The notes beneath the pieces were generated by a model, which was not told the DNA's origin, made no database searches, and worked only from the letters and a program-made list of their open reading frames with translations. A DNA stretch of 64,000 bases, from positions 547,501 to 611,500 of the forward strand of contig OZ029922.1 in NCBI GenBank assembly GCA_964023275.1, given 5' to 3'. A program made the translations under genes and the position numbers. This DNA is from Norana najaformis (Eukaryota > Annelida > Clitellata > Crassiclitellata > Hormogastridae). Position 1 is the stretch's first letter. Each line of letters starts with the position of its first letter. Positions 1-64,000 of this stretch are shown here, piece after piece.

Positions 1-53
1 GCTCGATAGAAATTTCCAGTTTTAATAAAAATTTAATACAACTAAAAACTTAC

Positions 54-102
54 CAAGAAATATAATAACAAATATTCGGACGACACCTTCGATGGCCAGC
101 AT
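54..102 (-). CDS. Signal-peptide exon of a further CTLD receptor gene (partial, runs off the window)
   Basis: On the minus strand an ATG at 102 opens a 16-codon hydrophobic stretch that begins MLAIEGVVRIFVIIF and ends at a strong gtaag donor in phase 1. This is the same layout as the first exons of the complete receptor genes in the window (49-70 nt, phase 1 donor). The rest of the gene would lie to the left of base 1. It shows that the array continues beyond the window. The identity as a CTLD receptor is inferred from position, orientation and exon form only. Confidence 0.55.
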
Positions 103-2446
103 TTTGATTAGTAGCCTCTAACATGCACGTATCAGTTGATGTAAAGTGACTTTCAACACATATGTAGGCTATGTAGGCCCTACACACGTTAATTAACTAA
201 TAGACCAATGTTTACATCTGCAAGGTGTGGCACGCCAAACGTTAGAACACCAAGCGGAAAGCCAACTGACAGGACTTGCTATCATGAGCAAACAGAATCC
301 GTGTTGAACGATTAGCGAGAGAGGCCAATACACGTTACATCCTGTTTTAAAATTGCATTTTATATGTAGTTACTCGACAAAAACAGCACAAATGGTGACG
401 ACAAATTTAATTAAATTAAAGTGATTTGATGCAATGAAGTGCAATGTTATGTAATCAGCATTTCATAATGCACTCCGAGTACCTTTTGAAGGTGCTCTCC
501 GCTAGCCTAGGTGATCTTAAAGTTCATTAACAGAGAGAAGTTTCAAGCAAATGGCGCTCAAGTAACTAGAAAATTCACAACTGAGGAGCTACAACACACA
601 TGCAAAGCCCAACCAATGGAGACCTATTAAGCGTTGTTCCAATGTTCAGAATTCCTGGTCGATCTTGCTTTGTGAATTGCAATTAAATACGTATACACCG
701 CACCTACATTTTGGCAATAAATGAGTTATGCAGTGTTTATTTAATATGTGGCGCTCTGGGATGAATGCCAATAAGCAGAAATTTTACAAATGTAGGAATT
801 ATAATTAATTCAGCAAATAGTATTTCCCGCTTCTGGGATTTTGCGAACCAATCCCTAATTTGCAAAAGCCAAAACGAGTTCAAACGTAGGCTAGCCTGTC
901 ATACATCAGAGCGATCACCTCCAGAGCGTACCGTGCGAAGGAAAAATTACCCCTAATTAGGAGCATCCTTATTTAACATCATATCCATGTTGTGCGTAGC
1001 TTCAATTAGCGCCTCTCTGGGATGATTCAGAGTTTCAAAGTCTGCTTCATTCAAAACATAACAAAACTTTTACGTTCTATTGAATATCTTCATCACATAG
1101 CATTTCAACGGATGTTAAAAAAATAAATGCGTTCTTTAGCTCTTCCCAATTCACTCTGCAGTTCCATATATTGGTCCTCTGATCTGTAACAGGCTAACTC
1201 TGCGCATGTTTATAGTTCTACCCGAAGGTCAGCTTAGGAAACACTTGTCATCACCTGTTTAGATTCATTAACACAATCATGTTTGCAACGCTAATGACTG
1301 CTGCTTTAAAGGCGCTAAAAAGTCCATTATGTCCACTTATACCCACTTAGGCCTACATACAGTAGTAATAGTATTGTATTTACCCCATTTATATAGCGCC
1401 TCTTGAAAGACAAACTACTCAGAGGCGCTCCCAACATGAGAGCCCCGAGCTCAACTAGGGCGCGGAAGACTGATGTAGTTAGGCGATTGTATTAGTAATT
1501 TGTTTTGAAATAACAGTGACGTAATATTGGTAACCGTAACAGTATTACTAACAGAAGCACACGTTCTAATATTTCACAAACGTCATAATCGTTTAATTAA
1601 AAGCCACAGATATTAAGGCCTCTCTCGTCATAATACAACCCGGTTCAATCAACAGGAGTTTCGGCTAATATAGACATAATTAAAGTCTTTACGTCAGCCT
1701 CAATGCACGAATAACATTACAACCTTGTAACTATGACTCATTTCCACTGAACAGATGTTTACTGCGTCTCATACGCATTACCTCGTGATGGGGCCAATTG
1801 TTGTTCCTCAGTCCTGTTCTACGTCTCTGCTAATTCCTCTGCGAAGTGATGCACGTGTATATAATATCAGTCCTTCTTTGAGAAGCTTCAAAGTCAACAA
1901 AAATTTGCGCAATGTTAACTTTATCGAGCTTTCGTCAGGGTTTTAATTCTCGTGGTATTTGGTGAGTTTAAAGTACAAAAATTAAGGCAACTTTGTTTAA
2001 AAGCAATCTTCTGTAGCCGAGTATTAAACTCTGAAGACACAGTTGCTAATGAAATGATCTCGATCTTGCGTTTTCAGTGTGCCTTCAATCACATGGACAA
2101 TTTATTAAATTTGAGGCAAATATCAACATTAATACGGTTCATAACGGCAGCTTCTAATCGTCTGTAGCTCCACCTACACTTAAGATATTAGTCTAGTAAC
2201 TATGAAACCTAGTAACCTTTTAACATTGAGGTCATAGTTTAGTAACTAGATAACTTAGCACAATCCAGATATTAGTACAAGAATTAAGTCAAAACTTAAA
2301 AATATTTTGTTTTCCTTTAATTTTTGTAGAGCAGTGGTATTTCTGCTCCCGGTTTAAAGCCTGATGTAGTTTGACATCCATCAACTTTATTTTGATATAT
2401 ATTATGTTATAAACATCAACTTTATTTTGATACTAGATACTAGAGG
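103..2446. other. Spacer upstream of the partial gene; no gene seen
   Basis: No exon with a recognisable domain was found on either strand. Short dispersed repeats are present. One around 510-620 resembles the segment near 58080-58200 (AAGTTCATTAAC core). Another ends in the GCGCC/GCGCTATA-type motif common throughout the window. The upstream regulatory region of the gene starting at 102 should lie in the first few hundred bases. Confidence 0.5.
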
Positions 2447-2825
2447 CACGGTAGCCGATTGGTTAGAGCGCTTGGCTTGTAACGCGGAGAGTACGGGTTC
2501 GAGCCTCCACTGAGACGCTTACAGTGTAGGGACCTTGAGCAAGTGCTTCACTCACAATCGCTCAGCACCATCGACTGGTGCTTAATCATCGTAATCGTAA
2601 TCGCAATCCGAGATTTCTACAGCGCCCAACGAAAGCAACGTCAGCTTATTCACAGACGCTCAGTCAAAACAAAATCGATAGACAAAAAGGCTCGGTTCCA
2701 GGTCAAGATCCAAAAGTCAGGCAGACAGACAGCGTGGCAGCTACGGTGCGTGGTGTTTGGGATTGAAGCGGAAAGAGAGATAAGAGGAAGAAGATAGATA
2801 GAAGAAAGAAGGTTAGATAGTGGCG
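2447..2825 (+). repeat. tRNA-Thr-like SINE (family A)
   Basis: The head looks like a tRNA gene: an A box around GCCGATTGGTTAGAGCGC, an anticodon-loop-like CTTGTAA, and a B box GGGTTCGAGCC. A family body follows (GGGACCTTGAGCAAGT, CTCAGC.CCATCGA.TGGTGCTTAAT) with a tail near GGCGCTTGATAAATGCAAAAATAATA. Other copies in this window share head and body, so it is a SINE and not a tRNA gene. Confidence 0.8.
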
Positions 2826-2915
2826 CTTGATAAATGCAAAAATAATAGCATGCGCCAGTTCTACTATGATGTTAATTTTAATTAAGAAAGTGAATTTGGA
2901 AATCCATCTTTTCAG

Positions 2916-3227
2916 AGTTTACCTTCCGTTGTCGATGTGATGATTATCAGAAGAAGTGTTACAGGGTGGACGTCCAAGATGTCTGTTTCTTTCAACCGGC
3001 AGCCGAGTGGATAACGTGGCAAGAGGCTTGGCAAATCTGCCGCAGAAACAAAGCCACTCTGCCAATCATTCGAAACGAAGCGACTCAGGAAGCTTTTAAG
3101 AACTACGCGACCTTCCTGAATCTGGTAGACCGCGATGACTTATGGATGGCAGGACAGGAAATCCGAGAACTGGAATGGAAATGGCTGACCGGAACAACTG
3201 CCAACATCAAAAATTATGAGCGTCCAA
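2916..3227 (+). pseudogene. Orphan CTLD1 first-half exon on the plus strand
   Basis: Between a ttttcag acceptor and a gtaatt donor (both phase 1, 104 codons) lies an open CTLD1 first-half exon. It has the hairpin cysteines (KKCYRVDVQDVCFF), [36 protein letters not shown] and the closing NYERP. It matches the CTLD1A exons of the minus-strand genes but has the opposite orientation. No signal exon, second CTLD half, transmembrane or tail exon was found near it on the plus strand. It could be an isolated inverted duplicate or one exon of a gene with very long introns; I favour an orphan. The exon itself is intact. Confidence 0.6.
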
Positions 3228-3274
3228 GTAATTGTAATCTGACATCAAGGGCAAGTCATGTGTACGTTTATGTG

Positions 3275-3315
3275 TATATATATATATATATATGATAAGG
3301 GTTAGGGTTAGGGGA
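3275..3315 (+). repeat. (TA)n run followed by TTAGGG-type repeat
   Basis: A TA dinucleotide run of about 19 bases is followed by GGGTTAGGGTTAGGGG, which is two and a half units of the animal telomere repeat. It lies directly at the 5' junction of the septin fragment and may mark a repaired break. Confidence 0.6.
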
Positions 3316-3924
3316 ACGGTACAAGTTGAGAATGAGAATCACTGTGACTTTGTGCGTTTACGCGAAATGTTGCTTCGGACAAACATGGAGGATTTGCGCG
3401 AGACGACCCACACGAAACACTATGAACTTTACAGGCGCTGCAAACTGCAGGAAATGAGATTCACGGACAATGAAGCAATGGGTCTTCAGGAGACGTACGA
3501 GCAGAAGAGGTGCCAGCACTTGGCTGAACTTCAGAGGAAGGAAGACGAAATGAGGCAGATGTTTGTGGTTCGGGTCAAGGAAAAAGAGTCGGAGCTGAAG
3601 GAGGCGGAGAAGGAGCTGCAGACAAAGTTTGAGAATCTGAAGAAGCTACATGCGGATGAGATGAAGAAGATTGACGAAAAACGACGGATGCTGGATGAGG
3701 AGGTGGCTGCTTTTCAGAGACGCAAAGCAGCATTCATCAACTATCAGAGCCAATGGCATATCTGCCGCAGAAACAAAGCCACTCTGCCAATCATTCGAAA
3801 CGAAGCGTTAAAAATGCCTGAGTTTCAAAACGGCAAAAAGAACCACTGCGAGGACACGACGGCTTATCTAAAACAAAAAAAACTTGGTTATTTATTTATC
3901 ATTAAGAAAGCCAAAGTAGAGTAA
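3316..3924 (+). pseudogene. Septin (SEPT6/8/11-type) C-terminal fragment fused to a partial CTLD exon copy
   Basis: From 3316 to about 3753 the plus strand encodes, without introns, the end of the septin GTP-binding domain and its coiled coil. Visible motifs are [51 protein letters not shown], and a heptad-rich region up to YQSQ. This matches the SEPT6/8/10/11 group by family knowledge. The G1/G3/G4 nucleotide-binding motifs are absent, so it cannot be a complete septin. From 3754 the reading frame enters a near-exact copy (about 50 bp) of the CTLD exon at 3023-3076 ([16 protein letters not shown]) and then unrelated sequence with a stop at 3922-3924. The lack of introns suggests a retrocopy or an exon-joined capture event. 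The open frame of 210 codons might be expressed, but I see no promoter. Confidence 0.7.
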
Positions 3925-4688
3925 TTGCAAACAGTTACCATAATCGTAAACTGTACTTTTCTTCAAACGGAAAAGTAGGAACACTCCTACACACAGGCGC
4001 TTAATTAATCAAAACCAAAATCGGTGAAACAGTTGGAGTCAGGTTCGGTGTTAAGTAACAATCCGTAGGTCAGGCAGCCAACTGTCTACGGTGGATTGTG
4101 TTTGGATTTATTAGAGCGATGAAAGAGTTCAACAGAAGAAGAGAAAGATTCAGAATAGAATTTTAAGTAATAAGCAGAATACAAAATTGTGTAAATAATT
4201 AACGACAAACTTTGGCGCTGTTCTATACGAAATTATTTTAGTGATTTAGTTATAACCACAAGCTTGGGAATTTTTGTTGCAACTTGGCTCAAAGACTTCT
4301 GAAATTCTGAAGTGTTCGTCAATTTATACTTAGGCATTTAGACTTCTCTTGAGAATAACTGCAGCTAAGCAATGTCCAGCTGATGAATCTCTGATCATAT
4401 GGATAGATAGCAGAGTGAGTCTACGTTGAAAGAACAGAGAAGCGCCTGTGATTAGCTTATCTGAGGAGCGCTATATAAATAACTAATTACAATGATAATC
4501 ATTTTCTCCTTAAACATCACAACTAGGTCGAATCAATTTGATGTCGGACAGAAGTAGGTTGAATTAGAGTTCAGCACTGGAATGACTTGTTTGAAGTTTT
4601 AAGCCGAATTGCGATAAAAAACAAGTGATGCAGGAACAGAGCCTAAGATTCTAAAGTGTACTTGTGAAAATAGCGTAAACTTAGTTAC
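3925..4688. other. Spacer between septin fragment and orphan minus-strand exon
   Basis: No further CTLD, transmembrane or tail exon was found on either strand. The piece around 4330-4500 contains a GCGCC...GCGCTATATAAATAACTAATTACAATG dispersed-repeat end. Confidence 0.4.
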
Positions 4689-4982
4689 CTGTTCCAGTGA
4701 AGGCTTCACCATTAACCCATCTCCATTCGTCTCGGCCAATATATCTTCCAGCCGACCACACTTCCTTGAAAAGGGGAAAATTATCGCTTAGATAAATTCT
4801 CAGCACATTTTGAACCTTTTCGTTTGGAATAACAAGTAAAGTGGCATGCAGGTCTCTACATGTTTTCCACGCGGTGTCCCAGTCCACGAATGAGACATTT
4901 GGATTAAAGTAGCAGATGATTTTCTCTTCAACTTCGAAGCACTTTTTATGATTTTCAAGACAAACAACATGGAAAACAAACC
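4689..4982 (-). pseudogene. Orphan CTLD1 first-half exon on the minus strand
   Basis: Minus-strand exon of 98 codons, acceptor atttcag and donor gtaact, both phase 1. It carries KKCFEVEEKIICYFNPN, DWDTAWKTCRDLHATLLVIPN, EVWSAGRYIGRDEWRWVNGEAF and ends FTGT. It is closest in form to the CTLD1A exon of gene E (FKVEEKVLCYFSPN). I could find neither a signal exon to its right (4983-8908) nor the later exons to its left before the next gene start at 102. It is therefore listed as a single surviving exon, although it is open and its splice sites are good. It converges with the plus-strand orphan at 2916-3227. Confidence 0.55.
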
Positions 4983-7900
4983 CTGAAATGCCACAACAGC
5001 ATCCTAAAATTAAATTCGAAAATGATCCATTATAGTACATTTATTGGAATAGTTACACCCAGTTTTCGTTCATATCCATCTTGCGGAAAGCACAAAGCAA
5101 GTAACTGATTCGAGTCAACATTTCACAAAGTTGATGTGTAACGATGACATCAAAATGTCTGCTTATTGGCCCCCCAAGGCGCTACATATATGTCCACTCG
5201 ATGTATTTATGCGTTAAGACACGTAACTTGTCGCCTTCTGTGTAATCTCAAAGGGTTACATACTATGGCAGTTACATAGCAAATATGTCACTCGTATGAA
5301 TTTCCTGTTTTATGAAATGTCTATTTAAGCAGAGGAAGACTTGAGTTCTGCAGAGCTTCAACTTACACAGGCACAGGAAAACTAAACTCCTGCTTAAGAT
5401 TCGATTTATTAACATATCTATGTTTAATATTAGCTAAACTTAACTAACACGAAAGAAGGAATCACTCAGCAGTGCCCATAGTTTGCATACTGCTCGATTA
5501 GCGTTGCTAAATTTAGATTTTCTCTGTATGCTGATGTTCTTAGGATCTAGGGCGACACACGATTCCGGTGTCAGTCAACTTTGTGTGTACATTGGCTAGT
5601 AAACGACTCACCATATCCGAGTAGGCAGATTTTCACTCTAACTAGTTAGGCACATGCTATGGGCATAGCATGACCTAATCAGTTGCGATTTAATATGGCT
5701 GGCTAAAGTTTTCGAATTCAACAAGTGCATGGGAAATCTTCTGATGTAACCTTGATTTTCACTAAATCTGGTTTAATCTAATCCAATCTAATCCAACCCT
5801 GTGCTATCCTATCCTATATTATCTTCTTCTATCTTGTGATATTCGTGTCTCCAAGGGTCTAAGAAGTGTCCCCTATGTTGAACTTTACATAATGTTTATC
5901 TTTTTCCATGACATTTTTGCACATTTCATTTTCAACGGTATTCACGAGATGCGGTCAATTTTTCTTTTCAGTAACATCGACCATCACCTTACTTTGGGTT
6001 CTACGCTTCTCTTCCATCAAGTTAAAACCTCTTGTATCATGGGACACCTTATATAAACCTCCCGGCTCTAGATGGTACTAAATGACTGACCAATAAAGGA
6101 TGGAAGCCTGAGTTAACGCCAAGTGATTTGGAATTCAATAGACGGTCACCCATCCAGGCACAAACCGAACTCAATTTTATGCTTGTGACTATCTGACTCG
6201 AAACCAGAACAACAGTTAAGCATTTAGTCAGATTGTCTCATGAACAGCCTCCTGATATGTTAGCAGAGCACTCACATAGTTTTGCATTGCACTTTAGTAG
6301 CAATAATATAAAACAACATGACTAGCTTAAATGCTTTTCTTGCCTTCAATAAATATAACGCGTTTAATCTATAAAGTATCAGATGTAACAATACTAATTA
6401 CCGTTATATCGGATGACTTGCCCATCCTCTTGCAGAGCGATTTAACCTTTCAAGGCATCAGACCGGCCATCTACGCAAAATAGTCTAATTGATGACTAGA
6501 CTAAAATTTATGTAAATTGACGCAAGAGTTTAATTACCCAGACAGTCACGTTCGAAGGGTCCACAGTGGGTCCGCATTGCACAAGTAGTGGCAACTGGTG
6601 GCCACCTAAGGGCCAAATATGGCCTCAACGAACCGAGAAAAACTAAATTTGTACCTGTACTGAACTTAGGGACTGGTCGTATTTTATGTGACTTTTAAGA
6701 TCGTTGTATAACCTGTTCATTAAGTTCAAGAGCTTGTACGAATTGGTTTTTCCATTGTACACGACACTGTATGAAAGTGTCACACGTGTGAACAGCCGTA
6801 AATAACCGGCTCCTTGTTTGAATTGCATTTCGTATTTAAGTAATTTTATTTATCAGCAACAGTTCAGAAAATATACATACATGCAGATCTAAATTAACAG
6901 TGTACAGATGATAGTATCAATACTTTAAATCTTATAACACGAAATCCCACCTTCATGTGAAATATATCAGAAGCCCTGTCATTAATAATAAGGTCAAATT
7001 TGAAGCATACAGAAACTAGGTCAAACAAATAAGGATGGCTGTAGAAATAATTACAATGATACGACAATTGTGAGGAACGAAATAGACTTGAAAACCTGGA
7101 CTTCAATAAGAACACGCTTATGCTTCTATAGAAACGAAATATCATCAGCTCCCAATTCAGTCTTTGCGCGCGAGTCCGTCCGTCCACCAATCCATCGACC
7201 CACGCCACCCACCATAAAAACAATTAGCAAAAGTGTTTCATTAAAACACAGACTGCTGTTCTCCTCCTTCTTGCTGTTTTGACTGCGGTTTGTTTAGAAG
7301 CAATAACGGCGTTATAAACGTTTAAAAAATTAGATTTGATTAGATTGAAGCTAGTGCACAAAAACTTTCCAGCTAAACTTAATACGCATCTAATTAAAAC
7401 TGTTATATGACCAAGTACCAGTGCTTTTCAGATGTACTGAAACGGCGCTATACAAATTATACCTATCTGCATACATACATCATATTATATGTTAATGTTA
7501 GATGTAATGCAATATTAATAATATATAATGCAACTGAACATTTTGTAGCACTCGTTAGGTACCTCTCGAAGACGTTTCTCGCCGGCGTAAATGATGTTGG
7601 AGTTCATTAAGAACAAGTTCATTAGCAAGCAGACAATGTTCGAATTACTGGAAAAGTCACTACTTCCCAATAAACCTACTCAAACTAAGTTAACATGACT
7701 TTGAAAACGTTTTACATAGGAACACATCTCATTGTATTGAAGTCCATACTGAGCAACCCTGCGCTGAAAACTCTTATTGACTCCCACAAATGAAAACTAA
7801 ACACTTTACTATGCACTTCATTCCAAGAAACATTGAGATTAATCAATTGATTCCAAGTAGATCCTTGCAGCAACCGAGACCATAGAATATCTGCTTCGCA

Positions 7901-8908
7901 TAAAGTTGCATTATTTCCGATAAGCCAAGAATCTTATTGAAAATGTTATTACTGGAAATATAAAAATTGTGCATCATACTAACCACATCACTTGTTAACT
8001 TATTATCAGCACAAAAAATACTGTCCAAATATTTTCTTGAATGAATCTATCCCCCTTTTGGCTTATAGGCAGATCAGGTAGAAAGGCATTACACGGTGAT
8101 CCATTGATAAGTATCAAGATTTGACACAATTTAATGCTCAACATAATTGGACGCTAACCACTTCGCTTTTATCAAGCATTTATTACTGTATGTTAGCTAT
8201 GTATTTCAGTGTCATCAGAATCTAGCCGCAGACCTCTTTCTTCTTCAGCTCTGATCTCGATCTTGTTGTTCCAACGCCCCGTACTTTGACAATGCAAAGG
8301 AAGACTTTGCATTGTGAAAGTACTGCACAATAAAAGGCCTTCATGCAATCAGCGACCTGAGCTTCTTTTCCTTTTCCTGGTAATAATTCTCCAGCGGTTG
8401 AAGACCATTCAATCTGATCATGGTCTTTTATTGTCCAGTCCTTATATTATATTGCCACATTATCTTATATTGGCATTCATTGTCACAGGAGCATCTGTTT
8501 GTAGTTTTCTTGAAACAGCGCTATATAACCCTGCATTTACGATTTCGATTAATGTACAGCGAAAACTTATAGACAGAGGCGTCTGAGAAGTAACCCATGC
8601 ATGTGGACCTTAGTAGTTTAGGATAACGATACGCTTTCTGGTAAGATTCAGAATATCATTCTATAGAAATCAATTATCAGCATATGATTTCTGGTATATT
8701 CTTATGTTCTGCCGACTCAACTGTACGCCTTGAACTAACATCATCTAAAGTAATGATACAATTTGTGTTAATGTTCTTAACATCATTCTCCATGAATCAA
8801 TGATCGCGTATAATTTGGGGTAGACTGGTGGTGTCCGTATGTCACCGATGATTTCATGATACAACTGATTCTGATACCCTGGCTCCGTCTGATTGTTTTG
8901 TGGATGCG
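4983..8908. other. Intergenic spacer, 3' flank of gene A
   Basis: No supported exon. A segment around 6140-6170 reads on the minus strand like CTGGATGGGTGACC, related to repeats near 28717 and 38180. The stretch 7535-7640 resembles spacer pieces at 16570, 24800 and 34790. Possible poly(A) signals for gene A (AATAAA on the minus strand) occur near 8180. The long open frames here have no recognisable domain. Confidence 0.4.
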
Positions 8909-11900
8909 TTAATTGTATCTTTTGTTCATGTCGTCGATGCTGTAGAGTCTGGTAGAACTTTCAGTTGGAAGATTTCTGTCACTGGATCGCCTTGCTGACC
9001 TGAAAATAAGATAGTTTCATCTCGGTAAATACTAAGACAGGTAATTATACGACTTGTGTATATCAAGGCACTTAAAAGTCGTCTTGATAACCTCTAACAA
9101 GCGCTATATTTACCTGATTTTTGAAAAAAAATGCAACGTAATGGTGGGCTGAAAATGTATGCTGAATAGTGTCAAGTGAGAATGTGTTTATGAGGAGAAG
9201 GATTTTTAAAAAAGATTTCTGATGCTGGAAATACGCGATAGACTAGAGTTGATGTGTGGAAGCGCAGCACATAAATATCCCAACTGACAGCAGAAGACAA
9301 TAATTACAAGATACTCACGTTCTATTATTTTACAAGCACTAAACTTTCAAATGCTATCAGCAAGTCAGAGAAAATTAGTAATTAAGCATAGCAGTTGCAT
9401 TCGTAACTTGATTTGAAAAAAAACTATAACTGTACAACGCTTATGTCATCAACTATTGTTCGATATCTTGATCTTGAATATAGTTCCGCTAAAGAAGTAA
9501 TCAGATAGATGCTGCAGTGTAACGAACATAGCAGTATGACGGAACAGCTTACCTGTTGCGAATCCTTAGGACTACGATCAACGAGACAATGACAACGACT
9601 GCGATGACGACAATGACTCCTATGATGACCCCGAGTGCTGTGTATGAAAATTTAGCAAATGTTCCGTTTAGAAAGACTAATTTATGTCACTTCAAACTTG
9701 ATTTCTCGTTCAATATCAATGCGAAAAAGGATTCGTGTGTTAAAATAATCTGTGTTTCAACGTGACAAGTAGATGCAAGTTATAGCTTACAGAAGAAGCT
9801 CTGTACACACGTACCAAAAGTGGACAATCTAGTTAGGTTAGTATCTTCTTGACGGTGGAGCACAGTAGGCCTAACACTGATATCTTTCATATCAGAACTG
9901 TTTCTCTTTGTTGTCGTGACTTAGCCAACAAGGGGAAAGAAAAAGCCCTGTAGAAAATGAATCTTGATTGCTTGTATTCTTCTCAAGCAGGGAAGAAATT
10001 CCCTGCCTTTATTTACCGAGTTCACTGTATTGTCGTTTGTCCAATGATAGTTGAAACTCAAAACCCGGGATGCAGTAGTTAATAAGCCTACGATAATGTC
10101 TTATGATGTGCTTAAGCATCTGAACTGTAATTGTAATAAGAAACTTGTATAGCGCCTCTTCAATAAAACCTCAAGAGAAGTGCTGTCTGCGCTAATCATA
10201 ACAATGCTAAATGTCATTAAGAACAGAACATTCATCCATTAGTAAGCATTACTCAGATAAAAGAAGAGTCACCAGTGGCAAACTCGTGCACACGTGCATA
10301 GCCCTACCAACAGATTCCCAACTACAGTTGAAAGACGATAGAATGTTCGGAGATTTTGAAGCTCGTAGCATCGAAAATGAGGTACGACGATAGGCTATAT
10401 GATCTAGATGATTAGAAGCAACGTCAAGTAACTGTTCGGTCGAAGCATTCTGGGTACTAAAAGCAGCTGTGACTTACCTATGAAAAAGCCGTTTGTTTCA
10501 TGTAAACTCCAATTAGGCGAGCCTACAATACAACAGACTATCTCACCCACAAGTATAGCATAAGAACATTTATATTTGTGCAGACTGACCTAGTTTTCAT
10601 AATGTGACTAATAATAATGACAACAAGAAACTTTTGAAACCTTCTGAGTGCCGATAGGTGATTTTACTACAAAGAGAACAGAGATACCCAAACAATTATA
10701 TAGAGCTCGTAATATAATATTTATGAACAATGTAATGCATTATTTTGGCAGCGACGGTACTGCTGTTCACCGTTAATGATTTGATAGCATTCTCAGCAGT
10801 AGCAGTGAGGTACGTGCTTTTGTGTCTTGTCATTTATATTATATTCGTAAAACTCATGTTTGACTTTAGAAATTAACTTTGTAGCTTATCTGTTGATATT
10901 TTATTGTCAGAGCAGGTTGAACTAAAATAAAACGTTTTCTGAAGCTAATCTATCATAAGTAGATTTTAGCTCTGTGTACTTTAATGTTTAGGATTCCTAA
11001 ATACTACATAAATTAGTATGATTTATTGTCTTTTCTTGTGTTTAGCCATCTTCGATCCGAAATTTGGCCGCACCATGAAACGTCTGTCTTCAGTTTCTGT
11101 TGTCCTCAGTCGCTGACTCATAGTTAATCCTGTCCAAGACCTTATGTTCTCAATTCAGGCTGTTTGTGGTCTCCCACGTGCTCCTGATCCAGATGTTGTG
11201 CCCTGTATTAATTCTTTCTCTAAACAGTCTCCATTTTCATAATATGACCAAAGTATGTCAACTTTCTTGATGTTTCTTAACATTTGACGTTCCATGCCCG
11301 TGTTTCCCAGTACCCATTCGTTGGTTTCCTTGCCATCAAAGAAACCCTCAGTATCTGCTTCAATGCTTTATTACGAACTGGTTTATTCAACTCTGTTCAA
11401 CATACGTTTCAGACAATCAGAAGTAGAGAAATGGAACTGTGTATGTCAGCAATCCTTGATCAGGGATTGATGGATGCTCTCTTAATTTTTCATACATGTT
11501 ACCATAAATTGTTATTTAAACTTATACAGAAAATCTCATCGAGATGCAAAAAAAGATAAAAATTAACGAACCTGAAGTTTAGATTTATTATGTAAATTTT
11601 TTATGTTATAAGTTTATATACCTCTTTGACATATAAAGGGTTTAATATATGTGCTGCAGCGATCCTGACTCCACTTGTAATTGTAAAGATAAATAGAGAG
11701 GCATTCTTCATTCGGATAATTGTTGTAGTGATCCCAGTTGCTATATTTGATTTCTTTATACGAATCTGAAAAATTCAAGCAAAATGTAATAAAGGGGTGT
11801 CTACAAAAATACAGACCGCCAACAGCTATAAAATGCAGTATTCACCATAAGATCTCTTACCATAATACGATACTTTGCATCCATCTACTAGTCCATGTAA

Positions 11901-14738
11901 ACACGGAAACTGTTTTTATCCAGAGATAAAAACTGACACGAAGACAAGCTAATTGAAATTCTAAAACGGGCAGCTTATCTGGGAATAGTCGAAATCACGC
12001 AAAAGTTTATATTGTATTTCTAAACCACCTGATATTTATCTCATGTCTCTGACCTGTCATATTCCAAATCCACCAAAGCCGTCGCAATCCAATCCAATAT
12101 AATCTGTACTCGTACAACAAAGAATGGCTTTGCTGAAGCACGCCAAGGTCCTCGTCCTCTTCAAATGTTGCCAGATCTCCTCCGTTGTTTAAGCATCTGT
12201 TCCTTGCTTCGATCAAAGTCAGACGTTCGTTATTGTTTACGAGGAGGCAGCCATTTCCAAAACGTATGGCCTTTTTATTCTGGCACAGAAGGCATTCTAC
12301 AACAATGTTCGTATAACTTAACCGAAAGTACATGAATTATTGAAGTTGATACCATGAACTATAAATCGTCTCTTAATAGTAAGACGATAAGTTAGATCGC
12401 TAGTCGTTAGTTAAACAAGCAAGATATAATAGGCCTATTTTATTCAGCTATGCTGATCTTACATGTCCATTAGAACTGTTGCAATACATAATTTTTCAAG
12501 TTTTAGTAGTCTTGATTCCGGTAGCTTTGCTATCAACAAGAAACGATTTCTAGTGCGTTAGACATGCGGAACTTTTCCGCATTGGTTCATGTTACATAAT
12601 ATTTAAGATACATTTTCTTCACACATTTTGATTCCTCCTTTTAGCTTCTCCACTGCTGCCAAGCACAAATTGCACACAGATTTTATTAACAGCATGGTAA
12701 GGCAAGTTAAGAAATGTAGAATAGTGCATATTAGGGATTGAGTGCAGTGTAGTGTAGGAAAGGTTAGATAAGTTTGCTGCACCAAACAGCCATTCGACAT
12801 GTTGTGCTAGTATAAGCAGTTGTTAAATTCAAATGAAGCAACTTACCAGTACAATGGCAAATGTAATAATTACTGTCCATAGGATGTCTCGGCAAATATT
12901 CTAGCATTCCTGTGATAACGATGTTAGTTTCGTACTGTCCTCCTGTTGAAGATTCAGTAAAAGAGATACAATCACATCCACATTCACAATCCAGACACAA
13001 AAGGCATCATTACAAATTTATACTACCCTTGCGTTTTGAAATAATAAGAAAAGTCTGAATGTGTATACCTGTATATGATTGATTAAAACAATAGCAGAAT
13101 ATCGTTTTGCTATGATATGATTCTGTTTAAGTGCCATTGTTTCACATAATCTCCTAAATAAGGGTGTGCGTGACGTAGAAGCATTTCGGCCATTTACATC
13201 TGCAAGTACATGATCATTTTTATGTCTATTTTAAATGCAGAAGGAATTAATATTCCAAGCATTACCAACTACTTCTTTGTATATTTAAGCAGTTGACTTA
13301 AATGCAATCCGTTTTGGATTCAAAATGGATATCCAAAATATGGATCAGCAAAATCTAAGCGGGCTTCACAAGACAAACTGTTCTTTTGAATAAATAAATT
13401 ATGTCTAGACTGAGCATGGCATGATATCAATAACATAATGTTTGATTTAGTTAAGCGATTCAGAGAATCGAAGCTTGTGTAAAGTATCTATTCGCAACCA
13501 GATTAGATGAGGCAGACTGTCTCTATTCCGAAATATACTCATAAGAATTAATACGCTTACAAAAGTGAGAACTAATTAATTGTGTTAAGAGAATGAGAAA
13601 GTGAATCATGACAGAACTAGTTATTTAGTACCTTTTGGAATGCTATGTCGACGAAAGGGTTTTCCACTCAACCATTGCCAGACATCCGTACGAATTTCCC
13701 TTCCAGCCAGCCACATTTCATAAGATGTATAAGTCTTTGATTGAACAAAGCTTTTAAGATTTTCCTCGATCTGCTGATTCTCAATAACAGGCAGCGTGGA
13801 ATTATATTCCTTGCAAACTTTCCATGCTTCTTCCCATGTCACATACTGTATGTGGGTGCCAGTGGGTTGAAAGTAGCAGATGGTTTTGTTGTCGACGTCG
13901 TAACAACTTTGACTTCGTGCGTAGAAATGATCGAATGAGACTTCATTAAAAGGTTTCGGTTCAGTAAAGTAATTTTAAAAAAACAAATTTTACATTAGCA
14001 AATTCAAGATGAAATTAAAATTAGTATTTAATGAACCTATATCAGATTTGATAAAATCTCGTAATAAAACGATGGTTACGGGAATAGGTAAATTCGCCAT
14101 TTGGACTGTTACATGGGAAATATGGAAAAATGTTATGCTTGTATCTTCTACAAGTATAACATTTATCTACATTCTCCATGTACATGCAACAATCCTAATG
14201 GCTGATTTAATTAACCTTACATAAGCGTCATTCTTAGGGTTGCCCCGACTTGAAAGATACTAGAAATAGTTTTGCAACTGGTTGAACGTATAGACCTGAT
14301 AAAGCTCCTTATCTGAAAGTAACGTATAAAAACACTGAAAATGTAAGTTTTATAGATCAAAATTACCATCAAACAAAATATCCAGAATTCTGGTAATATA
14401 ATTCGTCACCTAATAACAGCGATTAAATCGTGCACGTGCCATGTTTAGGCCTATATATTGCTTTTTCGCATTTGCATACGGCTCGAATACCAAGACCATT
14501 AACATATAAACAACAGCACGGAAATAATGATAAGTCTATTGCACACTTCACTCAATTTCATCAAATGTTTTGTGGCAAAGGTTCAAATGTTAATACCACG
14601 AACCAAATGTAATAACTCGAAGACGTTCCACTGGTGTAAATTAGTCGAAAAAATTAAGAAAATTTTGATGTTAAACGGTTTAAACTTACCCAATGACAGA
14701 ATAGCTAGAATTCTGGTTAAACTTGGATTTGATAGCAT
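8909..14738 (-). CDS. Gene A: type I two-CTLD receptor with very short tail
   Basis: Eight exons (minus): signal 14690-14738, CTLD1 13632-13940 and 12847-12942, CTLD2 12054-12296 and 11622-11765, stalk 10478-10522, transmembrane 9553-9637, tail 8909-8999. They sum to 1062 nt, 353 residues, with no frame break. CTLD1 shows YVTWEEAWKVCKEYNSTLPV and MWLAGREIR. CTLD2 shows GCLLVNNNE, YWIGLRRLWWIWNMTG and KYSNWDHYNNYPNEECLSIY. Ca2+-binding EPN/QPD and WND motifs are missing, so sugar binding of the classical kind is unlikely. The membrane helix (LGVIIGVIVVIAVVVIVSLI) is followed by basic RIR. The tail is only about 30 residues, Arg/Ser-rich, with one YSID. It has no YxxL/I pair, so it may act as a decoy or adaptor-independent form. 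The acceptor of the first CTLD1 exon is weak; the other sites are good. Confidence 0.78.
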
Positions 14739-17331
14739 ATCGTTATGTAAAATTTATATTACAAGAACTTTTATATAAAAAAACTTCAATGCTTACTATA
14801 ATACTATTGTACTCGATGTTCAGTATGAGCTAGATTTTAGGTATAAGTATGACGCATATCATTCCGTATACATCAGACTATAACTTATATGCTTGCTCTG
14901 ACTATCCCCTATGCAGAAGTTAATTAGGCGTGTTCATACATCCGTCTTGGCGCCTCTAAACTACTGCCAATTAAGCTAATAGATAATTTGCAATGAATGT
15001 TTGGAGTAGGCAGTTAATTCCACTCAGCTGAAAAGTTCCTGATACTAACACATCACAATCCTTTAGCATTGTACAGCGCAGCGAGATAAATTTTATTATT
15101 CCAGCCTTAATGCTAATGTAGGCACTCGAAGAATAATTACACCTCATCACGTCAGTGTTGAGGTCGCTTTTAGGCTATTAGAAAATAGCATTTGGCTCCT
15201 GTTTATTCAGTTTTAGCTCTTGTGGAAAACTTACTATACCGTGCAACTTATTCTCCTATATTTCCGATATGACCTATTCTATATGACCTATCCTACACTG
15301 ACCTATTTTTTGGCTATAACACCTATTTATACACAAAGTACTTGCAACTCCAAAGCGCAGTCATCACTTGGTTAATTAAGTCCATCGAACTTTTCACTCT
15401 GGCTGTACCACTAATAAGAACTGCATTTTCAGGTGTGAAACCACATTTTGTCCGCTGTAAATTAGAACAGGATTCTATGGAATTAATACAAATTGTAAGC
15501 TAAACCTTTTATGTGTTATTGACGTAAAGTTTGGGCAGCAAACACTGATCCAGTAGAAGTTATTCTAAAATAAAATGGAATCAGGTATCTATAGACTGGT
15601 TAGAATAGGCTTTTAAACTCATAATAGTAATGGCGCATTGAAAAAAGAAATTCCACTTTTGACAATAACTGTAACGGACTAGTATGCAAATTTAAATCAA
15701 AACAATCAAACCTCGTTATAAATTTGGTAAGATTTATATTTAATTATGAATCCAAATCTTATAACATTTATTTATTAAGCACTCCTTGGTTGACATCAAT
15801 TAAAACATTAATTAAACTCAGCTGTTAAAATAGTTATTCTGATACTAATTCTACTAAGTGTAAATTCACTCTAACTCACTGTCTTGAAATTTTACTAATA
15901 TACAATATAATTGTATAATAGTATGAGATATGCAATGCAATGTAGAAACTATACAGTGCAACCGAACATTTGTGGCCGTGCATAGGAAAATTCTCACAAC
16001 GTCGGAAAAATCGAAACTGAGTTCGATACTCCACTGAATTGGGTGGGAATTGGTGAATAATTAGGTGAAAACCGCATTTTTCTATCACAAATAGTCAAAT
16101 AGTTACAAATTTAAGGATATCAGTTTCTACGCGGCTACTTTTGAGAAATTACGACTAAGTTTACCATGACTATTATCTGACCTAAAGTTGCTGTGCCCTG
16201 GGATCGTGAAGTTAATCAGTATAGCAAATTGGGGCATATGCATGCGACTCTGAGGCTGACATCAATGAATTCTGCATAAAAATTGGCTAAGAGAAATATT
16301 TACCTGGCTTTCATTTGCATAATAATCGATGTATGCTACTTCAAATTGGGGCAACAAGGGACGTGTTCAATCAAGTTTCTGTTGCAGGGCATCATTATAA
16401 AATTCAAATAATAATATTTAGCGAACTCCATATGACCTTAGAGTTTAAGATCTAACATATTAAGCATTAAGAATACGCAAACAAGTTCATTTTGACCCAC
16501 TTCATTCCTCTTGCCTTTTGTGCGCCTTTCTCGCAAATTAATTTGTCTGATTTTTCGATTATTTTCCCATGCATGGCCACATTTTTAACCCCTTCTAGGT
16601 ACCTCTTGAGGATACTTCTTAAAGTTCCTTAAGTACAAGTTAACCTCTATGCAATTAATGCTAGTAAAGCTGGAAACGTCACCTTTGGCGAATTCAATTA
16701 CATTCTTCATGTCTTTGCAGGACTATAATAAACTAGTTAATGCATAAAAAGAAAAGGAGTAGGAGGAAGAAAAAAGGTGTTGAAGAAACGGAAGAAGAAG
16801 ATGATGACAATGATAAAGAAAAAGGTGGAAGAGGAGAAGGAAGAGGAGGATAAGAAGAAGGAGGCGAAGAGGAAGAAAGAGGAATATCAAAAGCAGAAGA
16901 AGGATACAAGAGCAAGAGACAAATAAGGAGTAGGATTAGGAGGAGAAGATCGAGGAGAAGGAGAAAGATGAGAAGGAGAAAAAGAAGAAGAAGGAGAAGA
17001 AGAAAAGAAAAAAAGAAAAAGAAGGAGAAAAGAAAAAAAAGACAGTCCCCTTTGTTGTCGACTAGACTTCCCAATGGAGGTGTACAATCGCTAAACTTGC
17101 TTTAAAGTCGAGTACACTAGGGCTGAATGGAACAGAAATGCTGAAATATACGTCTGTCCAGAATTTATTATTATTACGAGAATTTATTTAATTATCTACT
17201 GCTCCTAATGTGAATCTGAGACCCGAGACAAAATGTTGATGGTCGTTACACATAGTCCAGTTAGCCGACTCGAACTCGCAATAGTGGGATAACAAATCCA
17301 GCATACTACCGAATAGATCACTGATCGCCAG
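14739..17331. other. Spacer between genes A and B, duplicated elsewhere
   Basis: No exon found. About 15000-16700 is a diverged copy of 23270-24960: shared blocks include the GCGCAGCGAGAT.AATTTTATTATT region, TATACAATATAATT.TATAATAGTATGA and the GAAAACCGCA.TTTTCTATCA region. The copies belong to the tandem duplication units of genes B and C and lie downstream of each gene's tail exon. An AATAAA on the minus strand near 17165 is a candidate poly(A) signal for gene B. Confidence 0.5.
16737..17041 (+). repeat. Polypurine (GAA/GGA) tract
   Basis: About 300 bases composed almost only of A and G (AAGAAG, GGAGGA, GAAGAAG units) lie just 3' of gene B. The proline/serine/leucine-rich minus-strand frames over it are artefacts of composition. 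Confidence 0.85.
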
Positions 17332-20300
17332 TCAATTTATGATTTCGAGGTAACTCGGGGCATGCGTATCATCAATTTCTTCGTAGTGGTTATCGGTGTT
17401 TAGTTCCGTCTGCTGTGACTTCATGGGACGAACTGTTGGCGGCGGCAGCGGCTTCCTTGTTTGTGCCTGTAGTGGTGTATACTGCTGGTTCATTTTCAAG
17501 TAGCCTTGTTCGTCTAAATTCGGATCTAGATTCAGAGACGATGTATCTCGTGGTTCGTCTTCGCGGTTTGCTTGTCTGCGCCTGGGTTTTCTGAAAAATA
17601 AAGTAAACCAACGTCACTATATTATGACTGACACATTACATATTGAGGTAGGAAGCAGAGAGATACACAGAGACAGGTTAACAGACAGAAATGTAGATGA
17701 TCAAATAGAGAGGATACCAGACCCGTCAAGTGAATTCAGCATAGAATGGTAAGATGTCTCCAGCACTTTTGGGAGATGCTAAACAGTGCTATATAAATGT
17801 CTTGTTACACTATATTAACTTCAGTTAGATGCCTCTACATTTAATAATACTGGCAAGAGGTCACTACGCATAGCATCGGAGACCATCATCTTCAGTATGA
17901 GTGTCTCCTTCAAAATCCAACGCACGTACTTAATCTATGAACTGAACATAGAAAGTGATCCTCACCGCTTCTTTACAATCACAACGACGATCACGACCAC
18001 CAAGAGAATCGTGGTCACCGCAGTGGAAATCCCAGCAACAAGAATAACAACGACATTCGATTCTGACTTAATTGTAGATTTAGGAGTAACAGCGCTTTTT
18101 TCAACGTCAGTAGGACCTGGAAATGAAACAAAACGGATGGGAATCATTGAGTTTGGCTCTACGTGTTTGCGTGAGCCTACGAATAGTGACTTTTCTAGTA
18201 ATCTGAACAATACTTGCTATTGGACTTACTGATAAATTTGTTCCTGTTGTCTGTAAACGTTTAAGCCAGCTTAAGCAGCACGTCAGTGTGGCGTTTAAAG
18301 GCGACTTCATACTTCACTAAAATGCTATGGTATTAAGCAATGAATTGCATTAGGCATCAGAAGAATCATTTTACATTTCTATTAAGGCACTACACGTTAT
18401 CAAAAGCCAAAGTAGAAGAGGAGCAGACCCTTAAGTTAAAAACCCTGAGAGGTACCCACGGGATATGCAGATTTTTCTAAGCATTGGCAGATGAGAGTGG
18501 AAGATCAATCCTCTTCCTTGTTGTATCTTGTTCCAACCGACAGTGGGTACGGTTAGACGCACGGTCAGTGAACTCATTTTAGCACACTTGCGGGCAGTAG
18601 AGGAGCAGATATCTCAACACATGCCTGCCCTGCCTCCGATTGACAGCCTAGCACGCTAACCACAGCATTATCTCGAAACCATCCTTTCATCCGTTGTTTT
18701 CATTTGCCATTCCACATTCGAGTAACCTAACCCTTAAGAAACTTACAGCCATTCAAGGAAAGTTAACTTTTTAATTGCTGGAACATATCTACACATCGAA
18801 CTCCTATGTTTAACAGGATAATCCAGAAATGATAATGAAGTATCTTTAAAATATCATGCATAGCCTGAACACATACACAATTGAGCTCATGTATACATTC
18901 ATAATGTAATTGCAATAACAAATTTTTGTGGTGCCTCATCGAAACAGACTCGACAGAGGCGTACTGGAACTGACAATTATTCAGTTACGTTCATGCATAC
19001 ACAAAACATACACACATAACCACATACATGCTTGGCCTATATATATACATGCATTTATATATTCATTCATACATATATTAGTACTATGTATTAATACATT
19101 GGTACCTGTTTGGCAGATGAATCGTTTATAAGAATTGCAGGTTTCCTGCTTCCATCGGAATTTATTCAATTCAACGACCATGCATTCACGGCCTGGCTTA
19201 AACCCGTTCTCCAACAACCAGTTGCTGTACTTCATCTCATCCGTTGATACTGCAAAACAATTTTTGAGTTAATCATTAACGTGTTAGTTCATCTATACAC
19301 TGCAGGCCAGTCTCTTCTAAGATAATGCTGAAATACCTAGCGCTTGATTTGGGCGACTTGGTGCTTTGGAGAAAAGCTGGTACAGTGAGTGATTCCACAG
19401 CCTGAAACTGGGTTAGTATTTGGGTGTGTGAACATATTGGCAGCTGGGTTCGTACAAGGATGGGTACTCAGATAACCTTGTTGGCTTGGATGTCACCCAT
19501 CAGAGCCATACCGTATCATCTGTGCCAACTAAGCCCTTTATTTCTTTTATGTATATATGAATACCAATGCGAGTCGGATGGTGAAAGGTGTCCTGTTGTC
19601 GGATTGCTGTGATCCCGTTTGCGCTTAAGCCGAAGGCTGCAGAACATATTTGAATTGTTCGATGACTTAAGCCACCATCTGCCAAGAGAAATGTTGAGCA
19701 GTAGTTATTTAAATTGATGTGTTACACGTTTGTCGATTGGTTTGAGCGCTCGACTACAACGTGAAGTGTACAGGTTCGAGCCTCCCCTGAGACGATTACT
19801 GTATAAGGACCTTGAGCAAGTCCCTCGACTTGACCTCAACTCATGCTCGCCATTACATAGTGGTGCTTAATAAATACAGAAATAATAATATTAATAATGT
19901 GCTCATTTATATTTATTTAAGATTGTAGGCCTATACTGACTATATTTGGTTACCTTTATCTCATAATTTATTTGACCAATTTATTTGTCATAATTTATTT
20001 GCACTACAGCTTCGTTGAGATGTTTAAAGGCGCAATCACAAGAGGTAGTTGCATACAGACACAAGCGTACTATACCATGCGCTATCGATGCCCTTGTCAG
20101 GTGAAAAACAAAGGTTACTTACTTATTTTAAACTTCTTCTTTAGATTTATACATCCTATGTAAGATTTTAGAATAAATGAAAATTAGAAAAATAGAATTC
20201 GTTTCTTATCAGAGTATTGCACAAGCAATTTGAGAATAGCTGCAAATTGGTGTATTTAAACTTTGCCTCATATGAGTCTCTCTTGGAAAGGCGCTATAAA

Positions 20301-21637
20301 AATCTGTGAATAAAAGTATTTTCAGAATTACCGTTGAATGAGGCTTGTAATAAGTCCGACTTGTAAAATGAATAATGATCGAACTTTGGAATTACTTTGA
20401 TCGCTGTTAGGCCAGTCAGTGAAAGGAACACCGTTCGCCCAAGTCCATTCACCTCTTCTAACTTCTCGTCCGCTGAGCCACATATCATCAAGATCTGTCA
20501 GCTTCAATGAAATCAAGTACTCTTCGAAAACGCCTTGAATGCCTCTATCTAGAATCATGGGCAGGGTGCCATTATTGCTTCTACATATTCGCCAAGCCTC
20601 TCGCTGCGTTACCCACGTAAAATAGGGTTCATGTCGGAAGAAACAGACGTTTCGATTGCCCACCGGGTAGCATTTTTTATTAATCTGCTGAATACTTTGA
20701 ACTGGAAACGTCAGACCTGAAATATAGATTTGAAAATGTCGTTTTTGTGATTGCAAAATAACTTTAAAATTATAAGAAAATAAAACAAAACTGCAAACAG
20801 CTACATCGAATAATAAAGGCTACTATATTTACAGAGCGTAGAATAAAATAAAATTTATTCTACAAAGAATTATCCGGAGAAAATCATGAAACATCTGGAA
20901 CGGCTATATCAAAATTATATTATTTTTTTATTTGAGTCTTGTATGAATTTTTAATTTGCTTCGTTAAATCTTATAATTACTAACACTGCTCTTAAAAATT
21001 CCTATCCTGATTCCAACTCTTATCTTTGTCTCTCTCACCGCTCCAGTTTCAGAAAACATACTGTCTAGGAGTCTGAGAGTCTACCTTCCTGATCCTTGGA
21101 CTTCGATCTGGAACCGAAGCTGACTTTACCCGCCTACCTATTTTGTTTTGACTAAGCGCTTGTAAACAATTGGTTCTTACAACTTAACTTTCTTAGGCGT
21201 TAAAGAAATTTTTTAATTACCATTACGATTAACAGACAACTATTGAGAGACCATTAAATTGTTCTTGGCAAAAGTTGGCATTGATCAAAGATATATTTCA
21301 AGCTTTGAATTCATAACTTATATAAATACTTCGATTAAATATATATATATACAATAAGTAGTTTAATTGGTTTATGATTAGCTGAAAACGGTCTAAGACA
21401 AGCTGTAAGCTAAGTATGGTGACATCCAAATTAATTCAATAAAGGATATGTGCTGAAAGAGCGTATAAAACATCAAAGATATATTAAACCAATTGTTAAT
21501 TTAACAATAAGTTATATTGGCATTTGAGCTGAGGAAAACTTATACAAAACTTTGTATACACAAATATCGAACTTACCGAACATTACTAAAATTATTTGCC
21601 AGGTACGATGAACTCGAGAAGTTAACATCCCGCTCAT
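17332..21637 (-). CDS. Gene B: single hybrid-CTLD receptor with ITAM tail
   Basis: Five exons (minus): signal 21577-21637, CTLD1 first half 20396-20716, CTLD2 second half 19106-19249, transmembrane 17966-18116, tail 17332-17590. Total 936 nt, 311 residues, in frame. Unlike C and D, the CTLD1 second half and CTLD2 first half are absent: about 1.3 kb has been deleted. The remaining halves are both phase 1 and join into one CTLD with hairpin cysteines (KKCYPVGNRNVC), helix cysteine (AWRICRSNNGTLPM), WLSGREVRRGEWTWANG and the three late cysteines (RECMVVELNKFRWKQETC, RFICQ). The stalk and helix (VILVAGISTAVTTILLVVVI) share one exon and end KKR. The tail (85 residues) has YLKM (YxxM, PI3K-type), NQQYTPL, a proline-rich PLPPP, and the ITAM HYEEIDDTHAPSYLEI. 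The first tail tyrosine present in C and D is Ser here. The alternative ATG at 21628 is in frame. Confidence 0.82.
17341..17385 (-). other. ITAM in the tail of gene B
   Basis: Tail residues 69-83 read YEEIDDTHAPSYLEI, with Asp at -3. This satisfies D/E-x2-YxxI-x7-YxxI. In known receptors such a pair, once phosphorylated by Src-family kinases, binds tandem-SH2 kinases of the Syk type. Confidence 0.85.
17740..17820 (+). repeat. SINE remnant (family D 3' end)
   Basis: The stretch AAGATGTCTCCAGCACTTTTGG...GCTATATAAATGTCTTGTTACACTATATTA matches the 3' part of the elements at 26748 and 36425. It lies at the same place, in the intron between the transmembrane and tail exons. The tRNA-like head is lost here. 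Confidence 0.55.
18480..18665 (-). repeat. tRNA-Asp-like SINE (family B), shared intronic copy
   Basis: Diverged minus-orientation copy: ...GCTAGGCTGTCAATCGGAGGCAGGGC... followed by the body with TGAGATATCTGCTCC and ACTGTCGGTTGGAACAAG. Equivalent copies lie in the same intron of gene C (27625-27790) and gene D (37235-37395), so the insertion predates the duplications. Confidence 0.6.
19725..19890 (+). repeat. tRNA-Thr-like SINE (family A)
   Basis: TCGATTGGTTTGAGCGCTCG (A box), GGTTCGAGCCTCCC (B box), AAGGACCTTGAGCAAGTCC body and GGTGCTTAATAAATACAGAAATAATA tail. It occupies the gene B intron; the matching copy in gene C is at 30355-30535 and a truncated one in gene D is at 39535-39602. Confidence 0.75.
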
Positions 21638-21712
21638 AGATGCATCACTAATGTGTGCCAACGGTCAAATGACAAATGCTGACTTCGTAATAAAACTACA
21701 AAAGTAGCTAAA

Positions 21713-21800
21713 CAAACCCAAGGAACAGTTGGCGTTAGGAAGTTCTATAAATATCCGGTATTAGTCAGGAATACTACGCTTCACGTGCAACTTGGTAAAT
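21713..21800 (-). promoter_or_regulatory. Candidate core promoter of gene B
   Basis: A block about 80-160 bases upstream of the start codon is conserved between genes B, C and D (plus-strand core AAACAAACCCAAGGAACAGT and, further out, AGTCAGGAATACTACG). In B the minus strand holds a TATA-like ATATTTATAG and a CACGTG E-box. The promoter role is inferred from position and conservation. Confidence 0.4.
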
Positions 21801-24800
21801 GCAAATGATCGGAGCAGCGCCTAAACTAGGCCACACTCCCTGCGATTATACTAGACAACATTAAGCCGGACCTAATATTGACGTATCACTGCAATAACTG
21901 AACCATAGTGATTCATTCGAACTAACAAACTTAAGGCGCGTGTAAAGAAAACCCATGAATATTAGACGACTGTTATTAATAATAAGGCTAGCTCACTGGA
22001 GCGTTGTTATGTCGTTATATCTTAGCTGTGATGCCTGTGACGCCTGTTCTCTGACCTGTCTGTCTGTTAAACTGTCTGACAGTTTGCCTGCCTCGGTATA
22101 TTGCTTCGTTGACGATGCCTCCATGCCTGTTTTCTTGCAGCAAACAATTGGCCTATATCTTGTGTCGAGAAAAGGTTGTTGTTGTTGTTGTTCAATGATA
22201 TAGAGCAGGTTGCAGAATCATAACTTTCCTATATCCTCTCACTTCACATTTGTAAGTATTTTAATTGATATAAGACTACCTGTAGAAGTTCCAAAGACGC
22301 CGATAACCTTAAATCCTTTATCAATCACAACCCAATTTAACCAGATTGACACATCAGTATTCAGCGCGAACTTGGATTGGCTTGCCTACTAATTAAGTGA
22401 TGGGCTCTTGGTCACAATAGGTGTAGGTCAGCGCATTTTAAGAACCTTAATAGGCTATATCATATATACAGGTGTTATATATGTGTTCAGGTACATATAG
22501 GTACATGCATACACACAGGTGACGCACTAGAAATGCGGTCTTGCATTGCACAGTATTGTATTTTATACTGTATCAAATTATATTGCACTTCACTGTTATC
22601 ACACGCCTCAGTATGAAGACGATTTTTACATAAAAATTTCGGCAGTGTGAACATCAGCTAAATTAGAAAATGACTTAATTATGACAAAACCCTATTATAG
22701 CTCGACCTCTTAGATGACTAACCAAGAAAACGTTACTAGGTTTCACTGTAGTAGTCACCGATTGATACTATAATAACTATCCTCACGTCACCATTAACAC
22801 TAGGCTACTCGTATAATAATTCCAATCGCTGTTACAGCAAATCTTCCATTACTGTTATAATCAGTGTGTAACCGTTGCTTCCAAAACAAGACTTAATTGT
22901 CAATTGTCTTTCTAAATACACGGATCATTGAAGGTTTTAATTCAGAAACATTGCTAATTTTTCCATTCTTCCAGCGACCATTTTTATGGTTGTGTCAGTC
23001 TGTTTGTCTGTCTGTGTCTGTTTACCCGTCTACCCGTATCTGTATCTTGCCTGACTCTGTCCTTTTGCTTGTCTTCGTCTCTATGTTAACGTCAGCGTTC
23101 TGTTGACCTTCTGTGTACTGCAGACTAATTAGAATTAGTAAACAATTTCCAAGTAGCTGGGCTCGGCGTTTCTCCTGTCTCTTCCTATAATTTGGAGTGC
23201 TGCTGTTCAACTAGGTCGAGCTGCGCTTGCGTTGTCGACGGATGTACTTATAATTATCGACGGATGGATGTTTGGGTTAATGAGTTGTTTCCAATCAGCT
23301 GAAAATATCATGATACTCTAACATCACAATCTGTTTGCTATGTACTGCGCAGCGAGATGAATTTTATTATTCTAGCTTCAATGCTGAAGTACGTGTAATT
23401 GTAATTCTTCTGCGCATTCGAAGAACAATTACATATCATCTTGTCTGAGTTGAGGCCGCTATAATTAGAAAACGGCATTTGGTACCTGTTCATTGGGTTT
23501 TGGCTCCTGTGAGAACTCATTATACCGTGGAACTTATTTTACTCTGTCCAACAGGTCTCTGATCTAATTTCTGGCTGCTTAGAGCCTACTTAGACACAAA
23601 GTACTCTCAACTTTAAAGACCAATTCCTTTGACCTTTTCCTCTGGCTGTAGCACTATTAAATAATGCATTTAAGAAGTTCAACATTCCATCTTGTTTAGA
23701 CAGTCAAATCATTCTGCTCTAGCCTTGACACTGTTTATCTGCTGTCAGTTAGAACAGGATTCTAAGCTAAACCTTCATGTGTCACTGAAGTAAAGTGTGT
23801 GCAGCAAACACTGATCTAATAGAAGTTATTCGAAAATAAAATGGAATCAGGTCTCAACAGGCTCGAAAAAATTAAGTTTTCTAAGACGTATTGAAAAAGA
23901 AAATCCCACTTGTGAAAACAGTTCCAACTGATTTGTATGCAACTTTTATTCAAAACAACTGAATCTCGTTATAAATTTGATTGCATTTCAGGCTTATATT
24001 TAATTATGAATGCGATTTTTTGTACAGTTTCTTTTATAAGAATTCCATGGTTGACACCAGTTAAAACAATAACTAAACTCAGCAATTCTGATAGTAATTC
24101 TATTAAGAGCAAGTTCACCATAACTTGTTGACTTGAATCTTTACTAATATACAATATAATTATATAATAGTATGAAATATGCAATTCAATAGAGAAACCA
24201 TGCAATTCGGCCGAACACTTGTGATTGTCAGAAAACCATCATAAGGTCGAAAAACTTCAAACTGAGTTTCGTACTGCACTGAACTGGGTTGGAATCGCTG
24301 AAAAATTAGATGAAAACCGCACTTTTCTATCATAAATAGTCAAAAAGTAACAATTTCTAAGTTTCTGGTTACCTTTGAGAAATTGCTGTTTTAGGTTTGC
24401 CTTAACTTTGACTCAACCTAAGTCGCTGTGCCTAGGGGTCGCGTAAGTTTATAAATATAGTAATTTGTGGCGTATCCATGCACCCCTGAGGCTGACATCA
24501 ATGAAATCATAAAAGCTGGCTAACAAAAGCATTTACCTGTCGTTCATTTGCATAACAATCGATGTACACGACTTCAAGTTAGGGCACCAAGGGACGTGTT
24601 TAATGAAGCGTTTCTTGCAGGGCATCGCAATAAAATTGATATAAATATTTAGACAGCGAAATTCTACATAAGGACATCATACAGTTTGTTAGCTAACAAA
24701 CGGGGAGTATAAATATGCAAAGAACTTCGTTTTGGCTCATCTCATTCTGATGTTCTTCTTGCAAATTAATTTTTCTTGCTTTGAGAGGATTTTTTTCATG

Positions 24801-25662
24801 CACAGTTACATCTTACGAGCCCTTCTAAGAAATTCTTGAAGGTGCTTCTTGCTGTGTAAATGGTGTTAAAGCTTCTTAAGTAGAAGTTAACCTATACATA
24901 AATAATGATGAAAAACTGGAAATGTCATTATTGGTGAATATAATTGTTATACTTTATGAGCCCAATGCACGAGTTGTAATTTAAACGCCTCTATGGAGTT
25001 TCTCTTAAAGAAGTGCTATACAAGTTCGTAATTACAACTACGTTTATAATAAGATGCAGCATCTCAGTTATTTAGCATTGTGTTAGCGTTACAGCCCACG
25101 TTGTGTGACAGTCTGATAAAATTATCAAGTTTTAATTCTATAAAATTCTTTCACCTGAAAGAAACACTATTCCTGCAGTACTGTTTTGAATAAGCCATAA
25201 TGAATTTGCAGAACTCTGATAAACTACAGCTAACGCATGACAAGGAAAGGAGAAAGAAGAAAAAAAGATGATGATGATGATGTTGATGATGATGATGATG
25301 ATGGAGATGAAGAAAGAGAAGTAGAAGTAGAAGAAGAAGAAAAACTCAGTCCTCTTATTCACCGTCTAATCTTCCCACCGACAGTGTACAAACCGTGTAC
25401 TCACTGTACAACGAGTAAACCAGGACTGAGTGGAACTGAAATAGTTAAATATATTTCTATTCAGGCGGGAATTTCCTATTATTACGGGGATTTACTTAGT
25501 TGTTTATCACATATACCACTGGCGCAAAGTCAGTAAATTTGAATCTGAGGAGAGAGAGACAAAGTGTTCATGTTCGAAACACGTAGTCCATTCAGCCGAC
25601 TCGAACCCACAATCGTTGGATCAAAGATCCAGCATGCTACCGAATAGATCGCTGATCGCCAG
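21801..25662. other. Spacer between genes B and C with tail-exon remnant
   Basis: No intact gene. Around 23196-23225 a stub (GCTGCTGTTCAACTAGGTCG) matches the 3' end of the orphan tail exon at 33668-33863, so gene B's upstream flank once held the same exon and lost it. The stretch 22885-23170 matches 33340-33620, and 23270-24960 matches 15000-16700. T/C-rich runs such as GTCTGTTTGTCTGTCTGTGTC occur near 23000. Confidence 0.5.
25236..25350 (+). repeat. Polypurine and GAT repeats
   Basis: GGAAAGGAGAAAGAAGAAAAAAAG followed by GATGATGATG and GTAGAAGTAGAAGAAGAAG. It is at the position, relative to gene C, of the long polypurine tract next to gene B. Confidence 0.75.
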
Positions 25663-28600
25663 TCAGGGTGTGATCTCGAGGTAACTTCGGACGCCTATAT
25701 TAGCAATTTCGTCGTAGAGGTAATCTGGGTTTAGTTCATGCTGATGCGACTTTATGGGGTGAACTGTTGGCGGCGGCAGCGGCAGCGGCAGCGGCTTCCT
25801 TGTTGATGGCACTAGTGGTGTGTACTGCGGGTTGCTTTTCAAGTAGCCTTGTTCGTCTAAATTCGGATCTAGACTCAGATACGATGTATCTGTTGGTGTA
25901 GCTACAATACTGGGTTGCCTCGGCCTGGATTTGCTGAAAATAAAGTTAAAGTTTGTCATTATGAAATTAACACAGCTCACAGAAAGACTGGCAGCAGAAA
26001 GAAAGAGACAGACAGACAGGTAGACAGATAAACAGACATATAGAGAGGCGAAAGAGGAAAAAGAAGAGCGTGAGGGAAAATAGAGTTCGAAAACGAAACG
26101 AGTAGAACAATAAATAATAAACCTTCATCTTCATTTGACAAGCTCGCATGCATTACTTGCTTAGAGCAGTGATTGAAGCAAATTATGACACAATTACAGG
26201 CAAACATAATTAATGGACAAAATAAATTCACCACATTCATTCAGTAAATTTATATGCCGCCTCTTAAGATAACTGTGTGTACTCAGAAACGCTCAAAGTC
26301 CTGCCCGGTTAAATGAGACAGACAATCCTCTAAAAGTAGTGGTTCCTCAACACAGACGAATTTCAGAAGCTCTTTTTGCGAAGCTATTACAGTCGCAACC
26401 GAATCTAGATGGTCTCACGGCAACGGTGTCCCAGTAGCCGGACTTTGTTCTTCACACGGTATCTCTTGAAAACTTCTCTAACTTGACTCAGCGCTTGCGA
26501 ATAGCCTACTGTCCTGCCCTTTAGCTTTGAGCACCGCTTTAGCAATTTTCGATTACGAATATCCAGGTTGAACAAAGTGGAATACGAAGGTGCTTGTTAA
26601 GTTTTTACAAACGATGTGTAAAGAACTCAGCCGACACATAAAAACAAAATTTACTAAGAAACAATTTTGCAAGAGGCAACATTAGTTCGACATCACCATC
26701 ACCGTAAATTTCCGTTTTAATTTTTATTTAGTAGAAGGTGTGCCATGATGGCCGAGCGGCTAACATTTGGCCTATTTCTCGCTGATATCCCGGTTCGAAT
26801 CCCGGACTCGTCGTGTGAAATAGACAAAGATTTACATGATGTCTACAGTGCTTCTGGGAGGTGTTTAAAAGGCGCAAATAAATGCTTTGTTAAATTATAT
26901 TGAATTCAAACTGATGTAATCAGATCGGCAAAAGGTCAGCGTGCATAGCATCGGAGACCATCATCTTCAGTATGAGTGTCTCCTTCAAAATCCAAAGCAC
27001 AAAACTTAATAGATGACTGAACACATAAATTGATTCTCACCGCTTCTTCATAATCGCTATGACGATCACGACCACCAAGAGAATCGTTATCACCGGAATG
27101 GAAATCCCAGCAACAAGAACAACAATGAAAGTCAATCGTGGTTCGTCAGGTTTAGGAGTAAAAGGGCTTTCTACGTCACCAACACCTGCAAATGAAACAA
27201 AACTGCATAATTGACAAGAATGGGAACCTTTTGGGTCTCCTCTACCAGTGGTGTCTTTCCCAGTAATCTGAACCATGCTTTTTGATCACTTTTGAACTTA
27301 CCGATGAGATTTATTTAACGTTTGTTAACATTTAAACTAGATTTGGCAACGTGATGTGCTTAAAAGGCGACACGACACTCACTTAACGCTATAATATTAA
27401 ACAATTAATTGCACTAGGAATCATAAGAATCATTTTAGATTGGTAGTAAGGAACTACTTCTTATCCCAAGCAGAGGAGAAGAAGAAGAAGAAGAAGAAGA
27501 AGAAGAAGAAGAAGAAGAAGAAGAAGAAGAAGAAGAAGAAGAAGAAGAAGAAGAAGAGCAATCTCTTAAGTTATAACCCTAAAAGTTGGGCATGCAGTGT
27601 TAGCCAAAAGTTCTGTTTTATCAGCATCGGCAGAAGAGAGCGGGAGGTCAGTCCTCTTTTTCGCTGTCTCATGTTCCCACCGACATTGTACTGTCGGTGT
27701 TCTCATTTTAGTGTACGAGTGGGCACAAGTGAAGCAGAAATCTCAACACATGTCTGCCCTGCCTCCGATTGACAGCCTGGCACGCTAACAACAAGGATAC
27801 GTAGAAACCATCCTTTGTTTCCATATTCCACTCCATATCCGAGAAACCTAGTGCTTCAGGGACTTCATTCATTGACGAAAGTAAACATTTTAATTGCCTG
27901 TACATATTCTGCACATTAAGCTACTATATGAAATAGGTTAATCTAGAAATCATAATGAAGTATCTTTGAAACTACTGTATCATGCATACCCTACACACAT
28001 AAACATATGCACTCGTGTATACATTCATATTGCAATTCTAATAAAAGATTTATATAGCATCTTTTCAAGACACTCATCAGAGGCACTCTCGAACTGACAA
28101 TTCATACATTCATAGTTACATTCATGTATACACAAGCACAAATACACACATGCATACATAGCCTACATGCATATATGTATTTATGTGCGCAGTCATACAG
28201 GCATATATGAATAAATCAAGACTCATCTGTTTCAATTTGCTTACCCATCGTAGCCTAGCTTCTGGTTTCTCTGACCTACAGGAATTCGACCCAGCGTCTC
28301 CAACGGATTATGATTTTGGATTGCGATTTTGATTTGAATCGACCATCGAATGATACCTTGGGCATTATGATAAAAGCGCTATAAAAGTCATTAGTCGCTA
28401 TAGATTATATTAGAGATTAAAGTACATACATGTGTTAATACATTGGTACCTATTTGGCAGATGAATCGTTTATTAGAAGTGCAGTTTTCCTGCTTCCATC
28501 GGAATTTATTCAATTCAGCGACCATGCATGGACGGCCTAGCTGAAATCCGTTATCCACCTCCCAGTTGCTGTACTTCACTTCATTCGCTGACGCTGCACA

Positions 28601-31600
28601 AACAATTCATGAGTTAATTATTAAAGTGTTAATTCACCTAACAGCTGCAACTAGTCTCTGCTAAGATAAATTTGAAGTAGATGTAGTTTGCCTTGGCGAC
28701 TTGATGCTTTGTAACTAGGTTAGTACTTGGATGGATAATCATCCTGCCAGTACCTGGATGGGTGATTTGGCTTAGGTGATCTGGTTTGCATGGAAGATCA
28801 CCCATCACAGCCTTACCGTATCATCTTCATTTCTTTTATGTTTGTATATGATACCAATGCAAGTCGGATGGTGAAAGGTGTATTGTTGTCGGATTGCTGT
28901 GGCCGTGCTTGCACTTCAGCCGAAAGGTCAGAAACACGCTTCTGCGGAATTTTTAATGATTTTATTTAAATAAATGTACTACCTATATCCTCTTAACTTT
29001 TACCTGATCCACCCCAAATCCACCATTGTCTGCGCAATCCAATCCATAGCTTGGTAGCACCTGGAAATCGCCCAAAGACTTGCGGAAATTTGTTAAGATC
29101 GTCTGGACCGTCAATTATCGCAAGATCCCCGCCCCTCTCAATACATTTGTTCCGAGAGTCGTAGAAATTCGAGGTTTCTCCATCGTTAAACAGGAGGCAT
29201 CCATTCTTCAACGGGATTGTGTCTTTTGATTGACAGGCTGCACCTGAAAACATATAACAAGAACTCAAATCATTAGTCAAACAAATCGGAAATGCCATTG
29301 CCTTGAGAGATACCTTTCCGGATGCGTCTTGGGGCGATGTCTCATTTTCCCGCAGTAAAATATCTACCAGAATTTAGCATCTAGCATTTCATGATAACTT
29401 TGACATACGTTTACCTGGGGCGAAAATGAAAAATTACACTATGTTCTATGATTTTAAAAAGGTACTATTTGAGTTCAGTTTAGTTATCTTGTACTGCACT
29501 GGGTGTCGTGGTGGTTGAGTGGATAACTCCTTTAATCTTATAATCTGGTTCCTATTCCTCATGCTGGGACGCGGTGGTGTAGTGGTATGGTCGTTGCCTC
29601 GTAACCGGAAGGTCGCGGGTTCGAATCTGCCTTAAACCACTGCGTAGCGACCTTGGACAAGTTGCTCACCCGCAATTGTCTGTGAGGAAGGCAACGGGAA
29701 ACCACCTCACTCATCTCATCCCCGGGTGGCATAAAGCCAATGGACCTGCCTTCGGGCAGAAAACTCATCATCATCATCAACATTCCTCATGCTATGTTAA
29801 ATCGACACAGAGGAGCAAATAGAAATAGGCTAATTCTCTGAAAACCTTGATTTAGATCTGTAAGGGTCCCATATAAGAACATGGGTCCTTTAAGGCCCCA
29901 CATGGATATGAGGGCATTAATTATGTATTAAATTGCTTATTCGATAAAGTTAGACCTAAAATTATTAAAAGGCAACAAGTTATCATAGCAAGCAAATATT
30001 CTATCATTCTGAGAAGTTAAAAACCAACCGAAGAATTGGCAGACATAGTTTTTTTTGTTGCCAAGAGGCTCTTTCCTGTATTTCAAATCCTTCGTCAGAA
30101 CTGCTTGAAGGTCATGAGGCTGGGACTCGTTCTGAGCTAATAGCCAGCAACCAAAACAACAACTTCAACGCAAAGACAGGCTTATCTCATAGCTTACAAT
30201 TGACATAGAGGTTGTTGTGTGTTGTGGGTAAAGCATAACATTAAATTTCTAGTGTCTGCTAAGGTTGCAGAACACTGCTGAGTTGATTTGAATTGGTTCA
30301 ATGACTTATGCCACCATTTGCTAAAATAAATGTTGAGGAGCAGTTTTGAATGAATGTGTGACACGCTAGCTGATTGGTTTTAGTGCTGGCCTTGTTTTAG
30401 TGTTCGCCTTGAAATACACAGGTTCGAGCCTCCCCTGAGATGATTAATGTGTAGGGACTTTGAGCAAGTCCTTCGACCACAATTCATGCTTGCCATCAGA
30501 TAGCGGCTCTTAATAAATACAGAAATAACAATGTAGGCCTATTTTGACAACATTTTCCTACACTTGTGTCATAATTTATTTCAGCAAGTGCACTACAGTC
30601 TCTTTGAGATGTTTAAAGGCGCAATAACAATAGGCAGTTGCATATAAACAAAAGGGTTCTGTACCATACGATACATCTGCCTTTGTCAGATGAAAACAAA
30701 GGTTGCTTACCTATTCTATTTATTTTAAACTTCTTCTTTAGATTCATGCATCCTAAATAAGATTTTAGAATTAATGAAAATTAGGAAGATAGACTTCGTT
30801 TGCACAGTTGCACAGGCAACTTGAGAGAAGATGCAAACTAATGTATTCAAACTTTGTTCTGTTGCTACATTTGTGGGTAAGCCGAAACAAAGCAGATAGG
30901 TAACCACTACAATCCCGTATACTTCATTTACCCCTTTGACTTCTAATGCTAAATAAGGCAAATGCTGCATCTGTTAACTCGACAAAGATACCTTTGGAAT
31001 AAGTTACCTAGCAACCTGCAACTTAAGCTCCTTAATCTTTCTCTGTCTCGATTTCACAAGCGCTTGAACACCATTTTGTTGGACTGTGGTTCTGTGTTGT
31101 CAAGTCGATATAGCGCTTCGTATCAGTCTCTCTTGGAGAGGCTCTATATAAATCTGTCAACAAAAGTACCATTACAATTACTATTGAATGAGGCTTGTAA
31201 TAAGTCCGACTCTTAAAATGAATAATGGTTGAACTTTGGAATTACTCTGAGCGAGGTAGGCCCATTCAGGGAAAGGATCACCGTTCGCCCATGTAAATTC
31301 ACGTCTTCTAACTTCTTGTCCGGCCAGCCACATGTCACCAAGATCTGTCAGGTTCATTGAAATCATGTACTTCTCGAGAACGCCTTGAATAGCTTTATCG
31401 GAAATCATGGGCAGAGTCCCATTACTGCTTCTGCAGATTTCCCAAGCTTGTCGCTGTTCTGCCGACGTGAAATTGGGCTGAGGTCGGAAGAAACATACTT
31501 CTCGATTGCCCGCCGGGTAACATATTTTATTATGCTGAGTGCTTCGAACTGGAAACGGCAGCTCTGAAATATAGGTTCGCAAATAACTTTAAATTATACA

Positions 31601-32473
31601 AAAATAGAACAAAACTGCAAACACAATTATTGGTTAATTTAGGCTATTAAAATGAAATTAAATTTATAATCCAAGGTAGAAATGATCCTCCTGAGCTTTA
31701 CAGATGTTAGAAGAAAATTGAGAACATCTAAACGACTGAATTAAATTAAAATGAGGCTTGTATTTATTTATACTTTTCTTTGCTAAATTCTATAATTGCT
31801 AACACTGCTCTTAAAATTTCTTATCCTGATTAGGCCTATTTCTCTTGTTCCTGTCTCTGTCGCTGCTCCAGTTTCAAACATCCTCTTCCCTAGGCATCTG
31901 TGAGTAGACCTGCCTGACCTCTGCATCTCGACCAGGAGCAAAACTTGACCTTATCTGCCTACCGATTTTGTTTTGACTGAGCGTCTGTAAACAAGGTGGT
32001 TCCCGCAAGCTAGCTATCTTGGAAGACGATGAAATTTCGTAATTACGATTAAGATTACTAATCTCAAACTGATAGGCTATTAACTTGTTTTAAGCGAAGG
32101 ATAGCGATATTCAAAGATACAATGCAAGCTGTGGATTCATAACTTATCTTAATCTTTTTATTAAAAATATTTATGTATTTGAATTTGGTATATGATTAAC
32201 TGAAAAAAGTCTAAAGCTGGCTTTAAGCTAAGTACTTTTAACGATGACAATCGGATTAATTCAGTAATAGTTCTAAGGTGAAAGGGCATACACGACATCA
32301 AAGAATATTATGTTAAACCAATCTTTAACATAACAAGTTATGTTCACGTCTGAGCTGAAGAAGACTAAAGTTAGACAAAACTTTGTATGTACAAATACTG
32401 AATCGAACTTACCAAACACTAATAAAATTACTAGCCAAATACGAAGAACTCGAGAAGTTAACATCGCGTTCAT
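25663..32473 (-). CDS. Gene C: type I two-CTLD receptor with ITAM tail
   Basis: Seven exons (minus): signal 32413-32473, CTLD1 31246-31563 and 30029-30136, CTLD2 29004-29243 and 28450-28593, transmembrane 27041-27185, tail 25663-25933. Total 1287 nt, 428 residues, no break. CTLD1: KICYPAGNREVCFF, AWEICRSSNGTLPM, MWLAGQEVRRREFTWANG, NKKNYVCQF; its second half lacks the inner cysteine pair. CTLD2: CQSKDTIPLKNGC, RNKCIERGGDLAII, LWIGLRRQWWIW, KYSNWEVDNGF, RPCMVAELNKFRWKQENC, RFICQ. There is no EPN/QPD or WND, so canonical Ca2+-dependent sugar binding is unlikely. Helix: FIVVLVAGISIPVITILLVV, without charged residues, then KKR. Tail of 89 residues: SYLSL, GYLKS, NPQYTPL (NPxY), a PLPLPLPPP run, and ITAM YDEIANIGVRSYLEI. 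Receptor signalling through its own ITAM is inferred. Confidence 0.87.
25672..25716 (-). other. ITAM in the tail of gene C
   Basis: Tail residues 73-87 read YDEIANIGVRSYLEI, with Asp at -3: two YxxI boxes exactly seven residues apart. The spacer differs from those in genes B and D while all consensus positions are kept. Confidence 0.88.
26748..26890 (+). repeat. tRNA-Leu/Ser-like SINE (family D)
   Basis: GATGGCCGAGCGGCTAA (A box) and CCGGTTCGAATCCCGG (B box), then TGAAATAGACA...ATGTCTACAGTGCTTCTGGGAGG and GGCGCAAATAAATGC. It lies between the tail and transmembrane exons of gene C; diverged relatives are at 17740 and 36425. Confidence 0.75.
27478..27555 (+). repeat. (GAA)26 microsatellite
   Basis: 26 uninterrupted GAA units lie in the intron between the CTLD2 and transmembrane exons of gene C. 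The transcript strand carries TTC. Genes B and D have only short purine-rich sequence at the matching place. Confidence 0.95.
27625..27790 (-). repeat. tRNA-Asp-like SINE (family B), shared intronic copy
   Basis: Minus-orientation copy with GTGCCAGGCTGTCAATCGGAG at its head and GGTGGGAACATGAGACAGCG in its body. Same intron and position as the copies in genes B and D. Confidence 0.65.
28330..28425 (+). repeat. Short repeat ending GCGCTATAAAAGTCATTAG
   Basis: CGACCATCGAATGATACCTTGGGCATTATGAT then GCGCTATAAAAGTCATTAG. Relatives occur at 43135-43235, 48600-48725, 50750-50835 and 52190-52255, usually ending in TAGATTAGA-type repeats. Confidence 0.6.
29554..29793 (+). mobile_element. Full SINE (family C, tRNA-Thr-like) with 12-bp target duplication
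   Basis: The element runs 29566-29781 and is flanked by ATTCCTCATGCT at 29554-29565 and 29782-29793. The head GGTGTAGTGGTATGGTCG and the loop CTCGTAA, then GCGGGTTCGAATCTG, give the A box, anticodon-like loop and B box. The body has AAGGCAACGGGAAACCACCTC and ends (ATC)n. The matching intron of gene D lacks it, so it inserted after the C/D duplication. Confidence 0.88.
30355..30535 (+). repeat. tRNA-Thr-like SINE (family A)
   Basis: CTGATTGGTTTTAGTGCTGG head, GGTTCGAGCCTCCCCTGAGA, GGGACTTTGAGCAAGTCC, ending TTAATAAATACAGAAATAAC. It has an internal duplication of TTTTAGTG.. in the head and lies between the CTLD1 exons of gene C. Confidence 0.72.
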
Positions 32474-32548
32474 AGATACATCAGTGATGTATGACAACGG
32501 TCAAGTGGCAAATACAGAGCCAGATAATGAATTACCAATGGAGAAAAA

Positions 32549-32645
32549 CAAACCCAAGGAACAGTTGGCTTCAGGATGTTCTTAGTACATGACTCAATAA
32601 ACATCCGGGTATTAGTCAGGAATGCTACGTTTCATGTGCAACGGA
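32549..32645 (-). promoter_or_regulatory. Candidate core promoter of gene C
   Basis: Conserved with the blocks upstream of genes B and D. In C the minus strand reads GTTTATTGAGTCATG, which includes a TGAGTCA (AP-1-like) match, where gene B has a TATA-like sequence. Function is inferred. Confidence 0.4.
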
Positions 32646-33667
32646 GTATCAGTTAAATTATCTGAACGGCGCCTAACCTTGCCGACACTCCCTGCCACTA
32701 TACAAGGCAATATGGTGGAGGATGTGCTGCATTAACTTAGCCACAGTTACTAATTTCGAACTAACAACCTTAATGCTCATGCTAAGCAATTGTATGCTTT
32801 TACTACTAATAGCAGTGATCTAACATTATTACTAATGCTGGCACACTGGAGCATTGTTATCTCGTGATATCTTAGCTGTAGTATCTTCGTCTGTCTGTTT
32901 AACAGTCCGTTTGTCTGCATGTTGTTTCATTGACAATGCCTTCATGCCTATATCACTGCAAGAAACGATTGGCCTGTCCTTCTGGAAAAGATTAATGTTG
33001 CTGAATGAAAAATTGCAGGTTGCAGAGTCGTAACGTTTCTTAATCCGCTGATTACACATTCATAAGCATTTGAATTGTTATAAGATTACTCGTAGAAGTT
33101 CCAAAGCAGCCGATAAGCTGAAATGTTTTAAAGGTCACAACCCAATTTAACCCAACTGACAATGGAGTATTCAAGCGCGGGCAAGACAGCGTTACAAGGT
33201 TTCAATGTAGTATTCACCTACTGCCACTATTATAACTAGCCTGACTTCACTGTTAACACGAGCATACTCATACCATAATTCCCATCGTCATTTCACCAAT
33301 TCTTCCATTACTGTTATTATCAGTGTGTAATCGTTCCTTGCAAAACAAGACTTAGTTGCCAGTTGTCTTTCTAAATACACTGATCATTGAAGGTTTTAAT
33401 TCAGAAACATTGCTAATTTTGCTTTACTCCGGATACAATTTTTATGGTTTTGTCTGTCTGTTTGTCTGTCTATGTCTACTCGCCCCTCTTTCCGTCTGCC
33501 TCTTTCTGCCTCTTTCCGTTTGCTTAACATGGTCTGCCTGTGTATGTAGGCGTTCTGTTGGCCTTCATTGTATCGCATATTAAATAGAATTAATTAACAA
33601 TTTCCAAGTAGCTGGGCAAATGGGCATCCGTGTTTCTCCTGTTTACTCCAAATTGGAAAGCTGCTGT

Positions 33668-33863
33668 TCAACTAGGTCGAGCTGCGATTGTGTCGTCGGC
33701 AGCTGTAGCGAATTCTGTGCTTCGCGTAGCTGGATCTGGCTTCGTTTCTTGACGAATATAGTTCAAGGTAGTTATGTGCGTTCCAAAACTCTGCAGTTCT
33801 GGCAGTTGCTGATTCTCCATCGAAGTTTCCCTTGGTTTGCCTTCCGTACCGCAACGTGCTTTG
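33668..33863 (-). pseudogene. Orphan receptor tail exon between genes C and D
   Basis: After a tttcag acceptor the phase 2 frame, used by all tail exons here, stays open for 64 codons and stops. It contains TTLNYIRQ as its only tyrosine. Acceptor, phase and length fit a receptor tail (its start CAAA is like the C/D tails), but no transmembrane exon was found in 33864-34339. A different frame carries HNYLELYSS. Its 3' end is also present, truncated, at about 23196-23225. Probably the last exon of a dead receptor. Confidence 0.45.
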
Positions 33864-34339
33864 CTGAAACTAAATTCAAGCTGTCGTCGCATTAAGACTT
33901 AAAATATACAGAGTTCAGAATGTTGGACCTTGGTTTAAGAAGCATATACTGCTGACCTGACCTGATTTGGCCTAACTTTTCACACATAAACAACTGCCCT
34001 GAAATAGTGATAATTATATTGCACACTTCACTCAATTTTATCAAATGTTTTCCCACAAAACTTCAAACATTTAATACCATTAACCAACAGCAATAACTCG
34101 AAGATGCAAATTAGTCGAACAGAATAAGATATAACATCTAAGATGTATAAAACCTGCCTGTATCTAAAGCTGTCCTGAAAGAAGTAAATCCTCTTTAGCA
34201 ATTCATTTGTAACTATGAGTAAAACGGTTTTTGCTTAGAATTGATCATCGATCGAAACCTTGCGTATTTATTTTAACAACACATCTATAGACAAGTCCAG
34301 ATTAGATAAGACAATCTGAAAACGAGTATCTGGAGATAC

Positions 34340-34482
34340 CTGTTTGGCATAAGACTCTTTCTTGATCACTGCAGTTAACCTCTCTCCATTTAAAACTTGT
34401 TACATCAAAAACCATGCAATTCTTATAGAACAGGACTCCTTGAGGTCAACCCAGTTGCTAAATCGTATGTCAGCTGAATTAT
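34340..34482 (-). pseudogene. Frameshifted CTLD2 second-half exon, gene E type
   Basis: Closely matches the gene E exon 44647-44790 (ADIRFSNWVD, later the Cys-rich end and the same gtatctcc donor). It is 143 nt instead of 144: one base is missing after the codons for NWVD, which breaks the frame. Flanks also match gene E's surroundings for several hundred bases (34480-34740 with 44790-45060). It is a relic of a duplicated E-type gene. Confidence 0.8.
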
Positions 34483-35187
34483 CTCGAACAGAAGAAATGT
34501 GAATGAAAATGTAAATCTTCAAAATGTCTCATCGTCACACATTGTCGCATGCGAGAAATCCGTGTATTCACCAGCAAGAAAAGGAGCATCATCTGGCCCT
34601 TAAAAGATTTAAAGAATCCAAGTACGGTGACCGAGCGGTTAGCCCATCGTCCTTCAATTATGCGATAGGGCTTCATATCATAGCCCCTTAAGGCAGAATC
34701 GACACAGATCCTCCCATTGCCAAACTCTCAGGCATCCAAAACACGTGCCTCAAATTAAGTTTCCTTACATATCGAAAATTTATCATGCACAGTCACATTG
34801 TACAATCCCCTTTGAGCAACTCTTGAAGGTACTTCTAGCTGGCGCAAGTGACGTAAGAGTTTATTCGGAACAAGTTAACTTATATTCAAACAAAGCCCGA
34901 AAAGCTGGAAACGTCACCATTGGCGAATACAATTTATTATATTTCATGAACACAATGCCCGAATTGTAATCTGAGAGGCTTTAAAGCGTTCTTCTTAAAT
35001 ATGTGCTATACAATTTTGCAATTACAATTACTAGTTTAATACTACTGTACTTATTACGCGCGCAAAGTCAGTAACTTTAAATCTGAGGCGCGAAACAAAG
35101 TGTTCGTTAACGTAGTCCATTCATCAGACTCGAACCACATTCGTTGGATTACATATCCAGCTCCCGAATAGACCACCGACCCCCCAG
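34483..35187. other. Spacer 3' of gene D
   Basis: Left part is E-type flank; the right part (34780-35030) is the spacer block also seen near 16570 and 24800. No gene is supported. Confidence 0.45.
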
Positions 35188-38100
35188 TCAGTGTAGGATC
35201 TCAAGGTAACTTGGGATGCGCATGTCAGCAATTTCGTCGTAGTGGCCATCGTGGTTTAGTTCCATCTGTTGCGACTTTACGACACGATCTGTTGGCGGCA
35301 GTAATGGCTTCGTTGTTGGGTGCTTCAGTGGTGTGTACTGCTGGTTGCGATTCAAGTAGCCTTCTTCGTCTATCCTCTGCTGTAGATTCAGATACGATGG
35401 ATCTGTTTGTGTAGCTACAATACGGGGTTGCCTTGGCCTGGATTTGCTGAAAATAAGTTAAAGTCACAATGAAATTAACACAGCTCACAGAAAGACAGGT
35501 AGCAGAGAGAATAATACATACAGACAGACAGACGGATAAACAGACAGACAGGTCGACATAAAGAGACAGATAGACAGGCATAGAGAGAAGCGAAAGATGA
35601 AAAAGAAATAGCACGAGAGAAAGGAGAGACAGAAGCAAGTAGATTAGTCTAAATAATTAGTCTTTATTTTCATGTAACAAGTAGGCATGCATTATGTGCT
35701 TAGAGCAGTGACTGAAAATTATGGCACAGTTCCAGGCAAATGTAATTAATGGACATAAGTAAATTCATCACATTCATCCATTAAGTTTATATGGCGCCTC
35801 CTAATGTAATGTAATGTAACCGAAAATTTATAAAGCGCCACTTCAAGAAAAACTCCCGGCCCGACAACCCAGAAGCACAGGGAAAGAAGAAGGTCTTCAA
35901 GCGCTTGCGGAAAAGAGGAGAAGAGAGACTAAGAAATTCCTGGCGTACGTCTACGCCTCTTAAGATAACTGTGTGAACTCAGAAACGCTCACAGTCCAGC
36001 TCAGGTGAACAAAAGAGAGAAATTTATCTTAAATTTTCGGTTCCCAATACAAACGAATTTAAAAAGCTCTGAATGTGAAGCTCCTATAATCGCAATCGAA
36101 TCTAGGTGGTCTCACGCCAGTAGTCGAATCTTGTTCTTCACAAGGTATCTCTTGGTAACGTTTCTGACTTGACATAGCGCTTGTGAATAAGCTACTGTTC
36201 TAAGCTTACCCTTTCATAACGCTTTATAAATTTTGGATTACGAATACCCAGGTTGGACAAAGTGGAATAAGAAGGCGCTTGTTGAGATTTTTTCCACAAA
36301 CGATATATAAAGAACTCGGCGACGCACAACAGCAAAGCTTACTAAAAAAACATTTGAGACAGATAACACTGCAATAGTCCGACATCACAAAGACCGAAAA
36401 ATTCCGTTTTAATTATTACTTTGTAGAGCAGATGCCATGTCGCCTATTTCTCTCTGCTACCCGGGTTTGAATCTCGGTTCCGTCATGTGAAATCGACACA
36501 GAATCTCAAGATGTCTTCAGCGCTTTTGGGAAGTGCTAAAAGGTACTATATAAATGTTTTGTTGCATTATATTACATGCAATCAGATGCATTTAAATGTA
36601 ATAAGACTCACAAGAGGTCACCATAATCTTCAGCGCGAGTGTCCCCTACAAAATCTAACTCACATATTTAATAGATGAATTGAACATACAGTAGGAAATG
36701 ATCCTCACCGCCTCCTTACAATCACAGCGACGATCACGACCACCAAGAGAATCGTAATAACCGGAATGGAAATCGCAGGAACAAGAACAGCGACATTTAC
36801 TTCTGATTTAATTGGAGATTTAGGTGAAAAAGTGTCACCTACGTAAATAGGACCTACAAATTAAACAAAACTGCATAAACGACAACGATGTGGATCCTTT
36901 TGGTTGAGCTCTATACGTGTGAGAGAGTCCACTAGTGACTTTTCTCGTGATCTGAACAATACTTACTTATGGATTTACTGATACACTTTTTTCTTGATGT
37001 AGGTTAACATTTAAGCTAGCTTAGGCAACACTTCACTGAGTTGTTAAAACGCGGCTTGACACTTTCACTTACGCTTTAGCATTGAACAGTGAATTTCATT
37101 AAGCGTCAGGAGAATCATTTTAAATTGGTTGTAAGGCACTACTCCCTATCGAAAACAAAAGCGAAGAAGATAAGACCCTTAATTTAATAACCCTAAGAGG
37201 TACACATGGGTATGGAGTGTTTTCTTAGCATGAGCAGATTAGAGTCGGAGATGAGTTCTCTTCCTCGTTGTCTCATGTTCCCACACACAATGCACTTTCA
37301 GTGAACTCATTTTATTTCATCAGAGGGGAACCAGTGGAACATAAATCTCAATACATGTATATCCTGCTTCGGACAGACATTCTAGCACGCTAACCGCAAA
37401 ATTACCTCGAAACCATCCTTCAATCATATTGTGTACATTTGCCACTCCATATCCGATAAACCTAGCTCTTAAGAAACTTACAATCATGGGAGTAAAGTAA
37501 AAATTTTAATTTCCTGTTCATAAGATCTGCACGTTGAACTGCAGTGTGTTATAAGATAATCTAGAAATGATAGTGAAATATCGTTTAAACTATCATTCAT
37601 GGCCTACACCCATAAACAATTGCACTCATGCATACATTCGTTTTGCAATTGTAATAACAGATTTATGTGGCGCCTCTTTGGGAGAGACTCATCGGAGGCG
37701 CTCCAGAACTGACAGTTCACAGTTACACTCATGCATACACAAAACACACACACTTGCAAGCATAGCCTACATGCATATATGCGTTCATAATTATGTACAT
37801 TCATACATGCATTAGTACGACGTATTAATACATTGGTACCTATTTGGCAGATGAATCGTTTATAAGCACTGCAGTTTAGTTGCTTCCATTGATAATCCCT
37901 CAACTCAACGACCATACATTCAAGGTCTGGCTGAAACCCGTTATCCGATCGCCAGTTGGCGTACTTCACCTCATCTGATGACTCTGCACAAACAATTTAT
38001 GAGTTAATTATTCAAGTTTTAATTCATCTAAATCACTGCAGTTAGTCTCTCTTGAAAAATCTATTAGCTTGATTTGGGCGACTTGGTGCTTTGAAGATAC

Positions 38101-41100
38101 AGCTGGCACAGTGAGTGAATCAACATCGAACTGGGTTAGTGCATGTAGGGGTGACCATTCTCCCAGCTGGGTTAGTATTTGGATGGATGATTTCGCTCAG
38201 GTGACCTGGTTGGCTTGGATGGTCATCCATCAGAATCATGACGGATCATCTGTGCCAACTCAACCCTTCATTTCTTTTAAGGTGTGTATATGATACCAAT
38301 GCAAGTCGGTGGTAAAAGGTGTCCCGTTGTCATATTGTTGTGGCCGTTCTTGAACTTATGCCGAAAGGTACTTCAACCCTCAGTACCACACTACTGGGGA
38401 GTTTCCACTTAAATGAGTTTACTATCTTTATTCTCTTTACTCTAACCTGATTCACCCCATCTCCACCATTGTCTGCGCAATCCAATCCATAGCTTGGCAG
38501 AGTTTCGAAACCGCCGAAAGACTTCCCGATATGCGTTAAGATCGTCTGTGCTGTCAATTATCGCGAGATCGCCGCCTCTGTCAACACACTTGTTCCGAGC
38601 GTCATAGAAATCCAAGGCTTCTCCGTCGTTCAATAAGAGATATCCTTTCTTCAAAGGAATTGTATCTTTCGAGTGACAGGCTGCAGCTGAAAACATGTAG
38701 CAAGAACACAAATCATTAGTCATATAAAAAACAAAAACGTCATTGTCTTGAGGCGCACCTTTTTGGATGTGCCTTGGGCAGTAATTTTCAGATTTTCCGG
38801 CAGTAAAATTTCTAAATTTTTAAACTTAATTTACCATTCGAGATAACTTTTGCAAAATTTGTCATCATGTCTACTTAGGGTAAAAATGGAAAAATTATGA
38901 TCAGTTTAATGATTTTAAAAGGCGTTACATGAATGTTTAGTTCAATTATCCTAGGCTGCACTGGGTGGCTTGATGACTCATTATTCTTTCACTCTAGTTC
39001 AAAACTCGCATGTGTATTAAATCAAGATAGAGGATCAAATAGGATGATTGTAAGGGTTTAATATGAGAATTTGGTTCCCATATGGTTCCATATGGGCGTG
39101 CTGGCATTAATTATTTATTAAATTAATTATTAAATTAGATTAACCATAAAATTATTAAAGGCAACAAGTTACTATAGCAAGAAAATGTTCTATCATACTC
39201 AGAGATTCATAAACCAACCGAAGAATTGGCAGACGTAATTGTTTCTGTTTCCAAGATACTCTTTCCTGTAGACTAGATCATCAGTCAGAACTCCTTGGAC
39301 GAGATGGGACTTGTACTCGTTGTTAACTAAGAGGCAGAAACCAAAACAACTGCCTCAACGCAAAGACAGACTTATCTGATAGCTTGCAATATTGAAATAG
39401 GAGTTGTTTTAGCTTGAGGATAAAGCATAACGTTGAACTTGTAGTGTCTGCCTAGGTTGCAGAACATTTTTGAACATTTCAGTGCCTTATGCCACCATTT
39501 GCTAGGAAATATGTTGAGAAGTAGTGTGTGAATGATGTGTGACACGCTATTCGATTGATTTGAGTGCATGCCTGGTGACGCGGAGTATACAGGTTTTAGC
39601 CTATTTGAAACTTCCTCTTTAGACTTATAAAAACTAACATTTTTGAATAAATGAAAATTTTCAAGATAAAATTCTTTGATGTCAGAGTATTGCACAGGGA
39701 ATTTGATAATAATTGCAAACTGATGTATTCAAACTTTGTCCCTTTCCCGTATTTGTGCTTAAGCCGAAATACAATATATGCAGGCATCTAAAACCCCATA
39801 TATCTAACATACCATTTAGACCTATAGTGCCCAATAAGGCATATATTCTTTGACTCCTCGAATATACCTCTCAGTTTACCTTATGGAGCAAGTTGCCTAG
39901 CAACCTGCGACATAAGCTCCTTAGCCTTTCTTTGTCTCTATTCCATAGGCTATTGAAAATATTTGGTTTTGTATTGTCTGATGAGTTTTCCCAGAGGCGA
40001 TATATACATTTTTGACCACAATTACAGTTACAATTACCGTTGAATGAAGCTTGTAATAAATCCGACTCATTAAATGAATAATGGATGAAATTTAAAATTA
40101 CCCTGACTGAAGTAAGCCGGTTGTTTGAAAGGCACACCGTTCGCCCACATCCATTCACGTCTTCTAACTTCTCTTCCGGCCAGCCACAAATCATCAAGAT
40201 TTTCGAGCTTTACTGAAATCATGTACTCCTCGAAAACGCCTTGAATGCCTTCATCTAGAAGCATGGGCAGTGTACCGTTACTGCTTCTGCATGTTTCCAA
40301 AGCCTTCTGCGGTCTTACCCACGTTAAGTTGAGCTCAGGTAGGAAGAAACAGACATCTCGATTGCCCACCGTGTAGCATTTTTTCTTATGTTGAGTGCTT
40401 CGAATTGGAAACGTCAGCTCTAAAATATAGATTCACAAATGGCATTTTCTTGGTTATAAAACAACTTTAAAATAACTCGAAAATAAAACTAAACCGCAAA
40501 CACATATACCGCTAAACATAGGATACTAAAAAAGAGTTTACAGAAAAAATGTTTTTTATACAAGTTAGAAATTTTCCTTCTGAATTGTCCGGAGATAATT
40601 ATAAAATATCTGGAACGGCTAAATTGAAATTAAATTACTAATTTTAATTCATATGTTTCTACTTTGCTTTCCTAAATCCTGTGATTACTAACATTTCCTT
40701 TAAATTTTTTACCGCATTCCTTCTCTTTGTCTCTCTCGCCTTTCCTATGTCAAACAACACCCTCTCCGGGCGTCTCAGAATCTACCTGCCTGACTCTTGG
40801 ATCTTGACTAAGAGCCGAACTGACTTTATCTGCCTACGGAATTTGTTTTGACTGAGTGCCTGTGAATAACGAGTTCAGGCAACTAATCTTTCTTGGGCGC
40901 CGATGATATTACAGTACGATTATGACTACTGGCGTAAAATTCATACGCCAATCTTGTTTTTAACAAACTTAAGCGTTATCTAAAGATACTTGAATACCTG
41001 ATCCAAGACTCTCGATTAAACATGCCTACAGTGAGTATTTTAATGGTATTTGATTAACTAAGAACGGTCTAAAGCTGGCTGTAAGCTAAGTAATTTGACG

Positions 41101-41325
41101 ATGACAACCCAATTAATTCAGTAATAGCTATGCGCCGAAAGAGCAAACACAACATCAAAGTTATTTTTCAACCAATCATTAACATAGCAATAAGTTATTT
41201 TGGCATCTGAACTGAGGATGAATAAAGTTAGACAAAACTTTATATGCACAAATATCAAACCTACCAAACACTGTTAAAATTGATAGCCACCAATGAAGAA
41301 CTCGAAAAGTTAACATCGCGCTCAT
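35188..41325 (-). CDS. Gene D: type I two-CTLD receptor with ITAM tail
   Basis: Seven exons (minus): signal 41265-41325, CTLD1 40102-40419 and 39219-39326, CTLD2 38447-38686 and 37840-37983, transmembrane 36709-36853, tail 35188-35446. Total 1275 nt, 424 residues, in frame. CTLD1: CYTVGNRDVCFF, ALETCRSSNGTLPM, LWLAGREVRRREWMWANG, NRNNYVCQF. CTLD2: RNKCVDRGGDLAII, LWIGLRRQWWRW, KYANWRSDNGF, LECMVVELRDYQWKQLNC. The second hairpin cysteine of CTLD2 is replaced by Tyr (KKGYLLLN), so the preceding cysteine has no partner. The helix region reads VNVAVLVPAISIPVITILLV and ends VRR. The tail of 85 residues has SYLNL, GYLNR, NQQYTPL and ITAM YDEIADMRIPSYLEI. Some donors are weak (gttggt, gttaga). Only 665 bases separate its start codon from the stop codon of gene E. 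Confidence 0.85.
35197..35241 (-). other. ITAM in the tail of gene D
   Basis: Tail residues 69-83 read YDEIADMRIPSYLEI, with Asp at -3, giving YxxI-x7-YxxI. It is easily missed because another frame is open across the whole exon. Confidence 0.86.
35793..35955 (+). repeat. Insertion in the gene D tail-TM intron
   Basis: About 160 bases (TAATGTAATGTAATGTAAC ... ACTAAGAAATTCCTGGCGTA) interrupt sequence that is continuous in gene C (near 26260). CGCCTC-TAA-type bases at both edges look like a short target duplication. It is probably a SINE of a different family. Confidence 0.45.
36425..36575 (+). repeat. Diverged family D SINE
   Basis: Keeps CCGGGTTTGAATCTCGG (B box) and TGAAATCGACACAGAAT...AGCGCTTTTGGGAAGTGC..., at the same intron position as 26748-26890 in gene C. 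Confidence 0.6.
37235..37395 (-). repeat. tRNA-Asp-like SINE (family B), shared intronic copy
   Basis: Minus-orientation, diverged copy in the intron between CTLD2 and transmembrane exons, collinear with the copies in B and C. Confidence 0.5.
39535..39602 (+). repeat. Truncated tRNA-Thr-like SINE (family A)
   Basis: Only the head remains: CGATTGATTTGAGTGCATG ... GACGCGGAGTATACAGGTTTTAGCC. The body present in genes B and C is deleted. Confidence 0.6.
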
Positions 41326-41398
41326 AGATGCCTTTGCGATGTAAGCCAACGGTCAAATGGCAAAGATAGCCCTAGATAATGGAATTAACAACGTAGCA

Positions 41399-41490
41399 AA
41401 ACAAACCCAAGGAACAGTTGGCTTCAGGATGTTGTAAGTAAACGAACATCCGGATGTTCGTCAGGAATACTACGTTTCGCGTGCAAATGG
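41399..41490 (-). promoter_or_regulatory. Candidate core promoter of gene D
   Basis: Same conserved block as upstream of genes B and C (plus-strand AAACAAACCCAAGGAACAGT, GTCAGGAATACTACGTTTCG). There is no clear TATA in this copy. Confidence 0.38.
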
Positions 41491-41990
41491 GTACAATTAA
41501 ATTATCTGAGCGAGGTCTAAACTAACCGACACTCCCTGCGATTATACTAGACAATGCTATGGCGAACGTACTGCATTAACTGAACCACAGCGATTCATTC
41601 GAACTAACATGATTAATGTCTATGCTACGACAATCTATGAATCATTGCTACTATTATTAATGCTAGCACACTGGAGCTTTGTAATCTCGTGGTATCTTAG
41701 CTGTAGTGTGTTTGTCTGCCTGTATGTCTGTTTAACTGTCTGTCCGCTTGACTGCTTCTGCCTCCCTTGTTTGACTATTTGGCAATTATTCATTATGCAA
41801 ATTATGCCAACGCTGTCCATCCACTGCACATTAGTAAGAAATGAGCAAGAGACAATCCGGCCAGGAAATTAACTAAAAATCAACAGATTAGGAAGGTATT
41901 TTGTATTAACGATAGCGGATTAACATTAGCATATTATTCTTCTAAATTGGCAAGTACTGTATGGTTATTTAACGTTTTGGAATGCAGAGT

Positions 41991-44900
41991 TTAGGACAAA
42001 TCTGGAGGGGCGATAATGTCACTATGTGCATCAACCTCAGTCGAATGCCTTTCTGATCTATTCGATGATCGAGTTGGCTTTTGCTGAGATATCTTGCTGG
42101 CACGATAGTCCGAAACCCCACCATCGGTAGAATTCACTGCAGTCTCTGCTGATACATGCTGATCGTTGGATCCAACGTTTTTAGAAGCGTCGTCATCAAA
42201 TTCGAGTTTAGCGTAGACAATGGTCTTTGACTGTTCCTCATCGTCGTTGGCATCGGTTGTTTCAGCACTAGCAATCTTGGCATAGTGATCTTGGAACTGG
42301 TCGTCGCGTTGACCCTGAAACACTTCGGTGTTTTGATCTTCATTCGGTTCGACGTTTTCACATTGGCTCGGTTCGATTTTGTGACCTTGACACGGCTCGA
42401 CTTCGTGACCTCGAGACGGTTCAATTTTGTGACTTTGACGCTGCTCGACGCTGTGATTTTGACACAGTTCAAACTGGTAGCCTTGACATGGTTCAGATTT
42501 ACGAATTTGACGCTTATCGACTTTTTGACCTTGATACGGTTCGACGTTGTAACTTTTCCGCTTTTCTACCTGGCAACGGTTCAGTTTTTCGTAGTGACCT
42601 CGCAAGGGTTCAGTGCTGCGACCTTGACCGAGATCAGCGTAGTTACCTTGATCCAGTTCCCCAGTCGTAACCTTCACATCGGAAGAAGCTGTTGATCTGA
42701 ATTCCTCAGCCGTGTTTTGTTCTGCCATCGGTGAACCGCCAGACTTTACGCGTTTGAAGCCATCGAATGGTAGCCTTAATTTAAAATAAAGACACAAATA
42801 TTACCTTATCTAATCTATTGACTTCTATAGCGCCTTTTCTTAATGCATAAGAAGCGATCGCTGTAGTCTCTTCAAGTGAGGAGCCTGGTCCAAATCTGAT
42901 TGGTCCAAAATAAGAAAAACATTAAGAATTTAAACTTTAAATTTTCAGCTTCTTTAATTGGAAATTGTGGCTATGTAGAAGTGCTTTCAAGAGGTTATAG
43001 AAGATGCTAAATAAAGGTTGAGATTTAAATATACACAAAAGTTTCGTCCAGCTGAGATTTACCTTTAATCTCCTTGATCTGTTGCATTTCGACTGCATTT
43101 CCAAAGCATTAATGTTCTTAACTATGCATTATTGATGACTATACATTATCTTGAAACGACCATCTACTGATGCCTTGCTCTCCTTTGTTTTAGGTGCGCT
43201 GTTGAAGTCATTAAGGCAGAAGACTAAGTTATGTATTGAGATATTCATAGAACCTGATTCGTTTCCGTAGAAGTAAGACAGCTATTACGACGGCAAGTGC
43301 AACCACCAAGATTCCAATGAGGATTCCAGCTACCATACCACCCACCGAGGCTGCAGTAAAACAAACTCAATCCATAAACAAACATTATTAAAAATATTCA
43401 GTATTTCTAAAATTATTGAGCGCAACTATTTAATGACTAAGCATCAATGGATAGCGATGACTAAGCATCAATGGATACATTGTGAATGTAGGATTTGCTC
43501 AAGGTCCCTACACAGTAACCTTCTCATTTGAGGCTCTATCCCGTAGGCCTACTCTTCGAGTTACAAGCTGAGCGCTTTATCCAGTGGGCTAACGTGCCTC
43601 TCTTCTTATATTATAGTATTCTCAAATAGCCTACAGAACAAGTCACTTGTGCAGTTAAGAAAATCATTAATGCTTAGACTTTTAACTGATTTGATTTTAC
43701 AAAGGCAACCCTACTAAGCTGAACCTCGGTTCCTTTTGGATTTGGCCTTTAGCAATTCAATAGTATTTTTATTTCCTGCGATGTTGCGTTGAGAATAAAG
43801 AAAACGAATCCATAAAATAAAATTAATTTGGCGCATCTAATACAAAGAAACGTAAAAATTAAATACAAAACTAATATGATTCGCAAATTTATCATCGATG
43901 CAATGCAATCCAGGAACCCTGAATGTGGCGTCATCTGCCAACTCTGTATGGAAATCCGTTGGTTCGGCGCGACATGTGTGCGGGAGACCATCGCTGGTGA
44001 CTTTTCTAATTATCTGAGCATTTCTTGCTGACTGATGAACTCTCTGTCTTAATGGCCTCTAATTCGTTTCTCTTGATAAGAGACGCTATATAAATTTTCA
44101 GTTAAAATTACAATGATCGATTAGGACTTAGTTCATTGCAGCAGAATATTGCATGTCACACAGTAATACTAATCCTATCAGCAGATAGCCTATCCAATGA
44201 CTTCTAAGCTCTTCAGTAAAAAACCTAGCTTATGAAGAGATACAAACTCACATTTTATATAATGAAAAACGAGTAGCCATATGAATTATGAGTTAATTGA
44301 AACTTGCGCTTACAGCTTTTGCTGTCGTTTTCATTTGACTTTTCCGGTACGACTGTAAGCAAAATTAACACTTTATTATTTTATTCATTACGCTTTTGAC
44401 GCAAATTGGTTTGTGTAAACAATTAAACTGACTTCTTGATTGGCAAAGTATCCACATGACAGACTATTTCAGGTCAAAGGTCACTGATAAAATTACTTAA
44501 GTGTCAGTAAAGAAGAAAATATATAAAATTTAATTAGGAAATTAATGCTACAGTGCTTGCAGTATCTGTATAATAGCTCTTCCGGAATAAACTCAGTCTA
44601 AGGTCCAGATTAGATTAGACTATATCTAGACGGCATTTGGAGATACCTGTTTGGCATAAGACTCTTTCTTGGTCACTGCAGTTAACCTGTCTCCATTTAA
44701 AACTGGTTACATCGACAACCATGCAATTCTTATAGAGCAGGGCGCCATGACGGTCAACCCAGTTACTGAATCGTATGTCAGCTGAATCATCTAGAACACA
44801 AGAAAGTGCAGATTTAAATGTGAATGTAAATGTCCGAAATTTTTCAGAGCCATATAAAAGTCGCATTCAATAGATCAGCGTATTCATCAGCAACGTAAAG

Positions 44901-47900
44901 GGCAATATTAGACTCTGAAAGATTTAGAGAATGCAAGAATGAGCTGGTACGGTGACCAAGCGGCTTTCAATTTAGCGACATGGATTTGTATCTGGGGTTC
45001 TTCAGCTGAAATCGATACAGATCCCACTGCCAAACTCCTATGCACCCCAGAACACGTGTCTCTGTCAACAAACAAGAGAATTAGATGCCGGTATAAGTTA
45101 GGAAGTAAACGACAAGTCTTGCAATGCACTGGACCTTGAGCTCATCCATTGCCAGCTCATGGGACGGAAAGCGGGAAATTAGCACCTCTTCTACGTTACA
45201 CTGGAGACACGAGAATTATCGTTTGCATACCTGAACACAGCCATCGTCTCTGGATGGAAATCCGTTGGTTGGGCTCTACGCGTTTGCGGGAGGCCATCAT
45301 TGGTAATTTTTCTAGTCATCTGAGCATTGCGTACTTACTGATGAAAGGTTCCATTTTAAATGATAGCGGATCTCATTAGTTGCCTCACGAAGAGGCGCAA
45401 CAGCATTTCTAACTCCAATTACAATCGCAGTTACAATACCTGTTGTATTCCAGGTCCACCAATTTCTTCTCAGTCCGATCCAAATCTGTGCGTGGTCTTT
45501 AAATTCCAAGAAGACTTCTTCAAATTTCTTCAAGTCTTCGTTGTTTATGATCACAGGAAGATCACCTCCACGTTCAAGGCAATCGTTTCTGGCATCCGAT
45601 GCATTACGCTTTTCTTTGCTGCTCAGTATGAGGCATCCTTCGCTCAGCTGAATCTCATCTTCCGACTGACACTGAGAACCTGAAGTACACGGACAAAACA
45701 AGCATCATATCTAACCTGCTTTATTGCTGCGTCTCGGTTGAAGGCGACATACCTAGGTTTGAGTTTATATCCAATTTATTGTGGGAGAGACATTACTGGT
45801 TAACTCTGCGAAAAGCATTGAAGTTTAAACCTTAATGTTATGCGTAATTGTCTTGCAGGCTGTACTCCTGCTTACTTCAAGGTGCTATATGCGTCTCGGC
45901 CTCATTTATGCTTAGCCCCAGATCCCTTCATTCTGCTGCTCAAGGAGACCTGGTTGTCCCGCTAGCCTGAACATTCACGGTCCATCATAGAAGCCTCGCT
46001 GTGATTGTCCCATGTTTTGAAATTAGAGTTCCTTGGCCTTCCTCTGCACTCTATTCGATTATGGTTTGGTCTTGTCAAGTTGGGACTAAATCCGATTGGT
46101 TTCTCTTCAGTAGCTTTTTATAAATTTGCGATTACAATTACTATAGTACTTAGTTACCTGTATAAACGCTTGACTTTGTTAAGGTAATTTATGTTTAGAA
46201 CTACCGTACTATTGTTTTAACTTGCTGAAGTAGGCCCTAAAAGTATATTCTGTTGATACTTTTGACTTTAATAATATGAAGCATTGATTTTATCAATAAC
46301 CGTTAAAGTATGACTAAATTCTTGTTTCACCTGCTTAAGTAGGTGCATGTAAATATAGAAGAACATGCCAGTGTCATTAATTCAAAGCTCCGACTTCTAT
46401 TAGCTCTAGATTATTTAACCATCTTTTTGATGTAGGCCTATACGAGCTGTGTAATGAATAATAAGGCAGAAGCGAATGGAATTGACGCCGTAAAAGTAAT
46501 GTGCTGATGTGTTTACCTTTCAAAACTTAGAAGATGATTTGACACTAACCAAAGTGGTGGCAAATGTAATTCTTTTCGTAAATCGGATATTGTTCCAAGT
46601 AGATAAAGTCTTTTGTAACAACGGCATGACTGTCGGAAGCATGGCGCTTTCGAACAGCTAATAGAATAAATAAACACAATATTATTATTAAATAAACACA
46701 CTATTATTCAACATGCACTGGTGTCAAACTACCCAACAGAATCGTGAAAAATTGTTAAGGTAAGTATATGACTCATGCTGACGGCCAATCAAAAGCTTTT
46801 GCAATTTGGGCACAGGCCTTCCAATAAGAACAAAACAGTACTTTCCAAATATTACCCTGATTCCTCCTCTTCTACATATGTAATCGTAATCTCGAGATAC
46901 TTACAGCGTTCAAGATAAGCTAAGTAGAGGGAACCAGCTTATTCACAGGCGCTCAAAATCGACAGATAGTTAAGGTCAGTTTCTCTTCATTCATCGCTCC
47001 TATTCTGAACACCACCTACCGTTGTCCGCCTTGCCTGCCCTCTGAATTTTGATTTGGAACCAAACCTGGCCACACCTGTCTCGACGATTTTGTTTTCGAA
47101 TAAGCTCCTGTGAATAAACTGTTTCCCATTACATAGCTGAAGAAATGCGGAGTTTGCGATTACGATTACGATTACAATGATGAGTGGCTAATGGAGAATT
47201 AAGTTACTTGATCCATTGTAGGATTGTCCATTAATCCATTTCCACTCTTTGCTTTCTATTCGCCTCCCAGATGTCCAGAATCTGTAGTCCACTTTCTGCG
47301 AGTCTACGTAACGCTCTAGAACACCAGCGATGGCTTTGTTGGGCACGTATGGCAGAGTGGCTCCTCTGTCATTGCATTCCGTCCACGCTTCTTCCCAGGT
47401 GTAGTTGGACGTTACGTTAGGTGAGAAGTAACAGAGGACTTTCTCTTCAACTTTGAAACATTTTCTTTCGTTTCCAACGCATTTCGCCGGAAAGTCAAGC
47501 ACTGTAACAAGCAAAACATTGAATTTAATTATTTCATATTAACTAGACCGTGACTTTGACCGGGTTTCCCTGGATTACGATATTTGACTGGGGTTTCATC
47601 TACAGATGAAGGAGTCAACAGATCAGAGTAGATGCTAATAAAATCAAAATTTCTTATTCATCTTACATTACTGGTGTTATTTAATTGAATAGCCACAGCA
47701 TAAGACTGTCTATGTTTATCAGTCTTGTCACTGATACTGATCGATGCATTGTGAATTATCACAAGGACACCAAACAATTGCTTATTTCAGATTAAGGTTT
47801 ATACAGATTATATTAGATAACTGGCGGACTCGATAATAACACTCGAACTTGCTTCTGTCTTGCAAAGTCTTTATTCACCAACCGATCTAAACACCAACCA

Positions 47901-48241
47901 CTGTTTTATATTTCCCATCTGCATACCTAATAACCAGATTTCCCGTTTTGTCGTTCTGTAAACAACATGCATATGATCTATCTTCGATCAGATAATCGAA
48001 TTTGAAATGCCATGGAATATCAGCATATTGAACAGTTATAGAGACAATACAATAAGCTCGGTTCATCAGTAGGCCTAATTAGACTCATAAGCTCTGGTTA
48101 AGTCGAAACTAACAATAAGTAATTAAATTCATCAGCTCTGGTTAAGTTGAGACTAACAATAAGAAACCTACCATAAAAAACGCAGAGAATTACTATTCCT
48201 ATCCAATTCCGAAATGGCAGCATCGCCTGAATTGGATGCAT
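41991..48241 (-). CDS. Gene E: two-CTLD receptor with long ITIM-bearing repeat tail
   Basis: Eight exons (minus): signal 48172-48241, CTLD1 47208-47501 and 46550-46657, CTLD2 45440-45679 and 44647-44790, stalk 44314-44352, transmembrane 43254-43350, tail 41991-42774. Total 1776 nt, 591 residues, no break. CTLD1: KCFKVEEKVLCYFSPN, YTWEEAWTECNDRGATLPYV, FWTSGRRIESKEWKWING. CTLD2: CQSEDEIQLSEGC, RNDCLERGGDLPVI, IWIGLRRNWWTWNTTG, KNCMVVDVTSFKWRQVNC. Stalk: VPEKSNENDSKS. Helix: MVAGILIGILVVALAVVIAV, then LRKR. The 260-residue tail has an 8-residue repeat (about residues 39-165) and tyrosine sites YADL, YEKL, YAKI and TIVYAKLEF. The last fits the ITIM rule I/V/L/S-x-Y-x-x-L. An inhibitory role by recruiting SH2 phosphatases is inferred. 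The first start (48241) and an in-frame ATG at 48223 are both possible. Confidence 0.85.
42204..42221 (-). other. ITIM in the tail of gene E
   Basis: Tail residues 185-190 read IVYAKL: Ile at -2, Leu at +3. A second box YAKI lies 23 residues earlier (Tyr 164) but has Asp at -2. Confidence 0.75.
42279..42659 (-). repeat. 24-bp coding minisatellite in the gene E tail
   Basis: About 16 units of 8 residues with rough consensus E-P-x-Q-G-H-x-V/I, for example EPSRGHEV, EPCQGHKI, EPSQCENV, EPYQGQKV. The 24-nt period is visible in the DNA as recurring GGTTCGA.TTTGTGACCTTGA on the plus strand. Near 55-62 the period slips by one residue. Confidence 0.85.
43490..43605 (-). repeat. tRNA-Thr-like SINE head (family A), minus orientation
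   Basis: Read on the minus strand: GTTAGCCCACTGGATAAAGCGC, CAGCTTGTAACTCGAAGAGTA, then AGGGACCTTGAGCAAATCC. It lies between the stalk and transmembrane exons of gene E. Confidence 0.7.
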
Positions 48242-48599
48242 GTGGAAGACAGACGAAGGAATTAAAGACATATCCGTAGTTTAATCCTATGCTAGGGTCT
48301 TAGAAGTTCATTCGATCTAATTCCGTTTCATATAATCGTCTGGAGTAAACCTAGCTGCCTAAGAATAATCCTATGTGCGGCTCGGGTTGTTGTGACTACT
48401 TAGATTTGAGACGATGTGCAGATCCGTTAAGGTAATTTCGCCAGGGGTCTGTGTCTGAACACTCTACAAGTACACTCAGGTCCGGGTTCAGTTCTGCGGG
48501 GCTGAAGGAATAACATGTCTGTTGAGTTGTGTTGAACAACTGCAAATTTGATCGATGACTGCTGGATCGATCGATCGATTTCCCTGATCCATCGTATTT

Positions 48600-48725
48600 C
48601 GACCAGGTTTCTCCAACAGACTACGATTTTTCTACTGTTTCGTTGAAGCGACCAATGATTGATGCCTTGGTCATCATGATAACGGCGCTATAGAAGTCAT
48701 TAGAATAGATTAGAATCTTTAATTC
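48600..48725 (+). repeat. Short repeat ending GCGCTATAGAAGTCATTAGA
   Basis: GACCAATGATTGATGCCTTGG, CATCATGATAACGGCGCTATAG, then imperfect TAGAATAGATTAGAAT. Same family as 28330-28425 and 50750-50835. Confidence 0.6.
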
Positions 48726-49511
48726 ATCGTTAGATTAATTTTAGTTTTCATCCAATTCAGTTGTTACCGAAATGGTGCCAATACATTCCACTGCACAGCG
48801 TTTCGCTAAAATGCGTAGAATTACATTACGTATACATTTTGCTATGTAGGCCTATTTGTCAATATACATAAGTACATACATGTTCAGTTGTACACATATG
48901 CGCATGGAGTTCATACAGAGTTGATTTCTCTCTCGCTCTAAATCGTTCCAAGTAGCTTGGCTTGGACTTCATCGGGCGGAACCAACAGATTAATTAACAG
49001 GTGGTAAAGAAACTGATGCAGTTACAGCCAGTGGCCTTTCTTGTGCACTGGACCATCCCTTGCAATCACCCTTCACTGATTCACAGATGGGATATAGATG
49101 TCTGATGCTTTGTGGGTCTTAGCTGAACATTATATTATCTGTTTACCTTAAGCCACTCCCCATCAGTTCATTCAGCTAGCCCTGTCTGCCGCTGCTTTAT
49201 ATGTTCCCCAAAATCTAAATATCATGATACATGGAAACATACAAGGCTCAAACGCTAAGCCTATATAATGTTTGCAACACACGACCCTGAAACTTCAACA
49301 GCCGTCCATCCGTCCATCCATAATTACGGTGCGACACTCCTTTAGAATTCGTGTGTCGTCACACTGACCCATATTCGCCTGGGATTCGTCAAACCTTGAA
49401 CATGAAAATAATGCTCAACGACGATTAGCAGACTGTACACTGTACACGCTACGAGATTAGGCCTTTAAATCGGCTCTGGCCCACAGACAGTAATTACTGA
49501 GGCGTGTGTAC

Positions 49512-49690
49512 AGATTCGCTCGGTCTGGCCTTTGTGCATGTGTATGCCTGTGTATATGTATACGTATGTGTGTATGTGTATGCTTGTGTGTATGTGCGTG
49601 GCAGGTGTCTGTGTGTGTACGTGTAAATGTATGCGTATGTGTATGCGCGTGGTACGTGTATATGTGTAAATGTGTGCGTAGACAATTATT
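49512..49690 (+). repeat. TG/TA-rich microsatellite
   Basis: Imperfect GTGTATGTGTATGCGTGT units over about 180 bases. Confidence 0.8.
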
Positions 49691-49939
49691 GTGGCTGAAT
49701 GCATTTCCCTGGAACAGTTACTAATGATCCTAATAAAGGTCTGCTTGTAATTGGCCACAGCCCGTTAGCTACATAACCCATGCCTCTTCTGAGAACAGAT
49801 AGGGCTACATCCAGTTCCTGGAGCAGTAAGATCAGGGCCCCTATGCCTAGGCCTACACCTGTAAGAGCTACGTGACTGGAGATATTAACCAATATTCGAA
49901 AATATGTTACTGATCATTGAAATACCAAAGCTCAAACCA

Positions 49940-50080
49940 GATGGATGGATGGATGGATGGATACATGAGGATGGATGGCTGGAAAGATAGGCAGATGGAT
50001 CGGTGAATGGTTGGATGGCTTAATGGCAGATGGACGGATAAATTGGTTGATGGACGGAAGGATGGATGATGTATGGAATG
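49940..50080 (+). repeat. (GGAT)n microsatellite, interrupted
   Basis: GATGGATGGATGGATGGAT then diverged GGATGG units. Confidence 0.8.
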
Positions 50081-51192
50081 TATGACAGCTAGACTTTCGC
50101 CTATGATTCCTCGCTCAGTCGATGGACATATGGCATGTTAACAAATGCATTACTTACTTAGATGGATGGACAGATGGTTAGATGGGACCACTGTATGGCT
50201 GGCCGATTTACTGACGTTGACCATTCTAACTAGACCCTCCCACACAGAATGTGGCATTTGTCATGGTGGCCCTGAGAAGCTCCAAGCTAGGCGCTACATA
50301 AATTTTGATCACATTCTACATCTCCTCCACCGATAAGAATCAATATGCATCTGTTATTACTTAGTCTTTTTGTCTACAAACACAATGTTTAAATGCACAA
50401 AAACGAACTTTGACATCTCTTCCTAATTAGGCTAATCAGCTTAATTAATTACCATGAGGCCTAAGCACAGTTGATTCGGCCTTGGCCCAAGTCTCTAAGA
50501 TGCCTAAATTCAAGTAGTTTATTAAAGTCAAGATCCTCTTAACTGACCCGTGCATGCGGCGGTATGATTTCACAGCAACTTGAAATGTATGATGGAGAAT
50601 ATTTCGCTAACAAGTTTAGAATTACATCCATATAAAAGTTCACAATCACTAAATGGCTTGATGGAAGGGATTTAAAAATGTCCCAGGATCAGAGTGCAAT
50701 TTGTGGTTGGAAGGAATTGGTCACCCTGAGCCATCGAATCACGATTCATGACAGCAGTTTTGTTTGAAGCAACCATCAACTAGAGCCTTATTTATGATGA
50801 TAACAGCGCTGAAGAAGCCATTAAATCAGAACAGAAGGAAAGGCCTGTGGGTTAGTGTATAAGTACTATGAATGGAACAACCACCTTCCAGTGTAGGGAT
50901 GATCTGAACCAGTGGGCTAACAGTTCCCCGCTTTGTTCCTCGAAATCACCTCTGTTCTGGAGACCATTCTCAATTATGTCCAAGCTAGGATCAGCTTAAA
51001 AAATCTACACCTTCCTTTCTCAAAGTACAATCGCTTAGAAGCACTTCCATCGAAACCCCCCTGACAGCGGAGCATTGTAGTCAATTTACTGTATAACTGA
51101 CAGCTTGAAGCTAGGCTGGCTTAGCAGTCCAACCAAAAGGTCCTAATACATGTGGTAGATAGCATAAACAACAGTCGTTTGCTTTGCTATCA

Positions 51193-54100
51193 CTAGGTGT
51201 CCTGCGGTTCTCGTGCGACCCATATGTGTTCATGTAACATTTGCTGTCGAGACTGCAGTTCTATCTGTTGAGCTTTAATGTTCGATTCGTGGGGTCTTAG
51301 GTCCGTGTAGTGCGTGTTGGAAGCAATGGGCGTCTGTCCGTTCATGCGAGGCTGTACGGCCGGCTGATAGGAACGGTCCTTAGGTCGGTGGTCACTGGAG
51401 CCCGAACACAATTTGCTGAAATAAAGACATCGTCATCACCATCATCATTGTTTATGCATGCATCTGGACGCTTAATCATCTTAATCCTCGTCCGCATCAT
51501 AATCATCATCATCAACAACAACAACATCTTCATCATCCTACTCAATATCAACATCTTCATCATCCTACTCAATATCAGCATCATCATCATCAATTCCTGA
51601 CATTAGTATATGGTGGTGATGTGTACGCCCTTCCTTCTTATACCTTTAAATTTGGCGTACAGTGCATTGTTTCAGATTCAATCAATTGTCATTCCTTTTC
51701 CTTTGTGCATTGATGTACCTCATGAAAGCAATGCCTACTCTATCCTTAAAGTTCAGTTAAAGTTCACTAAGAAGAAAAATTATAGTTGAAAAAAAATCAT
51801 GGATATACAGATAATTCTGCTGGGTAAAGGTGTTCAGTTAAGTGACCGTTTTTTTCTATGTGGTAAAAATGTCAGCTGATCAAATTCCACACAATGCATT
51901 GAATGCACGATCGGAAGAAAAAGAAACAAAGGAGACCATGAGATCTGTGTTGGGTAGACAATATAAACGAAGACATAACCAGATTTGGACTAAACATGAG
52001 AACAGCACTAGATTTGATAAATGACAGAAAAGAATGGAAATCATTTATTCACACCTATAGCCATCAAACCAAAGGAGCCAGGAACTTATGATGATTGATG
52101 ATGATGATGGTGATGATGATTGATGATGATGACTGATGATGATGATGATGAAAACCAAAGAAAGATGTATCAATGAATTTTTTTCTAGCAATTTTGATTT
52201 CTTGGGTATTAAGATAATGGTGCTATAGAAGTCATTAGATTAGACTAGATTATTACTGCCAAAGAAAGAGGTATCAATGAATGACGAAAACAAGAAGAAA
52301 TTTACCATTTTGTGACTATAAGAACAGACGCCACTGCAACAAAGATAATGAGAGGAATGGAGATGCCAACAGTTATCGTCATCTTATGAGGATATTCAGC
52401 ATCTGTATCTGAAACAGATACAACAGATAAATGTTCATTAGATCAGAGCTACTGTTCAACATTCTACCATCCTAAATAATTCATGAAACATTTTCAGCTA
52501 GCTTGCAAATATTTTAGTTTCTCAAGATGCACCTTTTAAGATTATGTCAAATAGCAATGTTTCACCACCTCTGTGAGGTTCTTAAAAGAAGCTATATAAA
52601 CTTTGAGATACATATATACACGTATGAAAACATATACATACATAAATACATGCATAAATACAAGCATAAAAACATGCAGAAATACACGCAGAAATACATA
52701 CATAAATACATACATAAATACATACTTAAATACATACATAAATACGTACATAAATACATACATACTGCTTTAGTGAATTTATATAACGCCTGTTCTAGAA
52801 ACACAGCATTGCTCTGTACAAGACATCAATCAGTGAAAGGTATCACCAAAAAGAAAAATAGTCTTTGCATGAAGGAGAAGACTAAATGTCCATTCAAACC
52901 AAGTCCAGGCACTACATAAATGCCCACCTACCCTTATTGTTTAAAGACATACCTTAATCCTTTTCTACATCTTTAATTCTTTTGTACATCTCTTTGTGCA
53001 TGCCTAAATCCTCCTCTCTTATACATACCCTGCTGGATTACTCATTAACTTGTAAGCTGTTTCACATACAAAATACATTTTATCCATTCAAAAATGGATC
53101 AACAACTTTCAAGAAAAAATCGTTATTAATTTTAAAAACAGGTAAAACGACAATTTACCAGTAGACTCGATTTTCAGAGCTTGTACTGAATGCAGATCTG
53201 CTTTAACTGAAAAAGAAATAAAAAACTGTTATATTGTGATGAACAATATTCTGAATATGCAACACATCAAATAAAGATTATTGAAACTTTAGTGTCATCA
53301 ACCATCCCCACTAAGCTGGAACAGCGCAAGATGTAAGCATTACTCAAAAACATCGATTGTCTAAACTGTATAATCAATCTAGCACTGTACAGAAAAAGAA
53401 GCAGAAAAAGTGCAGTCCCTTTAGCTAGCCCTATCAGGCAACCATGGGAACCATGTGTCAGTGACTTCATTTTTCTTAGCCTTGGCATACGAAGGCGGGT
53501 AGCCAATCCTCTCCCTTGCCTCCTGATCTTCCCACAGACAGTGTACGGTCAGTGTACGCATTACAGCAGAGTTTGTTAGGGGACACAAGTGGAGCTGAAG
53601 TCTCAAAACAAATTTCTGCCCTGGTACAGATCTGAACTACTGACCCCACGATTGACAAGCCCAGCATGCTAATTACACTAGACAATCGCGCCCCCAGCAC
53701 TGTGCAGATGTTTGAACAATACCCTGACACATTTCAGGTATACAAGTCTGTTTTCAAGTCGAAAACAGCAACAGAGTAATAACATAGAAGAAAATCCCAT
53801 ATGTGATCTCGATATACTGGTACATTTCAGTCAGATGGGAAAACTTGTCTCTTACCGGTTTGGCAGAAGAACTGTTTTGCCGCCATGCAGTACTGTTGTC
53901 TCCATCGCTTTCCATTCTGTGTAAAAAGCATGCACTCACGATTCAGGTAATTGTCATGATCCATCCAGTTCGTATATCGGATTTCTTCCAAAGCACCTGA
54001 ACATAATTAAACCAGTTTTAGTAAAATCAATCCGTAGAACCACAGTCTGTTACCAGTATAATCAATAGGGTTATGGCGCCAGAAAAGCAGTACTATATAA

Positions 54101-57100
54101 TACATTTACATCAATTTACATCAATCAGAGAAAGAAAACTGACTTGGTTTGGGCATGTAACAAGGATGGACAATGGAAGATTATCAGTCAGGGCACTCTA
54201 TGGCCATTCAATCAAGGGACTGGACTTGAGAGCTGGCATCCACACAATCAGGGATAGAGTAAAGTGGAGACATCTTGTTCAGACATCATCGTCGGCATAC
54301 ACCTGATGGGAGAGGAAGAAGAAGAAGAAGAAGGAGACATTTACATCAAAATACATTTATATTACAATACTTTTACATTACAACGTAATGGAAAGGTGTT
54401 TCGATGGGATATATCTACCACTTGGCCTTTTCCAGTTCCACCAGGTTCGTCGGAGTCCAATCCAGATTCCAGTGGCATTCTTCAACTGGCTGAAGACTTC
54501 ATGAGTGACATTGATAAGTTCAGGGTTCACAAAGATCGGTAAATCTCCACCATTTTCAATGCAAAGATTCCTAGCGTCATACCAGCGTAATGCTTCGTGG
54601 GTGACAGCCTTGAGACAATCACCTTCAAAGGCAATGGCATCTTTTGACTGACACGTTGGACCTGAAACAGTTTGATTGACAGGTTGAATTTGATTGACAA
54701 GTTGATGTGTTCCTTTCAAAAGTAAATTACTGTGCTCCTCTCTGCATAACATTTAAAATATTTCCTGTTTCTCAGCTTCAAAGTGACCTCTGACCTATTG
54801 TAGGTTGGCACATTATCAAAGTTTAGTTGCATTGTTCTGTTTCATTTTCAGTTAAAGGCAGCATAGAAAATGAGCTCTCGACAATTATGGTGACTGTACA
54901 GAGCAGGAAAGAACTTACCTCATCTCATATGATGTTATCAAATCTAATCTATCTTTAAACTTCTATAGCACCGTTATAATAATGCACTAGGCAAAATTAA
55001 TGGCACTAAAAAACTCAATTCCATCAGTCAGTTGAAAAGAAACAAAGGAAGTCTAAGGATGCTAAGCATGCCGAAACATAAACGTTTCGAGCTGAGAACG
55101 AACAGACATTGAGGACGGACTTAATTACAGATTCAGGAGTGCAAACAGATTCTGCAAGCGTATTCCAGAGCCTTGGACCCACCAACAGATGTCATCAAGA
55201 ACAGTATTCACTCAAGGCACGACAGGGTCGAAGACAGCACTGTTTGTTTCTAACCATATTTTCTAACTCCAAATCAGTTCATCAGTATTAACACTGTAAA
55301 ATTTTAAAGAGCAAAACACTAACCAGAAAACTGGCAGACGTAGTGATAGTTGTCGCTTGGGTAACGAGCGGACATTTTCAAATCATTGGTGATTATAGCC
55401 TGCGTGTCGTAAATCTCGCTTAAGTAATGGTGGTTATCTAACAATTCTACAAGACAAATATCAACCAAAAGCCACATTTTTATCAAGTGCAAATCTATAA
55501 AACGTCACATACTTTTAGGAATTAAACGTATAATACAAATCAAACTATACTGGGTTAGTTTCATTGTATAACATTTGGAATAATACTCAAGCAAGCCAAC
55601 TGCTATTCCATTTTTGCAAAAATTAGGGAGGGTTATGATATATTTCAGAGCCTTAAAGAGTGCATTGTAAAAGCTGGGCTACCATGCAACAAACTTCTAT
55701 CTTTGGTTTCAGATGGAGCCTCATCAATGTACTCTGAAAAAGTTGGTGTGAATGGATTGGTGAAAGCTAAACTGAGCAAACCTCCTTTATACCCGGAATT
55801 AATTTCACTAGTATACACTGCATTTTGCACCAAGAAGCCTTGTGCAGTAAAAGCCTACAACTGAAGGAAGTTATGGAAGTTGTTGCTAAAAAATGTCAAT
55901 TTTATCCGTTCATGAGGATCGAATCACAGGCAGTTCACTTTGTCTCTACCAAGTATGGATGGTGAATATGGGGAACTTCTGCATCATACAGAAGTTAGAT
56001 GGCAGAGTTGTGGATATGTTCTTAAGCGTTTTTTGCACTGAGTCAAGAGATTGATTCATTCATGAATATTAAATCAAAGATATTCCTCTGCTCACAGATT
56101 CCACTTTCATCTGCAGTCTTGTTTTTCTAGCAGATGTAACTGAACACCTGAATGCATTAAACTTAAAACTTCAGAGCAGAAAACAGGTTATGACACAGAC
56201 GTGTGCGAAGTCATTTAAAGTCAAGCTGACTTTACGGGAAAACAACTGACTGTTGGCATTTTGGCTCATTTCTCAACAACAAGTTCATTAAAAAAATTAG
56301 AACCCAATCCACTGAAAGAATATGCAACATCATTACAAACTTTCTTCAACAGTTTGATGTGTGGTTTAAAGACTTCAAAGCATTACAACCACACTTCCAA
56401 CTCTTTTCCGCACCATTTGCTATGGAAATTGACAGTATGGCAGAAGAACTGGAGATGGAGATTCAGTGCAACACAATTTTGAAGCAAAAGTACAAAGATG
56501 TTGGCGTCCAGAATTCTATACATTTCTTTCATGAAAATAATTTCACAAGCTGCTAACTTTTTCTGCAAGGATAATGGCACTGTTTGGGATAGAATACAAG
56601 TGTGAACAGCTTTTCTTTTCCATGAAATTTAATAAACCTGTGCTAAGGTCAAAACTTACTGATGAATATTTACAGGCATCACTTAGATTGGTTTTACCTC
56701 ATGATATCAATCCTAACATTGTTGTTTTGGTTGAGGCAAAATGCTTCCAGTTAAGTGCCCAAATGAAATGACTAAAGTAAGTCCATATGTATTAAACGAC
56801 AGATTTTAAAAGATACTAAATTAGCTTTGAATAAAATACTATGCAGTCTTAATTCTCAATTTCTGATTTACTTCGCATCGCTGAATGACTAGGATTAACT
56901 GACGTGGCCCACGAACTAATGCACTGGTCTTTGCTTGGCCCTCAGAGTGATTTGAGTTTGTGACCCCTGGCTTAATGGATTATTCTTCTATAGCTGAAAT
57001 AATTGGAATTTTCCATTTGTTGTCACAGTAACTAGCGCTATATAAAAACTCGCTAATTAATCATCCATTAATCAGTTTAACGAGTACTTACGTGTCTGCT

Positions 57101-59502
57101 CTAGCACATGACCATTCAACCAATGCCACTTGTTGCTACGTGCACCCCTTCCAGCTGCCCACACCTCCAACCCAGGCATCTGTGTCTTCATGAACTTCTC
57201 CACAAGCGCCTGAACCGTCTTGTTTTCGATGACAGGTAGAGAGGCAGCATTGTCTCTGCAGATCTGCGCCGCCTTCTCCCATTCCTCACCAATGCTTCGG
57301 ACGCCGTAGGGAATGAAGTAGCAGACGTAACGATCACGGACACGGTAGCAATGCTCACTGCCAAAGCATCCACCAAAGAAGCACAGTCCTGAAGTTAACA
57401 GCGAAATGTCAAATGTTAGAATGACTGATATTTCAGGAATTTAAATAAATTTAACATGGTGTGATTTAACGTGCATCTGATGTAACCCAGTTTGATCTGA
57501 TCCTGTCCTGTTCTCTTCTATCCTATCCTATCCATCCTATCCTGTCACATGATATCCTATCCGATCTAATATCACTATCCAATATAACTTCTGCCATCAA
57601 CTGATGATGTATGAAGAAGAGAAGACCAGCCTCTTAAGATAGTCTGAGAAGCAGCTATGGAAATGAATTGTTAGCGACTTCACTCTTCTTAGCCTTGGCA
57701 TATGACAGCAGGTGGCCTGTCCTCTCCCTCACCTTCTGATCTTCCCACTGACAGTGTACGGTCAGTATACTCATTACAGCCGAGACAGCTGGGGCACAGG
57801 TATAGCTCAAACCTCGAAACAAATTTCTGCCCTGGTAGGGATTTGAACTCTGGTCTCTCGGTTGACAGTCAAGCAGCCTAACCACTAGACTATCACGTAC
57901 TCATGATTATCAACCAAAGCCTATCCAAAACTATTGGGTCAATTTTAGGAGGCAATAGACTATGCTGTTAAATGAAACGTAAGGTAAAGTAAAATCAAGT
58001 AACCACACATTTATGATTCTGTCAAAAACTAGCCTCTTTTACATACTTCGCAAAAAGCACCACCTACGCTAATCTAAGTGGTGTTCAAGTTCATTAACCA
58101 GAAAAAGTTCTTCAGGAAGCGAACAATACTCATGTACATAGAAAAGTCACCACCCGCACGCAGCGCCCAACCAACCAACGAATGCGGTAGTGGTTCAACG
58201 ATTGGCCAACTGAGCACCGCTCCAAAGTACAAGGCTGATTGTATGTATTATGTTACGGTCTATACCGGTTCAGTTTCCTTAACTTTTAACAAAAGAAACA
58301 ATAATCAAAGTATCTTGATTCTTTCTTCACAACTTAATCTCTAAAACAAAACATCCCCTTTCGAGGTCCATCTAAAACCCCTGAAATTCCCGCTGGAACT
58401 GTCCTTTCATTTATTATTGTTACGGTCATTGACAAAACCTCGACCGTAACAATATATATATAACCTCTGCAGTATAATTTGCCCCGAAATTTCTGATTTG
58501 TCATGCGAAGAACGACTAACAGAACAATCCAAGAACTTTTTTGAACCAGCGAACCAACGTGAGATAGCCTCCTGATATCGGCAGTAGAATTTGATACCGG
58601 AGTAAACTGTTAAGGTCATGTATTGCGCTGGCACCGTGTCCACGAACTTGGGGTTCGTCTATTGCCGGCTCAATGGTCGAAAAGCAGGAAATAAGCGCTT
58701 CCTCTATGTTCCATATGTTCCACTATGGGAAAGGGGGCTTCACTTGTTACTTTACAGAGACAAAGGCCTCGGGAAACAGTTTGGGTAATACACCCATTCC
58801 CATTACAGATGACGAAGACGTGTATGCTAGGATTCCACTGATAGTTATTTATGTGACTATTTCTTTTAGATTAAAGAATTAGGGCCTTTTTCACACATTT
58901 TCAGCCAATTATGCCCTGGTTAGGTACTTGTAATCGTAATAGTAAACTATACAATTTCTAAAGCTCTACTTGAAGCTAGGTGCATGGCACCAGCTTCTCG
59001 TCAAGTCAGAAGGGTTATCCAGAGATTCCATGCTGATAACAAGATTCGTTTGTTAGGATACCAGAGATGGAAGGAAACAGTGGAACTATTGTGTTGGGGT
59101 AAACAATTATCCCTGTAGTTCTTTGTAACCAGCTTGTCAGGTGTGGCTACCCATTAACTACCGAGACAAAAACCCGGATAATTTTCAGTTGCTTTAAGAA
59201 TTTAATAATTATTAGCAGGAAATCCGCAGCTAACGGAACCAATCACTCATAGTCAAAAGAAACGTCATTAAATTGGTCAATTAAACGTATACTCTGTTCA
59301 TTTGAGTCGGGCTAATGAGTCACTGTTCAACTGAGTCAATGTCTCTTACAAGGAATGTGATCTGTGATTCTTTGCAGTGGGGCACGACTGAGCAGCAACA
59401 CTGAGATGTATCATTTCTTTATTTATTAAGCATGTATGTAAGTATGTATGTATATGTATGCACGTACGTATATGTATGTGTATGTACATATGTATGTATC
59501 TG

Positions 59503-59534
<32 letters not shown>

Positions 59535-61360
59535 TGTATGTATGTATGCATCAAAGCATGTATCTATGTATCTTTGTAAGTATTATTATTTCTGCAATAC
59601 TTAAGCACCACTATCTAGCAACTAAGTATCGGTCGATGGCGCTGAGCAATTCTGAGTAGAGAACTTGAGGCTCAAGGTCCCTACACAGCAGCCGAATCAT
59701 CAGAGAAGACTCGACCCCGTGCTGTCTATGTAACATGGCCAGCGATCTAATCAATCGGCCACCGTGCCTCAACATGCGCATGCGTTAAACTGCTCAACTT
59801 GTAATCCAATCTAATCAAATTTGACTTCTATAGCGCCAATACTGCTTCGGATGTTTAGAAATATAAAACAAGGACAGATCCAAGATTTGAAGTCGTAAAT
59901 CGTACTCGAAATCAGACAAAATCGATGGGCAGGAGGGCCAGAGGTCAGTTTCGGTTTCTGGTCAAGAGTTAAAGAGTAAGACTGGCAAACGGTCAGAGGG
60001 CTATGGTCGATGGTGTTTGGCACTGAACCGGAAAGTGAGATAAGAGGAAGAAGTGGTAAGGTTGGGATTACAAAAGCGGGGCGAAGGGGGCATGTCCCTC
60101 TGAGTTTTGAAAGGCACAGCAAAGAAGATGGAGCAAGTGTATATCTAGGGACCACTCAGGTTAATCTCTGAATCCGCCCCTGGCCAAGTAATAGTGGAAT
60201 CGAAGAAACACAAGTCCGCACAGAATCCACCACTGAACAGAAGTGTTCATATTGCACATGTTGAGGCCAATAGGTTGTGACCATTGATCCATCGATCCAT
60301 CCATCGATCCATCGATCCATTCATCCATAAATCCATCCATCCATTCATGCATTCATCCATCAATCCTTCCTTCCTTCCTTCCTCCTTCCTTCCTTCCTCC
60401 TTCCATCCATCCATCCATCCATCCATTCATCCAATCATCCATTCATCCTTTCTTCCTTCCTTCCTTCCTTCCACCATCCACCACCATCCACCACCACCCA
60501 CCACCATCCACCCATCCATCCATCCATCCATTCACCCAAGCATTCATCCTTCCTTCCTTCCTCTTTCCTTCCTTCCATCCATCCAACCACACACACACAC
60601 ACACATACACACATTCATAATACCATGAGGAAAACGAATTGCAGTGTTATACTGACCTAACAGGTTAAATTTTACGGTCCGTAGGCTTGAGGCCCGGTCC
60701 AATTCGCCCCAGCCTCCCTCATCTGGGCCCATTAATGTATCTCAGTAGACCCATAGGGAAGCGAAGGGTTCCCCTCGATGACTCAGACAATCTGTCATTG
60801 AGATGTATTTCCCCAGTCATTATGCTCCTGTCCATAGGTCAGTGTTCCAATTTTAATACATGCCTCCAGTGGGGCACAGTACTCGATTGTTGGGCTCGAT
60901 TGGTTAGAGAGATCGGCTTGTAACGCGAAGAGTACGGGTTCGAGCCTCCTCCCCTGAGACGGATACTGCATAGGGATCTTGAGCAACTCCTTCACTCGCA
61001 ATTGCTCAGCGACATCGATTGGTGCTTGATTGATGCTCTTTTTTGTTTTGACTGAGCGCCTGTGAATAAACTGGTCCACGCGGCGCGGCTTTCGTTGGAC
61101 GCTGTAGAAATCTCGGAATTACGATTACGATTAATCATTACATAATGGTGCTTATTAAATGGAGAAATAATGATAACAGGATTGCACATGCTTTTTATTC
61201 TAATGTACTTGAACACTAAGCTAGATGTATATTGTTCAGTATGAACGTTTGCTAGCGATAGCGAGCATGTTATAGTTAATGATTTAGCCCTACATCTGTA
61301 CTTACCGATGTAAGATATGATAGCAACAGAGATCTTCAAAGATCGTCCTATCAAAACCAT
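51193..61360 (-). CDS. Gene F: two-CTLD receptor with single-YxxL tail
   Basis: Eight exons (minus): signal 61306-61360, CTLD1 57092-57388 and 55324-55446, CTLD2 54419-54661 and 53856-53996, stalk 53159-53206, transmembrane 52306-52408, tail 51193-51415. Total 1233 nt, 410 residues, in frame. The signal exon (MVLIGRSLKISVAIISYI, gtaagt donor) is 3.9 kb upstream; its link is inferred from phase and the absence of a nearer candidate. CTLD1: HCYRVRDRYVCYF, AAQICRDNAASLPVI, VWAAGRGARSNKWHWLNG, YHYVCQF. CTLD2: CQSKDAIAFEGDC, RNLCIENGGDLPIF, IWIGLRRTWWNW, NRECMLFTQNGKRWRQQYC. Helix: MTITVGISIPLIIFVAVASV. The tail of 73 residues has one THYTDL box and no partner. This resembles a lone ITIM/ITSM or hemITAM-like site. 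Introns hold LINE, hAT and SINE debris. Confidence 0.8.
51298..51315 (-). other. Single YxxL box in the gene F tail
   Basis: Tail residues 34-39 are THYTDL. Thr at -2 fits an ITSM-like or loose ITIM site; there is no second YxxL/I. No acidic triplet of the DEDG type precedes it, so a classical hemITAM is not supported. Confidence 0.55.
51430..51600 (+). repeat. ATC/AAC-rich microsatellite with a 32-bp duplication
   Basis: CATCATCATC runs and two copies of ATCTTCATCATCCTACTCAA followed by TATCA. It starts just upstream (in gene sense) of the gene F tail exon. Confidence 0.75.
52085..52155 (+). repeat. (GAT)n microsatellite
   Basis: GATGATGATG units broken by GATTGATGAT, inside the last intron of gene F. 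Confidence 0.8.
52615..52770 (+). repeat. (AAATACAT)n-type microsatellite
   Basis: ATACATACATAAATACATAC-type units over about 150 bases within a gene F intron. The repetitive open frames here are artefacts. Confidence 0.8.
53425..53695 (-). repeat. tRNA-Asp-like SINE (family B)
   Basis: On the minus strand: TTGTCTAGTGTAATTAGCATG, CTTGTCAATCG, GTTCAGATCTG, CCAGGGCAGAAATTTGTTTT, then GACACTGACC..ACACTGTCTGTGGGAAG and CAAGGCTAAGAAAAATGAAG. It is nearly complete and closely related to 57665-57895. Confidence 0.8.
54073..54306 (+). mobile_element. Non-LTR retrotransposon (LINE) ORF2 3' fragment
   Basis: The plus strand encodes RERKLTWFGHVTRMDNGRL followed by ALYGHSIKG and a tail of HTIRDRVKWRHLV. 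This is the typical region after the reverse transcriptase domain in LINEs (R-x-L-x-W-x-GHV-x-RM). Only this end is present; it ends with GAAGAAGAAG. It lies in an intron of gene F, opposite strand. Confidence 0.7.
55610..56790 (+). mobile_element. Fossil hAT-type transposase (GTF2IRD2/ZBED-like)
   Basis: Broken plus-strand reading frames preserve, in order, LLSLVSDGASSMYSEKVG (catalytic Asp region), HTEVRWQSCGYVLKRFL, DSMAEELEMEIQCNTILKQ, and FGIEYKCEQLFFSMKFNKP followed by RSKLTDEYLQASLRL. The last is the hAT C-terminal dimerisation motif. Several stops and frameshifts show it is dead. The N-terminal DNA-binding zinc finger is not seen. It sits in the intron splitting CTLD1 of gene F, opposite orientation. 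Confidence 0.78.
57665..57895 (-). repeat. tRNA-Asp-like SINE (family B)
   Basis: On the minus strand: GATAGTCTAGTGGTTAGGC (A box), CTGTCAA anticodon-like loop, AGAGTTCAAATCCC (B box), CAGGGCAGAAATTTGTTTCG, and ATATGCCAAGGCTAAGAAGA. This is the best-preserved copy of the family in the window. Confidence 0.85.
57896..59429. other. Part of gene F intron 1; no exon seen
   Basis: No CTLD-like exon. 58080-58200 resembles 510-620. A possible start at 58150 (minus) was examined and does not give a phase 1 signal exon. The 58980-59060 stretch may be a LINE or SINE scrap. Confidence 0.4.
59430..59570 (+). repeat. (TATG)n microsatellite
   Basis: TATGTATGTATG units, imperfect then pure, followed by ATCTATGTATC. 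Confidence 0.85.
59665..59772 (-). repeat. tRNA-Thr-like SINE head (family A), minus orientation
   Basis: On the minus strand: GAGGCACGGTGGCCGATTGA, GGTCGAGTCTTCTCTGATGA, TGTAGGGACCTTGAGCC. Confidence 0.7.
60281..60610 (+). repeat. CATC/CTTC tetranucleotide array
   Basis: Alternating blocks of CATCCATC, CTTCCTTC and CACCATC over about 330 bases, ending in (CA)n. It is in gene F intron 1. Confidence 0.9.
60880..61165 (+). repeat. tRNA-Thr-like SINE (family A)
   Basis: GATTGGTTAGAGAGATCGGC head, CTTGTAACGCG, GGGTTCGAGCC, then GGGATCTTGAGCAACTCC and AGCGACATCGATTGGTGCTT, ending TTATTAAATGGAGAAATAAT. It lies 140 bases from the gene F signal exon. Confidence 0.75.
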
Positions 61361-62044
61361 TTTTCAGTCAGATTTCAGCTACAAAGTACATAAGACGAGG
61401 TTAAACAATCACTTCTCTTCCTCAGATCTTGACCTAGTCCAGGAAACTCCAACGTCCTTAAGGGATAAGGCTTCAACAAGTTGCTGATTTCTCTATCCCA
61501 ATTCCATCAGCATTCACACATCAATCCATAGACTGAGGCTCTACATGCCTCTGCAACTACACGGAGGATAATTGTAATATACACATCGCACACCAGTGTT
61601 CTTTGTCTCAGTGTTATCTGCACCGACTTTAGTTCATATAGCACAACTAACGCAGGCTATCGGTTATTTTGCCCTGTATGCAAATTCTGACCTAATCTAT
61701 TTGTGCCAGGGTACAGCGCTGCGCACGTAGGCAGGTCCGAGCCTTAGGCTGAGTGTACACAGCGAGGTTCAAGTGTCCTGATTCGGGCCTTCGTTTCGTC
61801 AGCCTGGCTGGATCTCATAAGCAAAGGCCTTTGGTAGTTCATCTTGGGTTCATGTGTTCTCTCAGTCGCTGGTTTAATGTATGTGGGCTGGCGTTGGGCT
61901 AACTATTTTTAGATGTTGGCGGCTTGAATGATGGGATGTTGGTCGCGTGAAGGAAGTTAGGCAGACGTACGCCACCTAGCGAATGCATTGGACATTAATA
62001 GGCGATTGATTGATTCCACAGATGGCGTACTTAACTTGTTTCTG
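61361..62044. other. 5' flank of gene F; no gene seen
   Basis: Should hold the gene F promoter. I see no clear TATA or known element near 61361-61500, and no coding exon on either strand. Confidence 0.4.
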
Positions 62045-62275
62045 GTTGTGTCTGGGGAACGTGATAGCTTAGTGATTAGCTGGGCTGCCATCCCTCAGGT
62101 TGGGGGTTAAAATCCACGCCAGGGCAGGAAGATATTTCGAGGCATTAGCTCCACTTGTGTCCTCTAGCGAATTCAGCCACAAAATGAGGACAAGAAATTC
62201 CTATTTAGAGACCATTAGGTAGCCGTGCTGCAGCCCCTTGTGAGTTACTTAAAAGGCGCTACACAAGTTTAGTGA
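62045..62275 (+). repeat. Probable tRNA-derived SINE (family E)
   Basis: GTGATAGCTTAGTGATTAGC (A-box-like) and GGGGGTTAAAATCCACGCC (B-box-like), then body, ending AAAAGGCGCTACACAAGTTT. The (ACAT)n that follows is a usual SINE 3' end here. Confidence 0.6.
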
Positions 62276-62475
62276 TACATACATGTATACATACATACAT
62301 ACATACATGCATGCATGCATACATACATACATACATACATGCATGCATGCATACATACAAACTTACATATATACATACATGCGCAAAAATATATATATAT
62401 ATATACATACATATATACATACATACTTACATACATACATGCATACATACATACATACATACAGCACATACATAC
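62271..62475 (+). repeat. (ACAT)n microsatellite
   Basis: ACATACATACATGCATGC units with an internal (AT)n. The Tyr/His-rich open frames over it are artefacts. Confidence 0.9.
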
Positions 62476-62484
62476 ATAGGGCTG

Positions 62485-62590
62485 CATGTACACTGTCAGT
62501 GGGAAGATCAGACATCTAGAGAGAGGGCATATGTGGAGGCTAAGAAAATGAAGTCGCTGATATTTCAAATATTTCGTTAATACTTCAAAA
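62485..62590 (+). repeat. Family B SINE 3' part
   Basis: ACACTGTCAGTGGGAAGATC and GAGGCTAAGAAAATGAAGTC match the bodies at 53425 and 57665 (opposite orientation). Confidence 0.65.
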
Positions 62591-63104
62591 CTCAGGCTGC
62601 CCCTCAGGGGTTAGCTCAAAGATTGCTCCTCTTCCTTCTGGCTGTTGTTGCTCACTGAAGTTTCGGGTACAAGGGTTTAATAGGATTAATTTTATTTCGC
62701 GGGGTTAATGTACTATGAAACGGTAGAATACACTCTATGATATCGGTAATATCAGCAATATCTGTAATTTCAGTCTTCTCCCGGACTCCTTACTCATTGG
62801 ATACGCAGTGCCATTAGTAACTACTGATGATCAGCTGAAGGCAATAATTTGGGCGCAGAGACTGTTAGACTTAATTTCAGGGTATTATAGAGTGTTAATA
62901 TCTTTGGTACGTTAGTAGTTTTATGGCAGCTGTTAATGAGCAAATAGCTTCATCAGCCCAGCCACCTAATCACTACTTACATACGCAAACAGGAGATTCA
63001 ACGGTGATTCAATGCAGGTCATGTTCTCATGAAGCTCGTGATCACATGAGTTTAAATAAATTTAAAAATCACATGAGCGTTGTCCTTGCTAATAACGATC
63101 ACGC

Positions 63105-63300
63105 TGTGGGCACAGTAGCCGACTGGATAGAGCGCTCGGCTTGTAACGCGGAGAGTATGGGTTCGAGACTCCTCCTCTGAGAGGGTTATTGTATAGGGAT
63201 CGTGAGCACATCCTTTACACATAATTCCTCAGCGCTATCGATTGATGCTTAGTCATTATATAGTGGCGTTAAATAAATGTAGAAATAATAATAATAATAC
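63105..63300 (+). repeat. tRNA-Thr-like SINE (family A)
   Basis: GTAGCCGACTGGATAGAGCG, GGCTTGTAACGCGGAGAGTA, GGGTTCGAGACTCC, TATAGGGATCGTGAGCA, then GTTAAATAAATGTAGAAATA and (ATA)n. Confidence 0.78.
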
Positions 63301-63475
63301 TGATAATGATGATAATGATACTGATTAGCGTGATGACGTTGACGATGGTTACAATGATATGATGATGGTGATAACAGTGATTGCGATGACAATGATGATG
63401 CTGATGGTGATTGGGATACTGATGATGAAATGCATCATGATGATGATGACGACGACGACGATGATGATGGTGACC
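63281..63475 (+). repeat. GAT/ATA microsatellite
   Basis: ATAATAATAATA then GATGATAATGAT and GATGATGATGACGACGACGA. It is the extended tail of the SINE before it. Confidence 0.8.
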
Positions 63476-64000
63476 GCAGCGATAATAAAATATGACAAAC
63501 CTGTTTTAATGATAGTCGTTTCGCCAAATCCTTCTTCTCCTATATCCTACTGATGTAATAAAAATCAAAAGTCTTATATGGCGCCGCTGTAATATTACAC
63601 TAGCACTAATATATCGGCGAGAAGAAGACAAGTCGCTATCCTTGCGATAAGTGAATCACAATCAGTTCATCTGCTTCAGATGTTCTCTAAAGTTTGCTGG
63701 ACACTTAAAGACTAATCGAGTTCTTAGTCCAGTTTCACCTCAGGGTCCATTTCAATGTTTATTCAAACACACGTGGATTGCCAACGTCAGTCTTGGTTTG
63801 AAGGATTGTCACCCAATCTAGGTCACTGCAATTCTTGAACATAATGTGAATCTTGAACATTAATTGGCTGATTAGGCTATACGGCAAGATCACCGAAGCA
63901 CTTATAAACCTTACTATCCCATTAAGAAAAGTCTACTGTGGTTGATTGTTGGAAACAACCCATATTACAAATGCAATTTGATTTTGTAATGGGGTAACAC
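63476..64000. other. Window end; no supported gene
   Basis: A possible 39-nt stalk-like exon at 63501-63539 (minus) was considered and not accepted. A GGCGCCGCTGTAATATTACA repeat end lies at about 63580. Confidence 0.35.

Follow-up and report, generated by a model that had tools for sequence, protein, structure and literature searches.

Lectin receptor genes in the window

The window, by which we mean the whole stretch of 64,000 nucleotides that was analysed, contains the lectin receptor genes A to F (Table 1). The spliced models of genes B, C and D each hold an uninterrupted open reading frame (311, 417 and 413 amino acids, respectively), with a signal-peptide exon followed by CTLD exons, a transmembrane exon and a tail exon. 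All introns in these models have GT-AG borders, with phase 1 for the extracellular introns and phase 2 for the intron between the transmembrane and tail exons, while the signal-peptide exons were predicted by eye. The initial annotation described three double-CTLD receptors, which is correct for C and D, but B has a single hybrid CTLD. Exons 1b and 2a are gone from B, the sequence of C between 30286 and 28933 has no counterpart in B, and a 1a-type 5' half is joined in frame to a 2b-type 3' half. The Lectin_C profile matched B in one stretch (4.3e-10, profile positions 5-107 of 107), C in two stretches (1.5e-14) and D, for which the single exon region 38442-38819 was scanned, at 5.6e-05. Calcium-dependent sugar-binding C-type lectins carry a WND-type motif. 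In all three genes the 2b exon has WKQ in its place, and classical sugar binding by these CTLDs is therefore unlikely.

Table 1. Features of genes A to F, all on the minus strand; positions are those of the window.
Gene	Feature	Position	Strand	Remark
A	YHEI-x9-YPKL; aligns with the tails of g542 and B-D	8811..8861	-	off the phase-2 frame
A	CTLD exons (1a, 2a, 2b)	11620..13962	-	match extents
B	tail exon, ITAM YEEIDDTHAPSYLEI at 17341-17385	17332..17590	-	
B	transmembrane exon	17966..18116	-	phase 1 in, phase 2 out
B	CTLD 3' half (2b type)	19106..19249	-	in-frame join to 1a
B	CTLD 5' half (1a type)	20396..20716	-	
B	signal-peptide exon	21577..21637	-	prediction by eye
C	tail exon, ITAM YDEIANIGVRSYLEI at 25672-25716	25663..25933	-	
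C	transmembrane exon	27041..27185	-	
C	CTLD2 3' half	28450..28593	-	
C	CTLD2 5' half	29004..29243	-	
C	CTLD1 3' exon	30029..30103	-	25 codons, one Cys
C	CTLD1 5' exon	31246..31563	-	
C	signal-peptide exon	32413..32473	-	prediction by eye
D	tail exon, ITAM YDEIADMRIPSYLEI at 35197-35241	35188..35446	-	
D	transmembrane exon	36709..36853	-	
D	CTLD2 3' half	37840..37983	-	
D	CTLD2 5' half	38447..38686	-	
D	CTLD1 3' exon	39219..39293	-	
D	CTLD1 5' exon	40102..40419	-	
D	signal-peptide exon	41265..41325	-	prediction by eye
E	tail exon: NYADL, HYEKL, DHYAKI, canonical ITIM IVYAKL	41991..42774	-	
E	transmembrane exon	43254..43350	-	uncharged helix; weak donor GTTCTA
E	CTLD exons	44645..47499	-	match extents, not exon ends
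E	CTLD parts: 1a 47499-47203, 1b 46622-46548, 2a 45680-45438, 2b 44791-44645		-	match extents
F	tail exon, single NTHYTDL	51193..51415	-	
F	CTLD exons (1a, 2a, 2b)	53854..57380	-	match extents

An ITAM consists of two YxxL/I boxes separated by a spacer of 6-8 residues, with an acidic residue on the N-terminal side of the first Tyr. After the phase-2 join, the C-terminus reads YEEI-x7-YLEI in B and YDEI-x7-YLEI in both C and D, in models with consistent phases and intact reading frames, and the motif is thereby placed in the predicted cytoplasmic tail of proteins with a transmembrane helix. As the initial annotation had stated, the three tails share Asp at -3, the two YxxI boxes and a seven-residue spacer, and the helices are devoid of charged residues for adaptor pairing. 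No Pfam family was identified in the three tails at E<=10; the motif may be too short for a profile. With composition-preserving shuffling, the strict ITAM (spacer 6-8) gave P=0.006 for B, 0.026 for C and 0.016 for D, values that, given the origin of the genes by duplication, are not independent. The strict motif is not rare as such, being found in 38 of the 2,627 ORFs that served as background for the cluster (171,010 amino acids, after removal of ORFs with a 12-mer in common with the tails), and a looser form with a spacer of 6-12 has 24 matches in the six frames of the window, B-D included. The exact form [DE]xxYxxI-x7-YxxI, however, was found in none of the 2,627 background ORFs. A genome search with the C tail recovered only B, C and D plus, at E=2.57, the tail of g542, a gene outside the window, and the tail lineage is thus narrow.

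Gene A was considered as a fourth ITAM receptor and rejected, since its motif falls outside the spliced frame; the in-frame tail ends at a stop near 8911, ahead of YHEI-x9-YPKL. In the tail of g542, His replaces the second Tyr of the motif; its link to the B-D tails rests on the alignment and on a two-sequence comparison with an E-value of 4e-6 (small search space). The tails of g542 and A align with those of B-D and are likely sister tails in which the ITAM was lost. The CTLDs of A are about 70% identical to those of g542 and of g524, a gene with a twin-ITIM tail that also lies outside the window, and g524 and g542 are 72% identical to each other. These three genes form one clade in the CTLD tree (support 0.995), the only part of the tree that we use, several plus-strand rows being 1a exons picked up by 2a queries; B is absent from the tree because it has no 2a exon. 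The ITIM-bearing gene E shares the window with the ITAM genes; neither E nor the surrounding cluster with its two kinds of tails figured in the finding of the initial annotation. Its CTLDs are 34-39% identical to those of B-D, and its tail carries a twin YAK[IL] motif, 23 residues apart.

The receptor cluster and its candidate signaling partners

CTLD matches extend over 384-945 kb of chromosome C10, with at least 28 loci that have both CTLD and transmembrane exons in the 330 kb read, all of it outside C10:660-910 kb. The 29-gene set leaves out a match to 2a alone at 416109, a 2b remnant resembling that of E at 581838, and fragments near 550-552 kb that match 1a alone; g921 was positioned without a 2b match. 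Twin motifs, defined post hoc as a pair of Y[AT]x[VIL] motifs 16-28 residues apart, were identified in 8 of 28 tails, chosen by a motif-blind rule that was itself written after candidate tails had been seen, compared with 9 of the 2,627 background ORFs. The 28 rows retain B, D and A, for which, as we read them, the rule chose the wrong exons, and g403, g471, g618, g655, g921 and g936, for which it probably did so. The spacing is 20-25 residues in all eight tails, with a shuffle P<=0.0027 for each. ITIMs ([SIVL]xYxx[ILV]) and ITSMs (TxYxx[VIL]) often occur in pairs; here, the second motif is an ITIM in six tails (IVYAQL, IMYATL, IVYATL, IVYAKL, IVYASL and IVYADL), ITSM-like in one (TMYTKL) and neither in the last (HVYADL).

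In a first decoy control, the tails contained 1.82 YxxL/I per 100 amino acids and the decoys 1.37. Among the 56 uncleaned decoys, 9 had the twin motif, 4 the strict ITAM and 6 the ITAM with spacer 6-12, versus 8, 1 (C only) and 4 of the 28 rule-picked tails, and the observed/expected ratio of YxxL/I was 2.26 versus 3.07. A decoy of the wrong phase can reach the same ORF via another acceptor, and for this reason the 21 decoys with a 12-residue stretch in common with a tail were removed; the twin motif then occurred in 1 of the 35 cleaned decoys, and the observed/expected ratio of YxxL/I fell to 1.14. A shuffle test on 14 tails chosen by eye, B-D included, gave 35 YxxL/I against 7.6 expected and is only supportive.

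The genome also contains three strong Syk-type loci. Their kinase exons share 56-73% identity with human SYK and are preceded upstream, in order, by an N-SH2 and the start of a C-SH2. At one SHP2-like locus, eight exons were matched in order at 52-82% identity, and another four loci have SH2 and PTP matches, giving five SHP-type loci in all.

A probable paired receptor system and its alternatives

Genes B-D are predicted to encode type I CTLD receptors with a C-terminal ITAM, and we consider it probable that these are the activating members of a paired-receptor cluster with twin-ITIM neighbours. The combination of an in-frame ITAM and uncharged helices makes adaptor-free signaling the natural reading, which lends support to the autonomous signaling proposed in the initial annotation. 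By the test of similar ectodomains with opposite tails, the pair to compare is g524 versus g542 and A, of which the latter two are without a full in-frame ITAM, while the CTLDs of E are no more than 34-39% identical to those of B-D.

One alternative is that the Tyr motifs in the tails are mainly endocytic YxxPhi signals of scavenger-type lectin receptors, the ITAM spacing being incidental. YxxI/L can serve as an AP-2 sorting signal (and pYEEI can be a Src SH2 site), the motifs of B-D match the YxxPhi rule, and QYTPL is likewise conserved in all three tails. We nevertheless find this explanation unlikely, considering that the spacer of seven and the Asp at -3 are fixed in three copies in which the spacer residues themselves vary, and that eight other tails have a different but no less regular twin spacing of 20-25, for which AP-2 has no need.

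Another alternative is that the ITAMs and ITIMs are look-alikes in decaying or near-neutral tails of a relaxed, duplicated family, with the motif in B-D kept by recent descent. The initial annotation took the conserved consensus positions to suggest selection, a suggestion that dN/dS does not sustain: the values for the B-D comparisons were 0.76, 0.59 and 1.44 in the ITAM frame, with intervals that include 1, and 0.73, 0.87 and 0.79 in the competing frame. Neither frame departs from 1, and the two are not told apart. The dN/dS values thus give no proof of selection on the tails in the one frame or the other, and third codon positions of the B-D tails showed no excess. In a neutral simulation with branch lengths that we set from the intron divergence, on the other hand, the motif survived in all three copies in 1.2% of the runs (0.012), and the exact YxEI-x7-YLEI in 0.0003. 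While dN/dS values near 1, the lack of a full in-frame motif in A and g542, the loss of two exons in B and the 38 background ORFs with a strict ITAM all agree with decay, the reading frames and splice sites of B, C and D are intact despite 0.27-0.45 substitutions per site in nine intron comparisons, and the twin motifs are enriched across divergent genes. Together with the low neutral retention, this makes decay improbable in our view.

The initial annotation also noted that a competing frame hides the motif in B and D. This frame is open in C too (66, 65 and 73 codons in B, C and D, respectively), and what is confined to B and D is a possible phase-0 donor through which it could be entered (ATT/GTAAAG and ATT/GTAAGG). 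That B and D each make two isoforms by alternative splicing, one with KKR or RRR followed by the ITAM and one that enters the competing frame and is ITAM-less, would agree with these donors, the three open frames and the inability of dN/dS to separate them, but we give it little credence since C has ATT/ATGAAG at the donor site, the exon-side context of the phase-0 donors is poor, the basic stop-transfer residues would be lost, and ITIM-type tails are opened by the phase-2 join too.

The gene structures and motifs, the cluster itself, the occurrence of tails of two types within one ectodomain clade and the Syk- and SHP-type genes were directly observed. The best reading is probably a CTLD-based paired activating/inhibitory cluster, convergent with the vertebrate NK-receptor complexes. 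In such a system, ligand clustering would lead a Src-type kinase to phosphorylate both Tyr residues of YxEI-x7-YLEI, and the doubly phosphorylated ITAM of B-D would recruit the tandem SH2 of a Syk-type kinase without an adaptor, while the twin ITIM-type motifs of the neighbours, including E, would recruit SHP-type phosphatases. Genes B-D would be expressed, probably in coelomocytes.

More tentatively, and with chances that we put close to even, an annelid built an NK-complex-like locus independently, one where phase-compatible 3' exon modules are swapped between ectodomain families, giving matched Syk- and SHP-coupled receptors. These modules would consist of the transmembrane and tail exons, with twin ITIMs in the inhibitory and an ITAM in cis in the activating version. 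The claim of one tail lineage on two ectodomain families is weakened by the genome-wide E-value of the g542 tail (2.57).

Paired activating and inhibitory receptors are best known in vertebrates, and Ig-type cases are on record for a tunicate and a cnidarian. If our interpretation is true, a CTLD-based paired system in a worm would imply that the same balance logic has evolved repeatedly, here with interchangeable 3' modules that bear cis ITAM or twin-ITIM tails and with matching Syk and SHP genes. The worm could also serve as an invertebrate system for testing how inhibitory members give rise to activating ones.

Comparison with known systems

The vertebrate NK complex (Ly49, NKR-P1, CD94/NKG2 and the Dectin-1 cluster) consists of clustered CTLD receptors, activating and inhibitory, with similar ectodomains. 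These receptors are type II, and signaling by the activating members mostly depends on DAP12, FcR-gamma or a hemITAM. The clustering of CTLD genes is alike in the two systems, whereas B-D are predicted to be type I with the ITAM in cis. FcgammaRIIA/IIB are paired receptors with ITIM versus cis ITAM-like tails. CEACAM1/CEACAM3 are also described as paired receptors with such tails (PMC5112662). Both pairs belong to the IgSF and to vertebrates, whereas the receptors studied here are CTLD proteins of an annelid.

Among invertebrates, opposite tails in receptor families encoded at one locus, as in this cluster, are described for FcoR at the fuhc locus of Botryllus (ITIM and hemITAM) and for Alr in Hydractinia (ITAM and ITIM) (PMC12065747). 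FcoR has Ig and sushi ectodomains and is described as serving allorecognition (PMC12065747), unlike the CTLDs and two-box ITAM found here. The oyster receptor CgIgIT2 resembles B-D in that its own tail holds a classic ITAM, and it is described to act via ERK; it has five Ig domains instead of CTLDs, and no opposite-tail cluster is described in that account (PMC11999971).

The initial annotation knew of no standard receptor with the architecture of B-D, which is nearly right, an exception being CgCLec-HTM of Crassostrea gigas, a C-type lectin with a C-terminal transmembrane segment and a hemITAM that is described to signal through Syk (PMC12842671, PMC13027682). Like B-D, CgCLec-HTM and CgCLec-TM1 are invertebrate membrane C-type lectins with a Syk-coupling motif in their own cytoplasmic part. 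According to the same accounts, the motif in both is a one-box hemITAM and CgCLec-HTM has a single CRD (PMC12842671, PMC13027682), whereas B-D combine a two-box ITAM with one or two CTLDs and ITIM-tailed neighbours.

Gene models and tails of B, C and D

Full gene models without interruption were obtained for the neighbouring CTLD receptor genes B, C and D, with GT-AG introns that are in phase 1 in the extracellular part and in phase 2 between the transmembrane (TM) and tail exons; the predicted proteins are 311, 417 and 413 aa long, respectively. When read through the phase-2 join, each tail has an ITAM that ends two residues before the C-terminus and is preceded by a charge-free helix and then KKR or RRR. 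The Asp at -3 and the spacer of seven described in the initial annotation were found in all three genes, and the lack of charged residues in their TM helices was seen directly in the sequence, as in the neighbouring gene E. A competing frame without the ITAM, said to hide the motif in B and D, is indeed open there but is not limited to them, since that of C is open too; a donor able to lead into this frame is present only in B and D.

Positions of the ITAMs in the window and of candidate partner loci in the genome
Feature	Position	Strand	Sequence	Source
ITAM of B	17341-17385	-	YEEIDDTHAPSYLEI	six-frame search of window
ITAM of C	25672-25716	-	YDEIANIGVRSYLEI	six-frame search of window
ITAM of D	35197-35241	-	YDEIADMRIPSYLEI	six-frame search of window
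Syk-type, two neighbours	C7:1217187-1240505			SYK search
Syk-type	C1:32494048-32507472			SYK search
Syk-type, weaker fourth	C14			SYK search
SHP-type	C1:56.77 Mb			SHP2 search
SHP-type	C6:6.25 Mb			SHP2 search
SHP-type, two loci	C8:26.29-26.31 Mb			SHP2 search
SHP-type	C15:17.79-17.80 Mb			SHP2 search

Gene B had been taken for a double-CTLD receptor, which the nucleotide alignment with C contradicts: C positions 30286 to 28933, which include exons 1b and 2a, have no counterpart in B. Because the introns concerned are in phase 1, the CTLD halves left on either side of the loss (window 19249-20396, minus strand) fuse in frame, and the resulting hybrid matches nearly the whole Lectin_C profile (4.3e-10). 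Changes of domain structure of this kind come easily when all introns share phase 1.

Gene A, which adjoins B, was rejected as an in-frame ITAM gene; its YHEI-x9-YPKL lies in another frame than the one opened by its phase-2 join.

Chance and selection

In shuffle tests, the strict ITAM (YxxL/I boxes, spacer 6-8) gave P = 0.006, 0.026 and 0.016 for the tails of B, C and D, values that are not independent since the genes are duplicates. The background set consisted of 2,627 ORFs (45-300 aa) of the cluster; 38 of them contain the strict ITAM and none the fuller pattern [DE]xxYxxI-x7-YxxI. The introns of the three genes differ by 0.27-0.45 substitutions per site (nine comparisons). A neutral simulation took the codons of C as its start and used branch lengths that we set from the intron divergence (0.20, 0.15 and 0.17); 1.2% of its runs kept both boxes and the spacer in all three tails, and 0.03% kept the exact YxEI-x7-YLEI. 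The suggested selection on the tails was not borne out by dN/dS (0.76, 0.59 and 1.44, all with 1 inside the interval; competing frame 0.73, 0.87 and 0.79), and the tail differences are spread over codon positions. Thus, the ITAM core looks retained, but these data do not demonstrate selection acting on the entire tail.

The receptor cluster and its twin-ITIM tails

The window covers bases 547501-611500 of contig C10 in a genome of 608 Mb and 17 contigs. This genome has 29 matches to Eryth_link_C of the annelid-typical erythrocruorin linker family (best 8e-32), and on that basis the animal is taken for an annelid. Lectin_C matches extend on the contig from about 384 to 945 kb (among the 150 of 373 candidates scored), and further groups lie at C5:31.7-31.9 Mb, C2:16.4-16.5 Mb and C8:27.2-27.6 Mb. 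Within the sequence covered (370-660 kb and 910-950 kb, window included), 28 of the 29 genes followed have a TM exon with a phase-1 acceptor and a phase-2 donor; the rule for these exons required charge-free helices, so that the helices picked are no evidence for a lack of charge. In the window, a CTLD exon fragment comes right before a C-terminal fragment of a septin (2894-3921, plus strand; PF00735, 5e-15), which may be a processed copy that was inserted, and an isolated remnant between C and D (34338-34483, minus strand) is 86-92% identical to the CTLD2b exon of E. By eye, a tail candidate with DYEEIQESKYEEIQESKYEEI was seen on C10 near 396.5 kb (minus strand), about 4 kb beyond the TM exon of g403, with ORFs resembling reverse transcriptase in the intron between them.

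For 28 genes, the ORF that ran longest in phase within 1.6 kb was picked as the tail; this rule is blind to motifs but was devised after candidates had been seen. Eight of these tails (g389, g498, g514, g524, E, g645, g928 and g946) carry two Y[AT]x[VIL] boxes, a twin motif defined post hoc (tyrosines 16-28 apart), at Tyr-Tyr distances of 20, 24, 23, 24, 23, 24, 24 and 25. Six of them have a canonical ITIM as their second box (IVYAQL, IMYATL, IVYATL, IVYAKL, IVYASL, IVYADL), g498 has TMYTKL there and g928 HVYADL; a ninth tail, g485, has TVYADL singly. The twin occurs in 9 of the 2,627 background ORFs, two of which look to us like further genuine tails. A first set of decoy ORFs separated poorly (twin in 9/56); 21 of the 56 have 12-mers in common with tails, and the twin is present in 1 of the remaining 35. 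The observed/expected ratio of YxxL/I is 3.07 in the 28 tails versus 1.14 in the 35 cleaned decoys. The rule took the wrong exons for B and D, and the twin count is therefore independent of them; the strict ITAM was recovered in C only (1/28), and looser-spaced pairs stand in g422 (YEVL-x9-YAYL) and g913 (YQHL-x11-YDKL).

Pairing of ectodomains and tails

The CTLDs of the twin-ITIM gene g524 are 72% identical to those of g542 and 70% to those of A, and the three genes form one clade (support 0.995). The tails of g542 and A are alignable with those of B-D (g542 versus D: two-sequence E=4e-6, 16/41 identical; genome-wide search with the C tail: g542 tail only at E=2.57), and CTLD identity between B-D on one side and A and g542 on the other is 38-44%. 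Judged from these alignments, g524, g542 and A can be read as a single family of ectodomains bearing two types of tail, and one tail lineage probably occurs on two ectodomain families, a pattern like that of paired receptors exchanging 3' exons. His replaces the second Tyr of the motif in g542 and the frame is lost in A, where it differs from the g542 tail after NLPTESS; full ITAMs of this lineage were seen only in B, C and D. E, the ITIM-type neighbour inside the window, is only 34-39% identical to B-D.

Candidate signaling partners and putative mechanism

A search with human SYK identified kinase exons at three loci (56-73% identity), upstream of which N-SH2 exons and the start of C-SH2 follow in order on the same strand among the matches listed. 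With SHP2 as query, SH2 and phosphatase exon matches were found at five loci, more than the usual one or two SHP-type genes. The C1 locus has eight exon matches in order, at 52-82% identity, and the loci on C6, C8 (two) and C15 show partial matches to SH2 and PTP.

The sequence, the gene structure and the presence of partner genes are the observed basis of the mechanism proposed here. The likeliest route in B-D is that receptor clustering would lead to phosphorylation of both ITAM tyrosines and binding of Syk in cis, and the twin ITIMs of E and similar tails would recruit SHP-type phosphatases; we infer the expression, phosphorylation, binding and ligand of the receptors. Since pYEEI is a preferred Src SH2 site too, Src docking may add to the Syk route. 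Sugar-binding lectins have a WND-type motif at a position of exon 2b where B-D have WKQ, and this difference suggests that the ligands are proteins, as they are for NK receptors. In the PDB, CTLD2 of C has sequence relatives of the ordinary CTLD kind, among them tetranectin, CD69 and NKG2D (best 3e-06); none was found there for the hybrid CTLD of B.

Comparison with known systems

Published accounts describe oyster C-type lectins with a hemITAM and Syk signaling (CgCLec-HTM and CgCLec-TM1; PMC13027682, PMC12842671), an oyster Ig receptor with a classic ITAM (CgIgIT2; PMC11999971), Botryllus FcoR with ITIM and hemITAM tails and Hydractinia candidates with ITAM and ITIM (both PMC12065747); passages of an annelid symbiosis paper (PMC10192322) gave only a chance match to ITAM. 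Among the papers listed, titles and abstract openings described neither an invertebrate CTLD receptor with a two-box ITAM nor a paired cluster built on CTLDs in an invertebrate; other papers, subscription ones included, could describe either.
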